This document shows positions 1-64,000 of a DNA stretch of 64,000 nt, piece by piece; positions within the stretch are counted from its first letter, which is position 1; the number at the start of each line of letters is the position of its first letter. Source of the stretch: Heterotrichella gracilis (lineage: Eukaryota; Sar; Xanthophyceae; Tribonematales; Xanthonemataceae); the NCBI GenBank assembly GCA_032358255.1, contig JAULBX010018857.1:186001-250000 (forward strand), written 5' to 3'. Position numbers and translations under genes: made by a program. Below the pieces are notes generated by a model. The model made no database searches. It was not told the DNA's origin and saw only the letters and a list, made by a program, of their open reading frames with translations.

Positions 1-1616
1 ACTGAATGTACGTACCCTGACGCAAAGGAGACTCCAGCATTGGGTTTGCTCTCTCGTTGAATACCCTTCATGAAGCCCAGTCCGCTGACATCGGCATCGT
101 CTACAGGTACAGGGACTCAATCAGACTGGGTGTCAGTTACCACGTGAGAATGGGTGATACAACAGAGGATTTGCGAAGGGAATGATATGTACAGTGTATG
201 AAATGTTTTTTATCACATCCAACTCCAATTTTTAAATGCTTAAATACAACTGGCTTGTCACATGCTGCAAGTACGTTGAGTACGGATGAAAAATGAGACA
301 CAACAGGAACCCCTTTGCCAACCTTGTCATTACGTCAAGCTTCAATTTTAGTGCATGCATCAGACTAGCTCTAAGCATGGCGCAGAGACCGCAAATGGGA
401 ACACAATGTCATTTACGTCAAACATAAATTATAATGCATGCAACAGCTGGCTCTAAGCATGGCGCAGGGGACTCCAAAATGGGCAAACAATGTCATATGC
501 CACCCAGTCTGGATAATCGAGCACTTGCCATCCAATGAGAGCAGCCCCATGTTGCCAGCAGTCACTCCAGGAGCTGATGACAGCAAGGTCCACTGACTAG
601 GTCACCAGTAGTACACTGCAAAGCAATCACGTCGAGTGAGTAGAGGCCCTGTCCATGCCTAGGTGCGCTGCAGTACATGTAGCATTTCAAGTTGACTGTG
701 GTATACACTGATGTGATTTGCACTGGTGTCCTTCGGTTGGCAGTGTAGTGTTGAGGCAGCATAATCCAGCCTGTAGCATTTCAAGTTCACTGTAACAGCA
801 CTGGATGTACATTTTTAGTGAATAGTTGACACATAGAAGTTCCATCTTCCAACAAGGCACTGCACTGGCCCCTATCAGTGATAGCACAGCACACAGGCTC
901 GAAGCCTTCAGGCACAATAAGAACTTGCCTAGCAAGACCCGGTGAACGTACCAGCAGCAAGTAACCTTCACCTCGCCGCAGTCCTCGTTGCCTGACTTTC
1001 CAGCTGCGAGTTCCACGTTTGTTTTCAAGGTTGACTACGTCTTGGACCAGAAGTTACAATTCCCTGGCTGACTCTTCCGTGGTGCGCCAAGGCTCAAAAC
1101 ACAAAGTGTCGAACAACCCAAAAGGGAACCTGTCTCACAAAACCTGTTGCCAAAAGTGCTGGAGCTTGGTGGTAAAGCAACGTCAGCTTGGTCGAAAACC
1201 AGTTTTGAATGTGAGGCCTGCCAAATCCGCCCCCATGACATGGAGGGACCACTGAAATCTCCAGAAATCCAGTCTGCACTGCCGACCATAATACTGGCCG
1301 TAGCCAAAACAAACTGTATATGCGGCTGTTGTGGTGCACTCTCGTACAGATAGACTGTGTTGCAAGCGCAATTGCTGGGCCGTGCCCAAGGGCTGTTGCA
1401 ACTGCTACTGCCTCGAGGGCAATGCATGCATATGTAGGCGCTATGTAGCACTGTTTGCGTTGGGCTTCTAGAGAGGGCTTTAACTGATAGTTTTAGAGAG
1501 GCTTTGTTTAGGGATCCTTAACGGCTTGCTGTTTTGTGGTGGGCTGTTGACTTCTGGCCTCTTTTACACCCACTCTGCCTGTAGTTTTCTGTGCACTACC
1601 CACTGTCAGGGATCTC
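1..1616. other. Left-flank non-coding stretch
   Basis: I find no convincing gene here. Open frames on both strands are short, rich in Cys and His, lack recognisable domains and do not join across plausible splice sites. The stretch holds one two-copy tandem repeat (331-497) and a second weak duplication near 675-700 and 771-796, where the words around 'tagcatttcaagtt' recur. It also contains several copies of the palindrome TGCATGCA. The right end presumably holds the promoter of the gene that starts at 1617. Confidence 0.5.
331..497. repeat. Two-copy tandem repeat, unit about 83 bp
   Basis: Unit 1 (331-413) and unit 2 (414-497) both start with 'tacgtcaa', both carry TGCATGCA about 20 bases in, and both share 'gctctaagcatggcgcag' and 'acaatgtcat' at matching offsets. 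They differ by scattered substitutions, so the duplication is not recent. It lies outside any gene I can support. Confidence 0.8.
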
Positions 1617-3175
1617 TTGATATTATGCTGCTGCGCCCTTGTCAAAGCGTGTTCGTTCCGACGCAGCTTTCTCGTCCGTTTCAAAACAGTATTTCTTGTC
1701 ACCCACGCCGGCAGAAGCTCAGCCGAGCTGAGCCATGTCTGCGGTATCGGAGGCAAAGTACAGCCATTGCACTGCTCTGCACAGCAATACTTGGAGAACA
1801 AGCAGGGTGCGTGGGTGGTTTGTTAACCCATGGATACATAAGGCAAAAAACAGCCCAAGCCATCCTTGAGGCCATTTCCCAGCTGCCACCAGGTAGGTCG
1901 CAAAGTGCATGCCGCAAAATATATGCATGCATATCATTGCGGCAGGTGCAATATATTGACTTGCAAGTGCAAGTCAAGGGTTATGAGTGTACCAGGACGT
2001 CTCTCATTAATTTTGTCAACGCGTGTGTAGGTTCAAGGAACAGCACATTTCCAGGGCTCATACCCCTGCCAGTGCACGCCCCGTTGCCTGGCGCCCTGGC
2101 CCGCCTTGAAATGCTGGTGAAGACTCAAGGGCCTTGTGCAGTGCAGGGAGCGCTTGCGCCAAGGAAGTATATCATACCACCAATCGAACATGCACAAGGT
2201 TTGTCCTACATACGATGGGGGCATCGTAGTAATAAATGTAGTTTTATATATGATTGTAAATAAATCCAGTTTTATTTATTTATGTTTATGCCGTGCTGTG
2301 ACGTCATTGGTGTGTGGTGCAGAGGCACGCTGCCAATTGACGATCAAACCATATGGGCATCGCTTCAAGGCAAAGATTATCAACAGGTTTTTGGCTGAGC
2401 TGTTCAAGGCAATCAGCATCACCATGCCCATGTCATCGCTGCCTGCGGTACGCCAACATCTGCCACGTTCCCTGAGTTATCAATGCAATACGGAAGTCTG
2501 ATAATGCACGTTGATCCCGCCCATGGATTAAATGCAGGTCCAACTGAGCCGGTTTGATTTGTTTCATGGCCACATGTTTCAAGCTTCAAGTACAGGCAAT
2601 GTAGGCATTCTCTTCCACGCCAAGGAGTACCCAGCCTTGGACCCACAATCATTCCCTTATAATTTGGGATATTGCCAGAGGAACAGTACTCTGCAATATA
2701 CAGAGATTGGAATGGACCTACGGAATATTCTTTGGTACGAGGTGAGCATGTTGGCAGTTTTTTCACCCAACAATTCTTTGTTGCTCCTGCTGTTGCTAAT
2801 TTGTGGTTGTCGCAATGAATGCCTTGATTATACAAGGCATGAATGGTGCATGATCATCATCACTGATTTAATGTTGCAATGGCTGTAGGCCCTATGTAGC
2901 ATAAGCCAATATTTTAGTCTTGTTGGATACCGAGCAATGCAGGCTACCAGTTGCGTGGATGAGAGTTTAGGCGAACCTTGATGTTCCTGCAGGGACGCCT
3001 GTGCGCTTTGGATGTTGGTTCCAATAGTGCGCTGCATGATACGTTGCTTATGGACGGATTGAAAGAAGTGCGCACCGTGCTTGAATCCGACTTTGGATCG
3101 TGGCTCGCGGATGTCAATTACTTTGAATCCCTGCAACAGAGGGCGGCCCCACATCGGCTGTTCATTTGTACATGA
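1617..3175 (+). CDS. Unrecognised six-exon protein, about 302 aa
   Basis: The proposed exons are 1617-1806, 1854-1892, 2031-2198, 2323-2447, 2538-2741 and 2993-3175. Phases agree at every junction and the total is 303 codons including the stop. The first about 35 residues are basic and hydrophobic and could be an organelle-targeting peptide. The body looks like a folded, conserved protein, with segments such as LFHAKEYPALDPQSFPYNLG, STLQYTEIGMDLRNILW and DFGSWLADVNYF, and it ends in RLFICT. I do not recognise the family with confidence. The C-terminal half recalls a plant family of unknown function that databases have labelled 'erythronate-4-phosphate dehydrogenase family', but this is memory only. 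The first intron would be only 47 bases, so the first exon and the start are the weakest part of the model. Confidence 0.5.
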
Positions 3176-4795
3176 TACTGTTAAGCGATAGCCACTGGCT
3201 ACTACGTTGAGCCAGTAGGTAGTACATTCTCTCCTTGTTAATAATTTACATCAAAATACCGCCCCCTCACATAGCAAATGTGCCACTGAAGTGTCACTTA
3301 TTGCATGCGTTCCATGTACAGTGTATCTCAGCAGTACCCCCATGGGGCTCGCGCAGCGAACTGCGCTATTGAGTATTGAATTGTCACAATATGCTTTTCA
3401 GTTGTTGACAGCCATGCAACATGTCATTGGCAGTCTCCGCATTGGTATACGCACAAGTTATTTAGGCAAATTTGGGGGCAGGATCGGTACTACAAATGGT
3501 ACTGCTGTACTGATTTTTCATTTTTATGGCTTAGCCTATAGTATTCTGGGTGTGAGAATTTTGGCGTGCGGTTAAACCAAACTTTGGCCCTCCGTGTATT
3601 CATTGTTAATTGCATTCATTGATTATTTACTGCTTGCCAGCATGCCATGCATATTATGATGTGGGTGCATGTGGCATGTGGATGTCGTGTCACCTCCATG
3701 ATGTTGTAACACCCTGGTAAAATGCTTTAATATTCACATTATGGGAAACCCTACACAAGGGTTAAACCTTTGGCAACCTATACCCTGGCGTTACCGGTTG
3801 ATCTGCAATCAGGGCGTCCTCTATATCCACCATGGAACTGATTTCTTTGCCTTGGCAATCATCCGGCCCAGGGATCCCATCGATTGACACGCAGGCACTG
3901 CATGCCATGCACTGAGTGCCTTGGAGGCACCTTGCAGGGAACGCACCATGCACTGCACTATGCCATATATATACAATGGCATTGTTATGTCACTGTACAG
4001 CCTGGCCACTAGCTGAGCCCTTTTTGCAGTGCCGGAAGGCACTACGGCATTTTACGGCATTGTTTTCTATAGTAAAAGAAAGAAAGCTTTCCTAGGGAAC
4101 GCACAACAGCGGAGTTATTGCACATAAATCCTGTACTGTACAGATTAGTTTACATGCTGCATGTAAGCGGCAGACCAGGACTTGCAGCTTATGAATTCCG
4201 GAATCAGCCTGATGCTGGGCCTGCATTCAGCAAGTATGCCCAGAATCTACAAGCCTTAGGCAGCCGCAGGCTGTGCATTGATGGGCATTGCCATTATACT
4301 ACCTTAGATGATGTAAGACTTGTCTGAAGCAACGCACTGGTGCAACTTGATGATTAATGATTCAGTCATGGCAATTATTGCACATGTGCACAGAGCTTCT
4401 GAAGTACATGGCTGCGGGCCGCATGGAAAATGCCAGAATACGGTATGAAATTATTCGTGATGTAAACGCAAAACAGGGTATCACCCGTGAATGTCACACA
4501 AAAAAATAGAACATCCCATCAATAGCGTCAAGAAGTAGTAGTATACATGTAGTATCCTTTTGATGGCGCAGAATAAGGGACACAAGACAACGTGCAAAAT
4601 GAAGGGTTGGAGCTAGTAAAAACACATGTAGTACTTGCCTGAAAATCTATGTGCACATCCACTGGATTACCAAACTGACCAGTGCGTTTCCATCATGTGC
4701 ACAACGAATACAACGATGTTCACAATGCCCATGAACCAGGGGGTTCTCAAGCAACATGCATGTGTGGGCCGTCATAGTTGCCACCCTTGCAACCC
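3176..4795. other. Non-coding stretch between tail-to-tail genes
   Basis: This spacer lies between the 3' end of the unrecognised gene and the 3' end of the DUF2045 gene. Short open frames such as 3291-3575 and 4118-4327 on the plus strand show no domain and no neighbouring exons. I see no repeat or RNA gene. Confidence 0.5.
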
Positions 4796-6086
4796 TCACA
4801 GTCGTGCTGAAAACAATTTTGCACACAGGAGCTCGACGGGCATCGTCAACGACATGAGGGCGCATCGCAGGGCTTGCGGTTGTAGCTGTGCTTCACCGTT
4901 TCTGCTGCCCAGCACTGCAGGTGGAAGTACCCTTCTGAACAGGGATTTGAGCGATGGCAAGTGCTGTTTGGTGCCCTGAGTGCTGCTGGCATGTCCTGAC
5001 TGCTGCTCGCCCGCTGCCGGTTGATCCACTGTGAGGTGGCCCTCGTCTGTGGAGGGTTCGAACACAGTCACAGCAACCTCTGCTCTGGCAACTCCTAAAG
5101 AAGACATACCTGGCTCTGGAGGGCCCGCCATGTTCACCCTGTGTGTGCACCCATTCTCCCGTTGCAGCCAGAGAAACGACCTGGAGGGTCCTGTTGGAAT
5201 GGTGGACTGCAGCTGGCCATGGCCGATGACCCCAGAAAACAGCGTGACTTCATGCCGGTGTGCTTTCACAACCTGCTCCGGTGCATCCCCAGTCCCTGGC
5301 GTCCCCGAGTATGATACAAGATGCGCGTCCAGCAGCACGCAGTAGCACTGGTCGCTCCCAGACAGCACCATCATCTCAAAAGTGTCATCAAAGTTGTCAA
5401 CTGCAAAGCAGATGTTGGGGTATGATGGTGTTGGGCTTGATGCCTCTCCCCTGGTGCTATCGAGGTTGACTTGCACCCGCATGGGGGAGGCATACACCTG
5501 GCTGGTGGCGTGGACTGTATCTGGGGAGCTCAGGTCGTGCACTGCAACCTGCAGCTTGGATGACTGGTTGCAGATGGCCACAGTGAGGCTGTAAGAGGTC
5601 TGCAGCAGCACCTGCGATCGGCGTACATGCGTTCAGCCCATGTTTTGCCCGGCATGCAATCCTTAGAAGTGCCCACACACTGTATTTTATAGGGATAATT
5701 GATACATAGACAAACCAGTATTTATAAGCGGTACCTACATTGAGGAGGGTTGTCCGGCACCAGTCCACTTGGTCCACCAAGCTCCCTCCAAACTGCAGGT
5801 CAGCTGGCAAGCTTGCCAGTTTCCGCCTCCAGAGCAGCTCCCCGTCAGGCTTTGCGTACATTGGCAGTTTGACGAAGAACAGGAGGTCATCGTGGTGTTC
5901 GAAAGACACCCCAGCGGGTTGCTGGAAGAAAAGCACTTCAAATGCATTGTGCCACTGTTGCTGCTGCCAGGCAGTTGACCAGTTGGAGCTAGGTGGCTCG
6001 TGGGTATCTGCTGTAGCCTGGTATCTTTGCAGTGCTTGGCGTTTCAACTCGTCGAGGGCTGCCAGCCAGGTGTCTGAGGATACCAT
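4796..6086 (-). CDS. KIAA0930-like (DUF2045) protein, 387 aa
   Basis: There are two exons, 5739-6086 and 4796-5611, joined in phase 0 to give 387 residues. The protein follows the animal KIAA0930 family along its length. It has an N-terminal acidic/aromatic block (DDLLFFVKLP), then LWRRKLASLP, a WCRTTLLN helix, the hallmark SYPNICFAVDNFDDTFEMM with a Cys-rich strand after it (human: SYPNIFFMIDSFEEVF), TLFSGVIGHG, a Ser-rich low-complexity linker, and a final hydrophobic helix with LRCALMSLTMPVELL that matches the family's C-terminal TYVTLP helix. Human KIAA0930 is about 404 residues, so this copy is full length. Its molecular function is unknown. I see no signal peptide or membrane span, so it is probably cytosolic. 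The start is the only in-frame ATG before the conserved block. The alternative of chance resemblance is unlikely given the order of motifs. Confidence 0.87.
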
Positions 6087-7347
6087 GGCCTTCAGTTATA
6101 TGCATGCATTGTCAGTCACATGGTTAACAGGTTAAAATGCGCACTGCCACAAGCACGAGGACGCTGCCTCAATTTGTGTTTGGAGCATGCAGCGAGGAAT
6201 GTTGTTGGGGCAGTCTAGCTTCAAATTGTGGAGTACGTTTAGAATACTGGGCAAAACAAACCGACCGATTTTGCAGTGTTGACTCAAGACTCCCCACATG
6301 GCCCATTGACAGTGCCCAATGTTTTCAAGTCAGATGTTTCGCAGCAGTTTTAACAACTAGCAGTTTTGCACAATTTCAGCCCGGGAAAAAGTGGTACTTG
6401 CACGTTGTCAGAGTTCACCAGTGCAAACGCGCCTTTCCCGACAACGGTACCTGCGCCATGCGTTGGTGATGGGTTGAGCCCCAATGCCAAGGGCCAACAG
6501 CAGCGGTGCAGTGAGGTATAGAAACCCAATGATACCTAGACAGCATAGCCATTGCCAAAGGAAGTACTTGAGGTCCAGAAGTCAATCGCATGCTCCAAAC
6601 TGTACGTGTTACAGCAGCCCATACACAGCAAAAATACACAATACGCAGCAACACAGGCCAATTCTCATTGCGCAATGGGAGGACACCATGCAAATTTAAT
6701 GTGGGCTGCAAGCTGTTCATTATTAAAACACCAAGATGTACAGCACGGGCCGGCTCTAATGGGCTGCAATGTACAGAAGGGGCGGCAGCAAAAGCGCCTG
6801 AAACGTTGCAGCAATCTATGTCTAAGGCAAGCTTCAGTAACTTTTCTGCCCCCCTTACCCCCCAATCCCCCCCACCTTGGTATAGGGCCAAGCAAGCGTT
6901 TCTATAAAAGCAGGACTTTTGGCGTCCAACGTTCCAGTGTATCAATACATAACATGCCTCATAAACCAGCTGCTGCTATAGCTCGGGAGGCGGTGGGGGG
7001 TTTGGTGGTCTTCGTTGCTGATTGCGATCTGCCACACGCCTCTGCTGCACAGCTGTTGCTGAACCTGTGACCTCACTGCCAACTGTGTTCCTGGCCTGCT
7101 GCACCTGTGGCGCACCCCGTTTCGGTCCGAGCAATCGTGTGTCCAAAGAAGAAGCGGTGTTCCCACCTGCGATTATGCAGGTGTCAGTAGGTTTTGTGTA
7201 TGCGGTATGCCCTTTTGAACATTGCTGCTCGCTTTCATGGTATCATCAGTGTTGCTGCAGCGCCAAGCCCATCCACAATGCGTTGCAGCGCGCCACTGGC
7301 ATGTACACAGAGTTGACATAGTATGACCCTTTAAAAGTCAGCAGGGT
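6087..7347. other. Mostly non-coding stretch with one possible exon
   Basis: This spacer lies between the 5' end of the DUF2045 gene and the 3' end of the DnaJ-type gene. I see no complete gene. Open frames up to 176 codons on the minus strand are compositionally odd and shift frame relative to the only protein-like segment (6451-6566, listed separately). Confidence 0.4.
6451..6566 (-). CDS. Possible exon encoding a membrane-spanning helix
   Basis: On the minus strand, between an AG at 6568-6567 and a donor GTACCG at 6450, one frame reads YFLWQWLCCLGIIGFLYL followed by TAPLLLALGIG and then QPITNAWR. This is a good hydrophobic helix followed by a short polar tail. I found no convincing partner exon on either side, so it may be a lone exon of a small membrane protein or chance hydrophobicity. 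Confidence 0.2.
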
Positions 7348-7904
7348 TTAATGCACTGGTACCGATGAAAACCACTCAGCAGGTAAGTGCGACTCACCGG
7401 TTCGCCCCGTCCCTGAACACGCCCCACATTCGTGTTTGCCTGTCTGGCTGCACCTGCTGCACGCCACTCTGTTGTTGGGGTCTACGACGTTGACGTAGCC
7501 TGGCTTGGGTGTAGAACCTTTACCATAGCAGCGCTGGCACTGCTGGACCCCTGTCCCCTTGCACCTCCCGCACAGTCCAGCCTGAACCCACACAGCACAG
7601 CACCCATTGGCTGCTCATGATGCGCAATGTCAGAAGCAATCACGCCATAGCCTAGAACAAATCAACTATATGTGGGGAAGAAAGTGGCAGGGCGCTGTCA
7701 TGGGGCAGGTTTGGTTCACCTTATTGCAAGCATCCAAACGTTGTTTTCACGATGCATGCATGCAAGTGGGTGAGCGCAGCCAGGCACCTGGTCGTAGCTG
7801 GTTCGCTGAGCCTGAGCAGACCTCACAGTCCTGAGCACTGCATATGTTGCTCCTGCCAAGACACCAGTGGTGAGCGCTTGGTTCAACATTTCAGGCAGGG
7901 TCAT
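7348..7904 (-). CDS. Small DnaJ-type zinc-finger protein, 116 aa
   Basis: The two exons are 7788-7904 and 7348-7581, phase 0. Residues 1-39 form an N-terminal helix with a hydrophobic stretch (ALTTGVLAGATYAVL). Then come four CxxCxGxG-type units: CGRC at 43, CQRC at 54, CSRC at 80 and CGAC at 91. This is the paired zinc-binding layout of the DnaJ cysteine-rich domain without J domain or C-terminal domain. In plants, free-standing domains of this kind are mostly plastid or thylakoid assembly factors such as LQY1 or BSD2-like proteins; a plastid site here is inference. The coding frame runs through a possible donor GTGAGT at 7397, so a third exon might replace the last 16 residues. The gene points away from the beta-amylase gene. 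Confidence 0.8.
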
Positions 7905-8532
7905 GGTCGTGCTCTAGTGGGCACCACTCTCAACCATGCGTTGACCCATGCATGCATACACAAGACTACTCCAATAGCCAGGTGCAACGCAGAGCTGCCG
8001 GTGCACACACAGGGCATTCACCGCATTCAGCCTATCTGGTTTCCAAGCCCTGTTGTCACCCATCATCAACTCCTTCCGGAAATTGGAACTCCCGCCAAAA
8101 CTCCGGCGGTGATTCCTTCCCCTCTACCATCTGCAAATTCCCCTCAAGGGGGCAATTTGTAAATCTGGCAGTCGGCCAGCCACGGTGTCCAGGTCACGCT
8201 GCCACCAAAGCTGAGTGGGACTTTGTGTCGGAGCTTCGTTCACGACCATAATAGCCCCCAAGTGCCCCATTCCGCAAAGCATCGCACCAATAGGCTTCCT
8301 CATCCCGTTCACGAAACCCCGTCCTTTTGGTACCGGCGATTTCGTGGCTGGAAATTGCTGCCTTGGATAAGTGTAGCCCCTTGGAAGCGGTCACGAAAAC
8401 CCTCTCACAGCCACGAGTGTGGGGCGAGCAGTTAGTCACGGCCTGCCCATCCCCGCCTTGAACGCCCGTTTGTTTCTCAGCAGTCAGTGGCATGTTTCAA
8501 CGAGGGAGGTTTCGGAGGTGTTGCAGCCCATA
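7905..8532. promoter_or_regulatory. Head-to-head spacer, DnaJ-type gene and beta-amylase
   Basis: Two divergent genes start about 630 bases apart, so both promoters must lie here or in the first introns. I see no clear TATA box. A TGCATGCA palindrome lies near 7948-7957. Open frames in this spacer are not supported. Confidence 0.4.
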
Positions 8533-11181
<2,649 letters not shown>

Positions 11182-13273
11182 CCTGCCCCGGCTGTGTGCT
11201 GCGTTGCGGCACTTGTATCTTCACAGGCGTGTTCCAGTTGGCATGCAATCAAAGCGGTGTATTGCACTTTACTGTCGGCCGTTTTTGGGCTATGGCCCTG
11301 GCCGTTCAATTTTGAGCCCAATGCCAAAACCTGGCGCAACCTGGTCCAATCCTCATTTATGTGCAACATATAGCTGCACTTGCTTGTATAATGCCCATGA
11401 GGAGGGTTGCCCAGCTCGTTGCAACCTCCTCATAGGCACCAGGATGTGCTTTTGCGTATTCGGCAGCGGTTTCACGCACATTTTGTAGGCGTGCAAGAAT
11501 TTGTTGGGCACTTGGCTGGAGGGTCTTGGTGAGTCCCTGCTAACCATAGGTTGTATTCCTATGCTTGTGGAAGGCGGGTTCTCACCTTCATTTGCCAACC
11601 ACTCGTCACTGAAGTTGGTATCCTTGCTTCAAACTTGGTATCCTTGGTGTGAACGACCCGATGTGGGTCACAACAATTTTGAATGTACGTATTCGTCTTG
11701 TCCTTGCAGTTTTGAACTTTCCTCAGTGTTGTGCCGCGGATCTGTGAGTATGCACAAGGCACGTAGCAGTGCGTTTGACGGCGCTTAGCCCTATAGTTTG
11801 CAAGTCACAGCTTTGGAATGTGGTAGCCGTACCGTGTCTGGAGTTTGTTGGTGTCTGGACACTTTCTGCTAGCGCTTTATCAGTGCGCCCATCTGGGCCG
11901 AGACTTTTTTCACAGTAGGTTTTTGGGGCACTGCAAGCGCTGAATAATGAAGCGTGTTCACCGTGCATTGCTGGGCGGCCTGCATCGCTCAGGGGCAGCT
12001 AGCTACCTTTCCTTTTACCCAGTGTTTGTGCCATGTCATGTTTTTTCACCATGCAGGCTGGGTAGTTCAGGGTACATGGAAATGCAAGGCTGATGAGACT
12101 TAACTTGTGCTGGTGAGGGTGAGGGGCCACATCTTTCTATCATTGTTGTACCGCATTGTTGCTGATGGCGACTTTTAGAGGCATTTCACAATATTTGTGC
12201 ACAGCAGTCGCTCAGCAGTGTTGTGTACTGATATCCGCCTTATTTGGTTATGGGTTACCTCTTGACCCAGCAACATTTGGTGTGTAGTAATAGGGGCTAG
12301 CGTATTCGTGTACCATGGGTTTGCAGAGTTTTGCTGCTGACATTTATTTGGTCTTAGGGGTCTGTATCACTAGGGGGTTTGCATTTTTGAGAACAAGCAC
12401 ATGCGCACTGAGAAATAGGGTTCATATTGTCATAAGAGTGCGTACAGCTGTTTAGACAGAGCTGTTAACCTGATTTTAACTTGAATTTGTAGGTTCAACC
12501 ATTGCGACACGTTGCACTCAGTCTCTGTGACTTCAATAGTTGTAATTATTATCACCAAGTCGTTCATTTTGCTTCAGAATCGCGAGACTCCCAGGCGTCT
12601 CTGAGAACCCTTGGGTCAACCATGATGGCAGCCAGCCTCAGTGCACTGCCAGACTCTGAGAGTCCATGAAGGTGCAAATCTTATATCGACTTCATAAATT
12701 GAGGGTGTAACTTACGAATGCCTTTTGTTTGTTTGTTTGTAACTTACGGTCTCAGGTCGAGGCTGCTTGCAACATGCTTTGGCAACTTGCCGAGTCAAGT
12801 CAAGCTGACCTGTTATACAATTGTTATATAGTATTACGATCTCATATCCAAGTTGGCGCACCTGTAGTGCTTAGTCTATTGACTGTTCAACAACTTCGGC
12901 ATCACACCATTGGATTATTCCTGAGCATCAGAGCCACGGTGACATCGCATCCCCCCGTGTTGCTAATTGGACACGTTTGCTGAACAGCAAACCGTTTGCA
13001 CAATGCTTTGATTTATTGCACTGCGATTGGCTTAACCAAGAAAATGTTCAAATTCAGGTACAACGTGTGTCAATAACCGTGGCACAATCCTTAGCTGATG
13101 AGCAAGAAGGGGTTATCCTTTCAAGATAAATTTGGGTCGGAATCGCTGAGAGGAGACAAGAGGGTGACGGTCAAACCATGCTGCTGCAAGCAGCCACCAC
13201 CCACATACACCACCGACATTGACCATGCTATGCCATTGTGGCCCACATGCTGCCCCAGCCTCCAGCGCTCAAG
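11182..13273. other. Non-coding stretch between tail-to-tail genes
   Basis: About 2.1 kb lie between the 3' ends of the beta-amylase and the TRAF-like gene. Open frames are short and without domains. I see no transposon ends, RNA gene or long repeat. The first few hundred bases are presumably the beta-amylase 3' untranslated region. Confidence 0.5.
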
Positions 13274-13885
13274 CTAGAACAGCCTGTGCGTGCCGTTGCT
13301 GTTCTGGTAGCTGCCGCCATTGAGGAACCCCATGCCCCCCAGCAGGTTGTTTGGGAAGCCGTTCATGGGCAGCTGGCTGTTGGCACGCTGCTGCTGCTGC
13401 TGCTGCTGTGGGGTCATCTGCTGGGGGTTCATCTGCTGGGGCCCCTGCGGGTGGGGTCCCATGGGGCTGCCCTGCACGTGCATGCCCTGCTGCTGTTGCT
13501 GCTGCTGCTGCAGGATGGAGGACGAGGCGGAGTCATAGAAGGGGTTGTTGGGCAGGCGCATGCCGCCCATGCCAGGCTGCATGGCAGGCATGTCGCCGCC
13601 AGCGCCGGCACCAGGACCAAGCCCGCTGCGGGGCTCCATCCCACCCATCCCGCCCAGCTGGCCTATGGGCCCGAACGCACCCGTCACAGACCCCAGGGAG
13701 GGCTGCGCCGCGGAGGCCGCGGCCGCCGGCGCGGGCTGCGGCGGGTTAGGGCCGCCGCCGGGCTTGCGCCCGCGCGCCGCTTGCGCCGCCCGCATGCGCT
13801 TCATGCCGTCCTCGTGCGCCCGAGCCATGGGGTCATGCTCCGCGCTGCCTGCGCTGGCCAGTGCATCCATGCCCGCGTTGTACAT

Positions 13886-13921
<36 letters not shown>

Positions 13922-16900
13922 CGCGGCCGCCGCCGCAGCAGCAGCTGCCGCAGATCGCGCCGACTCGTCCCGCACGCGCTGCTCCAGGCTGCGCACATAC
14001 TCCTGCAGGCCCTCCACCTTCTTCTCAACCTCGCCGGTGTACATGCGCTGCTGGGCGATCTGCGCACAGCAACCAAATAATCATTGGCATGTGTGTGGAT
14101 ACTGAACCATAATTCAACAATGAGGAATGACAGAAAGCCACCCATATTTCTTAGCGACCACAACATCTATAAAAAGTATTGTTACATGTTTGAATTCAAT
14201 ATGCTCCACCACAATCATATGGCAAGTCAGTCATCAGTCATTCTTGGTAGTTATGACCCACCTCCTGGTCCCTGGTCTCCACCAGCGCCTGCGCCTGCTT
14301 GAGCTGCCCCTGCACCACCTCCACCTGCTGGGAGGCCAGACTGGCGCTCACCGCCGCATCTGTGCGCAGCCGCTCGCCCTCCTCCTGGCTCTGGCGCTGC
14401 ACAGCCTCGAGCTCCTGGGACAGTGGGAGGCAGGTTTTTAGGGTTTTATGAATTGGGGCGTAGGGTTTCGCACTGCACAGCTTCCCAGTGGCTAGGCCGG
14501 TGGGACCAGGGATGCAGGACTAAGGGTTTTTAGGGTTTTGGGCCAAGCGCTGCACAGCTCCAGCTCCTACACAGTGAGGGTACGACACGAGACCATGGAA
14601 GCATCAGCAAGGGTGGCGCATCCACATCCACACCGTCCACATCCACCCCATACCCACGCATTTACACAGACAAGTACATGCATCCACGCAGCCACGCACC
14701 GCCACCCGCTCAACCAGCGTTGCCTTCTCCTTGGCCACGCGCTTGGCGTCGTCCCTGCGCTGCGCCTTGAGCCGGCTGGCCTGCGTGTCCGCCTCCTTGA
14801 GACGCGCAGCCAAGTCGTTGGCCTTGGCAGCCGCAGCCTGGCGCTCCTCCTCGCGCTCTTGGCGGGACCACTCCAGCTGCTGCTCAAGGGTGCGCGCCTT
14901 GGCCTGGAGGGGGAAGGGGAGGGGGGTGAGGAACTAACGGTGGGTGATGGGGTGGTTGGGTGTGCGACCTGGCCTAGCAGGTGTGGGATACACATTTGTG
15001 GCTGCACAGCGCACGGCTGGCAACACAGCTGCCCATAACCGCCTGCATGCCCAGGGTTAACGGCCGCCGCTCAATATACCCCTCACCCACAGCTCCCACA
15101 TGGCCTCCACCGGCGCAGCCAATGATGCAACGGAGCATGTGTCACTGCACAGCACAACACGCCGACCGCCAGCCCCTCCCCCCCTCCACCACACACACGC
15201 CCACCCACCTGCAGCTCCCGCTTAGCCTCCGCCAGCGCCGCCGCCTTGGTGCGCAGGTCGCCCTTGGCGCTGTTCAGCTCAGACTCCAGCTCAGCTGCCC
15301 GCTCCTGCAGCGTCTTGACATCAGCCGCAAGCTTGGCGTTGGCCTCAGAGGCGCGCTTCAGCTGGCGCTCGCTGTCCTCCTCAACGGAGCGCACCTGGCG
15401 GGACAGGGCGTCGGCCTGCGGAAAGATTTATTATTATTATACCGTAATAGGGGTTTTCGTGGCTTCAGTTTAGTGTACTTAGTGTACATAAAGCCTGCGG
15501 GAGGTTTTGTATGGCAACGAGTAATTAACTCTCAAGAGCTGGTAATATTTGTGGCTAAATTGTAGACGAATACAGATATCTGCTGTATGTTTTCGTCCTT
15601 TTTGTAGAGCTGGCAGGGCACGGGTGAGAGGCTGTTGCAGCAGCTACAAGCCAAGCTCAGGCTTGCAAACAGAGTAGTAATAGTAGTTACATGCATTCCA
15701 GCAATACAGCCAGATTAGCAGTGGAAACAAGCACTTCAGCATATCTACACCACCTACCCTTGCCGTGCACATGCAGCCAACAGTCCCCCAACCAGCCACG
15801 TGTATTGCCACCCACCCGACATGCATGCATGGAATGCCAATCCTACGCCACCTACCCTTGCTGTGCTGGCCTGCGCAGCCTCCAGCAGCATGCGTGTGGC
15901 CTGCTGGGAGCAGCTGCTGTAGTCTGCCAGCAGGTGCATCAGCAGCTCGTCTGCCCCCACAGCCCCCTTGGCGCTGGCTGGCGCCTGCTGCTGCCCTGGC
16001 TGGGCGACGCCTGGCTCGCCTGCAGCCTGAGGAAGCAAGGAAGGAAAGGTTATGATAATAGATTATTGATTATATCAGAATTCAATGACGTCAGTAATTA
16101 CAGCATTGACCAGCAGAGAAAGGACCTCCAGCTTACATGCAGGCATTTACTGCATGCAGCTTGCTGGATTGCAGATGGATTAAACACTAGTTACCTCACC
16201 AAAAGCACCACGAGGCCAGCACTAGCATCTTAAATAGGACATGGAAAAGTGCCCACAAACTTGACACCCCATAAATTCCCTCACAACCCCAGAGCAACTT
16301 GCCTGTGGCTTGGCCTCGCTAGAGGCCGCGCACAGGACCAGGCCCCGCAGGAGCCTGTCCCGGGAGATGTCGTCCCCAAACACCCTAAACAGGGTGTGGT
16401 ACAGCCCCGCCACAAACTCGCGCACGCGCGCCTGCTTGGACTGCGCCAGCGCCTCGGCAAGCTGCAGCAGGACATCAAAGTCGTGGTGCGCCAGCAGCAG
16501 CGGCGGCGGGAACATGGGGAAGGTCGGGAAGGCGGGCGGCGGTGGCGAGCCGTGCAGCCCCGCCCCGCCCGCCGTGAACCGCGGCGCTGTCCCGTTGCCC
16601 TGCGCGCCTGCGTTGCACCATTACAGCGACGTCAGGGAGAGTAGAGATACAGGGACGGGGCAGGGATTGCATGGTGGACAAGTAATACAACATCTGCATC
16701 AGCACCCAACCGCTTGGCGCCGGATTTGCAACACCAGCTGCTAACCTGGCAGCACAGCATTGCTGGAGTACATAGAGTCATAACTCCACCTTTGTGCGTT
16801 CCCTTTCTTTCTTCCTTTCTACATGCAACCTACCTGCAGCGTCCTCTGGTGGTGTGGCTGCGGCGGTGCCCAGCGCGCCCCACAGCGGGCGGGCGGTGCT

Positions 16901-19900
16901 CTCCACAAGCTGCTGCATGCGCCGCCGCTCGATGACCGCCGTCACATCCACGGCGTTGAACAGGCCCCGCGCCGCGCACCGCTCAAACGTGTGCCCCACC
17001 TCCTCCGCCAGCGAGGGCATGGCCATGATGTCCAGCATGATCTCAATGTCAGCCACGTAGGGCGAGGTGGCGTCAAGGTCGTCGGGCCGCGTGGACATGT
17101 CCTACAGGGCAGGTTGGTGTCCTCTTATATTTATTACTGCTTTGAACTTTTCTTATTCTTTTTCTCATTTCTTTGGCAATTTTTTTTATTTTCTTTTTTA
17201 TGTCGTGGTAATTCGCTGCTTATCCTCATTTTATTTCATATTCACCATCTAAGAAATATGTGGAAATGTGGAATAAGCTGTCAGCGAACTGTGAGATTAT
17301 CATTGGAGGATAACGAGGCACGCACACCACTCTGCATACCCTCCCTGCCAACAGGGACCCGCACCTGTGCACTGGGCGGCTGCACCGCCCGGGCGTGCCT
17401 GCTGTCGGCATCGATGTCCGCGAGCATGCTCTTGGCCACCTGGCTGTGCTGGCGCACTGCCAGGCGCATGGCGTCGAGCGTGCCCGGCGACACCCCGCCG
17501 CGCGCCGCCATCACGCGCTCCCGCACCGCGTGGATGGCGCGGGATTGGCTGGTGGCGGATTCGCTTGCCAGCTTGAGGATGAGGCCAACCGCAGGGGGGA
17601 GCTCGGCTTCAGATAGGTTGGGGAGCGCCTGCGGAGCGCAAAGGGATGTATGAAATATGTGCTGTATGAAATATGTAATCCTTTTACGCATTTGTTTTTA
17701 TTTTTTATTTTTTGCAAGCCGCAGCACCGCCTGCTTTGCCACCACTGAGTTGCAATGCATGGAGCCCAGCCCTGCAAGCACAGGCATGCACAGCTCAGGA
17801 CTGCTCGACAGTCTTCCCATCAGTCATCAAGAGACCTTGGCCATTTAAATGCTCTATATTTTATATTCATTTCTATTTCAATCGTTTGCTTTTCTTGGCC
17901 ATTTTTGCCCACGTACATCCAACGCCGCCAGCAGCACCCGCTCAGCCACCGCAGGGTCGATGTGCAGCGATCCAAGCGCCGCCAGCACGGGCATGCGCAG
18001 CTCAGACTCCAGCTCCGGACCCTCGCGAGACGCCTCTGCCAGTCTGCCCAGCAGCGCCCCTGCAGCGCCTGTGTGCTCCTGTGGCTCCACCAGCTTGGGT
18101 ACTAGCAGGACCATGTCGGCCTGGAACTCACGGGGGAGCACTGCGGACGGGGGGGGGTAAGGGTTTATGACCAAAGTATGGGGTTGAATGACATGCACAG
18201 AGGGCTTAGGGTTTAGGGTTTAGGGCACTGCGGATGAGGGGATAGGTTTATGACAAGGTAAGGGGTTGAAGTTACATGCACACAGTGCCCAGGCGCACCC
18301 ACTTGCCAGCGCATCACGCACACAGGTTGCGTCCCCACTTGGCCCCCTCCACGCACCCACCTGCCAGCAGCCTCCCCCACCCCATCCCACACACCCTTCC
18401 ACCCACCTGCCAGCAGCAGCGACAGCGTCTGCACGCTCCCGCGCGCCTTGGCCACCAGCGGCTGACCGGGGTCAGGCGCACCGATGTACAGCAGCGCCTC
18501 CACGCTCCTCAGCCACGTGACCACCAACCGGATAGTTTCCAGCAGCTCCTCTCGCGTGCACCCGTACTTGGTCAACTGCACAGGTCACGAGGGGGGGGTG
18601 GTTGAGAGGGGGTTACCTGGGGCTGGCGCTTAGCAGCGGCGCTTGGCACCAGTGCATGGCGTTTTAACTGCAGTGGATAGGCATTCCCAGAAGCCATAAA
18701 AAATTGCACAAATGCACACATTTGCGCTGTTAACTCCACTCGATATAAAAGAATGTTGTGTGAATAAATTTCATACGCTAGAGACACATGTTTTGGCACC
18801 TAAGGTACTGTAGCTGTTACTAACTTGCCCACCTCTTCAGCGCCTGCGTCAGAGCTGGCACGCGATGTGGAGGTCAAGGTTTCGGCCTCTCGGCTGTCCT
18901 GTACATGCAGCTCGCTCAGGCAGCCAAGGTCAGGCTGGCCGTCCTGGGGATGGGGGTGGGGATGCAGGGTCAGTATATGTGCGGGAGAGTGCAGAGCCGT
19001 GGGCATGCCACTGCGTTGTGCGGTGTGCACCTTTGGGTAGCAATAAATGATAACAAAGTTCAATCAATTGAAATTTCATTGTTATGTTATGTAATACAAA
19101 AGAATGGAATGATGTTGAAATCATTAAAATGGAACAATATTGAAAAAAACACATTATTAGATATAGATATGAAGTACGACACCCACCTGTGATGCGCAGG
19201 CAGTGTCCTGCTGCGACAGGCTGCCCAGTGACTGGGCTGTGCCTGCCCGCATGGCCGTGACGGGGCGCGCCAGGTCCGACCGCGACGACGTGGTGGTGCT
19301 GGCGGTGTCCTGCTGGCGCTCCGGCTGTGCGGGGAATGCGTAGCCGGAGCTGTACATGCCACGCTCTGCAGCAGCTGAAGGGCAAAAATAAGTGGATGTG
19401 GTAAGTTAGTTAACATATTTATTGAGCAACTTGGCTTTGAGAAAGAGCTGTCCACAGGAAGCGCTCACCCAGTAGCCAATCAGGATTATGAGAGGCACCT
19501 TGTATATAGTTTAGGGTTCTGCAAACAGGCTGCTGGATATAGGGTATTGACCAACCCTACCTGTCGATGTGGCGCAGGCTGTAGCAGTGGCGGTGGCAGT
19601 GGCCGGTGCCGCAGCTGCCGGCTGCATAGCCCTGCTGTACTGCAGCAGCGTGTCCAGGATGAGCTCCACCAGTGGCTGCTGCAGGTTGCGTATGCCCACC
19701 AGCACATGCAGGAAGCAGGGCTCCACGCCGGGCTGGGCCTGGGCGGTCAGCGGCATCAGGCACTGGCGCACCTGGGAAGGAGCAAGCACAACCGTTGGCA
19801 AACACAAAAAAAGAAAGGAAAAAGAACTGCCAGTAGGTGTAGGAAGCTTTGTACCAAGCCGGGTGGCCCTGGGTAGTCAGCGGCATCAGGCACTGGCGTA

Positions 19901-22900
19901 CCTGGGAGGGGGCAACCAGGGTTAGCAAAACTGTCTACAGAAATTGGGCTTCGTCGTTGGCAATGGTGGCAATAAGAAGCCATGGCGCACCCAGTGTGCC
20001 CTTCCATGGGCCATGCACAGATTTAGCAGCTGCGATGCGCCTGCAGGCATATGTCTCCAAACCCTCCAGCCCTCACCCCATCTTTAGTGAGTCACAAAAT
20101 ACAAACCTGTCACACCCGCTTTCATCTTGATCAGATCCCTGAGGTAGAGTCCGAGCCCTGCCACATATGCCAAACCCTAAACCATGGACATTAAACCCTA
20201 CCGCACCCACCTTAATTGGGTCGCTGAGGTAGAGGCGTAGCCCCGCCACAAACGCCGCTGCAGCCTGTTGGTCCACCAGCAGCCTGTCGCGCAGCATCAT
20301 CTGAAGCGTGGCGCAGTCGCTCAGCGCGGGCGCAGTGCTGCCCTTGCCAAAGTACAGCCCAGCCTGCGGCAACATGAGGCAGGTATTTAGGTGCGTGCAT
20401 TCTATCAGTTAGATGAGTACCCATCCTTGCGAATGCGGCGCCCAAGCACCTCTATCCTAACACTGTTTACCCGTACTCCAAGCGTGGCCTTGAAAAATGT
20501 CTACTCCCTGCCCAGCTCCGACCTCCAACGCATCCAGATAAATATACCAATTACATGTACCAATGGAGGGGCACCGGCCACAAGTCCTGCTTCCCGGTAC
20601 TGACCTGTGCCAGCGTGGCCTTGAACAGATCGTCCTCCCTGCCCAGGTCCGACCCATCCGACCCCACAAACTCCTCCCCCTCGGTGCTGGCAGCTTCTGT
20701 CTCGTGGTCCGAGGCATAGACCTCCAGATCCATGAACTCAAACCAGGGGCAGCACTCTGCAATTTCGCAGTAGAGCACCACGCTGTCCCGCAGCAGGTAG
20801 CCGGCATCTGGGTCAACCAGCTCGGAGACCTGTGTGTGGTGAGGCATTGGGTTGGTGGAAGTGTCCCCAATTGTGTTCGGGGAGTAAGGTATAGGACATT
20901 TGGCTGAGCTGACGGGTGCCGCACAGGCGCATTTTGCAATTCGGGCATGACCATGCATTTAGGTTGAAAGTTCAAATTCAGGATCCCAGATCAACATGCC
21001 AGCCCGCGACTGCCGGTTCACTTTCCAGTGCGCTTGATGATGTCATGCTTTATGTTTAGCTCCCAAGACTTACAAACCTTGCTTCCCGTGCAAACACAAT
21101 AAACCCTTTATGCCCCACGTGCCACGCAGCACACCTTCATGAACTGCAGCACCGAGTTGTTCCACGTGCGCGTGCAGATGGCCGACTCCTTCCACTCGGT
21201 GGTGTCGCTGTGGCGCTGGTTGGACACCGCGATCCTGTACTTGACCCAGAAGTTGCGCTCCAGGTCACCGCCCAGCGCGTCGCTCTCCAGGTAGATGCAC
21301 AGGGTGTCAAAGGACTCGTACACGCCCATGCGCAGCTCGCAGCCCCCGATAGAGAAGTACCTGCGCCGTGGGTCAAGCTCATGCAAAGGATTCATTTTCC
21401 TTGTCAGAAACTCAGCTTTTTTTATAATCGTCAGAACTTCGTTTTTCCAAGTCCATACAAAAATCCAAAATAGTCTGTACTCACAAAAACATATATAATT
21501 TGTAATCACATCAGTAGGGATCAATGCCATTGTTCTTCAGTGCCTTGGCAGCTTGCATTACCAGTGCAGCTGAATGTCATTATCTGTCTGCCCCAAACTG
21601 CAGAGGCGCAGCACATGTTGCCCACCTGCTGAAGATCTTGCGGGTCTCCATGATCTCCTTGAAGGCCAAGAAGTTCTCAATGCGCCAGGTGAAGTGCATC
21701 TTGGTGACGCCAGACACAGGCGCGGCCATGGGCCCCTCGGTCTGCGGCGGGGCGGCGATCAGGGCGGCCTGCTGCGCCACCAGCTGCATGTTGTCGCTGC
21801 TGCCTGCCGTGGCGCCATCCAGCGGCAGCTCCCGCAGCTCCGCAGCCTCCTTCAGGATGAGCACCTCCGCGCTGAACACCACCGCGTCGTTCACCAAAAA
21901 CCCTACACAGTAATTAATTAATGTTCATGACAAGATAACAATGCGCATGTAGTTGAGTAATGAATTCCTTTATAAGAACCTGATTCCAAAGTTTCATCGC
22001 AAAAAGCGGTCATTAGTATGGTTCAGTCAGTCACACCGCAGTGCGCCGCCGCGCCGGCGAGCTATGCATGCGCGGGTCCGTCTGCTTCTGTGCAACGTCT
22101 TTTCAAACGTGACACCACCGCGCGATTGGCGCCCTCCTTGAGAATGAGAGCTTTGGCGCTAATGCCACCGCATCGTTCACCAAGAACCCTGCATGAGTGC
22201 ATACAGCAGCCCATGATGATCCTGTGCGCCTCGGCGAGGGCCATGCATGTGTGTTCAAGCAGGCTTGACACAATCGGACCCTACTGCAAACATGTAGCAA
22301 TGGGACTCAATTACCTGCTCAGATTTCATGCTATTGCAATTGTGCAACCCCACACGCCCCCAATACTTGCACGCACTGCCTGCGCTGGCTGCTGCTGTTT
22401 CGCGCCATGCAGGTTATGGTTGAGGGCTTAAGGTTTAGGGTTTTGGGGCGTGCGCACACCTGCGTCCTGGTCAAAGAGCGAGGTGAGAGTGAGGAACTCG
22501 CGCCAGCCCCAGTCCTTGGCGGCCTTGGAGTAGCGGTTCTGCGACTCCTTGGTCACCGACTTGTCGTCGCTGCGCTGGTTCACCACCGACAGCCTGTGGC
22601 TCACAAAGCAGCTCCACTCGGGCGCGGTGCACTTGGGGTCGGTCACCTCCAGGAACATGGACAGGTGCATGGGGGGCTGGGACTGGCCTGCGGGCGCCAC
22701 AATCGCAGCTGCTCAGGCACAGGTGGAACACTGGGCACGGTGTATTGGGGACTGGTTTTCGGGGCGTACTCCGCCACGTAGAAGTGGCACAAGCTGGGTG
22801 CTTAGTTTAGGGGCTTTCATTTAAAAAGGAAAAATAGAAGAGGCATCTAGGTGGGTGGAGCATCAGGCAAGTGACCCCAATGCATGGATGAAGCAATTCC

Positions 22901-24512
22901 TGTATGGTGGTGCAGGTGCATGGTGGGCATGTGGTACATGGTGACCTGGTCACAGGGGATCTAGGCATGACAGGACAGACCTGCCTAACGGCGTGTATGC
23001 AAGGGATGCCTGCTACTTTTGCCCCACGGCGGGGATGCATGGAAACTTGATGCATCCTGGGTGAATGCCCTCATGGCCATACCTCTAGGGTACACGATGA
23101 GCCTGCAGTCGCGGCCCCCCACTTGGAAGCGCTTGCTCTTTATGCACAGCCCCGTGATCTTGCGTTTCTTCAGCAGGTCCTTCAGCTTGGTGAAGTTCTC
23201 AATCTTCCACTGGAACTTGCCCTGGAAGCTGTCGGTGGGGTTGTTGCCCCCCTTGCCCTTGCCCCGCTGCTTGCCCACCACCTTGGCCTCCAGGGTGCGC
23301 GCAAAGGTGGTGGACTCCTTGATGATGTGGAAGGAGGTGCTGAACACTGCAGTATCCTCCGCCACATACCCTAGCGCAGGGTCCAGGAAGTCTGACATGC
23401 GCATGTAGTCGTTCCAGCCCAGGCTGGTGTTGTCGCCATACTTGCTGTCAGCTGCAAAGCGCCCGTACGAGTCCCGGTGCACGTGCTTGGCCCCCGCCAG
23501 CTGGTTGATACAGGACATGCGGAACAGGCACCAGCAGCTGCGCTCGGTGACCCCTGCTGCCTTCTCAGCATCCTTGCTCTCCAGGCACATGGAGAGGTAG
23601 TCCACCCCCGCTACCGAGGACTGGTACACGCTGAGCCTCAGGCTGCAGTCGCCCGCAGGGAACACAGGCGACATGATCTTCTGAGTCTTGATCATCTCCC
23701 TGAACATGGAGAAGTTCTGCACCTTCCAGGTGAACTTGCCACTGAGGACGTCCTGGGAGGATGTGGAAGCCCCGTTGAGCACGTCGTTCTCCCTGGAGAA
23801 GCTGACCGTCTCGCTGAGGATCGCAATGTCTGCCACCACCACCACCGTGTCCTGGGCATTGAAGCCCTGCCTGGGGTCCAACACAGCCGTGGCCTGTACG
23901 AAGTCGCACCAGCCATGGGACTTCTTTTTGGCCGAGAACCTGTGCCAGGAGTCCCTGGTGACCGACTTGCTTTCGTCCAGCTGGTTCAGCACGCTGAGGC
24001 GGTAGCTGGCGAAGCAGTCCCACTTGGTTGACGAGCTGGCAGGGTCATTGATTTGCAGGTAGATTGACACGTACCCAGGCAGGGCTTGCGAGTCACCTGC
24101 GTCAAACAGCACCAGCGTCAAACGCCAATATGCAAAATTAGAGTTGGCAGAGGGGAGTACGTAGCCAACAGGCGAAGCCCTTGCGGTACCCAGCTTCTGC
24201 AAAGCATGCATCACCCACGGCACCGGCCACCCTTCAGATATATCAGTCCACGAATGAGCCAACGGCCACCGCCCAGTGTGTACCTGAGGGGTACACCAGG
24301 AGCCTGCAATCGTATCCCCCGACTTCAAAGTACTTGCTCCATAACGTCCGCTGCTTTGCCCTCAGCTTTGAGAAGTTCTGGATGCTCCATCTGCACTTTG
24401 CTGAGTGGCCATGGGACCCATGCGACCGCTCCACCAGCGTCCCACCATCCGGCTCTTCGCCCTGTGCGTTGTCTTGACGCGTTGAGGACTGAGCAGGGTG
24501 CAGCTCCACCAT
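13274..24512 (-). CDS. TRAF-like protein with four MATH domains, about 1870 aa
   Basis: There are twenty exons, 5'-3': 24512-24284, 24096-23083, 22687-22460, 21902-21626, 21360-21135, 20829-20605, 20363-20211, 19771-19561, 19374-19187, 18943-18833, 18575-18407, 18140-17917, 17628-17365, 17101-16834, 16607-16303, 16026-15856, 15415-15209, 14903-14700, 14414-14262 and 14059-13274. Phases agree and the sum is whole codons. MATH domains begin near residues 39 (CRWSIQNF), 195 (GKFTWKVQNF), 375 (GKFQWKIENF) and 560 (HFTWRIENF). A long helical region follows, then a coiled coil (about 1421-1665) and a Gln/Gly/Met-rich tail. Order and many motifs (KDLLKKRKITGLCIKS, RYSKAAKDWGWREF, ESFDT-CIYLES) match the Arabidopsis protein AT2G25320, an uncharacterised relative of TRAF-like adaptors. 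Intron 15 begins with GC. An in-frame ATG at 24596 would add 28 residues. Several introns hold decayed copies of exon edges. Confidence 0.93.
13387..13935. repeat. Three CTG/CAG tracts encoding poly-Gln
   Basis: Interrupted CTG runs lie at about 13387-13408, 13488-13513 and 13888-13921. On the minus strand they encode Gln runs in the last exon of the TRAF-like gene. A neighbouring GCN run adds poly-Ala. Such tracts vary in length within populations. They also create long but meaningless Leu- and Cys-rich open frames on the plus strand. Confidence 0.9.
14430..14572. repeat. Decayed copies of a TRAF-like exon edge
   Basis: The exon start near 14400-14425 reads 'gcgctgcacagcctcgagctcctgggacagtg' in pieces. 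Two decayed versions follow in the intron: 'gcactgcacagcttcccagtgg' at about 14468-14490 and 'gcgctgcacagctccagctcc' at about 14547-14568. Each is joined to 'ttagggttt'-type sequence. Confidence 0.65.
18180..18290. repeat. Intron duplication flanking a telomere-type motif
   Basis: 'ggtttatgac' then 'atggggttgaatgacatgcac' (18163-18198) recurs as 'ggtttatgac' then 'aggggttgaagttacatgcac' (18246-18282), each preceded by 'gcactgcgga'. Between the copies lies 'cttagggtttagggtttaggg' in two and a half units at 18205-18226. This is an intron of the TRAF-like gene, next to the exon that starts at 18140. Confidence 0.7.
19838..19930 (-). pseudogene. Decayed second copy of TRAF-like exon 8 start
   Basis: On the minus strand, 'cag' then a frame reading VRQCLMPLTTQG recurs about 130 bases upstream of the true exon start VRQCLMPLTAQA at 19771. 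The flanking intron words 'gttagcaaa' and 'gttggcaaa' also match. The copy keeps an acceptor AG but loses similarity after about 20 codons and has no donor, so it is best read as a dead tandem duplicate inside the intron. Confidence 0.75.
20105..20170 (-). pseudogene. Decayed copy of TRAF-like exon 7 end
   Basis: 'tgaggtagagtccgagccctgccac' near 20139-20163 repeats 'tgaggtagaggcgtagccccgccac' of the true exon (20224-20248). The copy lies on the donor side of the exon, with 'caaaccctaaacc' between the two. On the minus strand both encode a version of LRLYLSDPIK. Confidence 0.75.
20470..20540 (-). pseudogene. Decayed copy of TRAF-like exon 6 end
   Basis: 'ccaagcgtggccttgaa' and 'tccctgcccagctccgacc' (20477-20523) repeat the end of the true exon at 20610-20653 with a few substitutions. 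The copy lies about 130 bases into the following intron and has no intact splice donor in the matching place. Confidence 0.75.
22110..22192 (-). pseudogene. Decayed copy of TRAF-like exon 4 start
   Basis: On the minus strand an acceptor 'atgcag' is followed by a stretch that encodes GFLVNDAV and then drifts, matching the true exon start GFLVNDAVVFSAEVLI at 21902. A one-base loss after GGTGGCATT puts the rest out of frame relative to the true exon. It lies in intron 3, about 290 bases upstream of the real exon. Confidence 0.8.
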
Positions 24513-26162
24513 TGAACCGCTACAGTGGGAAAGGCAGTACTCGTCAACAACCCATAAAGCACCCCGGTTGCTGTCCACGCCTAATGAGAACCCCAAGCTA
24601 CCCCTACAACGGACAACGAAAACTTGGTCAGAAAGGCCGAACTATGCACGCTATCCAGCCTTTACAAAAAAGCAACTCTAGCGTGCAAGTATCACTGCTC
24701 TTTGCCACCGCAAGTCTGCTCTCTCCCACCTTTTTTGTGTCCTCGAAACGAAATACGGCGGTGGACTTTGAAACCCTAACAAAACCCAGAAACAAACCCT
24801 CAAGGGTTTGCATTAGGGTTTGGGGTGACTTTAGACCAGGAAATCCCAGCAGAAATCTTGGTAATGCAGCCTGGACCCTCAGTGTGGATGTGATCTCCAT
24901 GATTGAATTGCAGGACCTTGTTTCATCTTTGATTATAACAGGCCCTGGTCAGAATGAGTGTGGTGTGGTTGATTGACCAAATAAAACGATAAAATTGGAC
25001 TAGTGGATCAACTTCAGGAATGAAAAGTTATCTTGACACTCTGTGCTATGGCAGTTATTTCCTATGCAAAGCAAAGATAAGCAAGTTTGGTAATTAAGTC
25101 AATATAAATCCCAGAGCAGCGACTGTACCTGGGCTCAAAGGAGCCTAGGCAACAGAGGTGGTGCAGCTGCAGGGCATGATAGACAATCGAACAGTTTGGC
25201 AGTTGTCAATGCTATGGAAAGAAGCTACCATGGAAGAGGGTTCGCTGCAAGTGCTTGGAAAGGACAGGGGGTAAATATTCGTCCTGATTGTAGCTTTACC
25301 CTGTTGGATTGGAAATCTAGCCGCAAATGATCAGGAAAAAAAATCACAATCTTGGTAGCTGCTGGGCATAGGCAAAGGGAGCAGTATGCGCTATTTGTAG
25401 GCCAACCAACAAATGCTGCATGCAAACATTGTGGAAGTGCGGCGCATGATCCAAACTAAATTTGATGTACAACTACATTGGTGAAAACAGGTGTGGCGGT
25501 CCCACGGCATCAAAACCGCTTGCCAATTTCAACCATGTGGATATCCCTTCAGCCACTGCAAGCCACCGATGCTAGAAATTTGAAAGATCTGCTTGATTTC
25601 ACCTCTGAGAGACAAAACGGGCTGTACCTCTAAAATGCAAGGGGTAATGATACTTGACAACAATTGCATACTTTCAAGGCTGTGGTCGGCTGGCGGTTGA
25701 GTGATCAGCTGCCTGCCTGGCGCATCATTTGGGGTTTAAATTGTCAACGCCACATGCTGGTACACATGGCACAGGCGTGAATTGCAGCCCGAGCCATTGC
25801 TGCGCAACTTGTCTTGATAACTTGTGTTGGATGCCAGAACCATGCCAGCAGCAGAGGCGCAAGAATAACCTTTGGCTTGTCCTTTATAGAATGCTGCTTG
25901 AGCGGCGCGCTCCAGATGCTGAAGCAGTTCCTGGGCTCCCGTTGGGCTTGGCAGGGTGCACAGCCTGGTGGAGCTCATTTGATTTTGGGGGTGATGCCGC
26001 AGGGCTTGAGGTTGTTGAGCGGGTAGGAATTGGGGCCTGAAACGGGGGGGAAATGCACATGAAATGAAATTCTCACAGCTTCAGGCGTACAGTGTGCATA
26101 ATTTTGTTGTGTAAATGCATGATTGGACTTGACATACAAGTCATTTGGAATTTCGAGTTATC
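24513..26162. other. Upstream spacer of the TRAF-like gene
   Basis: About 1.65 kb lie between the TRAF-like start and the SINE-like insertion. The first few hundred bases presumably hold the TRAF-like promoter and 5' untranslated region. Open frames such as 24628-24900 (minus) and 25729-26040 (plus) have no domain and no partner exon. A single 'ccctaac' and a 'ttagggtttgg' word lie near 24774-24822. Confidence 0.5.
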
Positions 26163-26319
26163 TACCATTATAGTCCAAAGAGCACGAAAGTGCGGTAAGC
26201 GGCACGACTGGTTGGCCACCATCTGCCACACTCGAAAGAGTGTCAGTTAAGCCTTGGCTCTAGGACTGGGGTGAGGCATACCCAGACATGCTAACCTGGC
26301 TTCGAAGCTGGAAAGCAAA

Positions 26320-26354
<35 letters not shown>

Positions 26355-26367
26355 CATTATAGTCCAA
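26163..26367 (+). mobile_element. SINE-like insertion with 16-bp target-site duplication
   Basis: The direct repeat TACCATTATAGTCCAA lies at 26163-26178 and again at 26352-26367 and brackets a 173-bp body. The body ends in about eight units of ACTT, a simple-repeat tail typical of SINEs mobilised by a LINE. It contains two neat hairpins with GAAA loops: GCAC-GAAA-GTGC near 26182 and ACACTC-GAAA-GAGTGT near 26228. A word resembling a Pol III B box (ggcttcgaagc, about 26298) lies in the 3' half. There is no coding capacity. The two direct repeats are identical, so the insertion looks recent. The tRNA-derived origin is inference; it could also derive from another small structured RNA. Confidence 0.75.
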
Positions 26368-26407
26368 CTTGGAAACATTGGAACTGCCTAACCTTCTGTT
26401 CTGATCA

Positions 26408-29400
26408 TCACAGTTGCCAACTTTGCCTTACTTGATCACTCCCCTCGTTTCCTTCCGCCAGTGTCCCAAGTGCCTCTGATGCAGCTGCGCCAACCAGCGA
26501 GCCCTTCCGAGGCTGTCCGCCATCTGGGTGCGGCAATTCACTCGTTGTGGCGGTGCTGGCTCTGCGGCTCTGCAGCATTTGCATCAGACTGGAGCGGCGC
26601 GCCGACACCTGGCGATGGAAACAACACAATCATCAGCACAAGGCAGCAGTTGCTCTAAACTTTAGCATCAAGCAAACCTGGACAGCTGGGTGATTTACAT
26701 GTAAAGCATGCAGATATCAAGGAAGCCAATCTTTGAAACATCTGGCAGATGCATGTATAGTCAGTTGGCAGCACAAGTTGTCAATATGACATCAGTGTGT
26801 GTACAGGGCAATGCCAGACACCACCACTTCCTGCACGCAAGCCTCACCCCCTTTGCCAGCATCTCCGTGTTCAGGGATCTGCCTTCATTGATGGCGTGGC
26901 GGGCCTCAGCAATGAAGTAGAAGAGGTCAAGCACCTCTGGGTAGTGCGCAGCCACCTTCTCAAAGCACTCCCGGGACAGGCTGTACAGCTCCACAAAGGT
27001 GAGTGCATAGGCGTTGGCAGTGCGAGTGCCGAGCTTTCCCTGCAAGGTAAACATATTTGGTTTATGTGGGCCTGTGAAGGTGCCGCACATAAACCGCCTG
27101 GCAGGACGAGTGTACATGTTGCTGAGCTTATTGATGGTGGGCGCACCAGCATGAGGTACAGTAATTGGCATTGAGATGGTATGACCCTTGAACACAAGTA
27201 TTATAGAGCCATTTGCGTCATGATGATGTCACGAGGTAATGGTGTCATGTGATATATCTGCTGTCACTCACAGCAAGGATCGCAAACTCTCCAAAGTAGC
27301 TTCCCTTCCGCAGGGTTGTGAGCACCCGCCCATCTTCTGTCTTGATTTGCACACACCCTGACATGATGAAGTACATTTCTGTGGCAATCTCGCCCTGCAC
27401 GCAATCAACCAATCAATGTGCTGGAACCTGGGGTTATTGTTGCCAGCCTGAGGGAAGACATGGGTGCATTGCCATCACACATGTACACCATGGTGACTAA
27501 CATTTGTCGCAGATGTGGTGCACACTGAGCCAGCCCGGGCAACACAGCATTGGACGTGCAATACATGGCGGTGAGGGTTCAAGGGCATAGCATTTCAACC
27601 CTAACCCTTAAATCCGGAATGCCTGATCTAGCTGTACACATGTGCTATGAGGCCATGGCGCTGAGTCACCCGCTGGCCATACCTGCTGGAAGATGAGCTC
27701 CCCTGGGGGGTACACCTGGCGCACCAGGTTGGGCACCAGCACGCGCACCACCACGCTGCGGCAGGCTTGGAAGATGGGCACTGTTTTGACCAGGTCGTTG
27801 CACACGTGCATGTGGATGTCTGCACGCAGAGAGGGGTTGACGTCGCAGAGCAGCACGCCCTCGTCCACGATCTTGCGGTTGTTGTAGCGCGCGTTGATGG
27901 AGCTCATGATGCGCTTGCGCAGGTCGCCAGGCACGCGGCGGGAGCGGCAGTACTCCTGCACAGATGCGTAAAGTCACTGCTGCCCTAGCATTTGTTTGCA
28001 GCTGTTATACCCTCAAGACCGAAGTTCACAAGTGGTGCTGTTCAACATTTATCTGCAGCTGGCTCAAAAAGGTGCTATATACCTCACGTTGTAGAGGACT
28101 GCCAGTTGCCTGGTGCCACATACATTCTATTGGATTGTCACAAATATAAAACCTTGGCTACATGACTGCTGCATGTGCAACAAGGTTTGTACAATGCGTT
28201 CCAGCTTCCAAATATATAATCTAGCAACCAGGGGGCTCGTGCGTTGCGCCCGCCTGCCCTATAGTAGCAGTGCATAAACCATGGACACGTCTAGACTTAG
28301 CCATCAGCCCTATAAACAACCCTGTGGTAGCAGTGCGGCAGCATGCTTGGCCCCTCACCTTCCACATCTGCATGCGCTCCACGTACAGGGTGCCAGACTT
28401 GTCCATGGACTGCATGAGTGAGGAGATCATACCAACCAGCAGCACGTAGAACACCGCGCCGATGCTCATGGACACCATGACCATGATCACTTCGGTGAGG
28501 TTGTAGGGTGGGTCGATGCCGTAGCCGATGGTGATCATGTGGGAGATGGCGCGGAACATGGAGTGGGAGTACTGCAAAAGAGGGGGATTTAGACAATAAA
28601 CTGTAGCATAAAGTGAATTTGTAGGTCAGTGAGTAAAATGCTAGTATAGGTCATCAGTCAACCCTTGGGGCCATCCAGTCCTGTCCTGGCATTATGTCAG
28701 GCCGAGCGTTCTTCTAATTATTACACCATTTGACCAAGATCCTACCCTGTGCATTGAAATGGATAAAGGGAGGTCCTGGAATAATAATAAAAAAGCATCT
28801 ATAAGCAGCTGCTATAATATCTTAAAAAATGCATGTATCACGGAAAAGTTTGCCATGGTTAACGGTCATGCATTTATTGCCTGCTAGGCGCACCTGGGCA
28901 AATCTGCTTTCATCCAGGACGCCTGTGCGCACCACCCAGTTGCTGTCATCCTTTGGCTCCAGCTGCCCCACCAGCAGCTCCATACACGCGTCAAAGTGCG
29001 CATACACGGCAATCATGAGCACCAGCTTGGAGATGCGCAACCCAAAGCTGTTGATGGGGAGCATATCCTCCCACCTGAAGAAAGGCAGGCATTACAAACT
29101 GAGTTTGGTCATTGAGCGCCCTTTGTTTTTACTGTTGGTACAGGGGTAAGATGAGCAAATAACTACGCTCTCAGACTTGCAGCATGCAACAACTGCAATG
29201 CACTGCACGCGTTGTAATTCAGCATTTAAAGTTTACTGCACTGTGGTGAAGGGAAGTTGCTTGCCTTGAGATGGCTCTGAACAGGCGAGGTATCCTCAGC
29301 AGGCGTAACAAACGAGGAAGGCGGATGTATGTCTGCCATACGGAGCCTTGGTACAGGATCACCAGGATGTCATATGGAAATGCTCCAATGAAATCTGGGA

Positions 29401-32400
29401 TGAACCACGTTTTGGTGTATTTCCAGCGCACAATCTTCTTGTCCAGGATAATTGCACCACCATCATCATAGCCTGCGGTACAATGCCAATTTCTGTTAAT
29501 GAGCCAGCAGTGTCTTTGGGACCAACTGTGCCCACGTGCAGCAAGAATACACGCAGGGGGGAATCCGATGAGTGAACATGATGTTGCAACTGGTCATCTT
29601 CACAACACTATCACCCACCCCACTGGACCCCAAACATGGCTCATGGCATTCGTTTGACCTTAAATCATGCATTTAAAGGCCTAAATTCCGTATTTTGGGG
29701 GTCTAGGATCCATGTGGCCACAGGACTGGTCACCAGCTTTAGGCACAGAGACACAAGCTGATATTGCAGGTTACCTGTATTGAAGTTCATAAGGATATCC
29801 GCGTAGAAGAACAGGTCAAGGGCCATGTCAATGACGAATGCTGGTCCAATCTTGTTGTCTCCAAACGTGATGCGCAGCGGCAGCACCACACAGTTGTAGA
29901 GAGTGGCCAGCGCAATGAGTAGATCCCACCGTGCCCTGGTACCATATGGCAGTCATGTGAACGTCCAAAACCATTGTGACTGGCTGGTAATGACGTTGTA
30001 AGTGTATTCTCAGATGGCCAAAAAAAGTTCTAAACTGCAGGATGCCATCTGTGTGCCGCAGCTACAGCATCACACCATGCACTGCAACAAGCCGCAACAT
30101 GCTTGCAAGTAAAGTGCTATCAAAGTGCTGAACTGCGCATGCTGTTCTTTTGCAACAAACCTCCGCCACCCACTCCTGCGCAATGCTGAGCTGTTGCAAG
30201 ACACAGCATGTTACTTTCGTGTTTATACGCTGCAACACACAGCAAAGTTCCTCCAGAAACACATCACCATTCCTCAGAGGACCTGTGTACTAAGGCGCAC
30301 CTGAATGGCGACAGTGGGTTGAAGGCCACGTCATCTTTGCTTGTGCGTGCTTCCTCCTCTTCAGAGTCCAGGCCCAGGGGGTGGTAGGCATTGCCCAGCA
30401 TCTTGTTCATCCAGGAGGCCTTTCTCCGCTGGTTGTGCAGGGCGTCAGTGATGCTCTTCTTGCGGATGTCAGATACCTCAGCAAGCGCTGACAGCACCTG
30501 AATTTAGGGTTTAGGGTTTAGGGTAATGGGTAATGGGATGCAATTACCTAGTCAATAACGTGCAAACAAATTGCTGTCACATGCATCCTCCACTGGAGAC
30601 TCCAGGCCAGTGTTGCAGACACGTTTCAATTTGTAAAAAATAAGCTGTCAAAAATGTTAGTCCATACTGGTAAATTCTGCAAGGTTGCGTACAGGCTGGC
30701 CACGTAGCCACAGACAAGTCTCAGGCACACTGCAGACCTACTGCTGGTTGTACCTGGTCCCCAATGCTGTTATTTGTCTCCACACTGAACATGGACCCAT
30801 CAGGGTTCATGCCTCCTGTACCCATCATCGTCGAGCCATCCGCCACACTGCAGCACCACAGTAATGTGTTTGCAGACTGTGTTGCAAAGCCCCTTCGTAC
30901 GATAGTTAGGCTGCCATGGTTGATGCATTACAATGACAGCCGTATATGTATGCAAGTGCACGGATGAATTGCTAGGAAGCAAGTGTCAATTACTTTGGCA
31001 TCTGGTGCAGGAACAAGCGGATGATTGCGATCAATAACAACATTGGCCAATTACGCAGCGCAGTGCAGTAAAAGGAAGTGCTGAGTAAAAACGAGTTCCA
31101 TTTCACCTCATACAAATCTCTTTACCCACTGCACATACCGTGTTCCCCGCCCATTCCAAAACCATTTGACTGCCCCCACCGCTGAATCAAACACGCTGGA
31201 CTTTGCATGCGTTGACTGCACCGTGGAAGCAATTGAGCCAGTCGGGTGCATCAGCTTCTCCTGGCGCTGGTCGCGCAGAGCATCCTTGACGTTGCCCTTG
31301 AAGAAGGCCTGCAGACTGGAGCGATCTGATGACCTCCCTGACGCATGCCCGGGGCCTGGCTTGTGTGCTGGCACCAATCTGCACGCACACAGGTAAAACT
31401 GGGTTACATGTGAATTGAGATTTACCTGCGTCCTTTGCAATATCTAGGCTGTGTATAATTTGTTAGTTGACAAAGAAAGAGAGTAGGCACGCGCCAGCCA
31501 CTCCCAGAAGCCACTGAGGCAGGGCATTCCCTCAAGTGCCCATGTCAATATCTAAGGACAGATAGCTGGCGATGCTGCCAAGAAAGCATTGCCAGCAAAG
31601 AAAGAGGATTAGCATGTTGCAGTGGACCAGTGGTCAACAGGCCTGCATGCTCAGACGTACCCAGGTTCTGCGGCAGCTTCAGGCTGGTAAAGGTTCCCAA
31701 CCCAGGCCATGGACTTGCGGTTGACCGGGAAGTACACTGGCTGCTGTGGCAAGGGCCCTCCGCTGGAGCTCTCGTAGCGAGAGGGCAGGTTGAGCCCACT
31801 GTCATCGTAACTCACGCGGCTGAGGCGCGATTTCCGCCGAGAGGCTGGCAAGCCTGTGAGGTTGAGCTTGGGCACTGAAGGCTTGTCTGCAGTTGCATCA
31901 CCGGAGGTGGCGGTGTGTGGGGCGCCCCTGTTGTCGTCTTGGTCTGCTGTCAGATTTTCTTGGCTCCTACATGCCGTAACAGTGGCGCTTCTTACCCTAC
32001 CGTGGTGGCGTTGCACACCTTGTAAGCTGTCAGCCAAGTGACAGCCATGTGAGGCATGAAAGCATGGTTTGTGTAAAGGGAAATTGGGTTTGAGACTAAT
32101 ATAGGTGGCATGATATCAGCAGCAGTGCACACACCTTTCTAGTATGGGCTCGACTGGGTGCATGGCAACAAAGCTGGGGAGGTGTTGCTCCTCTCCATCG
32201 GACTGCGACCCCCGGTGGTGACTGTGGTGGTTTGAGCTCACTCCTGGGCTGCCAGAAGGGTTGTGCAGCCTGAGACCGCCTGTATACAGTTAGCACACGT
32301 ACTTGACCCAACAAAGAATCCATATCTGAGAAGTGCTGCAGCATGTGTTTGCTTGACCACAGCATCATGTGGGTCACTCACATAAAAATGTGAAGTTGCA

Positions 32401-32614
32401 GTGACACCAAGTGGGCGATGCAGCCAAACCATGCAGCATGGTTTGGTCACTCACCTTCGTCTCTATCTAATGACTTGGGTTGGATGACCGCGAGGGTGTC
32501 ACTGAGAGACTTTCGCCTGAAGAAGGGCTTGGCAGCGGGTGGTTTTGCAGGCGTTCGCTTCTCGGCTGCCTTGTGTTTGTGCTTGGCATCTGACGGTGGA
32601 GAGGTCCCGGGCAT
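26408..32614 (-). CDS. Cyclic-nucleotide-gated K+ channel (HCN/EAG type), about 897 aa
   Basis: There are fourteen exons, 5'-3': 32614-32455, 32279-32135, 31966-31661, 31378-31139, 30847-30754, 30497-30301, 29935-29775, 29472-29265, 29074-28894, 28571-28359, 27955-27683, 27394-27272, 27039-26848 and 26608-26408. Phases fit and the sum is 898 codons. A long Ser-rich N-terminus carries two RRKS sites. Then come S1 (about 381), S2, S3 (PDFIGAFPYDILVI), S4 with Arg at every third position (RLPRLLRLLRIPRLFR), S5, and a pore helix with the K+ filter TIGYG (about 578-582). S6, a C-linker (PGDLRKRI, RYNNRKIVDE) and a cyclic-nucleotide-binding domain (PGELIFQQ, YFGEFAIL, TRTANA) follow. This order is that of HCN/KCNH channels in a plasma or organelle membrane. 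Binding-pocket Glu and Arg are present, so nucleotide gating is likely but inferred. The intron after S4 begins with GC. Confidence 0.93.
30503..30524. repeat. Interstitial telomere-type repeat (TTTAGGG)
   Basis: Three TTTAGGG units stand in tandem just upstream of exon 6 of the channel gene, followed by a doubled 'gtaatggg'. The motif is the plant-type telomere unit. It lies inside an intron within 10 bases of the splice acceptor. Confidence 0.85.
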
Positions 32615-34249
32615 TGTGCCACTAGCGGTTGTAACATGTATGAATAGCTGCTTTTATTTCACATGTTGTGGTGCTGCTGAGTTCGGCTTAGAGGACCCAC
32701 CATCCTGTTCTGTGTCCGTATGCCCGACACCTGCGGGTGAACATGCCAGGCACACATGCCATAGACCACGTGGGCACTATGGGAGTAGTTGGCCACACTA
32801 TAACGGCTGTAAGTGTACCCCCAATGAAAGAATCACGTTGGCATATGGTATCGTAGCACTAAACGGCCAGCAAGCAAGATGACCAACCCTCAGAGGGATG
32901 CAACGGTTGGCCCACGGTGGATGTACAAGGAGGTGGGTCAATCATACACGCACACCGTTTGCGTGGCGCGTCGAAGCGCTTCGGCTGAGCTATATGCACA
33001 GACAAGCTTTCCAGTCTTTGTGCAGAGGGGGATTGCTGGTCGGAATTGGACCGTCCGCTGTCGACCACCCTTCCTGACTTTCCCGCCTAGTTTTCCATGT
33101 TATGCTTCCACATGGCAAAAACAAAAGGCTTTCCAGTTTCTGACCAGCCTGGGAGGGAGGGTTTAGGGTGGTCAATTACCACAGGAGAACAGATGCCACA
33201 GGGAGGGAGGGCTGTTGTTCGCTCCGCATTGTTTGCCAAAAGAAGACTTGGACCCCACAAAGGGTCGCAACCCGGTAATCACTCCAGCACGACCTAATGC
33301 AATTACTACAACTGTCCCTCTTGCCAACATGGACCCAGTCACACCGCTTGGAATGCGAATGTTTACAGGCGCTCAGGCTATCAAACACCCGTGGGAAACC
33401 CAGATAGGTTGAGCAAGCACCTTCACAGCAACAAGACGCTGATGGCGGACAGGTGTTGCCCTGAGGATTAATACTCCCGCCAAATCCAGAGCCCTTATGC
33501 TAGCCCCTAGTGACATGTCCCAGAGCCCATTGTATTATGCCAACGCTGATGCGAGCCGTAAGGATGTTTGAGCAAATGGGGCGACAAGGCTTCTGGTGAA
33601 GGTAACAAGAAAATTGAATACTAGTTGTTGTCAAGCTGGGATCCCACGGGGCCTCGCAACCCCGTGGGATGCGAGGTGCTACACAGGTCAGGTACAGCCT
33701 GAAAAATATGGCATGATACTGCTACAGAGCTGAGCGCAATGGCAAATGAATATACACATGGTGTGCAAGTTCTGAAAAACTTCACTAGAGTATCCACAGG
33801 GTCGGGAGAGACTGCCGAGCATGGCGAATGCCAACGCCATGGATCTGAAGCCATCCAGGAGCGCGGGCGAGTGCCTTGTAGCCACAGCGGCCTGTGAGGT
33901 GCCTGGAGAGCCACGTGACCCAGCAGCTATGTCCCGCAGCCACTTAGAAGCCCCTGTGCAGCAGCCCCTGTGTTAGCAGTCCCGAACGCAGCCTTCAAGG
34001 CAACCAGACATTGTGTGCATGACAATCGTCTTCAGGGAGATTGCTGGGGTGGTTGTTAGGCCCCGGGCCCCGGGTCAAGGTGAGCTTCAAGGTGGGTGGA
34101 GTGGCATGAATGGACAGACGGGCGCCAGAAGCAAAAGCACACTGGCGGTGACGAGTATCATCGCACTGATTTTGCAAAATAGTTGACACTGTTTGTGCCT
34201 CGCCATTTGCAACACAAATTCTGGGCAACCCAGTGCGCAATGCACATAC
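32615..34249. other. Spacer between the channel and bS21 genes
   Basis: No complete gene is visible. The right part must contain the last exon of the bS21 gene (see that entry). A minus-strand frame around 33780-33960 reads WLRDIAAGSRGSP and later FRSMALAFAMLGSLSR, which looks protein-like but has no clear partner. 'ggtttagggtgg' occurs near 33160. Confidence 0.4.
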
Positions 34250-34548
34250 CTGGATCTGCGCTTCATTATCCACCGCATCTTTGCCTTGAACTCCTTGCGA
34301 GCCAGACGCTTCTCTGACTCCTTTTTGTCAATCACCCGCTGGTGTGCTGGCTTGATGTAGTATTCCTTGGCCGCCCACTGCTTTGACAGCCCTTCCTCAG
34401 CTACCTTCCTCTTCAATAACCTGAGCGCCGCATCCACTCTGTTGTTCCTGACCTCCACTTCAATGGTTCGCAGCTGTTGGTGTTGTGCTACCCTTGAAAA
34501 GTTGGCAGCAACATCTGCCATGAGCTTCCAACCCCGTGACAACGCCAT
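34250..34548 (-). CDS. Ribosomal protein bS21, organellar (3' exon unresolved)
   Basis: The first exon encodes 99 residues and ends at donor GTATGT in phase 2. After an N-terminal extension of about 25 residues it shows the bS21 pattern: a short strand (TIEVEVRNN), the helix DAALRLLKRKVAEEG, the linker KEYYIKPAHQRVI, and a strongly basic helix ending MRWIMKRRSR. bS21 is a small-subunit protein of bacterial-type ribosomes, so the product acts in mitochondria or plastids. Pairing with the mitochondrial OSCP gene across a shared promoter favours mitochondria, as inference. The last exon may add only RGF and a stop (acceptor at about 33954), or a longer tail in another frame. I could not decide. 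Confidence 0.85.
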
Positions 34549-35143
34549 GCCTTAACCCAACCACACAGCCTATCCAGCAAGGATTCTTGAGGTTATCTAG
34601 GCAACACTGACACCTCACAGCAACACTGACACCTCAATGCTCACACAGTGTTGCTGGCCAAACAACTGCCCATCAAGAAAGGCCTATTGTCAGGGCAATG
34701 CAAGTTAAAAACCCTTTAGGCAAGCCTGTGAAGGCAGAAACAGCCAGCAACGTGCAAGGATAGGGCTGAGGTACAGGTGAACTCAAATGCTCAATGCATG
34801 CATATCACGCCATGGGCGCCTACGGCCGAAATGGAGGCAGTAACAACTGACGAGGTCCTCTTCGCAAGTGGTTGTAATAGGTTGCTCGTAATGCTTTAAA
34901 TGACGCGTGGCTGCACGATCTTGGGCTTGCACTGCAAGTTGCAGCAAGCAGCGTGCTGCAGACTGCAAGGTGGGTGTGATAGGTGAGGCGAACGGGCCTG
35001 CTCGGCAGTGGTGCGCAGGGCATCAAGGTAAAGCACGGCAAGCCCCAACCGTTCTGGCAAAGTGCAAGCAAGCTTGTAAGCTTGTGCACAGTGGTGCGAG
35101 AAGCACACGCGTCAACCGCTCTGAGGAGCCGCTGCCGGGCAAA
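34549..35143. promoter_or_regulatory. Bidirectional promoter region, bS21 and OSCP
   Basis: Two genes for organellar proteins start head to head, 595 bases apart. The stretch holds a short direct duplication 'aacactgacacctca' (34602-34616 and 34622-34636). I see no TATA box in a sensible place. Open frames here (for example on the plus strand from 34907) run into the OSCP start and lack domain signal. Confidence 0.5.
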
Positions 35144-36599
35144 ATGCTGCGTGCTACGGCACTGGTCGCCCGAAGGGCCCGTCAAGCACAACAGCCAGCT
35201 TCATATGCATCCGCGGCCTTGGTAGGTTCTGCAGGGGCGCATGCACGTGTTTTCAAGCCTGGCTTCACTGTTCTGACGGATTTGTGTACTGCAGACGCGA
35301 GGTTTTGCTGCAGAGGCTGGGCCTGACGTCAAGGTACAGGCTGTTGGGGAAAGTGCTTTCCACTCTTACAGTTGCTGTAGCAAGAACCACACCGCAACAC
35401 AATCTATACTCCATGTGCAGGTACCTATCCAGGTGCACGGAGTTGCTGGGCGGTATGCGTCTGCCCTGTACATGTCCGCTGTGAAGAGCAAGGTGCTGGG
35501 GAAGGTGGCACAGGATATGAACCAGGTTAGTACCAACCCGACTTGGTGTTTGCTGCACTGGGTTCGTGGGAACACTCGGGAACCCACTAGTACCCACTCC
35601 ACCAGGTGTACAACATGACCGTGGAGAGCGAGCAGTTCAATGACTTCCTCAAGGACCGGGCCATGTCCACCAAGGACAAGGAGGCTGGGATCGAGGCCAT
35701 CCTAGCCAAGCTGGGAGCTACAGACATCACAAAGAACTTCTTCAGTGAGTGTTTCACCCAGCTTGTGACCAGCAGCGAGCACCATAGTGGGCAGCAGTCA
35801 ATAGATGCACAGTACCGGGGTACTTTGTCACATCCATGGCGACACCCACCCATGGTGCTGTGCTGCAGGGCTGCTGATCGAAAACAACCGCTTGAGCGAG
35901 GTCACAAAGATCAGTGACACCTTTGACGAGATTGTCAGTGCTGTAATTGGAGAGGTGAAGGCTACAGTGACCTCCGCAGAGGTGCGTGCTCGGTCTGTTT
36001 CCATTGCAGTGCCTTGCAGGTGCCAGAGGGTTATGCATACGTTTATAGCTGCTTTGTAGGCTTACTGTGTTCATTTATGTTCTTCTGTGGTCCTGCTGAG
36101 TGTGCTGAAGGCGTTGGTACTGCTGTGCAGCCCCTCACAGCAGAGGAGCGGGATGAGCTGAAGAACGGCCTGAGTGAGTTACCACCCTGCATGTTTCTAC
36201 CCATCCTTGCACACCTGTATGTTTCTGCTGGAGCTTGCTTGCCCGCGTGTTCCTGCTCAAGCTTGCGTTAGCAACACACTGCCGTGCTTGTGTGTTCCGT
36301 ACAGCTGACACACCTGTTTCACCCCTTGACCTGCAGTCAAGCTGCTGAAGCCAGGCGAGACCCTGCTGCTTGACGAGAGGGTAAGCAGCCAACCTTTGAA
36401 CCCTGCGTTTTGATGTGCAAATTGTGTGACCCGTGTTCCTCCGCTGCTGCTGCAGACTTGTAACCAACTGGTGTTTACTTTGCAGACGGATCCCAAGATC
36501 ATCGGCGGCATTGTATTGGACATTGGCGACAAGCACGTGGACTTGTCCATCCTGTCTCGTGTGAAGAAGCTGCAACAGCTCGTCAGGGAGACAGTCTGA
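35144..36599 (+). CDS. ATP synthase delta/OSCP subunit, mitochondrial, 211 aa
   Basis: This is the stator subunit that joins the F1 head to the peripheral stalk of mitochondrial ATP synthase. The seven exons are 35144-35221, 35421-35525, 35606-35744, 35869-35981, 36131-36173, 36337-36380 and 36486-36599, giving 212 codons with stop. The N-terminus MLRATALVARRARQA is a typical mitochondrial presequence. The mature part has the N-terminal helical domain (GVAGRYASALYMSAV, DITKNFF, LLIENNRL, FDEIV), the strand GEVKATVTSAE, PLTAEERDELK, and the C-terminal signature DPKIIGGIVLDIGDKHVDLS. The length is normal for the family. A plastid AtpD is less likely because of the presequence and the OSCP-like C-terminus. 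It is divergent from the bS21 gene. Confidence 0.95.
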
Positions 36600-37802
36600 T
36601 GTGGGCGCTCCTTGTATCACCCACGCACTGTGCACCAGTGGCAGCATCGCCAAGCAGACTGCGAGCAAGCTCTTCTTGCGTGGGTGCCGCTACGCCTGTG
36701 TAGGCTGGAATTACTGTCTCTTGGTATGAGCTCATTGACAACCTGCGTGTGTATGGCACGCTTACCAGTATGAATTGCGTCTTCTATTGCCTGCTAGGCA
36801 GGCCTAGAACAACAACCCCCTCACCCAGTATTGTTGATCCACGTGGGTCGGCGAGCCATCGGTCTCCTTGGCAAGGTACAGCCCAACCTAGGTGACCTTG
36901 ATTGTAATATCATTTCCTTCGTCATGTTACAAAACTGGCACCCTGCCAGGGGCACTGGTGTCAGGGAGTCAAGCTTCTGACTCTGGGCGATTTGTTGAGT
37001 GGCGCCACTGCCAGGTGGCCATGCTCACAATGGCCGAGAGCGGCAACCCCACTGCTCAACTTATCCTTGCGCACCCCTCAACTGACCACAATAAAAGGGG
37101 GGGTGGAAGTTGCGCTGTCAAGGATGCCGCATGAAACTGTGTTGCTCTGAAGAGCACTGTGGGGGGGCAATAAAAATGCAGCCTGTTCTGGCTGGTGCCA
37201 GTGTTCAGCTAATTTCTACAAGAAAATGCAGCACCTTGCTCATTCCACCCGGTCTCAGGCAGCCGCATGGGCGAACCATTTGTGCAGCGCTGGGCGTTGC
37301 ATGTGCTGCCTCCCTCGGTGGACGTGCCCCTTTGGCAGGCGTGGTAGTGCAACAGCTCAAGGGTTTGGGATTTGAGGGGGAAACCCTATGACAAACCCCT
37401 GGAGAGGTGTTTGCCGCCAGAGGATGTTTGGCGTTTGCAAGAACTGTTTAGGGTTTTCAGGTGCAGCGAGGTGCATCCTATCGTGGCTGTGACCCCGTTC
37501 GCCTTCAAGGTGCGTACCAATAAATTGTTTGTGATGGACCTATGTACTTGCAATACCGAGCAGGGGTTAAAGTTATGGGTGCACGGTGGGGAAGGAGACA
37601 CACGGCCAATACTATTGAATAGCGGTCACCTCAAAAACTCGTGGTGATGGTCAGCTTGGCGGTGGCTATAGCACATACATATCAGGCAGGCAGGCCTACC
37701 TCAGATAGTCCTGTCTTGTGGCGCGCAGGTCCAGCACTAGCAACTCGGTTTATACCAGGGCACCACACGGGGCTGACAACAACCTCGGCCATTGGGTTGT
37801 GA
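36600..37802. other. Spacer upstream of the MED13-like gene
   Basis: This stretch probably holds the OSCP 3' end and the missing 5' exons or promoter of the MED13-like gene. One plus-strand frame near 37400-37510 reads PPEDVWRLQELFRVF and ends at a possible donor GTGCGT, so it may be an upstream exon. I could not join it with confidence. Confidence 0.35.
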
Positions 37803-40800
37803 GCCGTTCAAGGCGGGACTATCGCTCCATTTTCGTTTTGGGCATTATTTTTGGGACTTGCTGGGTTTGAGAGTTCTCAACTTTGGGCGATGCCCAGAGA
37901 GAAGCACCTCATACTGTGTGCGCCTGCCTTTGCTGCACAGCGTCTGCTTGATACTGGTCCTGAACTGGGCGTTAGGTATCGGCCACCAGCACTCACCAGG
38001 CCGGCAAATGGGAGTATCTACGCACCAGGCGTGCTTGATGGTGAAGCAAGCAGCAGTGGCAGCGACAGCGACAGCGACCTCTCAGGTGAGAGGACGTCCA
38101 AAATAAGCACAGCGACTGCTGTGCTAGTGTTGTAATTGTACTGCATTGGCTAGGCCGTTGCAAAATTGAGCGCAAATGGGACTGGGGTTGTCATTGACTA
38201 TGCATGCATGCAACAATTATATACATGCATGCATATGCCTGAGTCAAACACCATACCCAGCGAGCATTGGCAATGAGACAATAACTCACACCACGTCATT
38301 GCCTATTGTCCTCGTCACCTTCACCACCGCTGGTCATATACTACATGGAAACCTTTACCTACTCCTAATGACCCGTCGTTACAGGCGGTTCTGTAGCCAA
38401 GCGCAGCCGTGTGGGCGACAGCAGCTTTGCCAATGGCGCCCTGGCTGCTGCGTGTGCCAGCGCCGGCTCCGTGCCTGGAACCTCTGCAGGATTGTTGCCG
38501 CCACCAGCTTCTGTCCTGCAGCAGCTCCAGCAACAGGCGCTGTACCCCTGTGACCCGGCATGGCAGGCAGCGCTACACGGCTCCCAGGGGCTGTTGCCGG
38601 TGCGTTTGCCTCACTGCTGGTGTGTGTGTGCGTGGGGGGTGAACAAGGTGTTCAACAGAGCATCCACTGAACAAGCAAACACACTGATCATTACATTGCA
38701 TCGCCCCTTGTGGGCAAAAAGGCCGCCATCCAGTGACCGATGGCATGCAAATGCGTTTTTCTGCCTTGTTTATGATTTGTGCGCACAGTCACAACCGCTT
38801 GACGGATGCGTATGGATGGGCGATGCACAGGTTGTGAGGCATGACGCCGGGTTGGCGCCATGCAATGGCGCACGCGCCGGGGAGCTGATGCCATGCTTCA
38901 GCCACCCCGAGGCAACAGTCTCTGCCGCAGCCTTTGCGCGTGCGCTGCGTGGCAATCAGGAGGCGCCAGGCTCCACACAGGGGTTTGGGCAGGATGTGGT
39001 GGAGGCGCTCTCCATGCCAGTGCCACCCATCCAAGTGGGGTACCAGGTGAGTGAATGACCCTAACACAGAAACAGAAACCCTAAATCTATGTTAGGGATG
39101 GAGGATGCCTTGGCATGCATCATGCAGCATGTATGGACAACGGGCAAGGACGGCGTCCATGGCGACGCTATACATTCCCCCTGTGCATTTTTTGTGCATG
39201 TCCATCATCCTAGCGCGACTCCACCTTGCAACGGTGTTGAGCACGTAATCTCGACCACTTGTTATGGGAACGATTTGGAGAGCACACGCTCAAGCGCACT
39301 GGCCATGCGAGCATCCAGCGCCAAGCTGTTGCCACAAGCCCTAAGCCCTAATATCTGAACCCTAACCAGCTGTCATGTACCACATGCGCACCCTTCTACA
39401 GGGTGATTGGCTGGCCACGCATGCATCCAGCGCCAAGCTGTGGCGTCATGCCCAAACCCTAAACCCTGATCAACGATCATGTGAAACACTCGCCCTTCTG
39501 CAGGGTGATTGGCTGGCCACGCGGGCGTCCAGCGCCAAGCTGTGGGCCCAGGCGCGTCTGCAGCCCTTCTCACCTCCCAAGATGGCCATGTACTACGCAA
39601 TCTGCCAGGAGGCAGCCGCTGAGGACACTGCACGCTTCCTGCAGGTACGTACACCACACGCGCCACCACATGGCATGTGAATCATGATGGAATGCGGAAC
39701 CCGTGTGTGGGGGCTGCGCCGCCACCTGCATAATATATGCAGAGATATAGACATGGATGATTATTTATAATCGATTTCCTGTAAAATCGTGGTGTTCTAT
39801 GCAATCTGCCCCGAGACACTTGCGCCCACACAGCACGCTTCACAGGTGCTCTCACATGCACAACCCAGCGTGTGCTATGCACGTATGTATTCATCAATCT
39901 GTTAAATTTATTCTGCCACAGGATGTGGGGCAGTGCTACCACGACATGGGGTATGGTCGCCACGTGGCGGCGCAGGGTGCGGAACGACCAGGTGGCATTG
40001 TGACTGTGCCCCAGTTGGGGGGGTACCTTGAGGGGGTGCGGCGGGCAGTGGAGCAGCTGCAGCGGGGGCTGGAGAGGGCGCCGCCGGACATGCGGTGCGG
40101 TGCATGCCCTAAACCCTAAAAGTCTTGATATGAATACCTGACCTGCGGTGCGGTGCATGTCGCAAACCTTGGTTGGTGCAACGGATGGCAATGCTGATGA
40201 GATTGTGAGCGGTATGCCTGAGAGGATACCCCGCCTGTGGATGGGTAGTTTATCGCAGTTTTGCGGCTCGATGTTGTTTGGCTGGCAGCGACACTTGCAC
40301 GCTACATTTTCCCTTCCTGTTTTGCCAGGTCTCCTTGCCAGCGTGATTCGCGGTGTGTTTGCTCAGCCATGGCCACTGCGCAGGTACCTCCGAGGGAGCC
40401 TGGATGACGAGTGCGACGCCTCCCTTGTCATTTACCTGGTGGGGCCCGCCACAGGCGATGCAGACATCTTGAAGGCATTTGGGGAGGTGGCCACTGTGTT
40501 TGGCCCCAGCACGCATGACCTCGCATCCCAGGGGCCGCATGACAGCGCAAGTGGCCAACAAAAAAAGTAGGTGTTGAGGGGCTGTTACCTGTCGAATTGG
40601 AAAGATATGATGACAGCTCTCTTGCATTTTGAATGCCAAGCTCTTGTGGTATAATCTTGATGCATGATTGTGCAGGTGCGTACGCAGGAAGTACCTGAAT
40701 GATATCTTAACGTGTTGGCCAAAATGGCATGTAGGCCAAAATAGCGCAGATACATTGTACTCATAATCAGCATGGTGGTTGTAACCGGCTGCACTGCTAC

Positions 40801-43800
40801 TACGCATGCATCTAATAAACCTCCTATACCCGCCTGTATAATAATACGTCCTGTTTTTTTCTGATCACCCTTGAACTGACCGCAGGGCGGGGCACATCAG
40901 CCAGGGGTTTTGGGGACCCCCTGAATCCAGCGCGCTTGATAAGTACGAGGGTGCTGTGCACCTCAGCTTTGCCCCAGCGTCCTCTGCCCCCTCCTCCGAC
41001 CAACAGGGTCCGCCCACCTGGGCCCTCACCAGCCCCCGACAGCCTGTTGGCATCACGATACAGGTGGGTAGATACCCTTGTGCAGGGTGAAACAGGGTAA
41101 CAACGAGTGGAAGGGAGCGTGTGGTGAATTCAAGCTGTCGGTGGTTGCTGCCATTATCTGGCGTTGACATATGCGCCAGGAACCACTCCTGATGTAATGG
41201 GAGGTGCAACACATCAGCCGACTGCGTGAACTGGTGCACTAGAACTTATCAAAGTATTGGTACAGGCAGATGATGAGTTTACCTAGAAACAGCCCATGTC
41301 AGCATGCTTTTGTTGCACATGCAGGTTGTCACCCAGTTGGCCCTCCAGGACCTGACAAGCACCTCCGCTGTCGCCACGGCCCAAGGGGTGTACACCAAAA
41401 TCAAGCCCGCTGTGCTGGACGTCACCAGCCTCATGCCCTCCCTCTCCCGCGCACTCTCCGACGTGGTTTCATCCCCTGTGGCCCGGAGGTTCCGCTCCGA
41501 GGGATTTGACAGCAACGAGGAGCAGCTGGGGAGGAACCTGCAGGACCGATACCTGCAGCAGCGCTTTGCTCCCCCGTTTGTGTTGGCGGATGGCGCACCC
41601 CTTGACAACACAGGGTGCGTGCAGGGATGGCATGGTCATTTTTGGCCAGGGACATCCTGATTTGCAAGCTTGAAAAAATACTGTTTATGCCCTTTCCAGT
41701 GTGCGCAACCTGTATGCCTTCTGGCTGTGTTGCAACCTTGCAGATGGAGGTTAGGGTCAGGATTTAGGGTTCAAAGAAGGCCACGGTATGGGATTTCAGA
41801 CTGTGTGTTCCTTGCAGGGAGTCGTCAGGCGCAGCGGGGGGCGCCCTCCAGCTGGTGATCGATGCCCAATCCCAGACGCTCCACTGCTGCTATGCTGTGT
41901 TGCCCGCCGGTGGCGCATCAGGTCAGCCTCACTCTTGCTTCTGTAGTCCCTTCCCATGCCCCGCACACTGCATGTCAGTGCATGTTGCGCAGATGATGCA
42001 AGCGTGGAGGTCTGGTGAGAAGAGAATCAGATGTGGCATGGCATGAGTCGGGGGTCTACATGTGTTGCCAAACCCCTGGTGGATGCCGTCTAGCATTGCC
42101 CTCTGCCTCCTGGCACAATTACCCCTTGCGCAGTTATTCACCCTTGCAACCTGGCGGATATTGCCTGCCATGGCATGATATTCACCCCTTCCCACCTGAC
42201 GCGTACCCCCTGCCACCTGGCGCATTGCAGGCGCACTGCTGGTGCTGACGTGGACAGACTGTCGAGGGGAGCTGATGGAGTGTGCAGTACTACCCCTTGA
42301 GGGGGAGCAGCATGCACAAGGAGGGCCCCTCAGCCCAGGGGTGGCATCCACCTCAACGTCCCCTCTGCAATCACGTGATGTACGTGGTTTGCTGGGTTGC
42401 CATGGGTAGCATTGTACCGGTGACATGCTCGCGCACGTTATTGACATTTTTTCTCTGGGGGTGCATTTCCTAGCTGACTTGTCATAAGGGCTCTGTCACT
42501 ATACGTAGTTGCCCTAGGTTTCTCATCGTATGTATTCCACGCGCGTTTGGCCTTCGCTGCAAGCCTATTTCCAACTGCAGACCCCGACCCTGGCATGCGC
42601 TGTCATCTTGCAGGTATGCGCCCTGGTGCTCCAGGAATGCGCCAAATTGTGCCAGCCGCCACGCGCGCAGCGCACCACGCCAACCTCTGCACCACCCACC
42701 TTGGCCCACCCTACCCCTCGCAACAGAACTCCCTGCTCTAGCTCCTCCCCGCCCTTTCCAGCTGTATCACCCTGACTGTGGCATGCACTGGCACATTGCA
42801 GGTGTGCGCACTGGTGCTCCAGGAATGCGCCAAGACCGTGTCAGCCGCCACGCGCGTAGCGCACCAGGCCGACCTCTTCACCACGCTGTGCATCACCCAC
42901 CTTGGGCCTCCGCAGCAATCGCAGTGGGACTCCCTGCTTTCTTCCCCGGCGGATATCCCCCTGGTGGCCGGGAGCGTGGGGTCTGTGGTGGTTGCGTGCC
43001 TGCAGTTGCTGCCGCTTGCAAGGCTGGATACCACGTGGGATGAGGTGGTGGGCTGGCATGTGCTCATGCATCGGGGAGGCGCTGCGGCAGCACCAGGTGA
43101 GCAAGACAAAAAAGGAAAATGCCCAGTCCAAAACATCATGCTGCATGGTCCCTGGACTGGAAGAGGAGGGCATTATTGCCGTGCTGCAATGCAATGCAGG
43201 GACATGGTGCACTGGCTACATGCAGATTCAATCTTAGCTTTATTGGAAGCTTGAAAATCCAAAGGAAAGGATTGAAGGTTTTTTGCGCTTGCAGGGCCAG
43301 CGGTGCAGGCGACGGTGGTGATAGGCCCACCAGCAGACCCCTCCACTGCCCTCCTCCCGGGCGAGTGGGACACTGTGCGAGCCTTCCAGCTGACCCTCAT
43401 CAGCCACTGTGACTATACGCAATCACTAGGAGGGCGCATAACCGCCACCAACAAACTGGCTGCCCCACCCCTTGCGAGCCCTTCCTTGGCTCAGGAATCC
43501 GACCACAGCAGCCTGGTCACCTCCCCTAGCCCCCAGTACGATACCCCCCCTGGAGGCGGGACGACGCAAAACCCCAACCAAACCCTAGCCCAGCTGTGTG
43601 CTGAGCTGGCGGGGCTGTCCCTGCTGAGCCAGACGTACCAAGGGGTGGTGTTACACAACGTGGCGTCCTACAACGGGACGGGGTTAGGACAGGCGGGGTG
43701 GGCGGGCCCCAGCGCCCACCTGCCCCTGCACTGCGCCTGTGCACAGTTGCTAGCTGCGCTGGTGGATGGGGTGTGTGGTGGGGGGCAGCAGCAGGCCAGC

Positions 43801-43821
43801 GATGATGGCAATGGGGCATGA
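37803..43821 (+). CDS. MED13-like subunit of the Mediator kinase module (5' end open)
   Basis: MED13 links the CDK8/cyclin C kinase module to core Mediator in the nucleus. Exons I can support end or start at: 37803?-38085, 38385-38599, 38789-39046, 39504-39644, 39922-40099, 40329-40566, 40886-41063, 41325-41614, 41818-41921, 42231-42379, 42802-43096 and 43295-43821. Phases agree, giving about 950 residues. The C-terminal Argonaute-like (MID/PIWI) half of plant MED13 is recognisable: VPPIQVGY-DWLA, KMAMYYAICQ, YGRH, SLVIYLVGP, APPFVLAD, LHCCYAV, VLTWTDCRGELME, and a final ELAGLSLLSQTY with PLHCACAQLLAAL matching the plant ELHALSW...LPFHCD region. An acidic Ser-rich stretch (SSSGSDSDSDLS) lies near the start. 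The MED13 N-terminal domain is not seen, so the gene either begins further left or is short. Confidence 0.8.
39297..39475 (+). pseudogene. Two decayed copies of a MED13 exon start
   Basis: The true exon begins 'cttctgcag' plus GGTGATTGGCTGGCCACG at 39504. An almost identical acceptor-plus-exon start lies at 39389-39445 ('cttctacag' then GGTGATTGGCTGGCCACG), and a weaker third copy at 39299-39335. Period is about 100 bases. 'aaaccctaaaccc' (39453-39465) and 'ccctaaccag' lie between the copies. Confidence 0.85.
40108..40160 (+). repeat. Repeated donor-site region with CCCTAAA
   Basis: The end of a MED13 exon, 'gacatgcggtgcggtgcatg' (40087-40106), recurs as 'gacctgcggtgcggtgcatg' at about 40140-40159. 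The gap holds 'ccctaaaccctaaaa'. The splice donor is thus present twice. Confidence 0.75.
42581..42770 (+). pseudogene. Decayed tandem copy of a MED13 exon start
   Basis: 'gcaggtatgcgccctggtgc' at 42610-42629 and the following about 130 bases repeat the true exon start at 42798 onward at a spacing of about 190 bases. Matches include 'ctccaggaatgcgccaa', 'cacccaccttgg' and 'actccctgct'. The copy has small deletions that shift frame and ends in a stop without a donor. Confidence 0.85.
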
Positions 43822-44250
43822 AACATGCCAGATTGCTGTCATGTTGCCTGCTTCAAAACCAAGGCACGTGCCAGCACTCTTGAGTCTTGAGTTTCCAGTT
43901 GACAATGTTGACTTTCCAAATTGTTGTTACAGGTTTTTATCACTCCGTGCAACGTCCGCTTGTACTTTCTTGTATGTTCTTTGCTAGGCGTCAGTTTGTT
44001 GCATGCGAACTTTCGATATAAATCATCTCAGTGGATCACTGAACCTTCAATGCACGGGATGTCAAATCACGTCAGATAGCCAGGGTTTTGCCTGGCAGGC
44101 CGGCGCAGCACCTTCAGGCGCTCTCAATAAATTTGATGCCACAGTGGTTCTAGCCTGGCATGGCTGCGACCTCAAGTGCTCTCAATCGCCTTAACAAAAA
44201 CTGATGCAGTTCTGTGGCCAGACATCCACCATGGGACCACATGCTGCTCC
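43822..44250. other. Spacer between tail-to-tail genes
   Basis: This is the shared 3' flank of the MED13-like gene and the plastid HExxH gene. No open frame of interest is visible. 'cgctctcaat' recurs near 44119, 44177 and 44258, with related neighbours, suggesting small local duplications. Confidence 0.45.
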
Positions 44251-47200
44251 TCAAGCGCTCTCAATCGCCTTGACGCACTCCCCCACGGGTTTGCCGTCCC
44301 GCATGGCCTCCTGCAGCGCCGCATACTCCTTCTCGTAGCTCTTGAGCAGGCTGGCTGCCTGGTACACAGCCCAGCGTGTGACGTTCTGCTGCTGCGCCCC
44401 CGACAGCTTGTTTGTGCTGCGGTTGAGGATGCGCTGCAGGTCCGACAGATCGGCGGTCTGGCCCATGACCTGCAAGATTAAAGGCGGTGGTTAGGATTTG
44501 CTATACAGTATCGTCTATACCCTAATAGGGTTGATGCGCTGCAGGTTGGCGGTCTGGCCCAAGACCTGCAAACTATAAGGGGGGTTTAAGGTTTAGGGTT
44601 GAGGATGCGCTGCAGGTCAGCGGTTTGGCCCATGACCTGCAAAATGAAGGGGGTGGTTGGGATTTATTATACCCTAATAGGGTTGAGGATGCGCTGGAGG
44701 TCAGACAGGTCGGCGGTCTTGCCCATGACCTGCGCACACAAAACAGGCGGTTTACTTACATGCACTTGCCTCGCCATGCAACTGGAATTACCATATAATT
44801 GAACATTCTTTCAAAGACTTTTAAAATCCAAGACCTTTGACAACGTTGTGGAGTTTAATGCAATGCAGCAATAAAATGTACTGAATCATCTGGAATGTAA
44901 GTGCTGGAAACCCAACTTGTGATCTACCAAACAACCCTCACCTCCTCGTATTTGACCGCCTCCGACGCCGCCCCCGCCATCGCCACCACCGCCAGCGCGT
45001 TCACCTCCTCATCCGACAGCTGGCGCTGGAACAGGCGCTGCTGCAGCTTGGCCTCGAGGAAGTCGACGTGCGCCTGGCCAATATCCAGGGAGTAGCCAGT
45101 GATGGGGCAGCCAAGGAGGTAGCCCGCCTGGGGGTGGGGGTGGTGGGTTGGGTGGGTACGGGTGGATGATGGGGTTGGGAGGGGAAAGGATGATGGCGGC
45201 TGGAGAAAAATGTAGGTGGGTAGGAGGTATGGTACTCATTAAGTGCTTAGTTTACTGCACATCGCAACCCCATGTTCACTCCCTCTTGACCCCATAATTC
45301 ATAACCTGCCTCTCTCTGCACCCACCAACCCCAAACCCTCCACACCTAACAGTGCGCTGCCTCGTGTCCCAGCACCCTGTATCGCACGATACCTTGACAC
45401 CCCCACAACACCCTCCACCCTGAATCCCAAACACCGCCTCATGACCCAGAACCCATTTCCCTCACCGAGGTGCACCTTAAAACCTAAACCCTGCATTCTG
45501 CATTCCACCCACTCACCAGAAAGTGCGCGGCCTCGTGTCCCAGCACCCTGTCCCTGTAGTCGGGGTACACCTGCGAGAACTTGTCAATGATGACGGACAG
45601 CAAGCCGGGTGCGGTGGAGCCAATGGCCAGCACCACCAGGCTGATGCCGCCCACAAGGTAGGGTACAAAGAAGCCCTGCGGGAGGGGAGAAAATGAGCAG
45701 GGTCGAGAGGGGCATGGTTGCGTGGGAATAGTAGGAATGGCCATAGGAGTTACATTAATATTGGCGCCGCATGTGCAAGGCAGACTGATAATCTGGCTGT
45801 ATTGCTGGAATGCTGTAACTAACTAGCTGACTATTTACATTTGTATGTGGGTGGTTCAGATGAGCTGCACAATGAAGTGCTCATATGACAACCATATTTG
45901 AAATAAGCCCCTGCCATTGCCATGACCCCTGGCGGAGATGTGTCAATGATTGATGCCATGCAGGGGGATGGTGGAGAGCATGGCTGTGCAAGTGACGGAC
46001 TTGTTGGGTTTCAAGCCTTGTGCCTGCACAAACGCGGCAGACACACATACTATCGCACATCCCTGGAAACATGAGGTTACCAGCGCTCGAAGCTGCCATA
46101 AGGTGGGCACAAACATTGACAATGACATGGAAGGCGTATTTGATGGAGTGGCCATTGCATTATACTGACCCTACACGAGTTAGCCACGACATGCACACGT
46201 CCGGACATAGCATGCTTACCCAGTCCCCGGGCAGGAAACCACCTGCCACTGCTACCACCGAGGTTGTGCCCACCACAGTGACCAGGAAAGCCATGTCGTT
46301 GCGCACGCTGGGGCGGCCAATCTTCTCAGGGTCCTGAAAAACAGGGGAGCAAGGGTGAGAAGGTGGCTGTGCAAAGCACAGGCCAAGACCCTAAGCGGTG
46401 GCACGATCAATCATTTCTGGGGCCTGGTAACAGGGGAGCAGCGAGCGCGTGGCGCGGGGAGGCAGCGGCAGCAGTGCGGTGCAGGCCACAGGCCAAACCC
46501 TAAACCCTAACCATCAACACCTGCTACCTGCACGCCAACCCTCCTCAGCTCATACAGCACAAGCCTTGGGCCATGGAAGCAACCAAGCCCTGTACATCCC
46601 TAACCCTAACCCTAACCCTTCACATTGCACATAACCCTAAACCCTTAGCACGGACCCTGAACCCTCCCCACCTGCACGCCCACCCTCCTGAGCTCGTACA
46701 GCACCACGTTGCGCCTGTCCATGAAGGAGCGGTTATCCAGCAGGGATCCCCACTTGGGGATGCCGCCGCTCTCCTTGAGGGCAGTGAAGGCGCTCAGCAC
46801 ATCGCTGGAGGCATCAAACTTCTGCGCAGGGTGGAGGTGGGTTAGGTACATGCATTCCAGCAAAACAGTACAGCCAGGTTAGCAGTCTGTCTTGTGGGGG
46901 TGCAAGGGTGGTAACATATGTCCTGGTGGGCGGCTGTGGTTTGAAAGCATACAAGGCGCACTACTGCTACCCTCCAGGGTGTGGAGGGGAGAGTAACAGG
47001 GTTCAAGCGTGGTTGAGGTTTGAGAGGTGGTGGGTTGAAGGACGGAGGATGCTGTTATGCATGCTTGACTTCCTCCAAAAATGCTGTTGATGAGGTGTGT
47101 GGCGGCGTACATTTATAAGTCTTAGGGTTTTGGGTTTAGGGTGGTGCACGTGCGCGTACCACAGAGGGTGGCGCCTGCTTGACATCCAGCAGTGCGTCCT

Positions 47201-47426
47201 CAAGCTGAGTGAACAGGGCGCCTGTGTCTTGCGCTGATGCGGGCTGGGGTGTGCTGGCCTCCGCTTGTGCTTCACACCTGGTGACACCACCTGCCTGCCG
47301 CAGGCTGGGGCTGTAGCGGTGGGCTGGGCCGGTGCGGAAGGGGGTGAATGCCTTGCTGGGGCGCCTACTGGGGAGGGCTGCTGGCTGCAGGACTGCTTGG
47401 CTGGTATGGCTGAGAGTGAACGCCAT
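44251..47426 (-). CDS. Plastid HExxH membrane protein (VIR3/FtsH-like protease relative), 364 aa
   Basis: Six exons: 47426-47160, 46821-46672, 46333-46220, 45675-45517, 45127-44942 and 44469-44251, all phase 0, 365 codons. The first about 50 residues are rich in Ser, Arg, Ala and Pro and look like a plastid transit peptide. Two hydrophobic spans follow (MAFLVTVVGTTSVVAVAGG and a longer one, VPYLVGGISLVVLAIG). A zinc-protease motif HEAAH lies at about 224-228. After it come GYLLGCPITGYSLDIG, VAMAGAASEAVKYEE and a helical C-terminus (DLQRILNRS, RWAVYQAASLLK). This is the layout of a plant plastid family with M41-like catalytic motif but no AAA domain, which includes AT5G27290 and VIR3. Proteolytic activity is not proven for the family. 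Three decayed copies of the last exon's start lie in the preceding intron. Confidence 0.85.
44529..44735 (-). pseudogene. Three decayed copies of the last HExxH-gene exon start
   Basis: The true exon on the minus strand starts GTCATGGGCCAGACCGCC at 44469. Copies with their own acceptor 'gcag' lie at 44570-44529, 44640-44597 and 44733-44681. All carry the block that encodes VMGQTADLQRILN or close variants. Spacers contain 'ccctaatagggtt' or 'tttagggttg'. Any of these acceptors, if used without a donor, would quickly reach a stop. Confidence 0.88.
45345..45395 (-). repeat. Decayed copy of a HExxH-gene exon end
   Basis: 'gtgcgctgcctcgtgtcccagcaccctgt' in pieces (45352-45380) repeats 'gtgcgcggcctcgtgtcccagcaccctgt' of the exon that encodes the HEAAH motif (45523-45551). 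The copy lies in the intron after that exon and carries the complement of HEAA, but no splice signals I trust. Confidence 0.75.
46395..46600 (-). repeat. Decayed copies of two HExxH-gene exon edges
   Basis: 'caatc' plus 'ttctggggcctgg' plus 'aacaggggagca' (46407-46440) repeats the exon 3 start at 46318-46350. 'acctgcacgcc' plus 'accctcctcagctc' (46526-46551) repeats the exon 2 end at 46670-46695. Runs of CCCTAA stand beside both (46495-46512 and 46598-46619). Confidence 0.75.
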
Positions 47427-48315
47427 TGTGCTAAGTAGGTGTGGTTAAGTAATTGAGGGGTTGTGTGGATACAGATGAAACGCTCTTGCTGTGTGAGCTG
47501 GTTGTTGGTGTTGGTGTTTGGTCGAGTGGCTGTGGAGTGGGGTTCTGTTCCAGGGTTGCTGAGGCACCACCAGGAACGAACTGTCAATGGCACACCAGGT
47601 GTATGGGCTGTGTTTACTAGTCGAGCACTTCCTCAGTCGCGATACAACCAAGAGGTATGAATCGGTGACAAGAAGTCCAAACCACGAGTACACTGTCCTA
47701 TTTGGGCAGGTATATACCTTGAGCACTTGGTTCACTGAGTTCTTCGCTATCTGATCAACGAGCTAGATATGTGACGGAAATATCCGGGTTAACTAGCTAG
47801 TGATGGCTCTTGCTGCACGGTTTTGCAGGCTTTGCTGTCCATGCTGGTTTGTGGGCAAAAACAGGTTTCTAGAGTCTGCAGTCACTCTCAATTGCCTGTG
47901 GGCAGTCGAGAAACAATGACGTGTCCATCTGTCGTTTGACCTTTCGTGATGACGAGGTGACGATCATGCGACATGTGGCATCCTTTCGCCCTCCCACAAT
48001 GCATGCATATAAACGCAGGTTGGCGTGTGGAACACCATTGCAAAACTCGTGCAATGCGTGTGCAATTGGCACATGCAGACGACCTCTTCTGACGCAGGTT
48101 GTGGCCCTGAATCTCATATTGATAACTGCGCATAATACCTTATGCATGTACAGCTTTGAACAGCTCTCTACTAAGCAACAACAGCAGCCACTATGTAGGC
48201 CCAGCCGGGACGTCACACGCTGTGTCAACCCAGAGGCTCCAGGCCCTATGGGCAGTCCTTAAATAAGCTCGAGTGAAAAATAGGGGCGGACAAAGACTGT
48301 CCATCAACAACCAAT
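47427..48315. promoter_or_regulatory. Head-to-head spacer, HExxH gene and ENT-like gene
   Basis: The two genes start about 890 bases apart and diverge. The spacer shows no coding signal. A TGCATGCA lies at about 48000. I see no clear TATA element. Confidence 0.4.
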
Positions 48316-51300
48316 ATGGCGTTTGTCGACCGTTCAACGCTGTGCTTCTTCTTGCTGTCGGTGCGTTCTGCCACCCTTTCATAGCTTGGCGAATACCTGT
48401 GCGAGGCCCAACACAACAACTGTAGACATAGATACCCGTAAGGAGTGTTATGAAAGTTCAGGCAATAAGTCCTGCCTGGTAGCCAGCACCTGGCACGTGT
48501 GTGCGCTAAGATCACTACTTTTGAACTCGATTCAAAACACCGTTTGCAAAGTGCTGCTTGCCACACCATTGCTGGTGCCAACAGTTGGTTCTTTGCATCC
48601 CACTGGTGCAACCAACACCTTTATGGCTGCCCACTTGCTCGCAAAATGATTGGTGACACCAGTGAGTCTTTGATAGCTCGAGTCCCTGTGCAACCCAACA
48701 CATACATGGTACCTCATAGCTCCATATGCACCTCGTGTGCGCGGCAACCTCTCAGCACTACTGTGTCCTACCAACCCTGTCTCCAAATCTATTTCCAACA
48801 CTGCACACAACCCTGGCATTTCCTCCTCAGTAAGTAACCTAACCCCCTGCTTGCGCTCAGATCGCATACACCGTGGGGTGGACCACCATATCATCGCAGC
48901 TGGGCTACTACAAGGTGCTGTATGGGCCGGGAATCCTCCTGCAGCTCAACATCGCCTACTTCCTCCCCTCCATACCCATACTGCTCTGCCAGCAGGCGTT
49001 TGACGAGTATTTCGATAAGGCATGCGGCGTAAGGCGGGCCATGCTGGCTCGATTCTTTGTAGGTGCGCGCAGCCTCAATGTCACTGCAGTACATTATCAT
49101 GCCACCATGCTGAGTTGTGCGTATAGTGACTTTACATGCCATTATAAACTCCATGGAAAGTCAGAGTTGGCTGAAAATGCCCCAATCCTAGAGTTTGCAG
49201 TCATGGACTTCACAGGAATGCGTGAAGTACGATAGTGCGTGTCCGAGTACCACCTTACACCTGGTGCAGGGTTTGGTGGCAGCGCCTTGATCACCGCGCT
49301 CTTCCCGCTGCAAGCCTCCAGCCTGCACCTGCTGGTGGCAAGTACAGTGACCCTGGGCCTGTGCTGCGGGGTGGCATTCGGGTGCTCCTACGAGCTTGTT
49401 TCTCGCTTCCCCGACAACAGCAGCGTGGCGCTCAATCTAGGTAGGGAACCTGTCCTACTTACGTTCTAACATGCGTTTCAGCCTAGGTGGAACTGAGCGC
49501 CAGGCATTGCCACCACTCGCGTGTCTGCAAAGCCCGCCACGGTGCTTATATACCACAGGCAATACATGGATCGGCGCCAGGCAATGCAACCACTCAAGGG
49601 GCCTGTATTGCATGATAAACCTCCTTGCATGTGCATATATGGACCAACTGGCTTACCAGCCCTTCCCTCCCCTGCAGGTTTTGTATGCAGCGGTCCCCTA
49701 GTCCTGCTATTGGAAGCTGCCCTGCGCATCGGTCCTCGGCCCCAAGCCAGGCAACAGGTGGTCTTGTTCGAGGGGGTGGCGGTCCTTACCCTCATAGGGT
49801 TGGTGGCCGCCATGGGGGTGCTTCGCAAGGTGGCCCCAGAGGAGGTGGAGGTGTTGGACTTGGCAGGGGAGGGGCCAAGGGAGGCGGTGGATGGGTGGGC
49901 GGGGGAACGGGGAGGGAGCTTCACGCAGCAAGGCGCAAGGTGAGGGGCGGGCGAAGGGTGAGGGCCAAGGGTGGCAGTGGTCAGGAGCCTGTTGTGCTGT
50001 GCTGGCGGGTGCATATTGGGGCTAAGGAGTAGTTGTTGAAAGTGAAACTTGGGTGCTGGAGGGTAACACAAGGTGATCAGTGGGAGGTGGATACGCCATT
50101 TATATAATCTGGGAGATTATTTAGACTTGAGTTACATCCTATGCAGTTTCTGTGATTTTTCATGGTGCATATTTTTGTGAGATGAATGCAATGCAATGCC
50201 TTTCCGACCCATTTAGGCCTGGTGCTGGTGCCCGCAGGTACATGCCCCGCATTGCAGCAGATGGGGCATCTCCCACATACAGGTGGGGCCTGCCCACCTA
50301 CTTTGACCCAAGCACGCCCCATGCGGCGGGGTCGCCCAACGCACTGGACGCCTCAAAGCGCCAAGAGGAGAACGATGAACAGGAGACACTGGCGTTGCTG
50401 CAGGTATGGGACAGGGGGATGGCACTTGCTGTTGTCTTTGCGAACCCTCTTCTGTATACGTTTATTTACACAACAAACAGTTACTGCGGATTTATTGAAT
50501 TCGTGTACGTTTTTGTATCTGTTGGGTATAAAGTTAGGTGTGTCAACACTGAATCTGCGATGAAACAAATACTTCCTTCACTATTTCTGTTTTGATACAT
50601 TTGTACTTAACTGGCACTGCACCTGATGACAGCGCAAACAGCATCGTATTTCCTGTAATTTGTTACATTCTTAAAAATACCGTGATGTTTCTATTACTGG
50701 GGTTGCTGCAGCCGGATGACAGCGCCAGCAGCAGTGCGGGCTCATCCGATGCCAGCATCTTGGGAACCAAGGCTGTGATCCGGAAAGTGAGACCCTTTGG
50801 AGTTGCGCTCTTCCTCAGCGTGGTGACCTCGGTGCTCCTGTTCCCCTTCTTCACATACATACCCACATGCGGGACCTTTGGGGAGATGCTGCCACAGGTG
50901 AAATCACATGCATGGCAACACCCTGTGTACCACCACGCGCACTACAGTTACCACGGGGGTCGTGCATCCAGTTGGTCTGGGCCCCACATCATAACAGGCT
51001 CCCACACTGATGTACAACCCCTTGCCCTCCAGGTTATCTTTGCGGTGCCTGAACCTAAGCCTTAAACCCATAAGTTGTCTTTAAGCCTAACGCCTCAACC
51101 CTAAATTACTCCGCAATTGCCCCCGCAGGTCATGTTTGCGGTGCGCGTTCTGAGCGACATACTCGGGCGCGTGGCCCCGGCGCGCCTGCGCACCCGCTCG
51201 CCGCGCGTGCTGCTCGCCCTGGCCGCCCTCAAAACCGCCACCACCCCGCTTTTCTTCCTCTACCTGCTCCCCCTGTGGCCCAGCCACCGGCGCAGCGACG

Positions 51301-51593
51301 CCTGGATGATGGCCTACGTGGCCTGCCAGTGGGTCCTGTCTGGGTACATCAACACGTGCGCCTACATCGCGGCGCCGGCGTCGGTGCCGCGGGGCGCGGG
51401 GCAGCGCGTGGGCGGGGCCATGGCGCTGCTGTTCCAGCTGGCGTGCCTGGCTGCGCTGCTGCTGGCGGTGCTGGTGGAGCATCTGCTTGTGCAGTTGCAG
51501 CCTGCGGCGGGGGCCAGCAGAGGGGTGGGCGAGTACCATGAGATGGTGCATGCCATGCTGACGCACGGGGCGGTAGTGCACCAGGGGCGATGA
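48316..51593 (+). CDS. ENT-like (equilibrative nucleoside transporter) membrane protein, 505 aa
   Basis: Seven exons: 48316-48360, 48861-49062, 49270-49440, 49678-49939, 50217-50403, 50712-50897 and 51129-51593; phases fit, 506 codons. I count about ten or eleven hydrophobic spans. They form an N-terminal set up to about residue 200, a long polar loop (Ser-rich, QEENDEQE, DDSASSSAGSSD), and a C-terminal set. The short first exon (MAFVDRSTLCFFLLS) flows into the first span. The split 6+5 layout, the large central loop and the last block (SGYINTCAYIAAP...GGAMALLFQLACLAALLLA) resemble the SLC29/ENT family, which moves nucleosides or nucleobases across membranes. The resemblance is moderate, so another multi-pass carrier is possible. 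A decayed copy of the last exon's start lies just upstream of it. Confidence 0.6.
51025..51062 (+). repeat. Decayed copy of the last ENT-like exon start
   Basis: 'ctccaggttatctttgcggtg' (51028-51048) repeats the true acceptor and exon start 'ccgcaggtcatgtttgcggtg' (51123-51143) about 95 bases upstream. Telomere-like degenerate words (cctaagccttaaaccc, caaccctaaat) fill the gap. Confidence 0.7.
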
Positions 51594-52860
51594 CGCAGCT
51601 GTAGGGATTTATGCTTAGGTTTTTGTCTGCTGACACTTCAAGTGAGTCTATTAGATGCAAGTACCATTTTTGTACTGAGCCTGTGAGTTTCCCAATATCA
51701 TAGCTTTTATTAAGCAAGTACGACTAAATTAGATGATTGCATTGCAATTTGCAATTCCCAATAGCAAGTTGAAATTGGTGTATCATAGTGACAGAATAGA
51801 AAGACAGAAAGGGAACGCGCAACGGGTGCGTACAATACAGTAGCAATTCATCTTATTTGGCAATGCCAGGATATGTCCTAGGAGGACAAGCCTTGGCGGC
51901 TCTCTATTAGTAAAGCACACAGTGCTTGATGCGCAATTTATGCAGGGAGCGCCCGGCCCGGCACTGAGACCAGACTTCAGTGCAGGTTAACATCAGGCCT
52001 GGGCCGCATTCCATCACAACTGCACACCGCGTCATGCCATGCGGCGCATTCACATTCCATTTAATGTAGCCCATGTGCATGTTCACTGCCACGGCGAGCC
52101 TGAAAGTGATACCCAGGATTACGGGATCCATAGCTCCAAACCGAAATGAATATCATAGAAAATAACATCTTGGCAATCTCACTTGAAATGCAGCTTGATA
52201 CAAAACTGGTGTGCGCACTGGAATCCACTGCAGACTCTTGGCAAGAGTGCATGGTATAAAAAAGCCAATGACCAATACTGCCAAAACATCGTATGCATCG
52301 CACCACAATGAGTGATGCACCATTCCTGCATGATCCAATATGCAAATTTTAGGGTCAGGGACCCCATGTATGACCCATAACACAATGCCATCAGCGACAA
52401 GTTCGGCTACAGTCTCACAACAAAATCCATTTCGAACAAATTCATAAAACAATTCTGCAAACTTGCACATGATGCAGCCAGCCTGGCTGCCCATTGGCAC
52501 ACACAGCTCGCTGTTGCACGTGGATCAGCCAAGCACCCTGGGATTTTGCACCCTAGGGGTGCACATGGGCCTGTAATAAAGCCGCTGACGCTCTGGGTGG
52601 ATTCCACAAAAACACTGCAAGCCCCACCAACCCTTGAGGAGCATTGGCACCCAGATTCATCATCCGCCTGCTCAGCATGCCTCAAAACCTTTAAGCCGCC
52701 ACCCCACAGACGTCCTCACAGCGCCAAGGGCGGCGATTGCATGACATAGCCTGAGGGCTAGCCAGGACACAGCGCGGGGGTGCGCTGGGATATCCAAAAG
52801 CCCTGCTGCGCTGGTAAAAACCAACTTGAAGCCCCAACTGCCAACCACTTCAGCTGGCAC
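51594..52860. other. Spacer between tail-to-tail genes
   Basis: No gene is supported here. Minus-strand frames near 52060-52685 are Cys/His-rich and without domains. No repeats stand out. Confidence 0.45.
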
Positions 52861-55800
52861 TCACACCTTGGAGTAGCCGTCAGCCCCATGCGGACCGCTG
52901 TAGGGCGGCGCCTGTGGGGCATACCCCGAGGGCTGGCCATAGGGCTGGCCCGGGTAGGGCGCAGGGGGAGCGCTGGGGTACCCAAACCCTGGCTGCTGCC
53001 CCGGGTAGGGCTGCTGGTGGGGGTGGGTGTAGTGCTGCGGGGGCATGGGGTACTGGCCCTGCTGGCCTGAGGGTGCCCCGTACTGGATCTCCCCACCTGG
53101 CTGCTGCACAACTGCGCCCACGGGCACCTGCGCGGTGCACAACCACTCCTTCAATGCCATGGTACCTCAAGGGCAACAGTGTACCAGCAATGCAACATCG
53201 CCCCCCACCCCCACCCCACCCTCCTCACCTGTGCAAATACCTGGTGCGCCTCAGACCCCCACATTCCACCCCCTCGCGGAGTGCAAGCACTGGGCAAGTA
53301 AACCCTAACCCCAAATCCTGCAATGTGAAGCTGTGCAATCATGGCACAGCGCACCCAGCATGCACATGCATATGCAATCACCCCACCTGTGCAAACACCT
53401 GGTGCACCTCCACGCGCGTGACTGCCTGCGTGTCCTTGTCCATTGCGTAGCACATGTACACCGCGTCAATCACGTTGAGCAGCACTCCGCTGAAGAACAT
53501 GAGCACAACCAGCGACAGCACAAAGGACAGGCCGCCCACGATGCCCGCCTCCTGCAAGAGGGGACAGCGAGAAAATTTGGAATGGAGGAGAGGATGGCGA
53601 ATATGGGCACAACCAGCAACAGGCCAATAGAGAGGACAACCACGACGCCCGCCTCCTGCAAGGGGAGGAGGGTAATTTTATGAAGATGGCGGAGCGAACC
53701 ATGGAGAGAGCAGGGGATGGAGAGGACAGGAGGAGAGGCGAGAGTTGCTTGCCGCTGGTGATTTTAGGGGATTCACAAGCATGCCGCACGCGCACTAGTG
53801 TCACAGCCTTGAAATGCTGCCATATCAAATCCCAGATGCCCGAGAAAGACGCCAATACTGCATGCGTTGCCCCGAAAAAATGCACCTGGTCAAGGACAGA
53901 CTACAAACTAATCTGAGCTCAAATCACAAAGATGCATATTCTAAGCTGATTTGTTTCTACATCATTTTCCCGTCATGAGTTTTCTCCATATCGCTCCTTT
54001 CAGGCAATTTGTCAAATAACCACCAACCCACTCACCATGTGCGCATTGTTGTGGCGCGAGAAGCCCAGGTAGCTGAGCCCGTAGATGGCCATGGCACCCA
54101 CCACGCTCAGCGCAAAGGAGCCCAGGTTGAGCACCATGGGCGGGAACCACCACACCCCATAGGTCTTGAGGAAGTTGCGCGCCAGGAGCGAGGTGGCGCT
54201 GCGCCCCGCGGCGAAAAAGGCCTCCCCAGTGATGGCCATGCGCACCGTGGCAAACTTTGTGATGAACTCGATGAGCGCATACACGCAGGTGAGGAGCAGC
54301 GAGCCGCATGCAATGAGCAGGTTGTCGCCGCCGCTCTCTGCGCGCTTCTCCTTAGCCCTGTTGGAACAGGAAAATATTACAACTTTATCAACAATTAGAG
54401 GAAGAGGGGATTTCTCATGCAGGATCAAAACTTTTGCATAGCATTTGCATTGTCATGCAGCCATTGCGTGACGGTTGCATAAGGAGTGAGCCCCCTGAAC
54501 CAAAGTGCCACTACGGGCATGGGAGAATGCTTCCTCCCATCTACAGTAATGCTTTGCTTCCTCATATTTTGCCCGTGCACGATGATGCTATGCCAGGAAT
54601 AGATGGCAAAAATTGCGCATTCCTTCCTTACTTTTCCATTGCCTGGCGCGCCATCTGGACCAGCGTGAGCACCAGGCTGCCCAGCGACAGCGACCCAAAG
54701 TTAGGCCCCATGGCGTGCCTCACTGATCGCATGGTTGCCCCCTTGGTGGTGGTCACGCCCTGGGGCTTGAAGTACCACTGCGCAATGACGCCCGCAATGA
54801 CGTACACGCGGATCTGCGAGACACACAAATATATATAAGTATCCAAGCATATTTGTGATACAACAAGCAGGAAAAGCAGCAGATATTGACGATCAGACGT
54901 CTGCAGTGCGCACAGTCCACGGCAAGGTAAAGGGCCTAGTTACCCTAAACCCTTAACCAAACCCCCACAGTGCGCATGGTAGTCCACAGCATGGTGAAGA
55001 GCTTGGTAAACGTAAACCCTAAACCTTCAACCCTAAAGGCATACCTCAGCGGTGAGCATGATGGTCCACAGCATGGTAAAAGGCCCGAGGCTCATGTATG
55101 CCATGGCCCAGTCATCGGGCTGCCACACGCAGCAAGCCACAGGCTGCCCCTCGTCATCCACGCACTGGCTCCTGCCCTCGCGCGCACCTGCGGGGAAGGG
55201 GCGAGAAGGGTTAATGACATGATTACAATCACTGTTATAAGAAAGGATCTCATGAAATCATGTGCACAGCACCGGCTTAGGGGTTGTAAAAGGAGAGAAT
55301 GAATATAAACAAAACCATGACCGATCACATTTAGGGTTAAAATTAGGGTAAGGGTTTGCCCATAGAGGGCGCGGCGTACCGTTAGGCTGCACTGATCCGT
55401 TCATGTACGCCGCGCCCATCATGACCACCAGCGGCAGCAGCGCCAGCGCCAGCACCAGGTTGAGCAGCAGCACAAACAGGAACAGGCCGGGGTTGTCGTT
55501 CAGGCCGTCGGCAGACACCTTGAGGAGCCGCGCGCACAGCTCAATCTGGCTGCGCCTGCAGGGTTAGGGTTTGTGATTTAGGGTTTAGGAGCGGGGCGCA
55601 CAGCTCAATCTGGCTGCGCCTGCAGGGTTAAGGTTTGTGATTTAGGGTTTAGGAGTCGGGCGCACAGCTCGATCTGGCTGCGCCTGCAGGGCAGTCAGGC
55701 GCTATTATTAAGGGTTTAAGGTTTGGGATCTAGGGTTTGGGGCCCACAGCTCGATCTGACTGCGCCTAGGTTTAGGGTTTAGGGTTTTCGTGAGGGCCAA

Positions 55801-56928
55801 GCAGCCACGTGCATGGCGTCGGCGCAGCGAGACAGACATTGGCGGTAAACTGAATCTCTAATGTTAAAATGCACTATGAACTCGGGTTAATGATATGCCA
55901 GTATTGCATTCCCGCCGCCGATGGCTTGATTGGTTGTAACCGGCTGCAATGCATGATTACCAGTTGGAAGTGCTCAGTGCCGGGGCTTACCACAGGTAGA
56001 ACGTGAATGCTGCCAGCGCGCCCACAAACAGCAGCATCAGCGCGGGGGTGGGCTGGCCCGCAAAGAGCGCCCCCAGGCCCGCCACCAGCGGCAGCGCCAC
56101 CTGCACCCCGATGGTGGTGTACACCATGGCGTGCGGCTGGTGCTTCAACAGCAACAAAAAGGCAAAGCCCATGGCGAAGCTGATCGCCACCACGCCAAAC
56201 AGCCACCACATTGACTCCCGTAGGAACTGGCCCACGTTGAAGCCTGAGGCCTCCTCGAGCTCGGCCAGGAGGTCGCGGCCAGCATGGTGGGTGTAAGGGC
56301 AATGAGCTGGGGTTTTTAGGTAGTCCTCGCTGACTAGCTTAGTGAAGTTGGGGTTCCTGGTGCAGGAACAGCTTGGGTTCAGTTTTGGGATAATAGGGTT
56401 TAGCTTTGTGGGGTTCAGCAGTGCACTGTGGGGTTCAACCCCTTGGCAGGAACGCATTCATGCAAAGGTGTATGCAATGCCAGGAAAGGGTTGAGGGTGC
56501 ATAGGTGGTGCAAGGCTTTGACTGCTAGCTGGGCTGTGGCTTCGAGTGCATGCATAAAGTGGGGTGTGGGGTGTGGGGGTGTGGGTGATGGCACATCGCC
56601 CAAGTGACAAAAGCATATTCTATCCCTTCTTGCTACCTTTGTCTGTCGACGAAGAGTTCTTAGATGGCTAAAAATGAGTGTATCAACGTCAACTACTGCG
56701 CCAGGACTACTTCCGGGACAGAGGTTTTCCAACAAGCAGAACATCCGATGGCAGACAACCAGCGTGCGAGCCTCACCTGTGAACGATGCCGTACACGCCC
56801 CCTGCTATCGTCAGCCCCAGGCACACAACAAACAGCAGCCCCCAGAAGCGATCCCGAGGCGGCCGGTTGCTGTATTCGAAGTGCCCACTAGGTATCAGGG
56901 ATGCCTCTTCTTCATGGTTGCGCGTCAT
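52861..56928 (-). CDS. Choline-transporter-like protein (CTL/SLC44/PNS1 family), 590 aa
   Basis: Eight exons: 56928-56777, 56356-55991, 55555-55380, 55187-55045, 54813-54632, 54357-54036, 53551-53387 and 53127-52861; phases fit, 591 codons. A short N-terminus (NRPPRDRFWG) precedes the first span. After a loop (RNPNFTKLVSEDYL) come about nine more spans. Family marks include VIAQWYF, RHAMGPNFGSLSLGSLVLTL, VRMAITGEAFFAAGRSA and, after the last span, DAVYMCYAMDKDT. The C-terminus is a cytosolic tail rich in Pro, Gly, Gln and Tyr with YPGQ repeats. CTL proteins are plasma-membrane or Golgi proteins linked to choline or lipid traffic. The substrate here is unknown. Introns on both sides of exons 3, 4 and 7 hold decayed copies of exon edges beside CCCTAAA motifs. 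Confidence 0.9.
53220..53265 (-). repeat. Decayed copy of CTL exon 7 end
   Basis: 'cacctgtgcaaatacctggtgcgcct' in pieces (53227-53252) repeats 'cacctgtgcaaacacctggtgcacct' at the true exon 7 end (53384-53409). The copy carries the splice donor as well. It lies in the intron before the last exon. Confidence 0.75.
53590..53690 (-). repeat. Decayed copy of CTL exon 7 start
   Basis: 'acgatgcccgcctcctgcaag' at the true start (53539-53559) recurs as 'acgacgcccgcctcctgcaag' (53643-53663). The following 'aaaatttggaatggaggaga' and 'taattttatgaagatggcgga' also correspond. The acceptor AG is kept in the copy. Confidence 0.78.
54905..55015 (-). repeat. Two decayed copies of CTL exon 4 end
   Basis: The true exon end 'gtgagcatgatggtccacagcatggtaaa' in pieces (55052-55080) recurs as 'gtgcgcatggtagtccacagcatggtgaa' (54971-54999) and 'gtgcgcacagtccacggcaaggtaaa' (54907-54932). 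Each copy is followed on the plus strand by CCCTAAAcc. Period is about 65-80 bases. Confidence 0.82.
55528..55790 (-). repeat. Four-unit array of CTL exon 3 start and telomere motif
   Basis: 'cgcacagctcaatctggctgcg' (true exon edge, about 55532) recurs at about 55597, 55661 and 55743, the last more diverged. Each unit ends at 'cctgcag' or 'ccta' followed by TTAGGGTTT-type sequence, for example 'gggtttgtgatttagggttta'. Unit length is about 64, 64 and 82 bases. On the minus strand all but the last unit keep the acceptor AG. Confidence 0.9.
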
Positions 56929-57543
56929 GGTGAAAGACCGCCACTTACGTATTTACTAAACAGGCTCGCGTGGACTTTTAGAAGCTATTGTGTCTGCCGT
57001 TTGGAAGCCTAGCACCGCTTTGTAAAGGGTCCGGGCAAAGCTGCAAGGCTGTGAAGATGCCTAGAACATGGCAACATGTGCGATGCCCAACAACACGTGT
57101 GCGCACCGAAAGAATACCTGTTAGCTTACGGGTACACACCAGACGCAGCGTTGTAAAGCCCTGCACGTTTGCTGGTAGACAGTGAAGGCTGGTCGGTTAT
57201 GGGAGAGCAGTAGCGGCCCCCTTGCCATGCCACCATGCTGAGGATCACGTAACAATAGCAAGGGATTGCAGGGACATTCTTGTCCCGTAGGGATTATGGT
57301 TCTTGACCTATCCCACATTCAAAATTCTGGGTGTTGGAAACACTTCTTTGACCGTTGCGAACAGCCTTCTTTTTGCACCTGCTTCGTCAGTTTGAGCAAG
57401 CAAACGCAGGCATACCGCACTGCTTGTACGTGTGCAACGCCGGAGGCAAGGTAGCAGCAAGGGTGGTTGCGCTGTGGTTGAAAAGAAAGCGTCACGTTCA
57501 CAACCCACTGCTTTGAAGCGTAGCCCACAACAACCCAGTAACG
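56929..57543. promoter_or_regulatory. Head-to-head spacer, CTL gene and coiled-coil gene
   Basis: The genes start 616 bases apart and diverge, so this stretch must hold both promoters. No clear core-promoter element, repeat or coding signal is visible. Confidence 0.4.
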
Positions 57544-59037
57544 ATGGCGAGCCCGACCCCAGTTGGGTTTCTGCCAACTATGGAGCGCATACTGCAAGAA
57601 AGCATGCAGGCTCAGCTGCAGGTGAGCATCGGCCCAAATTCCCTCAAGTGCGATGTTGAAGGCATGATGTCTTCTGCCATAGGCAACCAACCCTGCCCCG
57701 CTTCTTGCAGGGGCTACCAACAGAAGAAGCAGAGAAGTTGCAGAAGGTGATGGAGACCGCCCAGGCAAGTGTTGTCGCGCGTAGCTGTGTGCCGTTGTCT
57801 GTGGTAGGGTGGGTCCAGTGTTCGCTCATCCAAAGTGTTGCTGCCACACGCAGGCAAGCTTGGTGCAGAAGCTGCGTTCAGCCAACAGCTCTGTCTGTGA
57901 GAAGCAACGGTGAGGCAGCAAATCATACCACCCCACACCTGTATGCACGCGAAGTATTGTGCTCTGCAACTTTAAACCACTCCCCCACTGCAGGTCACAA
58001 AACCCTGCGATGCTCTCACCCATTGCCAAGCCACTGCCACCTCCACCTGTGGACGATGAAGTGAACGAGCTTGAGGCAAAGGTGCGGAAGGTTGACTTGC
58101 TGAGCAGCCTGGAGTCACTTTGTAAGCCCTCATGCTGATATATAGTCTGACGGTACTTGCAGCTGCGGGAGGCCTGCGAGAGGGTGAACCAATACAGGCT
58201 CACTGTGCCTGGGGAGATAGCTGAGCAGCTGCAAGCACAGCTGCGGGACTGCCGCCCACTCTCTGATGCCACAGAGCCAGCAGCTGCACAACGTGGTAAG
58301 TCTCCAAACGCGCTTGTGAATAGTCATTCAACTTGCAACTTCCATATGAAGCTTTCAACTGCAACAACACCCTGCTGCAGAGAGCTCAGGAGAGCTAGAT
58401 GGCAACAAGGAGAACGTGTCAGCTCCTGGGCCTAGCGTGGTTGAAGCAGCGGCAGATGGGCGGCGCCTTGAAAGCAAAGTGGCGCTGTCGCCAGCTGCAG
58501 ATGAGCTGGAGCGCAAGCTTGCTGGTGTCGCTGCAAAAATGCCCACAGTCAGGTACCGGTGATGCACCGCTACTATTTAACTTGTGGATGTTGTCAAGTG
58601 TAGCCAGTGTGTTTAGGGCTTTTGATGCTTATTGGTGGTGCACCCAGTTGCCAGGTTTTGGGACTCATTCCCACCACGCTGGTACTCACCCTAAGTTCAA
58701 AACCCTAAACCAGGCCCAGCACCACCACGCACCTCCTAGCTTATGGGGTGCTGCCAGGGTTGAACAAGGGCTCTTATGCTGACTGGATGACCCTTGCAGG
58801 GCCAAACTTGAGGAGGCCTTGGAGCGGATGGAGAGGGTGATCACCGCCATAGAGCACGACAGCCAGCATCAAAACGGGCCAGGGACAATTGAGCGTGCTC
58901 TCCTCGACCATGACGGACCCAGAGGCGCAAAGGTGTCTCCTGCATTCCAAGATGCGGTCCATTCTGGCAAGATCACCACGCGCAGGAGGATTGCTGCTGA
59001 CTACGCAGCGCGACCCATACCATACACAGCGCTCTAA
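57544..59037 (+). CDS. Small coiled-coil protein of unknown function, about 272 aa
   Basis: Proposed exons: 57544-57621, 57711-57764, 57854-57909, 57994-58081, 58163-58295, 58381-58552 and 58800-59037. The sum is 273 codons and phases fit. The intron after exon 2 begins GCAAGT, a GC-AG type. The protein is charged and helical: LPTEEAEKLQKVMETAQ, a Pro-rich link (KPLPPPPVDDEV), a coiled coil (ELEAK...LREACERVNQYR, VPGEIAEQLQAQL), an acidic Ser-rich stretch, and a second helix (AKLEEALERMERVITAI). The end of exon 4 is uncertain, because a longer exon reading VDLLSSLESL is possible but does not join in frame. Length and pattern faintly recall the kinetochore MIS12-complex subunit NSL1, but I do not claim it. 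No membrane span or targeting peptide. Confidence 0.55.
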
Positions 59038-60743
59038 GCTGAACCATCATGGCCGTTCAGTTCACCAGCACCAGCTGCTTCTTGCTGGTTGGTGGCGTTT
59101 GAACGCAAGTGTTCCAGCTTATGCACACATTGGAACTGTGGAGGGTCCAGGGTTGGGTTTTTCAAAGCACCGCTGACATGATTTTGGGGAGGCGGTGGCG
59201 TTGGTGGATGGTTGCTTAGCGGCACGCGGGGGATCAGCTGCAGCGCCCATACCATCAAATTGAATGGGACCAAGCTGGGGATGTTGTGCATGCTTTTTCT
59301 CTTGGAATTTGCATCTGTGCGCAGCTGGTTTTGATAGCACCCATCACAGTTGAACAGCCTGACATGTGGTTGGGTTGACCTAAACACGTCGTGCTTCATG
59401 ACAGACACTGCATGGCATTGATGCACCAAATGTTGCAGTTACCATATATGCTGCGGCGTGAACACTGTGCCATGTTGGTGAGCAATGTGTCGCGGTCATT
59501 TCAGTACATCTTCTAAGCAGAATTTAAAATTAAGGCTTGACGATGCAAGCTCACAGTGACTGCAATTGACTCTTCATTTGGCTCTTCAGTGACTGGCAAT
59601 ATGGCAAGAGGGGGTACCACTGTTCATGATGAGCATGCTGCTGCAGTAGCGCATGCATCACAGGTACTGCTGCACTTGTAAACACTACACGAGTCTCAGA
59701 GATGGCAGCTACAATGGCAGCACGTTGCAGGCAAGTGCGTTACGGTCAAAGTTCCCCCAAAAAAGGTGACCTACTTGATCACTCATTCATGTTGACAATG
59801 TAAGCACCTTGGCTAAATTAGCTAGCTAGTGCGATAGCTAAAAGTTTGAAATCATACATTTTCAGTACAGCCAGCTACTATCTACTAGCTGGTGATCAGG
59901 ATGATGCTGTGCACCAATCGCTGCTGCTTGTATTTTGCGCTACACTACTGGGGAAGGGCTTGTTGCCAATCCCATGGGGATGAAGCGATGATATAAAGCT
60001 CATTCTCAGATAAGAAACTTTGCACTGATGCAACATCTTTAAGGCCAGATTTCTAACACAAACAGGCTGTGGTCCATTCCGCTGCCATTCTGGTACTGAC
60101 AATCGCTGGTGAGCAATTCCGACGGTCCTTCCACACAACTGCTCATGATGCACAACTGATGATCCAGCAGGATGGAACTGCTCCAGCGAATCATATGAAC
60201 CGAATAATGTTTTTCTACAGCAATGAACACTCGTGTACCAGCACAGGCAGAGCGTTCCCTCGGCAGGGCAATCAGAACATGTCTTTCAAAACCTCGACGC
60301 ACGCAAGGCGCAGCTCCCGAGCCGCATCCCCACTCAGATCCCTAGGTGATGAAGCACGGCTTCTGAAGTATGCTAGCGTTGCTGATCCAATCGCTGAGCT
60401 CTCTGCATCTGTATGCCTGGGCCCTGTATCGCCCTGCATACCACACATACTGTGCTAACTAGGATACAACATGTGTTGTGTCTAAGGCAAGGTAGAGCGC
60501 AGGCCACACAGTCGCCCTACTGTCGTCTCTCCCATGGAATAAAACGCTGTGGCGCAAAAATATGCTCAAGATTGAAAGGACCTGGTTTGTTACAAAAGTC
60601 AATGAAAAAGATAACTAACGCCAGATTGCAAATAATCAAATTACAGAAGGCCACGGTGCAACTAAACAGGTATATTTACTGGGGGAGTGCCAAATCAACC
60701 ATGCTGGACATGTTCTGCTATGCATCTTCCAGCAGCAATGCAT
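59038..60743. other. Spacer between tail-to-tail genes
   Basis: No gene is supported here. A plus-strand frame at 60069-60458 contains a basic Ser/Arg-rich block (KTSTHARRSSRAASPLRSL) and a possible donor GTATGC after LSAS, but no partner exon. I see no repeat or RNA gene. Confidence 0.4.
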
Positions 60744-63700
60744 TCAACAAGGGCATGCTCTCACCGTCAGCAAGTAGTTGCAGACCCTCCTCAGCGCAAG
60801 CTCCACTGCATTGCGCATGTCCCTTGATGGTGCGGCAGGCCACCCTGGGCAAGCATCACAGGTGAACATCGATGTATGGATCAAACAACGGCAGGCTTAG
60901 CGAAACGCTTCATAGTTCCAGTTTATTAAACAAGTGAAATACAATTGATATTCCAAGAAAACTTGCGCCATCATCCTGCATTCCTCTAAAATGTCCTTTA
61001 TGGTGATGGTCCTGTGCTGTACAATGGTGCAGGAATATGAGGAAAATATATGATAACACATGGATGTATTTCAAACCAGCAGCAGCCATGACTCAGTGGG
61101 GATACTAAAGACAGCCCTGGCCCCACCAATGCAGTGACTTCATGGTCTTGTGTATGCCACGCCATGCACACCACGCGTATAAGTCACATTTGTAGCGCCG
61201 TGTCCTTACCATTCAGAGCTGTTGCTGTTGCACCGTACGGGTTGCCCTTGTACCTGTAGATGCCGCTGTTTGTGAAGATGTCCTGAATGATGACCTCACG
61301 GTTTTTCACAATCTTGGCAGCAGCCTCCCTGCAACCCAGAACTAGGGTTCAGCGGATCCCAGGGACCACAAGGCCAGCACAAATTCTCTGCTTCTGTAAT
61401 TTGAATGCACATGGTGGTTCCATTGTTCCCAAAGGTATACCAGCAGGTCCATCGGTGCCCACAAGGCACCTCGCATTCTAAATGGACAGGACATCAAATC
61501 ATGCACTTCCCATGACCAAGAGAAACACAGTGAAGCGATTAAGAGGGCGCCTATACAGGACCAACATATGGCATAAACAGTGCCAGGATCGTTATCTGCA
61601 CGTTGCTTGGCGCCGTGCTAATGCTAATCTAGCTGGAATGCCGCATACGCGAAGCTGACCAATTAACTAACACAGCCAGATTCATGCGGGCATGTGCGCA
61701 TGACGTACCTGCGTGCAATCATCACGTCCTCCCCAGGCAAGTTGACCGATGGCTGCACATTAAAGAATCGCTTCACCACCAGGTGCAGCGTCTCATCATC
61801 ACTCTTCACCTGCAAGACAGCAATGCAGGGCATGAGGCAAAGGCGCTCCACGCATGCATGGGTTCTATATGAAGCTTGGATGCAAACTGACTGACTGATT
61901 AATAAAACACTAATACACTATGTCAACACAGCGTCGGAGCTGTAACCTACGCCACCCACCCACCAACATCGTCCGCACCATGCCAACTCTTGTCCTAAAT
62001 CTATCAGTCTGGCCGCCCATGCCATTCGTATGACATACGCACTTAGTGGACCAGATGGCCTGCCAGTATGCGGCTCATGATTCCAAACCCACAAATCCAA
62101 GACAACGTACCTTCTTGTAAGCTGGGCGTGTGTCCATGGCCGCAAACCAGCCCCCAATGAAAGGGTAGGCGGGGTTGGCACGGAAGTCAAACCCGCGCAT
62201 GACAGGCAGGTTGGCACCCATGCGCTCCAGAGTGGGCATGAACATCACATCCACCATGCCAAACTCCTTCCTGCGTATGGGTAAATACGACAGTCAGCTT
62301 GCATTGCTAGGTTTGTGGGTGTCCTCATTGAAGCAGATCGGAAATACAAGTTTTACGAACAGCCACCTAGCATTTAAGCGATTTATTTGACATGTTATAT
62401 GTTCAACGCCTAAAGCCTGGGAGTTTCGTACTGCGGTTTAAATGTAAATGTAATGACAACTTGCAAAACATGATTTCAAAATTCCACCATATCTAAACCA
62501 AAACTTTAAGATGTACGTCACATATGGGAGTTGCACACGTTACAACGTTTACATGATTATTTGACAATCATTCAAGGAGCCAATCCAGGCCCGCAAGTCT
62601 AGAACAGCATTGGAAGTCCTTAAAAACGTTTTTTCTTCTTTTTAATGTGTGGATGTAAATAAAAAGAATACCCGCTGCGGTGTACCACACGCTGTCGATG
62701 TTCCACCGCTCGCATGCAATGTGCATGTGGCGTGACCGGTTGTGTCGCCATGCTCACCCCATGATGTAAGGCCCGCCGTGCTTGGCAATGACGGACTCCA
62801 GCCACTGAAGCTGCTCTTCAAACTTGGCCCGGAACTCAGGGATCTTGGTCTCATCATACACGCCATCCACCCGGGAGGAGAGGAGCCTGGAACACCCCAA
62901 GCACACAAGAATGATTGCCATCTCACACCCTTTGATCAGGCGCCATATTGCACCATGCAGAGAGATGCACGGCAGGCAACAAGATAAACATGAGGGCCAA
63001 CTTGACGGCTTGTGCTTTTAATTAACGTTGTTTCAGGCACGTACCCATAGCCTGCAGAGCTAAATTCCTGGCATTTTGACATGATGTCCTCAGCTTCCGT
63101 GCGCAATGCCTCGTCAGTGGGCAGCAGCGGGACTTCGGGGTACTCTGCCTCTAGCCGCTGCAACACCACACAACGCCACTAGGTGCCGACGTGCACCCAT
63201 GGACACTCGCTCTCGGTTGGGTGGATGTTGCAAGGGTGTGTGATGTTATATGGCTTATGTACAATCCCACGGCTGGGCACTGGTTGCAAACCCATCTGCC
63301 ATGCATGAAATTGCCATCCACCATGCGGGTACTGGTCAACGGTGCCCTGACATGCTTGCCCACTCTAGCATCACGTCACATGCGGCATGCCTATTGCAGG
63401 GCCTGCTCGGTGCCCACAGGAGGCGCACGCGCACCTTGAGGATGTCGTACGACTCGTACACCACGTCCCCCTTGATGGTGATAGCTGGCACGAGTTTGGT
63501 CGGCACAATGTCTATGTACCAGGCAGGCTTATCCCGCAGGTTTATGAACATGGTGTCATAGGGTATGTTCTTCTCCTCCAGGGCCAGCCATACCTGCAAC
63601 AGGGCACAGACGCCGTGAGCAGCTGTAGTGAGCAATCGCAGTAGATGGGTTGCATGAAACACGAGCAGCTGCATACTTAAAGCACTGGTGCATCCACTGC

Positions 63701-64000
63701 ACCAGTACTTCTAACAGGCGGCGATAACGTCGCCCATCCCAGGTGGGTGGTGGTGCGTACCCTCTCACAGAAAGGGCACCATGCATTGGCATCCCTGTAC
63801 AGCACCACATCTTTGTCGCTTTTGACACCCGGTTCCGTTGGAAGCACTTTGCTTGGCGCACTCGATGGCTTGCTCTTGGGCAGCAGCGTGTACCCTTGCA
63901 AAACGTCCTGCCCAGCTGCTCTCTCCAAGCTGCGCCATGTGGTTTTGTCCTCTGTGGTAGGGGTTGCCGCCTGGCAGTGGACGGTGGGGGCACGGCGCAA
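60744..64000 (-). CDS. Glutathione S-transferase, Cys-type, probably plastid (5' end outside window)
   Basis: Eight exons are visible: >64000-63761, 63593-63435, 63157-63045, 62886-62758, 62270-62111, 61809-61709, 61328-61210 and 60844-60744, in phase, for at least 373 residues. The N-terminal part before the enzyme is long and Ser/Lys-rich and probably belongs to a transit peptide whose start is off the edge. The thioredoxin-fold domain has the catalytic motif CPFCERVWLALEEK, the cis-Pro block KLVPAITIKGDVVYESYDILK, and then LEAEYPEVPLLP. The helical domain follows (FEEQLQWLES, MVDVMFMPTLERM, PAYPFIGGWFAAMDTRPAYK). An extra C-terminal block (VKNREVIIQDIF, NPYGATATALN) exceeds the usual about 220 residues. 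The first Cys marks a lambda/omega/DHAR-like mechanism (thiol transfer) rather than tau or phi, which use Ser. Exact class is not settled. Confidence 0.9.

What the first reader, a model, noticed from the sequence alone, without database searches (positions are those of the whole stretch)
14262..55790. Introns repeatedly carry decayed tandem copies of the adjoining exon edge, often beside CCCTAAA
I see about eighteen cases in five genes, near 14.45, 15.1, 15.75, 17.75, 18.2, 19.88, 20.13, 20.5, 22.15, 39.35, 40.15, 42.65, 44.6, 45.37, 46.4-46.55, 51.03, 53.24/53.65, 54.95 and 55.6-55.77 kb. In each, 30-190 bases that span a splice site are duplicated once to three times, the extra copies lie in the intron, and many have plant-type telomere units within a few bases. 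A simple part-explanation is survivorship: a tandem duplication across an exon border leaves the protein intact, while one inside an exon does not. That does not explain the telomere units. Break repair with telomere-repeat addition or template switching would explain both. I know of no described system with exactly this signature, but it may have been noticed in related algae.
Basis: partly seen in the sequence, partly recalled or inferred. Interest (0 to 1): 0.8.

Follow-up and report, generated by a model that had tools for sequence, protein, structure and literature searches.

The report
Duplicated exon edges joined by telomere repeats
In this stretch of what looks like green-alga DNA, about a third of the introns hide decayed extra copies of the neighbouring exon's edge, often beside a few telomere repeats, which suggests that broken DNA was repaired near splice sites with telomere sequence and that splicing then hid the scars.

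Summary
Nearly all units cross the splice site; the functional exon edge is one copy, the other decays inside the intron. Telomere words are the most enriched intron words, and tracts of them sit in the gap between the copies: 7.5 per kb there against 0.27 per kb in introns without a duplication. In 10 of 11 systematically found cases the G-rich strand points away from the functional exon. Survivorship alone looks insufficient: 10-19 wholly intronic duplications were expected at the same detection level and one was seen, against 16 at borders. The best reading is repair of DNA breaks near splice sites, with telomere repeats added at the join. A close rival is that telomere tracts came first and provoked the duplications. 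Telomeric insertion at breaks and a tandem duplication across an intron-exon border are both known; their systematic, polar combination at splice borders did not turn up in ten literature searches. All rests on one window: no genome, relative or RNA was available.

The parts
55520..55787 (-). Acceptor-side array in intron 55556-55990 of a choline-transporter-like gene: exon start (33-36 bp) plus intron end, the real edge and about three extra copies, with CCCTAAA-type tracts (55561-55589, 55625-55653, 55708-55742, 55769-55787)
   Evidence: TRF 64-bp unit x2.6
54904..55080 (-). Donor-side duplication, intron 54814-55044; tract 55013-55037 between copies, second tract 54942-54958 in the copy
53495..53665 (-). 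Acceptor-side duplication, intron 53552-54035, no tract between copies
53223..53410 (-). Donor-side duplication, intron 53128-53386; tract 53299-53318
51022..51144 (+). Acceptor-side duplication, intron 50898-51128; tracts 51054-51069 and 51083-51105
46495..46704 (-). Donor-side duplication, intron 46334-46671; tracts 46633-46645 and 46495-46510, TTAGGG hexamers between
46318..46440 (-). Weak acceptor-side duplication of the same intron (16 exon + 18 intron bases)
   Evidence: score 31
45343..45551 (-). Donor-side duplication, intron 45128-45516; tracts 45474-45492, 45410-45432
44421..44733 (-). Acceptor-side array, intron 44470-44941, three extra copies; CCCTAAA-type tract 44582-44604
42568..42938 (+). 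Acceptor-side duplication, about 184-bp unit, intron 41910-42801; no tract
40084..40168 (+). Donor-side duplication, intron 40095-40383; tract 40107-40120 in the opposite polarity (the exception)
39589..39841 (+). Donor-side duplication, intron 39645-39921, no tract
39299..39545 (+). Acceptor-side array, intron 39047-39503, two extra copies; tracts 39336-39365, 39451-39467
21846..22193 (-). Acceptor-side duplication, intron 21903-22459, no tract between copies
20481..20654 (-). Donor-side duplication, intron 20364-20604, no tract
20123..20256 (-). Donor-side duplication, intron 19772-20210; tract 20172-20200 between the copies
19699..19918 (-). Acceptor-side duplication of the same intron (19772-20210), no tract
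18138..18417 (-). Intron 18141-18406: acceptor-side duplication (about 70 intron + 3 exon bases) with (CCCTAAA)3-like tract 18201-18225 at the join; also an 18-bp donor-side duplication
17718..18005 (-). Donor-side duplication, intron 17629-17916, no tract
15745..15866 (-). Donor-side duplication (24 bp), intron 15416-15855
15084..15242 (-). Donor-side duplication (37 bp), intron 14904-15208
14394..14576 (-). Acceptor-side duplication, intron 14415-14699; tracts 14437-14446 and 14529-14542
30503..30524 (-). (CCCTAAA)3 a few bases before the acceptor AG of intron 30498-31179, with no border duplication

Best explanation
Short DNA segments that straddle a splice site were tandemly duplicated by repair of DNA breaks near exon-intron borders. 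In about half of the visible cases a few telomere repeats (TTTAGGG/CCCTAAA) lie at the join, giving copy - telomere tract - copy. Inferred route: a break near the border leaves overlapping ends (staggered break or re-copied end); the 3' end that runs out of the exon into the intron, G-rich at both intron ends, is extended by telomerase or from telomere template, then joined or re-annealed inside the exon. Splicing removes tract and spare copy, so the protein should be unchanged; the spare then decays, and some tract-bearing edges were multiplied again by slippage or unequal exchange. Shown: duplications across predicted splice sites, tracts between copies, polarity, faster decay on the intron side. 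Inferred: break repair, telomerase, order of steps, normal splicing.
For: Units align on both sides of the splice site. Mean exon-side identity 0.79 and intron-side 0.66 roughly fit one age with only the functional exon constrained. Tracts: 7.45/kb in the inter-copy gap, 2.21 in the rest of those introns, 0.27 in introns without a duplication; introns with a tract 13 of 18 against 3 of 38, p=1.8e-6, or 13 of 19 against 3 of 37, p=5e-6, with intron 17629 moved to the duplicated group. G-strand outward from the functional exon in 10 of 11 events, p=0.012; intron 18141, added by eye, makes 11 of 12. In 6 of the 11 events, and at 40095, the decayed copy lacks the tract (by eye), as expected if tract and duplication arose together. 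Intron starts are G-rich (G .288, C .218) and ends C-rich (C .293, G .194), so outward 3' ends are G-rich. Telomere insertion at breaks, with target duplication in some loci and in-register bases, is documented in mammals (PMC2246262, PMC7215372, passages). Two joins share 3-4 bases with the exon (CCT, AACC; by eye).
Against: No empty allele, relative or genome was available. In 5 of the 11 events the copy carries a tract too, so there the tract may predate the duplication. Nine of the 20 kept units have no tract in the gap; units without a tract look older, but not significantly (p=0.056), and intron 20364 has a young best block (2 mismatches in 41). One event (40095) has the opposite polarity. 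Microhomology was not tested statistically. Nothing shows telomerase directly. No kept unit lies in the 18 introns of four genes (p=1.6e-4), which the model does not explain.
Confidence: 0.5

Rival explanations
1. Tract first: short telomere tracts were inserted or grew near exon edges, and the tracts, being fragile and prone to fork stalling and template switching, later caused local duplications of themselves with the adjoining exon edge.
For: In 5 of the 11 events the copy also carries the tract (by eye). Tracts also occur near borders without duplication, e.g. (CCCTAAA)3 before the acceptor of intron 30498-31179. A review reports orientation-dependent breakage and template switching at interstitial telomere tracts (PMC6410037, passages).
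Against: In the other 6, and at 40095, the copy lacks the tract. Nine of 20 kept units have no recognisable tract in the gap.
Confidence: 0.3
2. Survivorship only: local tandem duplications happen everywhere; those across borders survive and stay recognisable because one copy is coding. Telomere tracts are an unrelated intron feature.
For: The exon side is better conserved than the intron side; a stop-codon border is duplicated too (44170/44249). Inside exons the scan found only the CTG/CAG run.
Against: Detection figures give 10-19 wholly intronic duplications expected from 16 border loci; 1 was seen (P(<=1) about 4e-4 at the lower figure). Other DNA: 23-41 expected, about 3 seen. It does not account for tracts in the gaps. 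The estimate depends on the decay model and on 26.8 kb of 'other' DNA that may hold unmodelled exons.
Confidence: 0.12
3. Intron gain by tandem duplication: some copies are spliced as new small exons or new introns, as in the potato RdRp gene where a duplication crosses an intron-exon border.
For: The gene finder proposed extra small in-frame exons inside two arrays (44673-44729; 55666-55683 and 55748-55759). Acceptor AGs of the copies look intact by eye. The 17 exon-copy alignments hold no stop codon. Potato case: PMC4974935, abstract.
Against: Introns are not flanked by matching copies: 0 of 56 exceed the 99th percentile of mismatched borders. Several copies have indels. The choline-transporter fold family aligns across the 55555/55991 junction without an insertion.
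Confidence: 0.08
4. The tracts are functional splicing or regulatory signals (branch site or pyrimidine tract CCCTAAA near acceptors, G-runs near donors, or plant telo-box, the last recalled), kept by selection.
For: Polarity matches intron base skew; a perfect tract forms the end of intron 30498-31179.
Against: CCCTAAA-type tracts also lie near donors in five introns (21903, 19366, 39047, 40095, 46822). 40 of 56 introns have no tract. Selection on tracts would not place exon copies beside them.
Confidence: 0.08
5. Mobile intron-making elements (Introners) with telomere-like ends.
For: Telomere words are shared between introns.
Against: Of 19 intron-to-intron matches at E<=0.01, 13 are telomere tract by my reading and 6 are short unrelated stretches; terminal inverted repeats exceed the control in 1 of 56 introns.
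Confidence: 0.02

Closest known systems
Short interstitial telomeric sequences inserted at double-strand breaks (primates, rodents, horse; PMC2246262, PMC7215372, passages seen)
   Same: Telomere repeats at internal sites, none in human exons, sometimes with direct duplication of the target, and with bases in register at the break.
   Different: There plain duplications are a minority (4.6% rodents, 16% primates, 4.5% horse) and the share in human introns (31%) was called compatible with random insertion. Here tracts concentrate between copies that straddle splice sites, with a polarity relative to the exon.
[quoted passage not shown] review PMC3443670, passages seen)
   Same: A DNA tandem duplication that crosses an intron-exon boundary.
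   Different: Here 23 units in one window, at donors and acceptors, about half with telomere tracts; no intron flanked by the two copies is seen.
Direct repeats near splice sites (PMC11782384, abstract and passages seen)
   Same: Direct repeats at or near exon-intron borders, read as scars of break repair.
   Different: Those are 4-30 bp pairs, mostly linking the two ends of an intron; here most units are longer, both copies sit at one border, and no excess of end-to-end repeats was found.
Sites of repair-associated telomere addition in yeast (recalled, no call)
   Same: TG-rich sequences that prime telomere addition at nearby breaks.
   Different: There it makes new chromosome ends; here the tracts are internal and joined to a second copy.

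Membership tests
Break-inserted interstitial telomeric sequence | Internal run of the species' telomere repeat, far above chance | tested here: met
   34 tracts against 1.25 expected; 27 in introns against mean 1.3 for permuted heptamers. That TTTAGGG is this organism's own telomere repeat is assumed.
Break-inserted interstitial telomeric sequence | Flanking target duplication in some loci | tested here: met
   Tract in the inter-copy gap in 11 of 20 kept units
Break-inserted interstitial telomeric sequence | Empty orthologous site | not testable with these tools
   No genome held; no relative in viral contigs or plasmids
Break-inserted interstitial telomeric sequence | Bases in register at the break end | tested here: inconclusive
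   Two joins share 3-4 bases by eye; no statistic
[quoted passage not shown]
   0 of 56 introns above the 99th percentile of mismatched borders
[quoted passage not shown]
   No RNA data
Introner | Intron-wide sequence family, often with inverted ends | tested here: not met
   this window only

The most novel reading that the evidence does not exclude
In this alga, splice borders are preferred sites of telomerase-assisted break repair: the G-rich 3' ends that run out of exons prime telomere addition, the healed end is rejoined inside the exon, and the resulting tract and spare exon edge become new intron sequence. Telomerase would then be a steady builder and remodeller of introns.
Probability: 0.25. 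Interest if true: 0.85.

Novelty: new variant of a known kind. Interest (0 to 1): 0.6.

Why it matters
If it holds genome-wide, it shows a mutational process that acts at exon-intron borders and adds intron sequence while leaving proteins intact, and it would make a role of telomerase in ordinary break repair measurable: many datable scars with a readable polarity in a small stretch of DNA. It would also be a source of new intron ends, since several acceptors here are preceded by telomere repeats.

Tried and rejected
Survivorship alone: modelled and disfavoured; one search used a simpler decay model, adds silent change in the exon. Intron gain with the intron flanked by copies: not met. Introners and terminal inverted repeats: not met. 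Copies under coding constraint: mismatches by codon position 19:33:59 (53% third position) against about 44% for a simulated neutral copy, no stop in 17 alignments; borderline, not pursued, the frame of one exon may be wrong, and one of the 17 (intron 49940, 49 bases from the border) is not counted as a unit. RNA structure of array intron 44470-44941: z -0.89, nothing. Rfam and tRNA scans: nothing. Relatives: none in viral contigs or plasmids (one gene only). Organism: not identified; Coccomyxa subellipsoidea has similar overall GC (53%) but exon GC 59% and mean intron 240 bp against 64% and 315 bp here, only a lead. The first gene-finder runs ran genes together; exon sets were curated by hand. 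The curated joins hold 2 internal stops in gene D and 7 in gene G, so some borders there are uncertain; G is one of the four genes without a kept unit. Genes A, C and E, which carry 17 of the 23 units, read without internal stops. Rows not counted as duplications: the CTG/CAG run in an exon, and repeated rows of one array. The by-eye set (11 of 11 outward) missed the exception at 40095, so one search replaces it. While checking this report I corrected the number of introns in genes B, G, H, I from 19 to 18 (p=1.6e-4) and found a donor-near TTTAGGG-type tract without duplication (intron 27040) that weakens my contrast between duplicated and unduplicated donors; odds left unchanged.
Full report
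Setting. The window is 64 kb of eukaryotic DNA, 53.9% GC by the base counts, with intron-rich genes. No whole genome is held for it. I trained a small gene finder on the window itself and curated 67 exons and 56 introns in nine genes: median intron 282 bp, donors mostly AG|GTGNG, acceptors mostly GCAG|G. Splice sites are predicted, not RNA-supported. Pfam confirms a choline-transporter-like gene (52.9-56.4 kb), a protein with MATH domains (13.3-24.1 kb), an ATP synthase delta/OSCP subunit, a glutathione-transferase-like protein and a beta-amylase; gene F is weakly like the MID domain of medPIWI, gene G weakly like an ion channel and gene D weakly like an MFS transporter, all three below Pfam's cut-off. 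'ENT-like' for gene D and 'FtsH-like' for gene E in my working names are my reading; gene E has no Pfam hit. The green-alga assignment is inference from gene content and the TTTAGGG repeat. Genes A, C and E read open through all their introns, and a solved relative of the choline-transporter family aligns across the 55555/55991 junction without an insertion (E 6e-6), which places the functional border outside the copies.

Duplications. Exon edges match their own introns far more than chance or than other introns: 21 of 112 sides at p<=0.01, 19 of 112 above the 99th percentile of mismatched pairs, and 19 of those 21 matches begin 0-10 bases from the splice site although up to 250 exon bases were offered; the other two begin 49 and 139 bases away and are weak. 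A second scan with border-spanning segments gave 24 of 112 at p<=0.01; 20 with score >=31 were kept and four weaker ones dropped. With three from other calls (19, 39, 52) there are 23 units in 20 of 60 introns. In the 19 units aligned the match covers both exon and intron; under stricter scoring 18 of the 20 kept units cross the border. So these are DNA duplications across the splice site, not copies of mRNA. The exon side averages 0.79 identity and the intron side 0.66; a simple model with the functional exon constrained gives 0.81/0.71 at d=0.15 and 0.76/0.66 at d=0.2.

Is survivorship enough? With one BLAST threshold and spacing (raw >=34, offset <400) there are 16 border loci (counting 42568/42938), one pair wholly inside an intron (49497/49574), one at a stop codon (44170/44274) and three elsewhere (325-496, 678-793, 52754/52996, the last with one copy in an exon), although introns cover 22.2 kb and other non-exon DNA 26.8 kb. 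I left out the CTG/CAG run in an exon. Possible start positions for wholly intronic units are 1.41 times those for border units, and detection at d=0.15-0.2 is 0.79-0.34 against 0.96-0.75; from 16 border loci I therefore expect 10-19 and see 1 (P about 4e-4 at the lower figure). For other DNA the same figures give 23-41 expected. This depends on the model (indel rate, equal mutation rates, unmodelled exons in 'other'), but the gap is large.

Telomere tracts. Among 8-mers found in at least four introns, the twelve most enriched are all rotations of the telomere heptamer or of its hexamer variant. Tracts of score >=20 number 34 in the window (1.25 expected) and 27 in the 56 introns, against a mean of 1.3 and a maximum of 5 for the 19 other circular orders of the same letters. 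They concentrate in the gap between the functional edge and its copy: 14 in 1.88 kb, against 10 in 4.52 kb of the rest of those introns and 3 in 11.2 kb of introns without a kept duplication; 13 of 18 duplication introns hold a tract against 3 of 38 others, p=1.8e-6. Moving intron 17629 to the duplicated group gives 13 of 19 against 3 of 37, p=5e-6.

Polarity. In 10 of 11 events the G-rich strand points from the functional exon into the intron: TTTAGGG on the coding strand after donors, CCCTAAA before acceptors (p=0.012). The acceptor unit of intron 18141 agrees; intron 40095 is the exception. Among introns with a tract within 70 bases of a donor but no donor duplication, four carry the CCCTAAA type (21903, 19366, 39047, 46822) and one the TTTAGGG type (27040, 68 bases away); a lone TTTAGGG heptamer also lies near the donor of intron 20830. 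This hints that polarity goes with duplication and not only with splicing needs, but it was noticed afterwards and is small.

Mechanism. Copy - tract - copy is what break repair would give if an end that runs from exon into intron is extended with telomere repeats and then joined to an end inside the exon. The same arrangement, as a minority class, is documented for telomeric insertions in mammals, where in-register bases point to telomerase (PMC2246262, PMC7215372; passages). The base skew of intron ends makes the outward 3' ends G-rich and offers a reason for both place and polarity; that is inference. Of the 11 events, in six the copy has no tract at the matching place (introns 19772 donor, 18141, 14415, 44470, 53128, 50898) and in five it has (46334, 54814, 45128, 55556, 39047), by eye; at 40095 the copy has none. 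So tract and duplication may arise together in some loci, while in others a tract-bearing edge was duplicated later. I cannot exclude that tracts came first and provoked the duplications.

Unexplained. Four genes (B, G, H, I; 18 introns) have no kept unit (p=1.6e-4 given 18 of 56; two weak hits in gene H were dropped, and some borders of gene G are uncertain). Nine of 20 kept units have no tract in the gap; in the set units without a tract have exon identity 0.70-0.79 and units with one 0.76-0.93 apart from one at 0.60 (p=0.056), so decay may have erased some tracts.

Literature. I ran ten full-text searches. Their listings and the passages I read gave telomeric insertion at breaks, intron gain by tandem duplication, one potato case across an intron-exon border (PMC4974935, abstract) and direct repeats near splice sites (PMC11782384, abstract and passages), but no report joining splice-border duplications with telomere tracts. 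I saw only the listed top results, and most subscription journals are not in that library, so absence there is weak evidence.

Noticed in passing
window 30498-31179: Intron of the ion-channel-like gene ends in a perfect (CCCTAAA)3 a few bases before the acceptor AG, with no exon-edge copy.
   Followed up: partly
window 44170-44274: The end of a coding sequence with its stop codon is repeated 79 bp downstream, so a coding border that is not a splice site is duplicated too.
   Followed up: partly
window 55666-55759 and 44673-44729: Copies inside the two youngest-looking arrays were called as tiny in-frame exons by the gene finder (SQIELR repeats; MGKTADLSDLQRILN).
   Followed up: no
genes at 9.1-11.2, 26.8-30.5, 35.4-36.6 and 61.2-63.6 kb: None of 18 introns in these four genes carries a kept exon-edge copy, while about half of the introns of genes A, C, E and F do.
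   Followed up: partly
window 15684-15722 and intron 45676-46273; core also at 46847-46862: A short dispersed repeat (TGCTGGAATGCATGTA core; 39 bp at 95% identity, inverted, between two introns) outside the telomere theme.
   Followed up: partly
window 325-496: An 83-bp unit tandemly duplicated (82%) in apparently intergenic DNA.
   Followed up: no
window 13274-14059: Glutamine-rich coding tract (CTG/CAG runs) at the end of the MATH-domain gene.
   Followed up: no
window 26320-26354: Pure TACT microsatellite, 8.8 copies.
   Followed up: no
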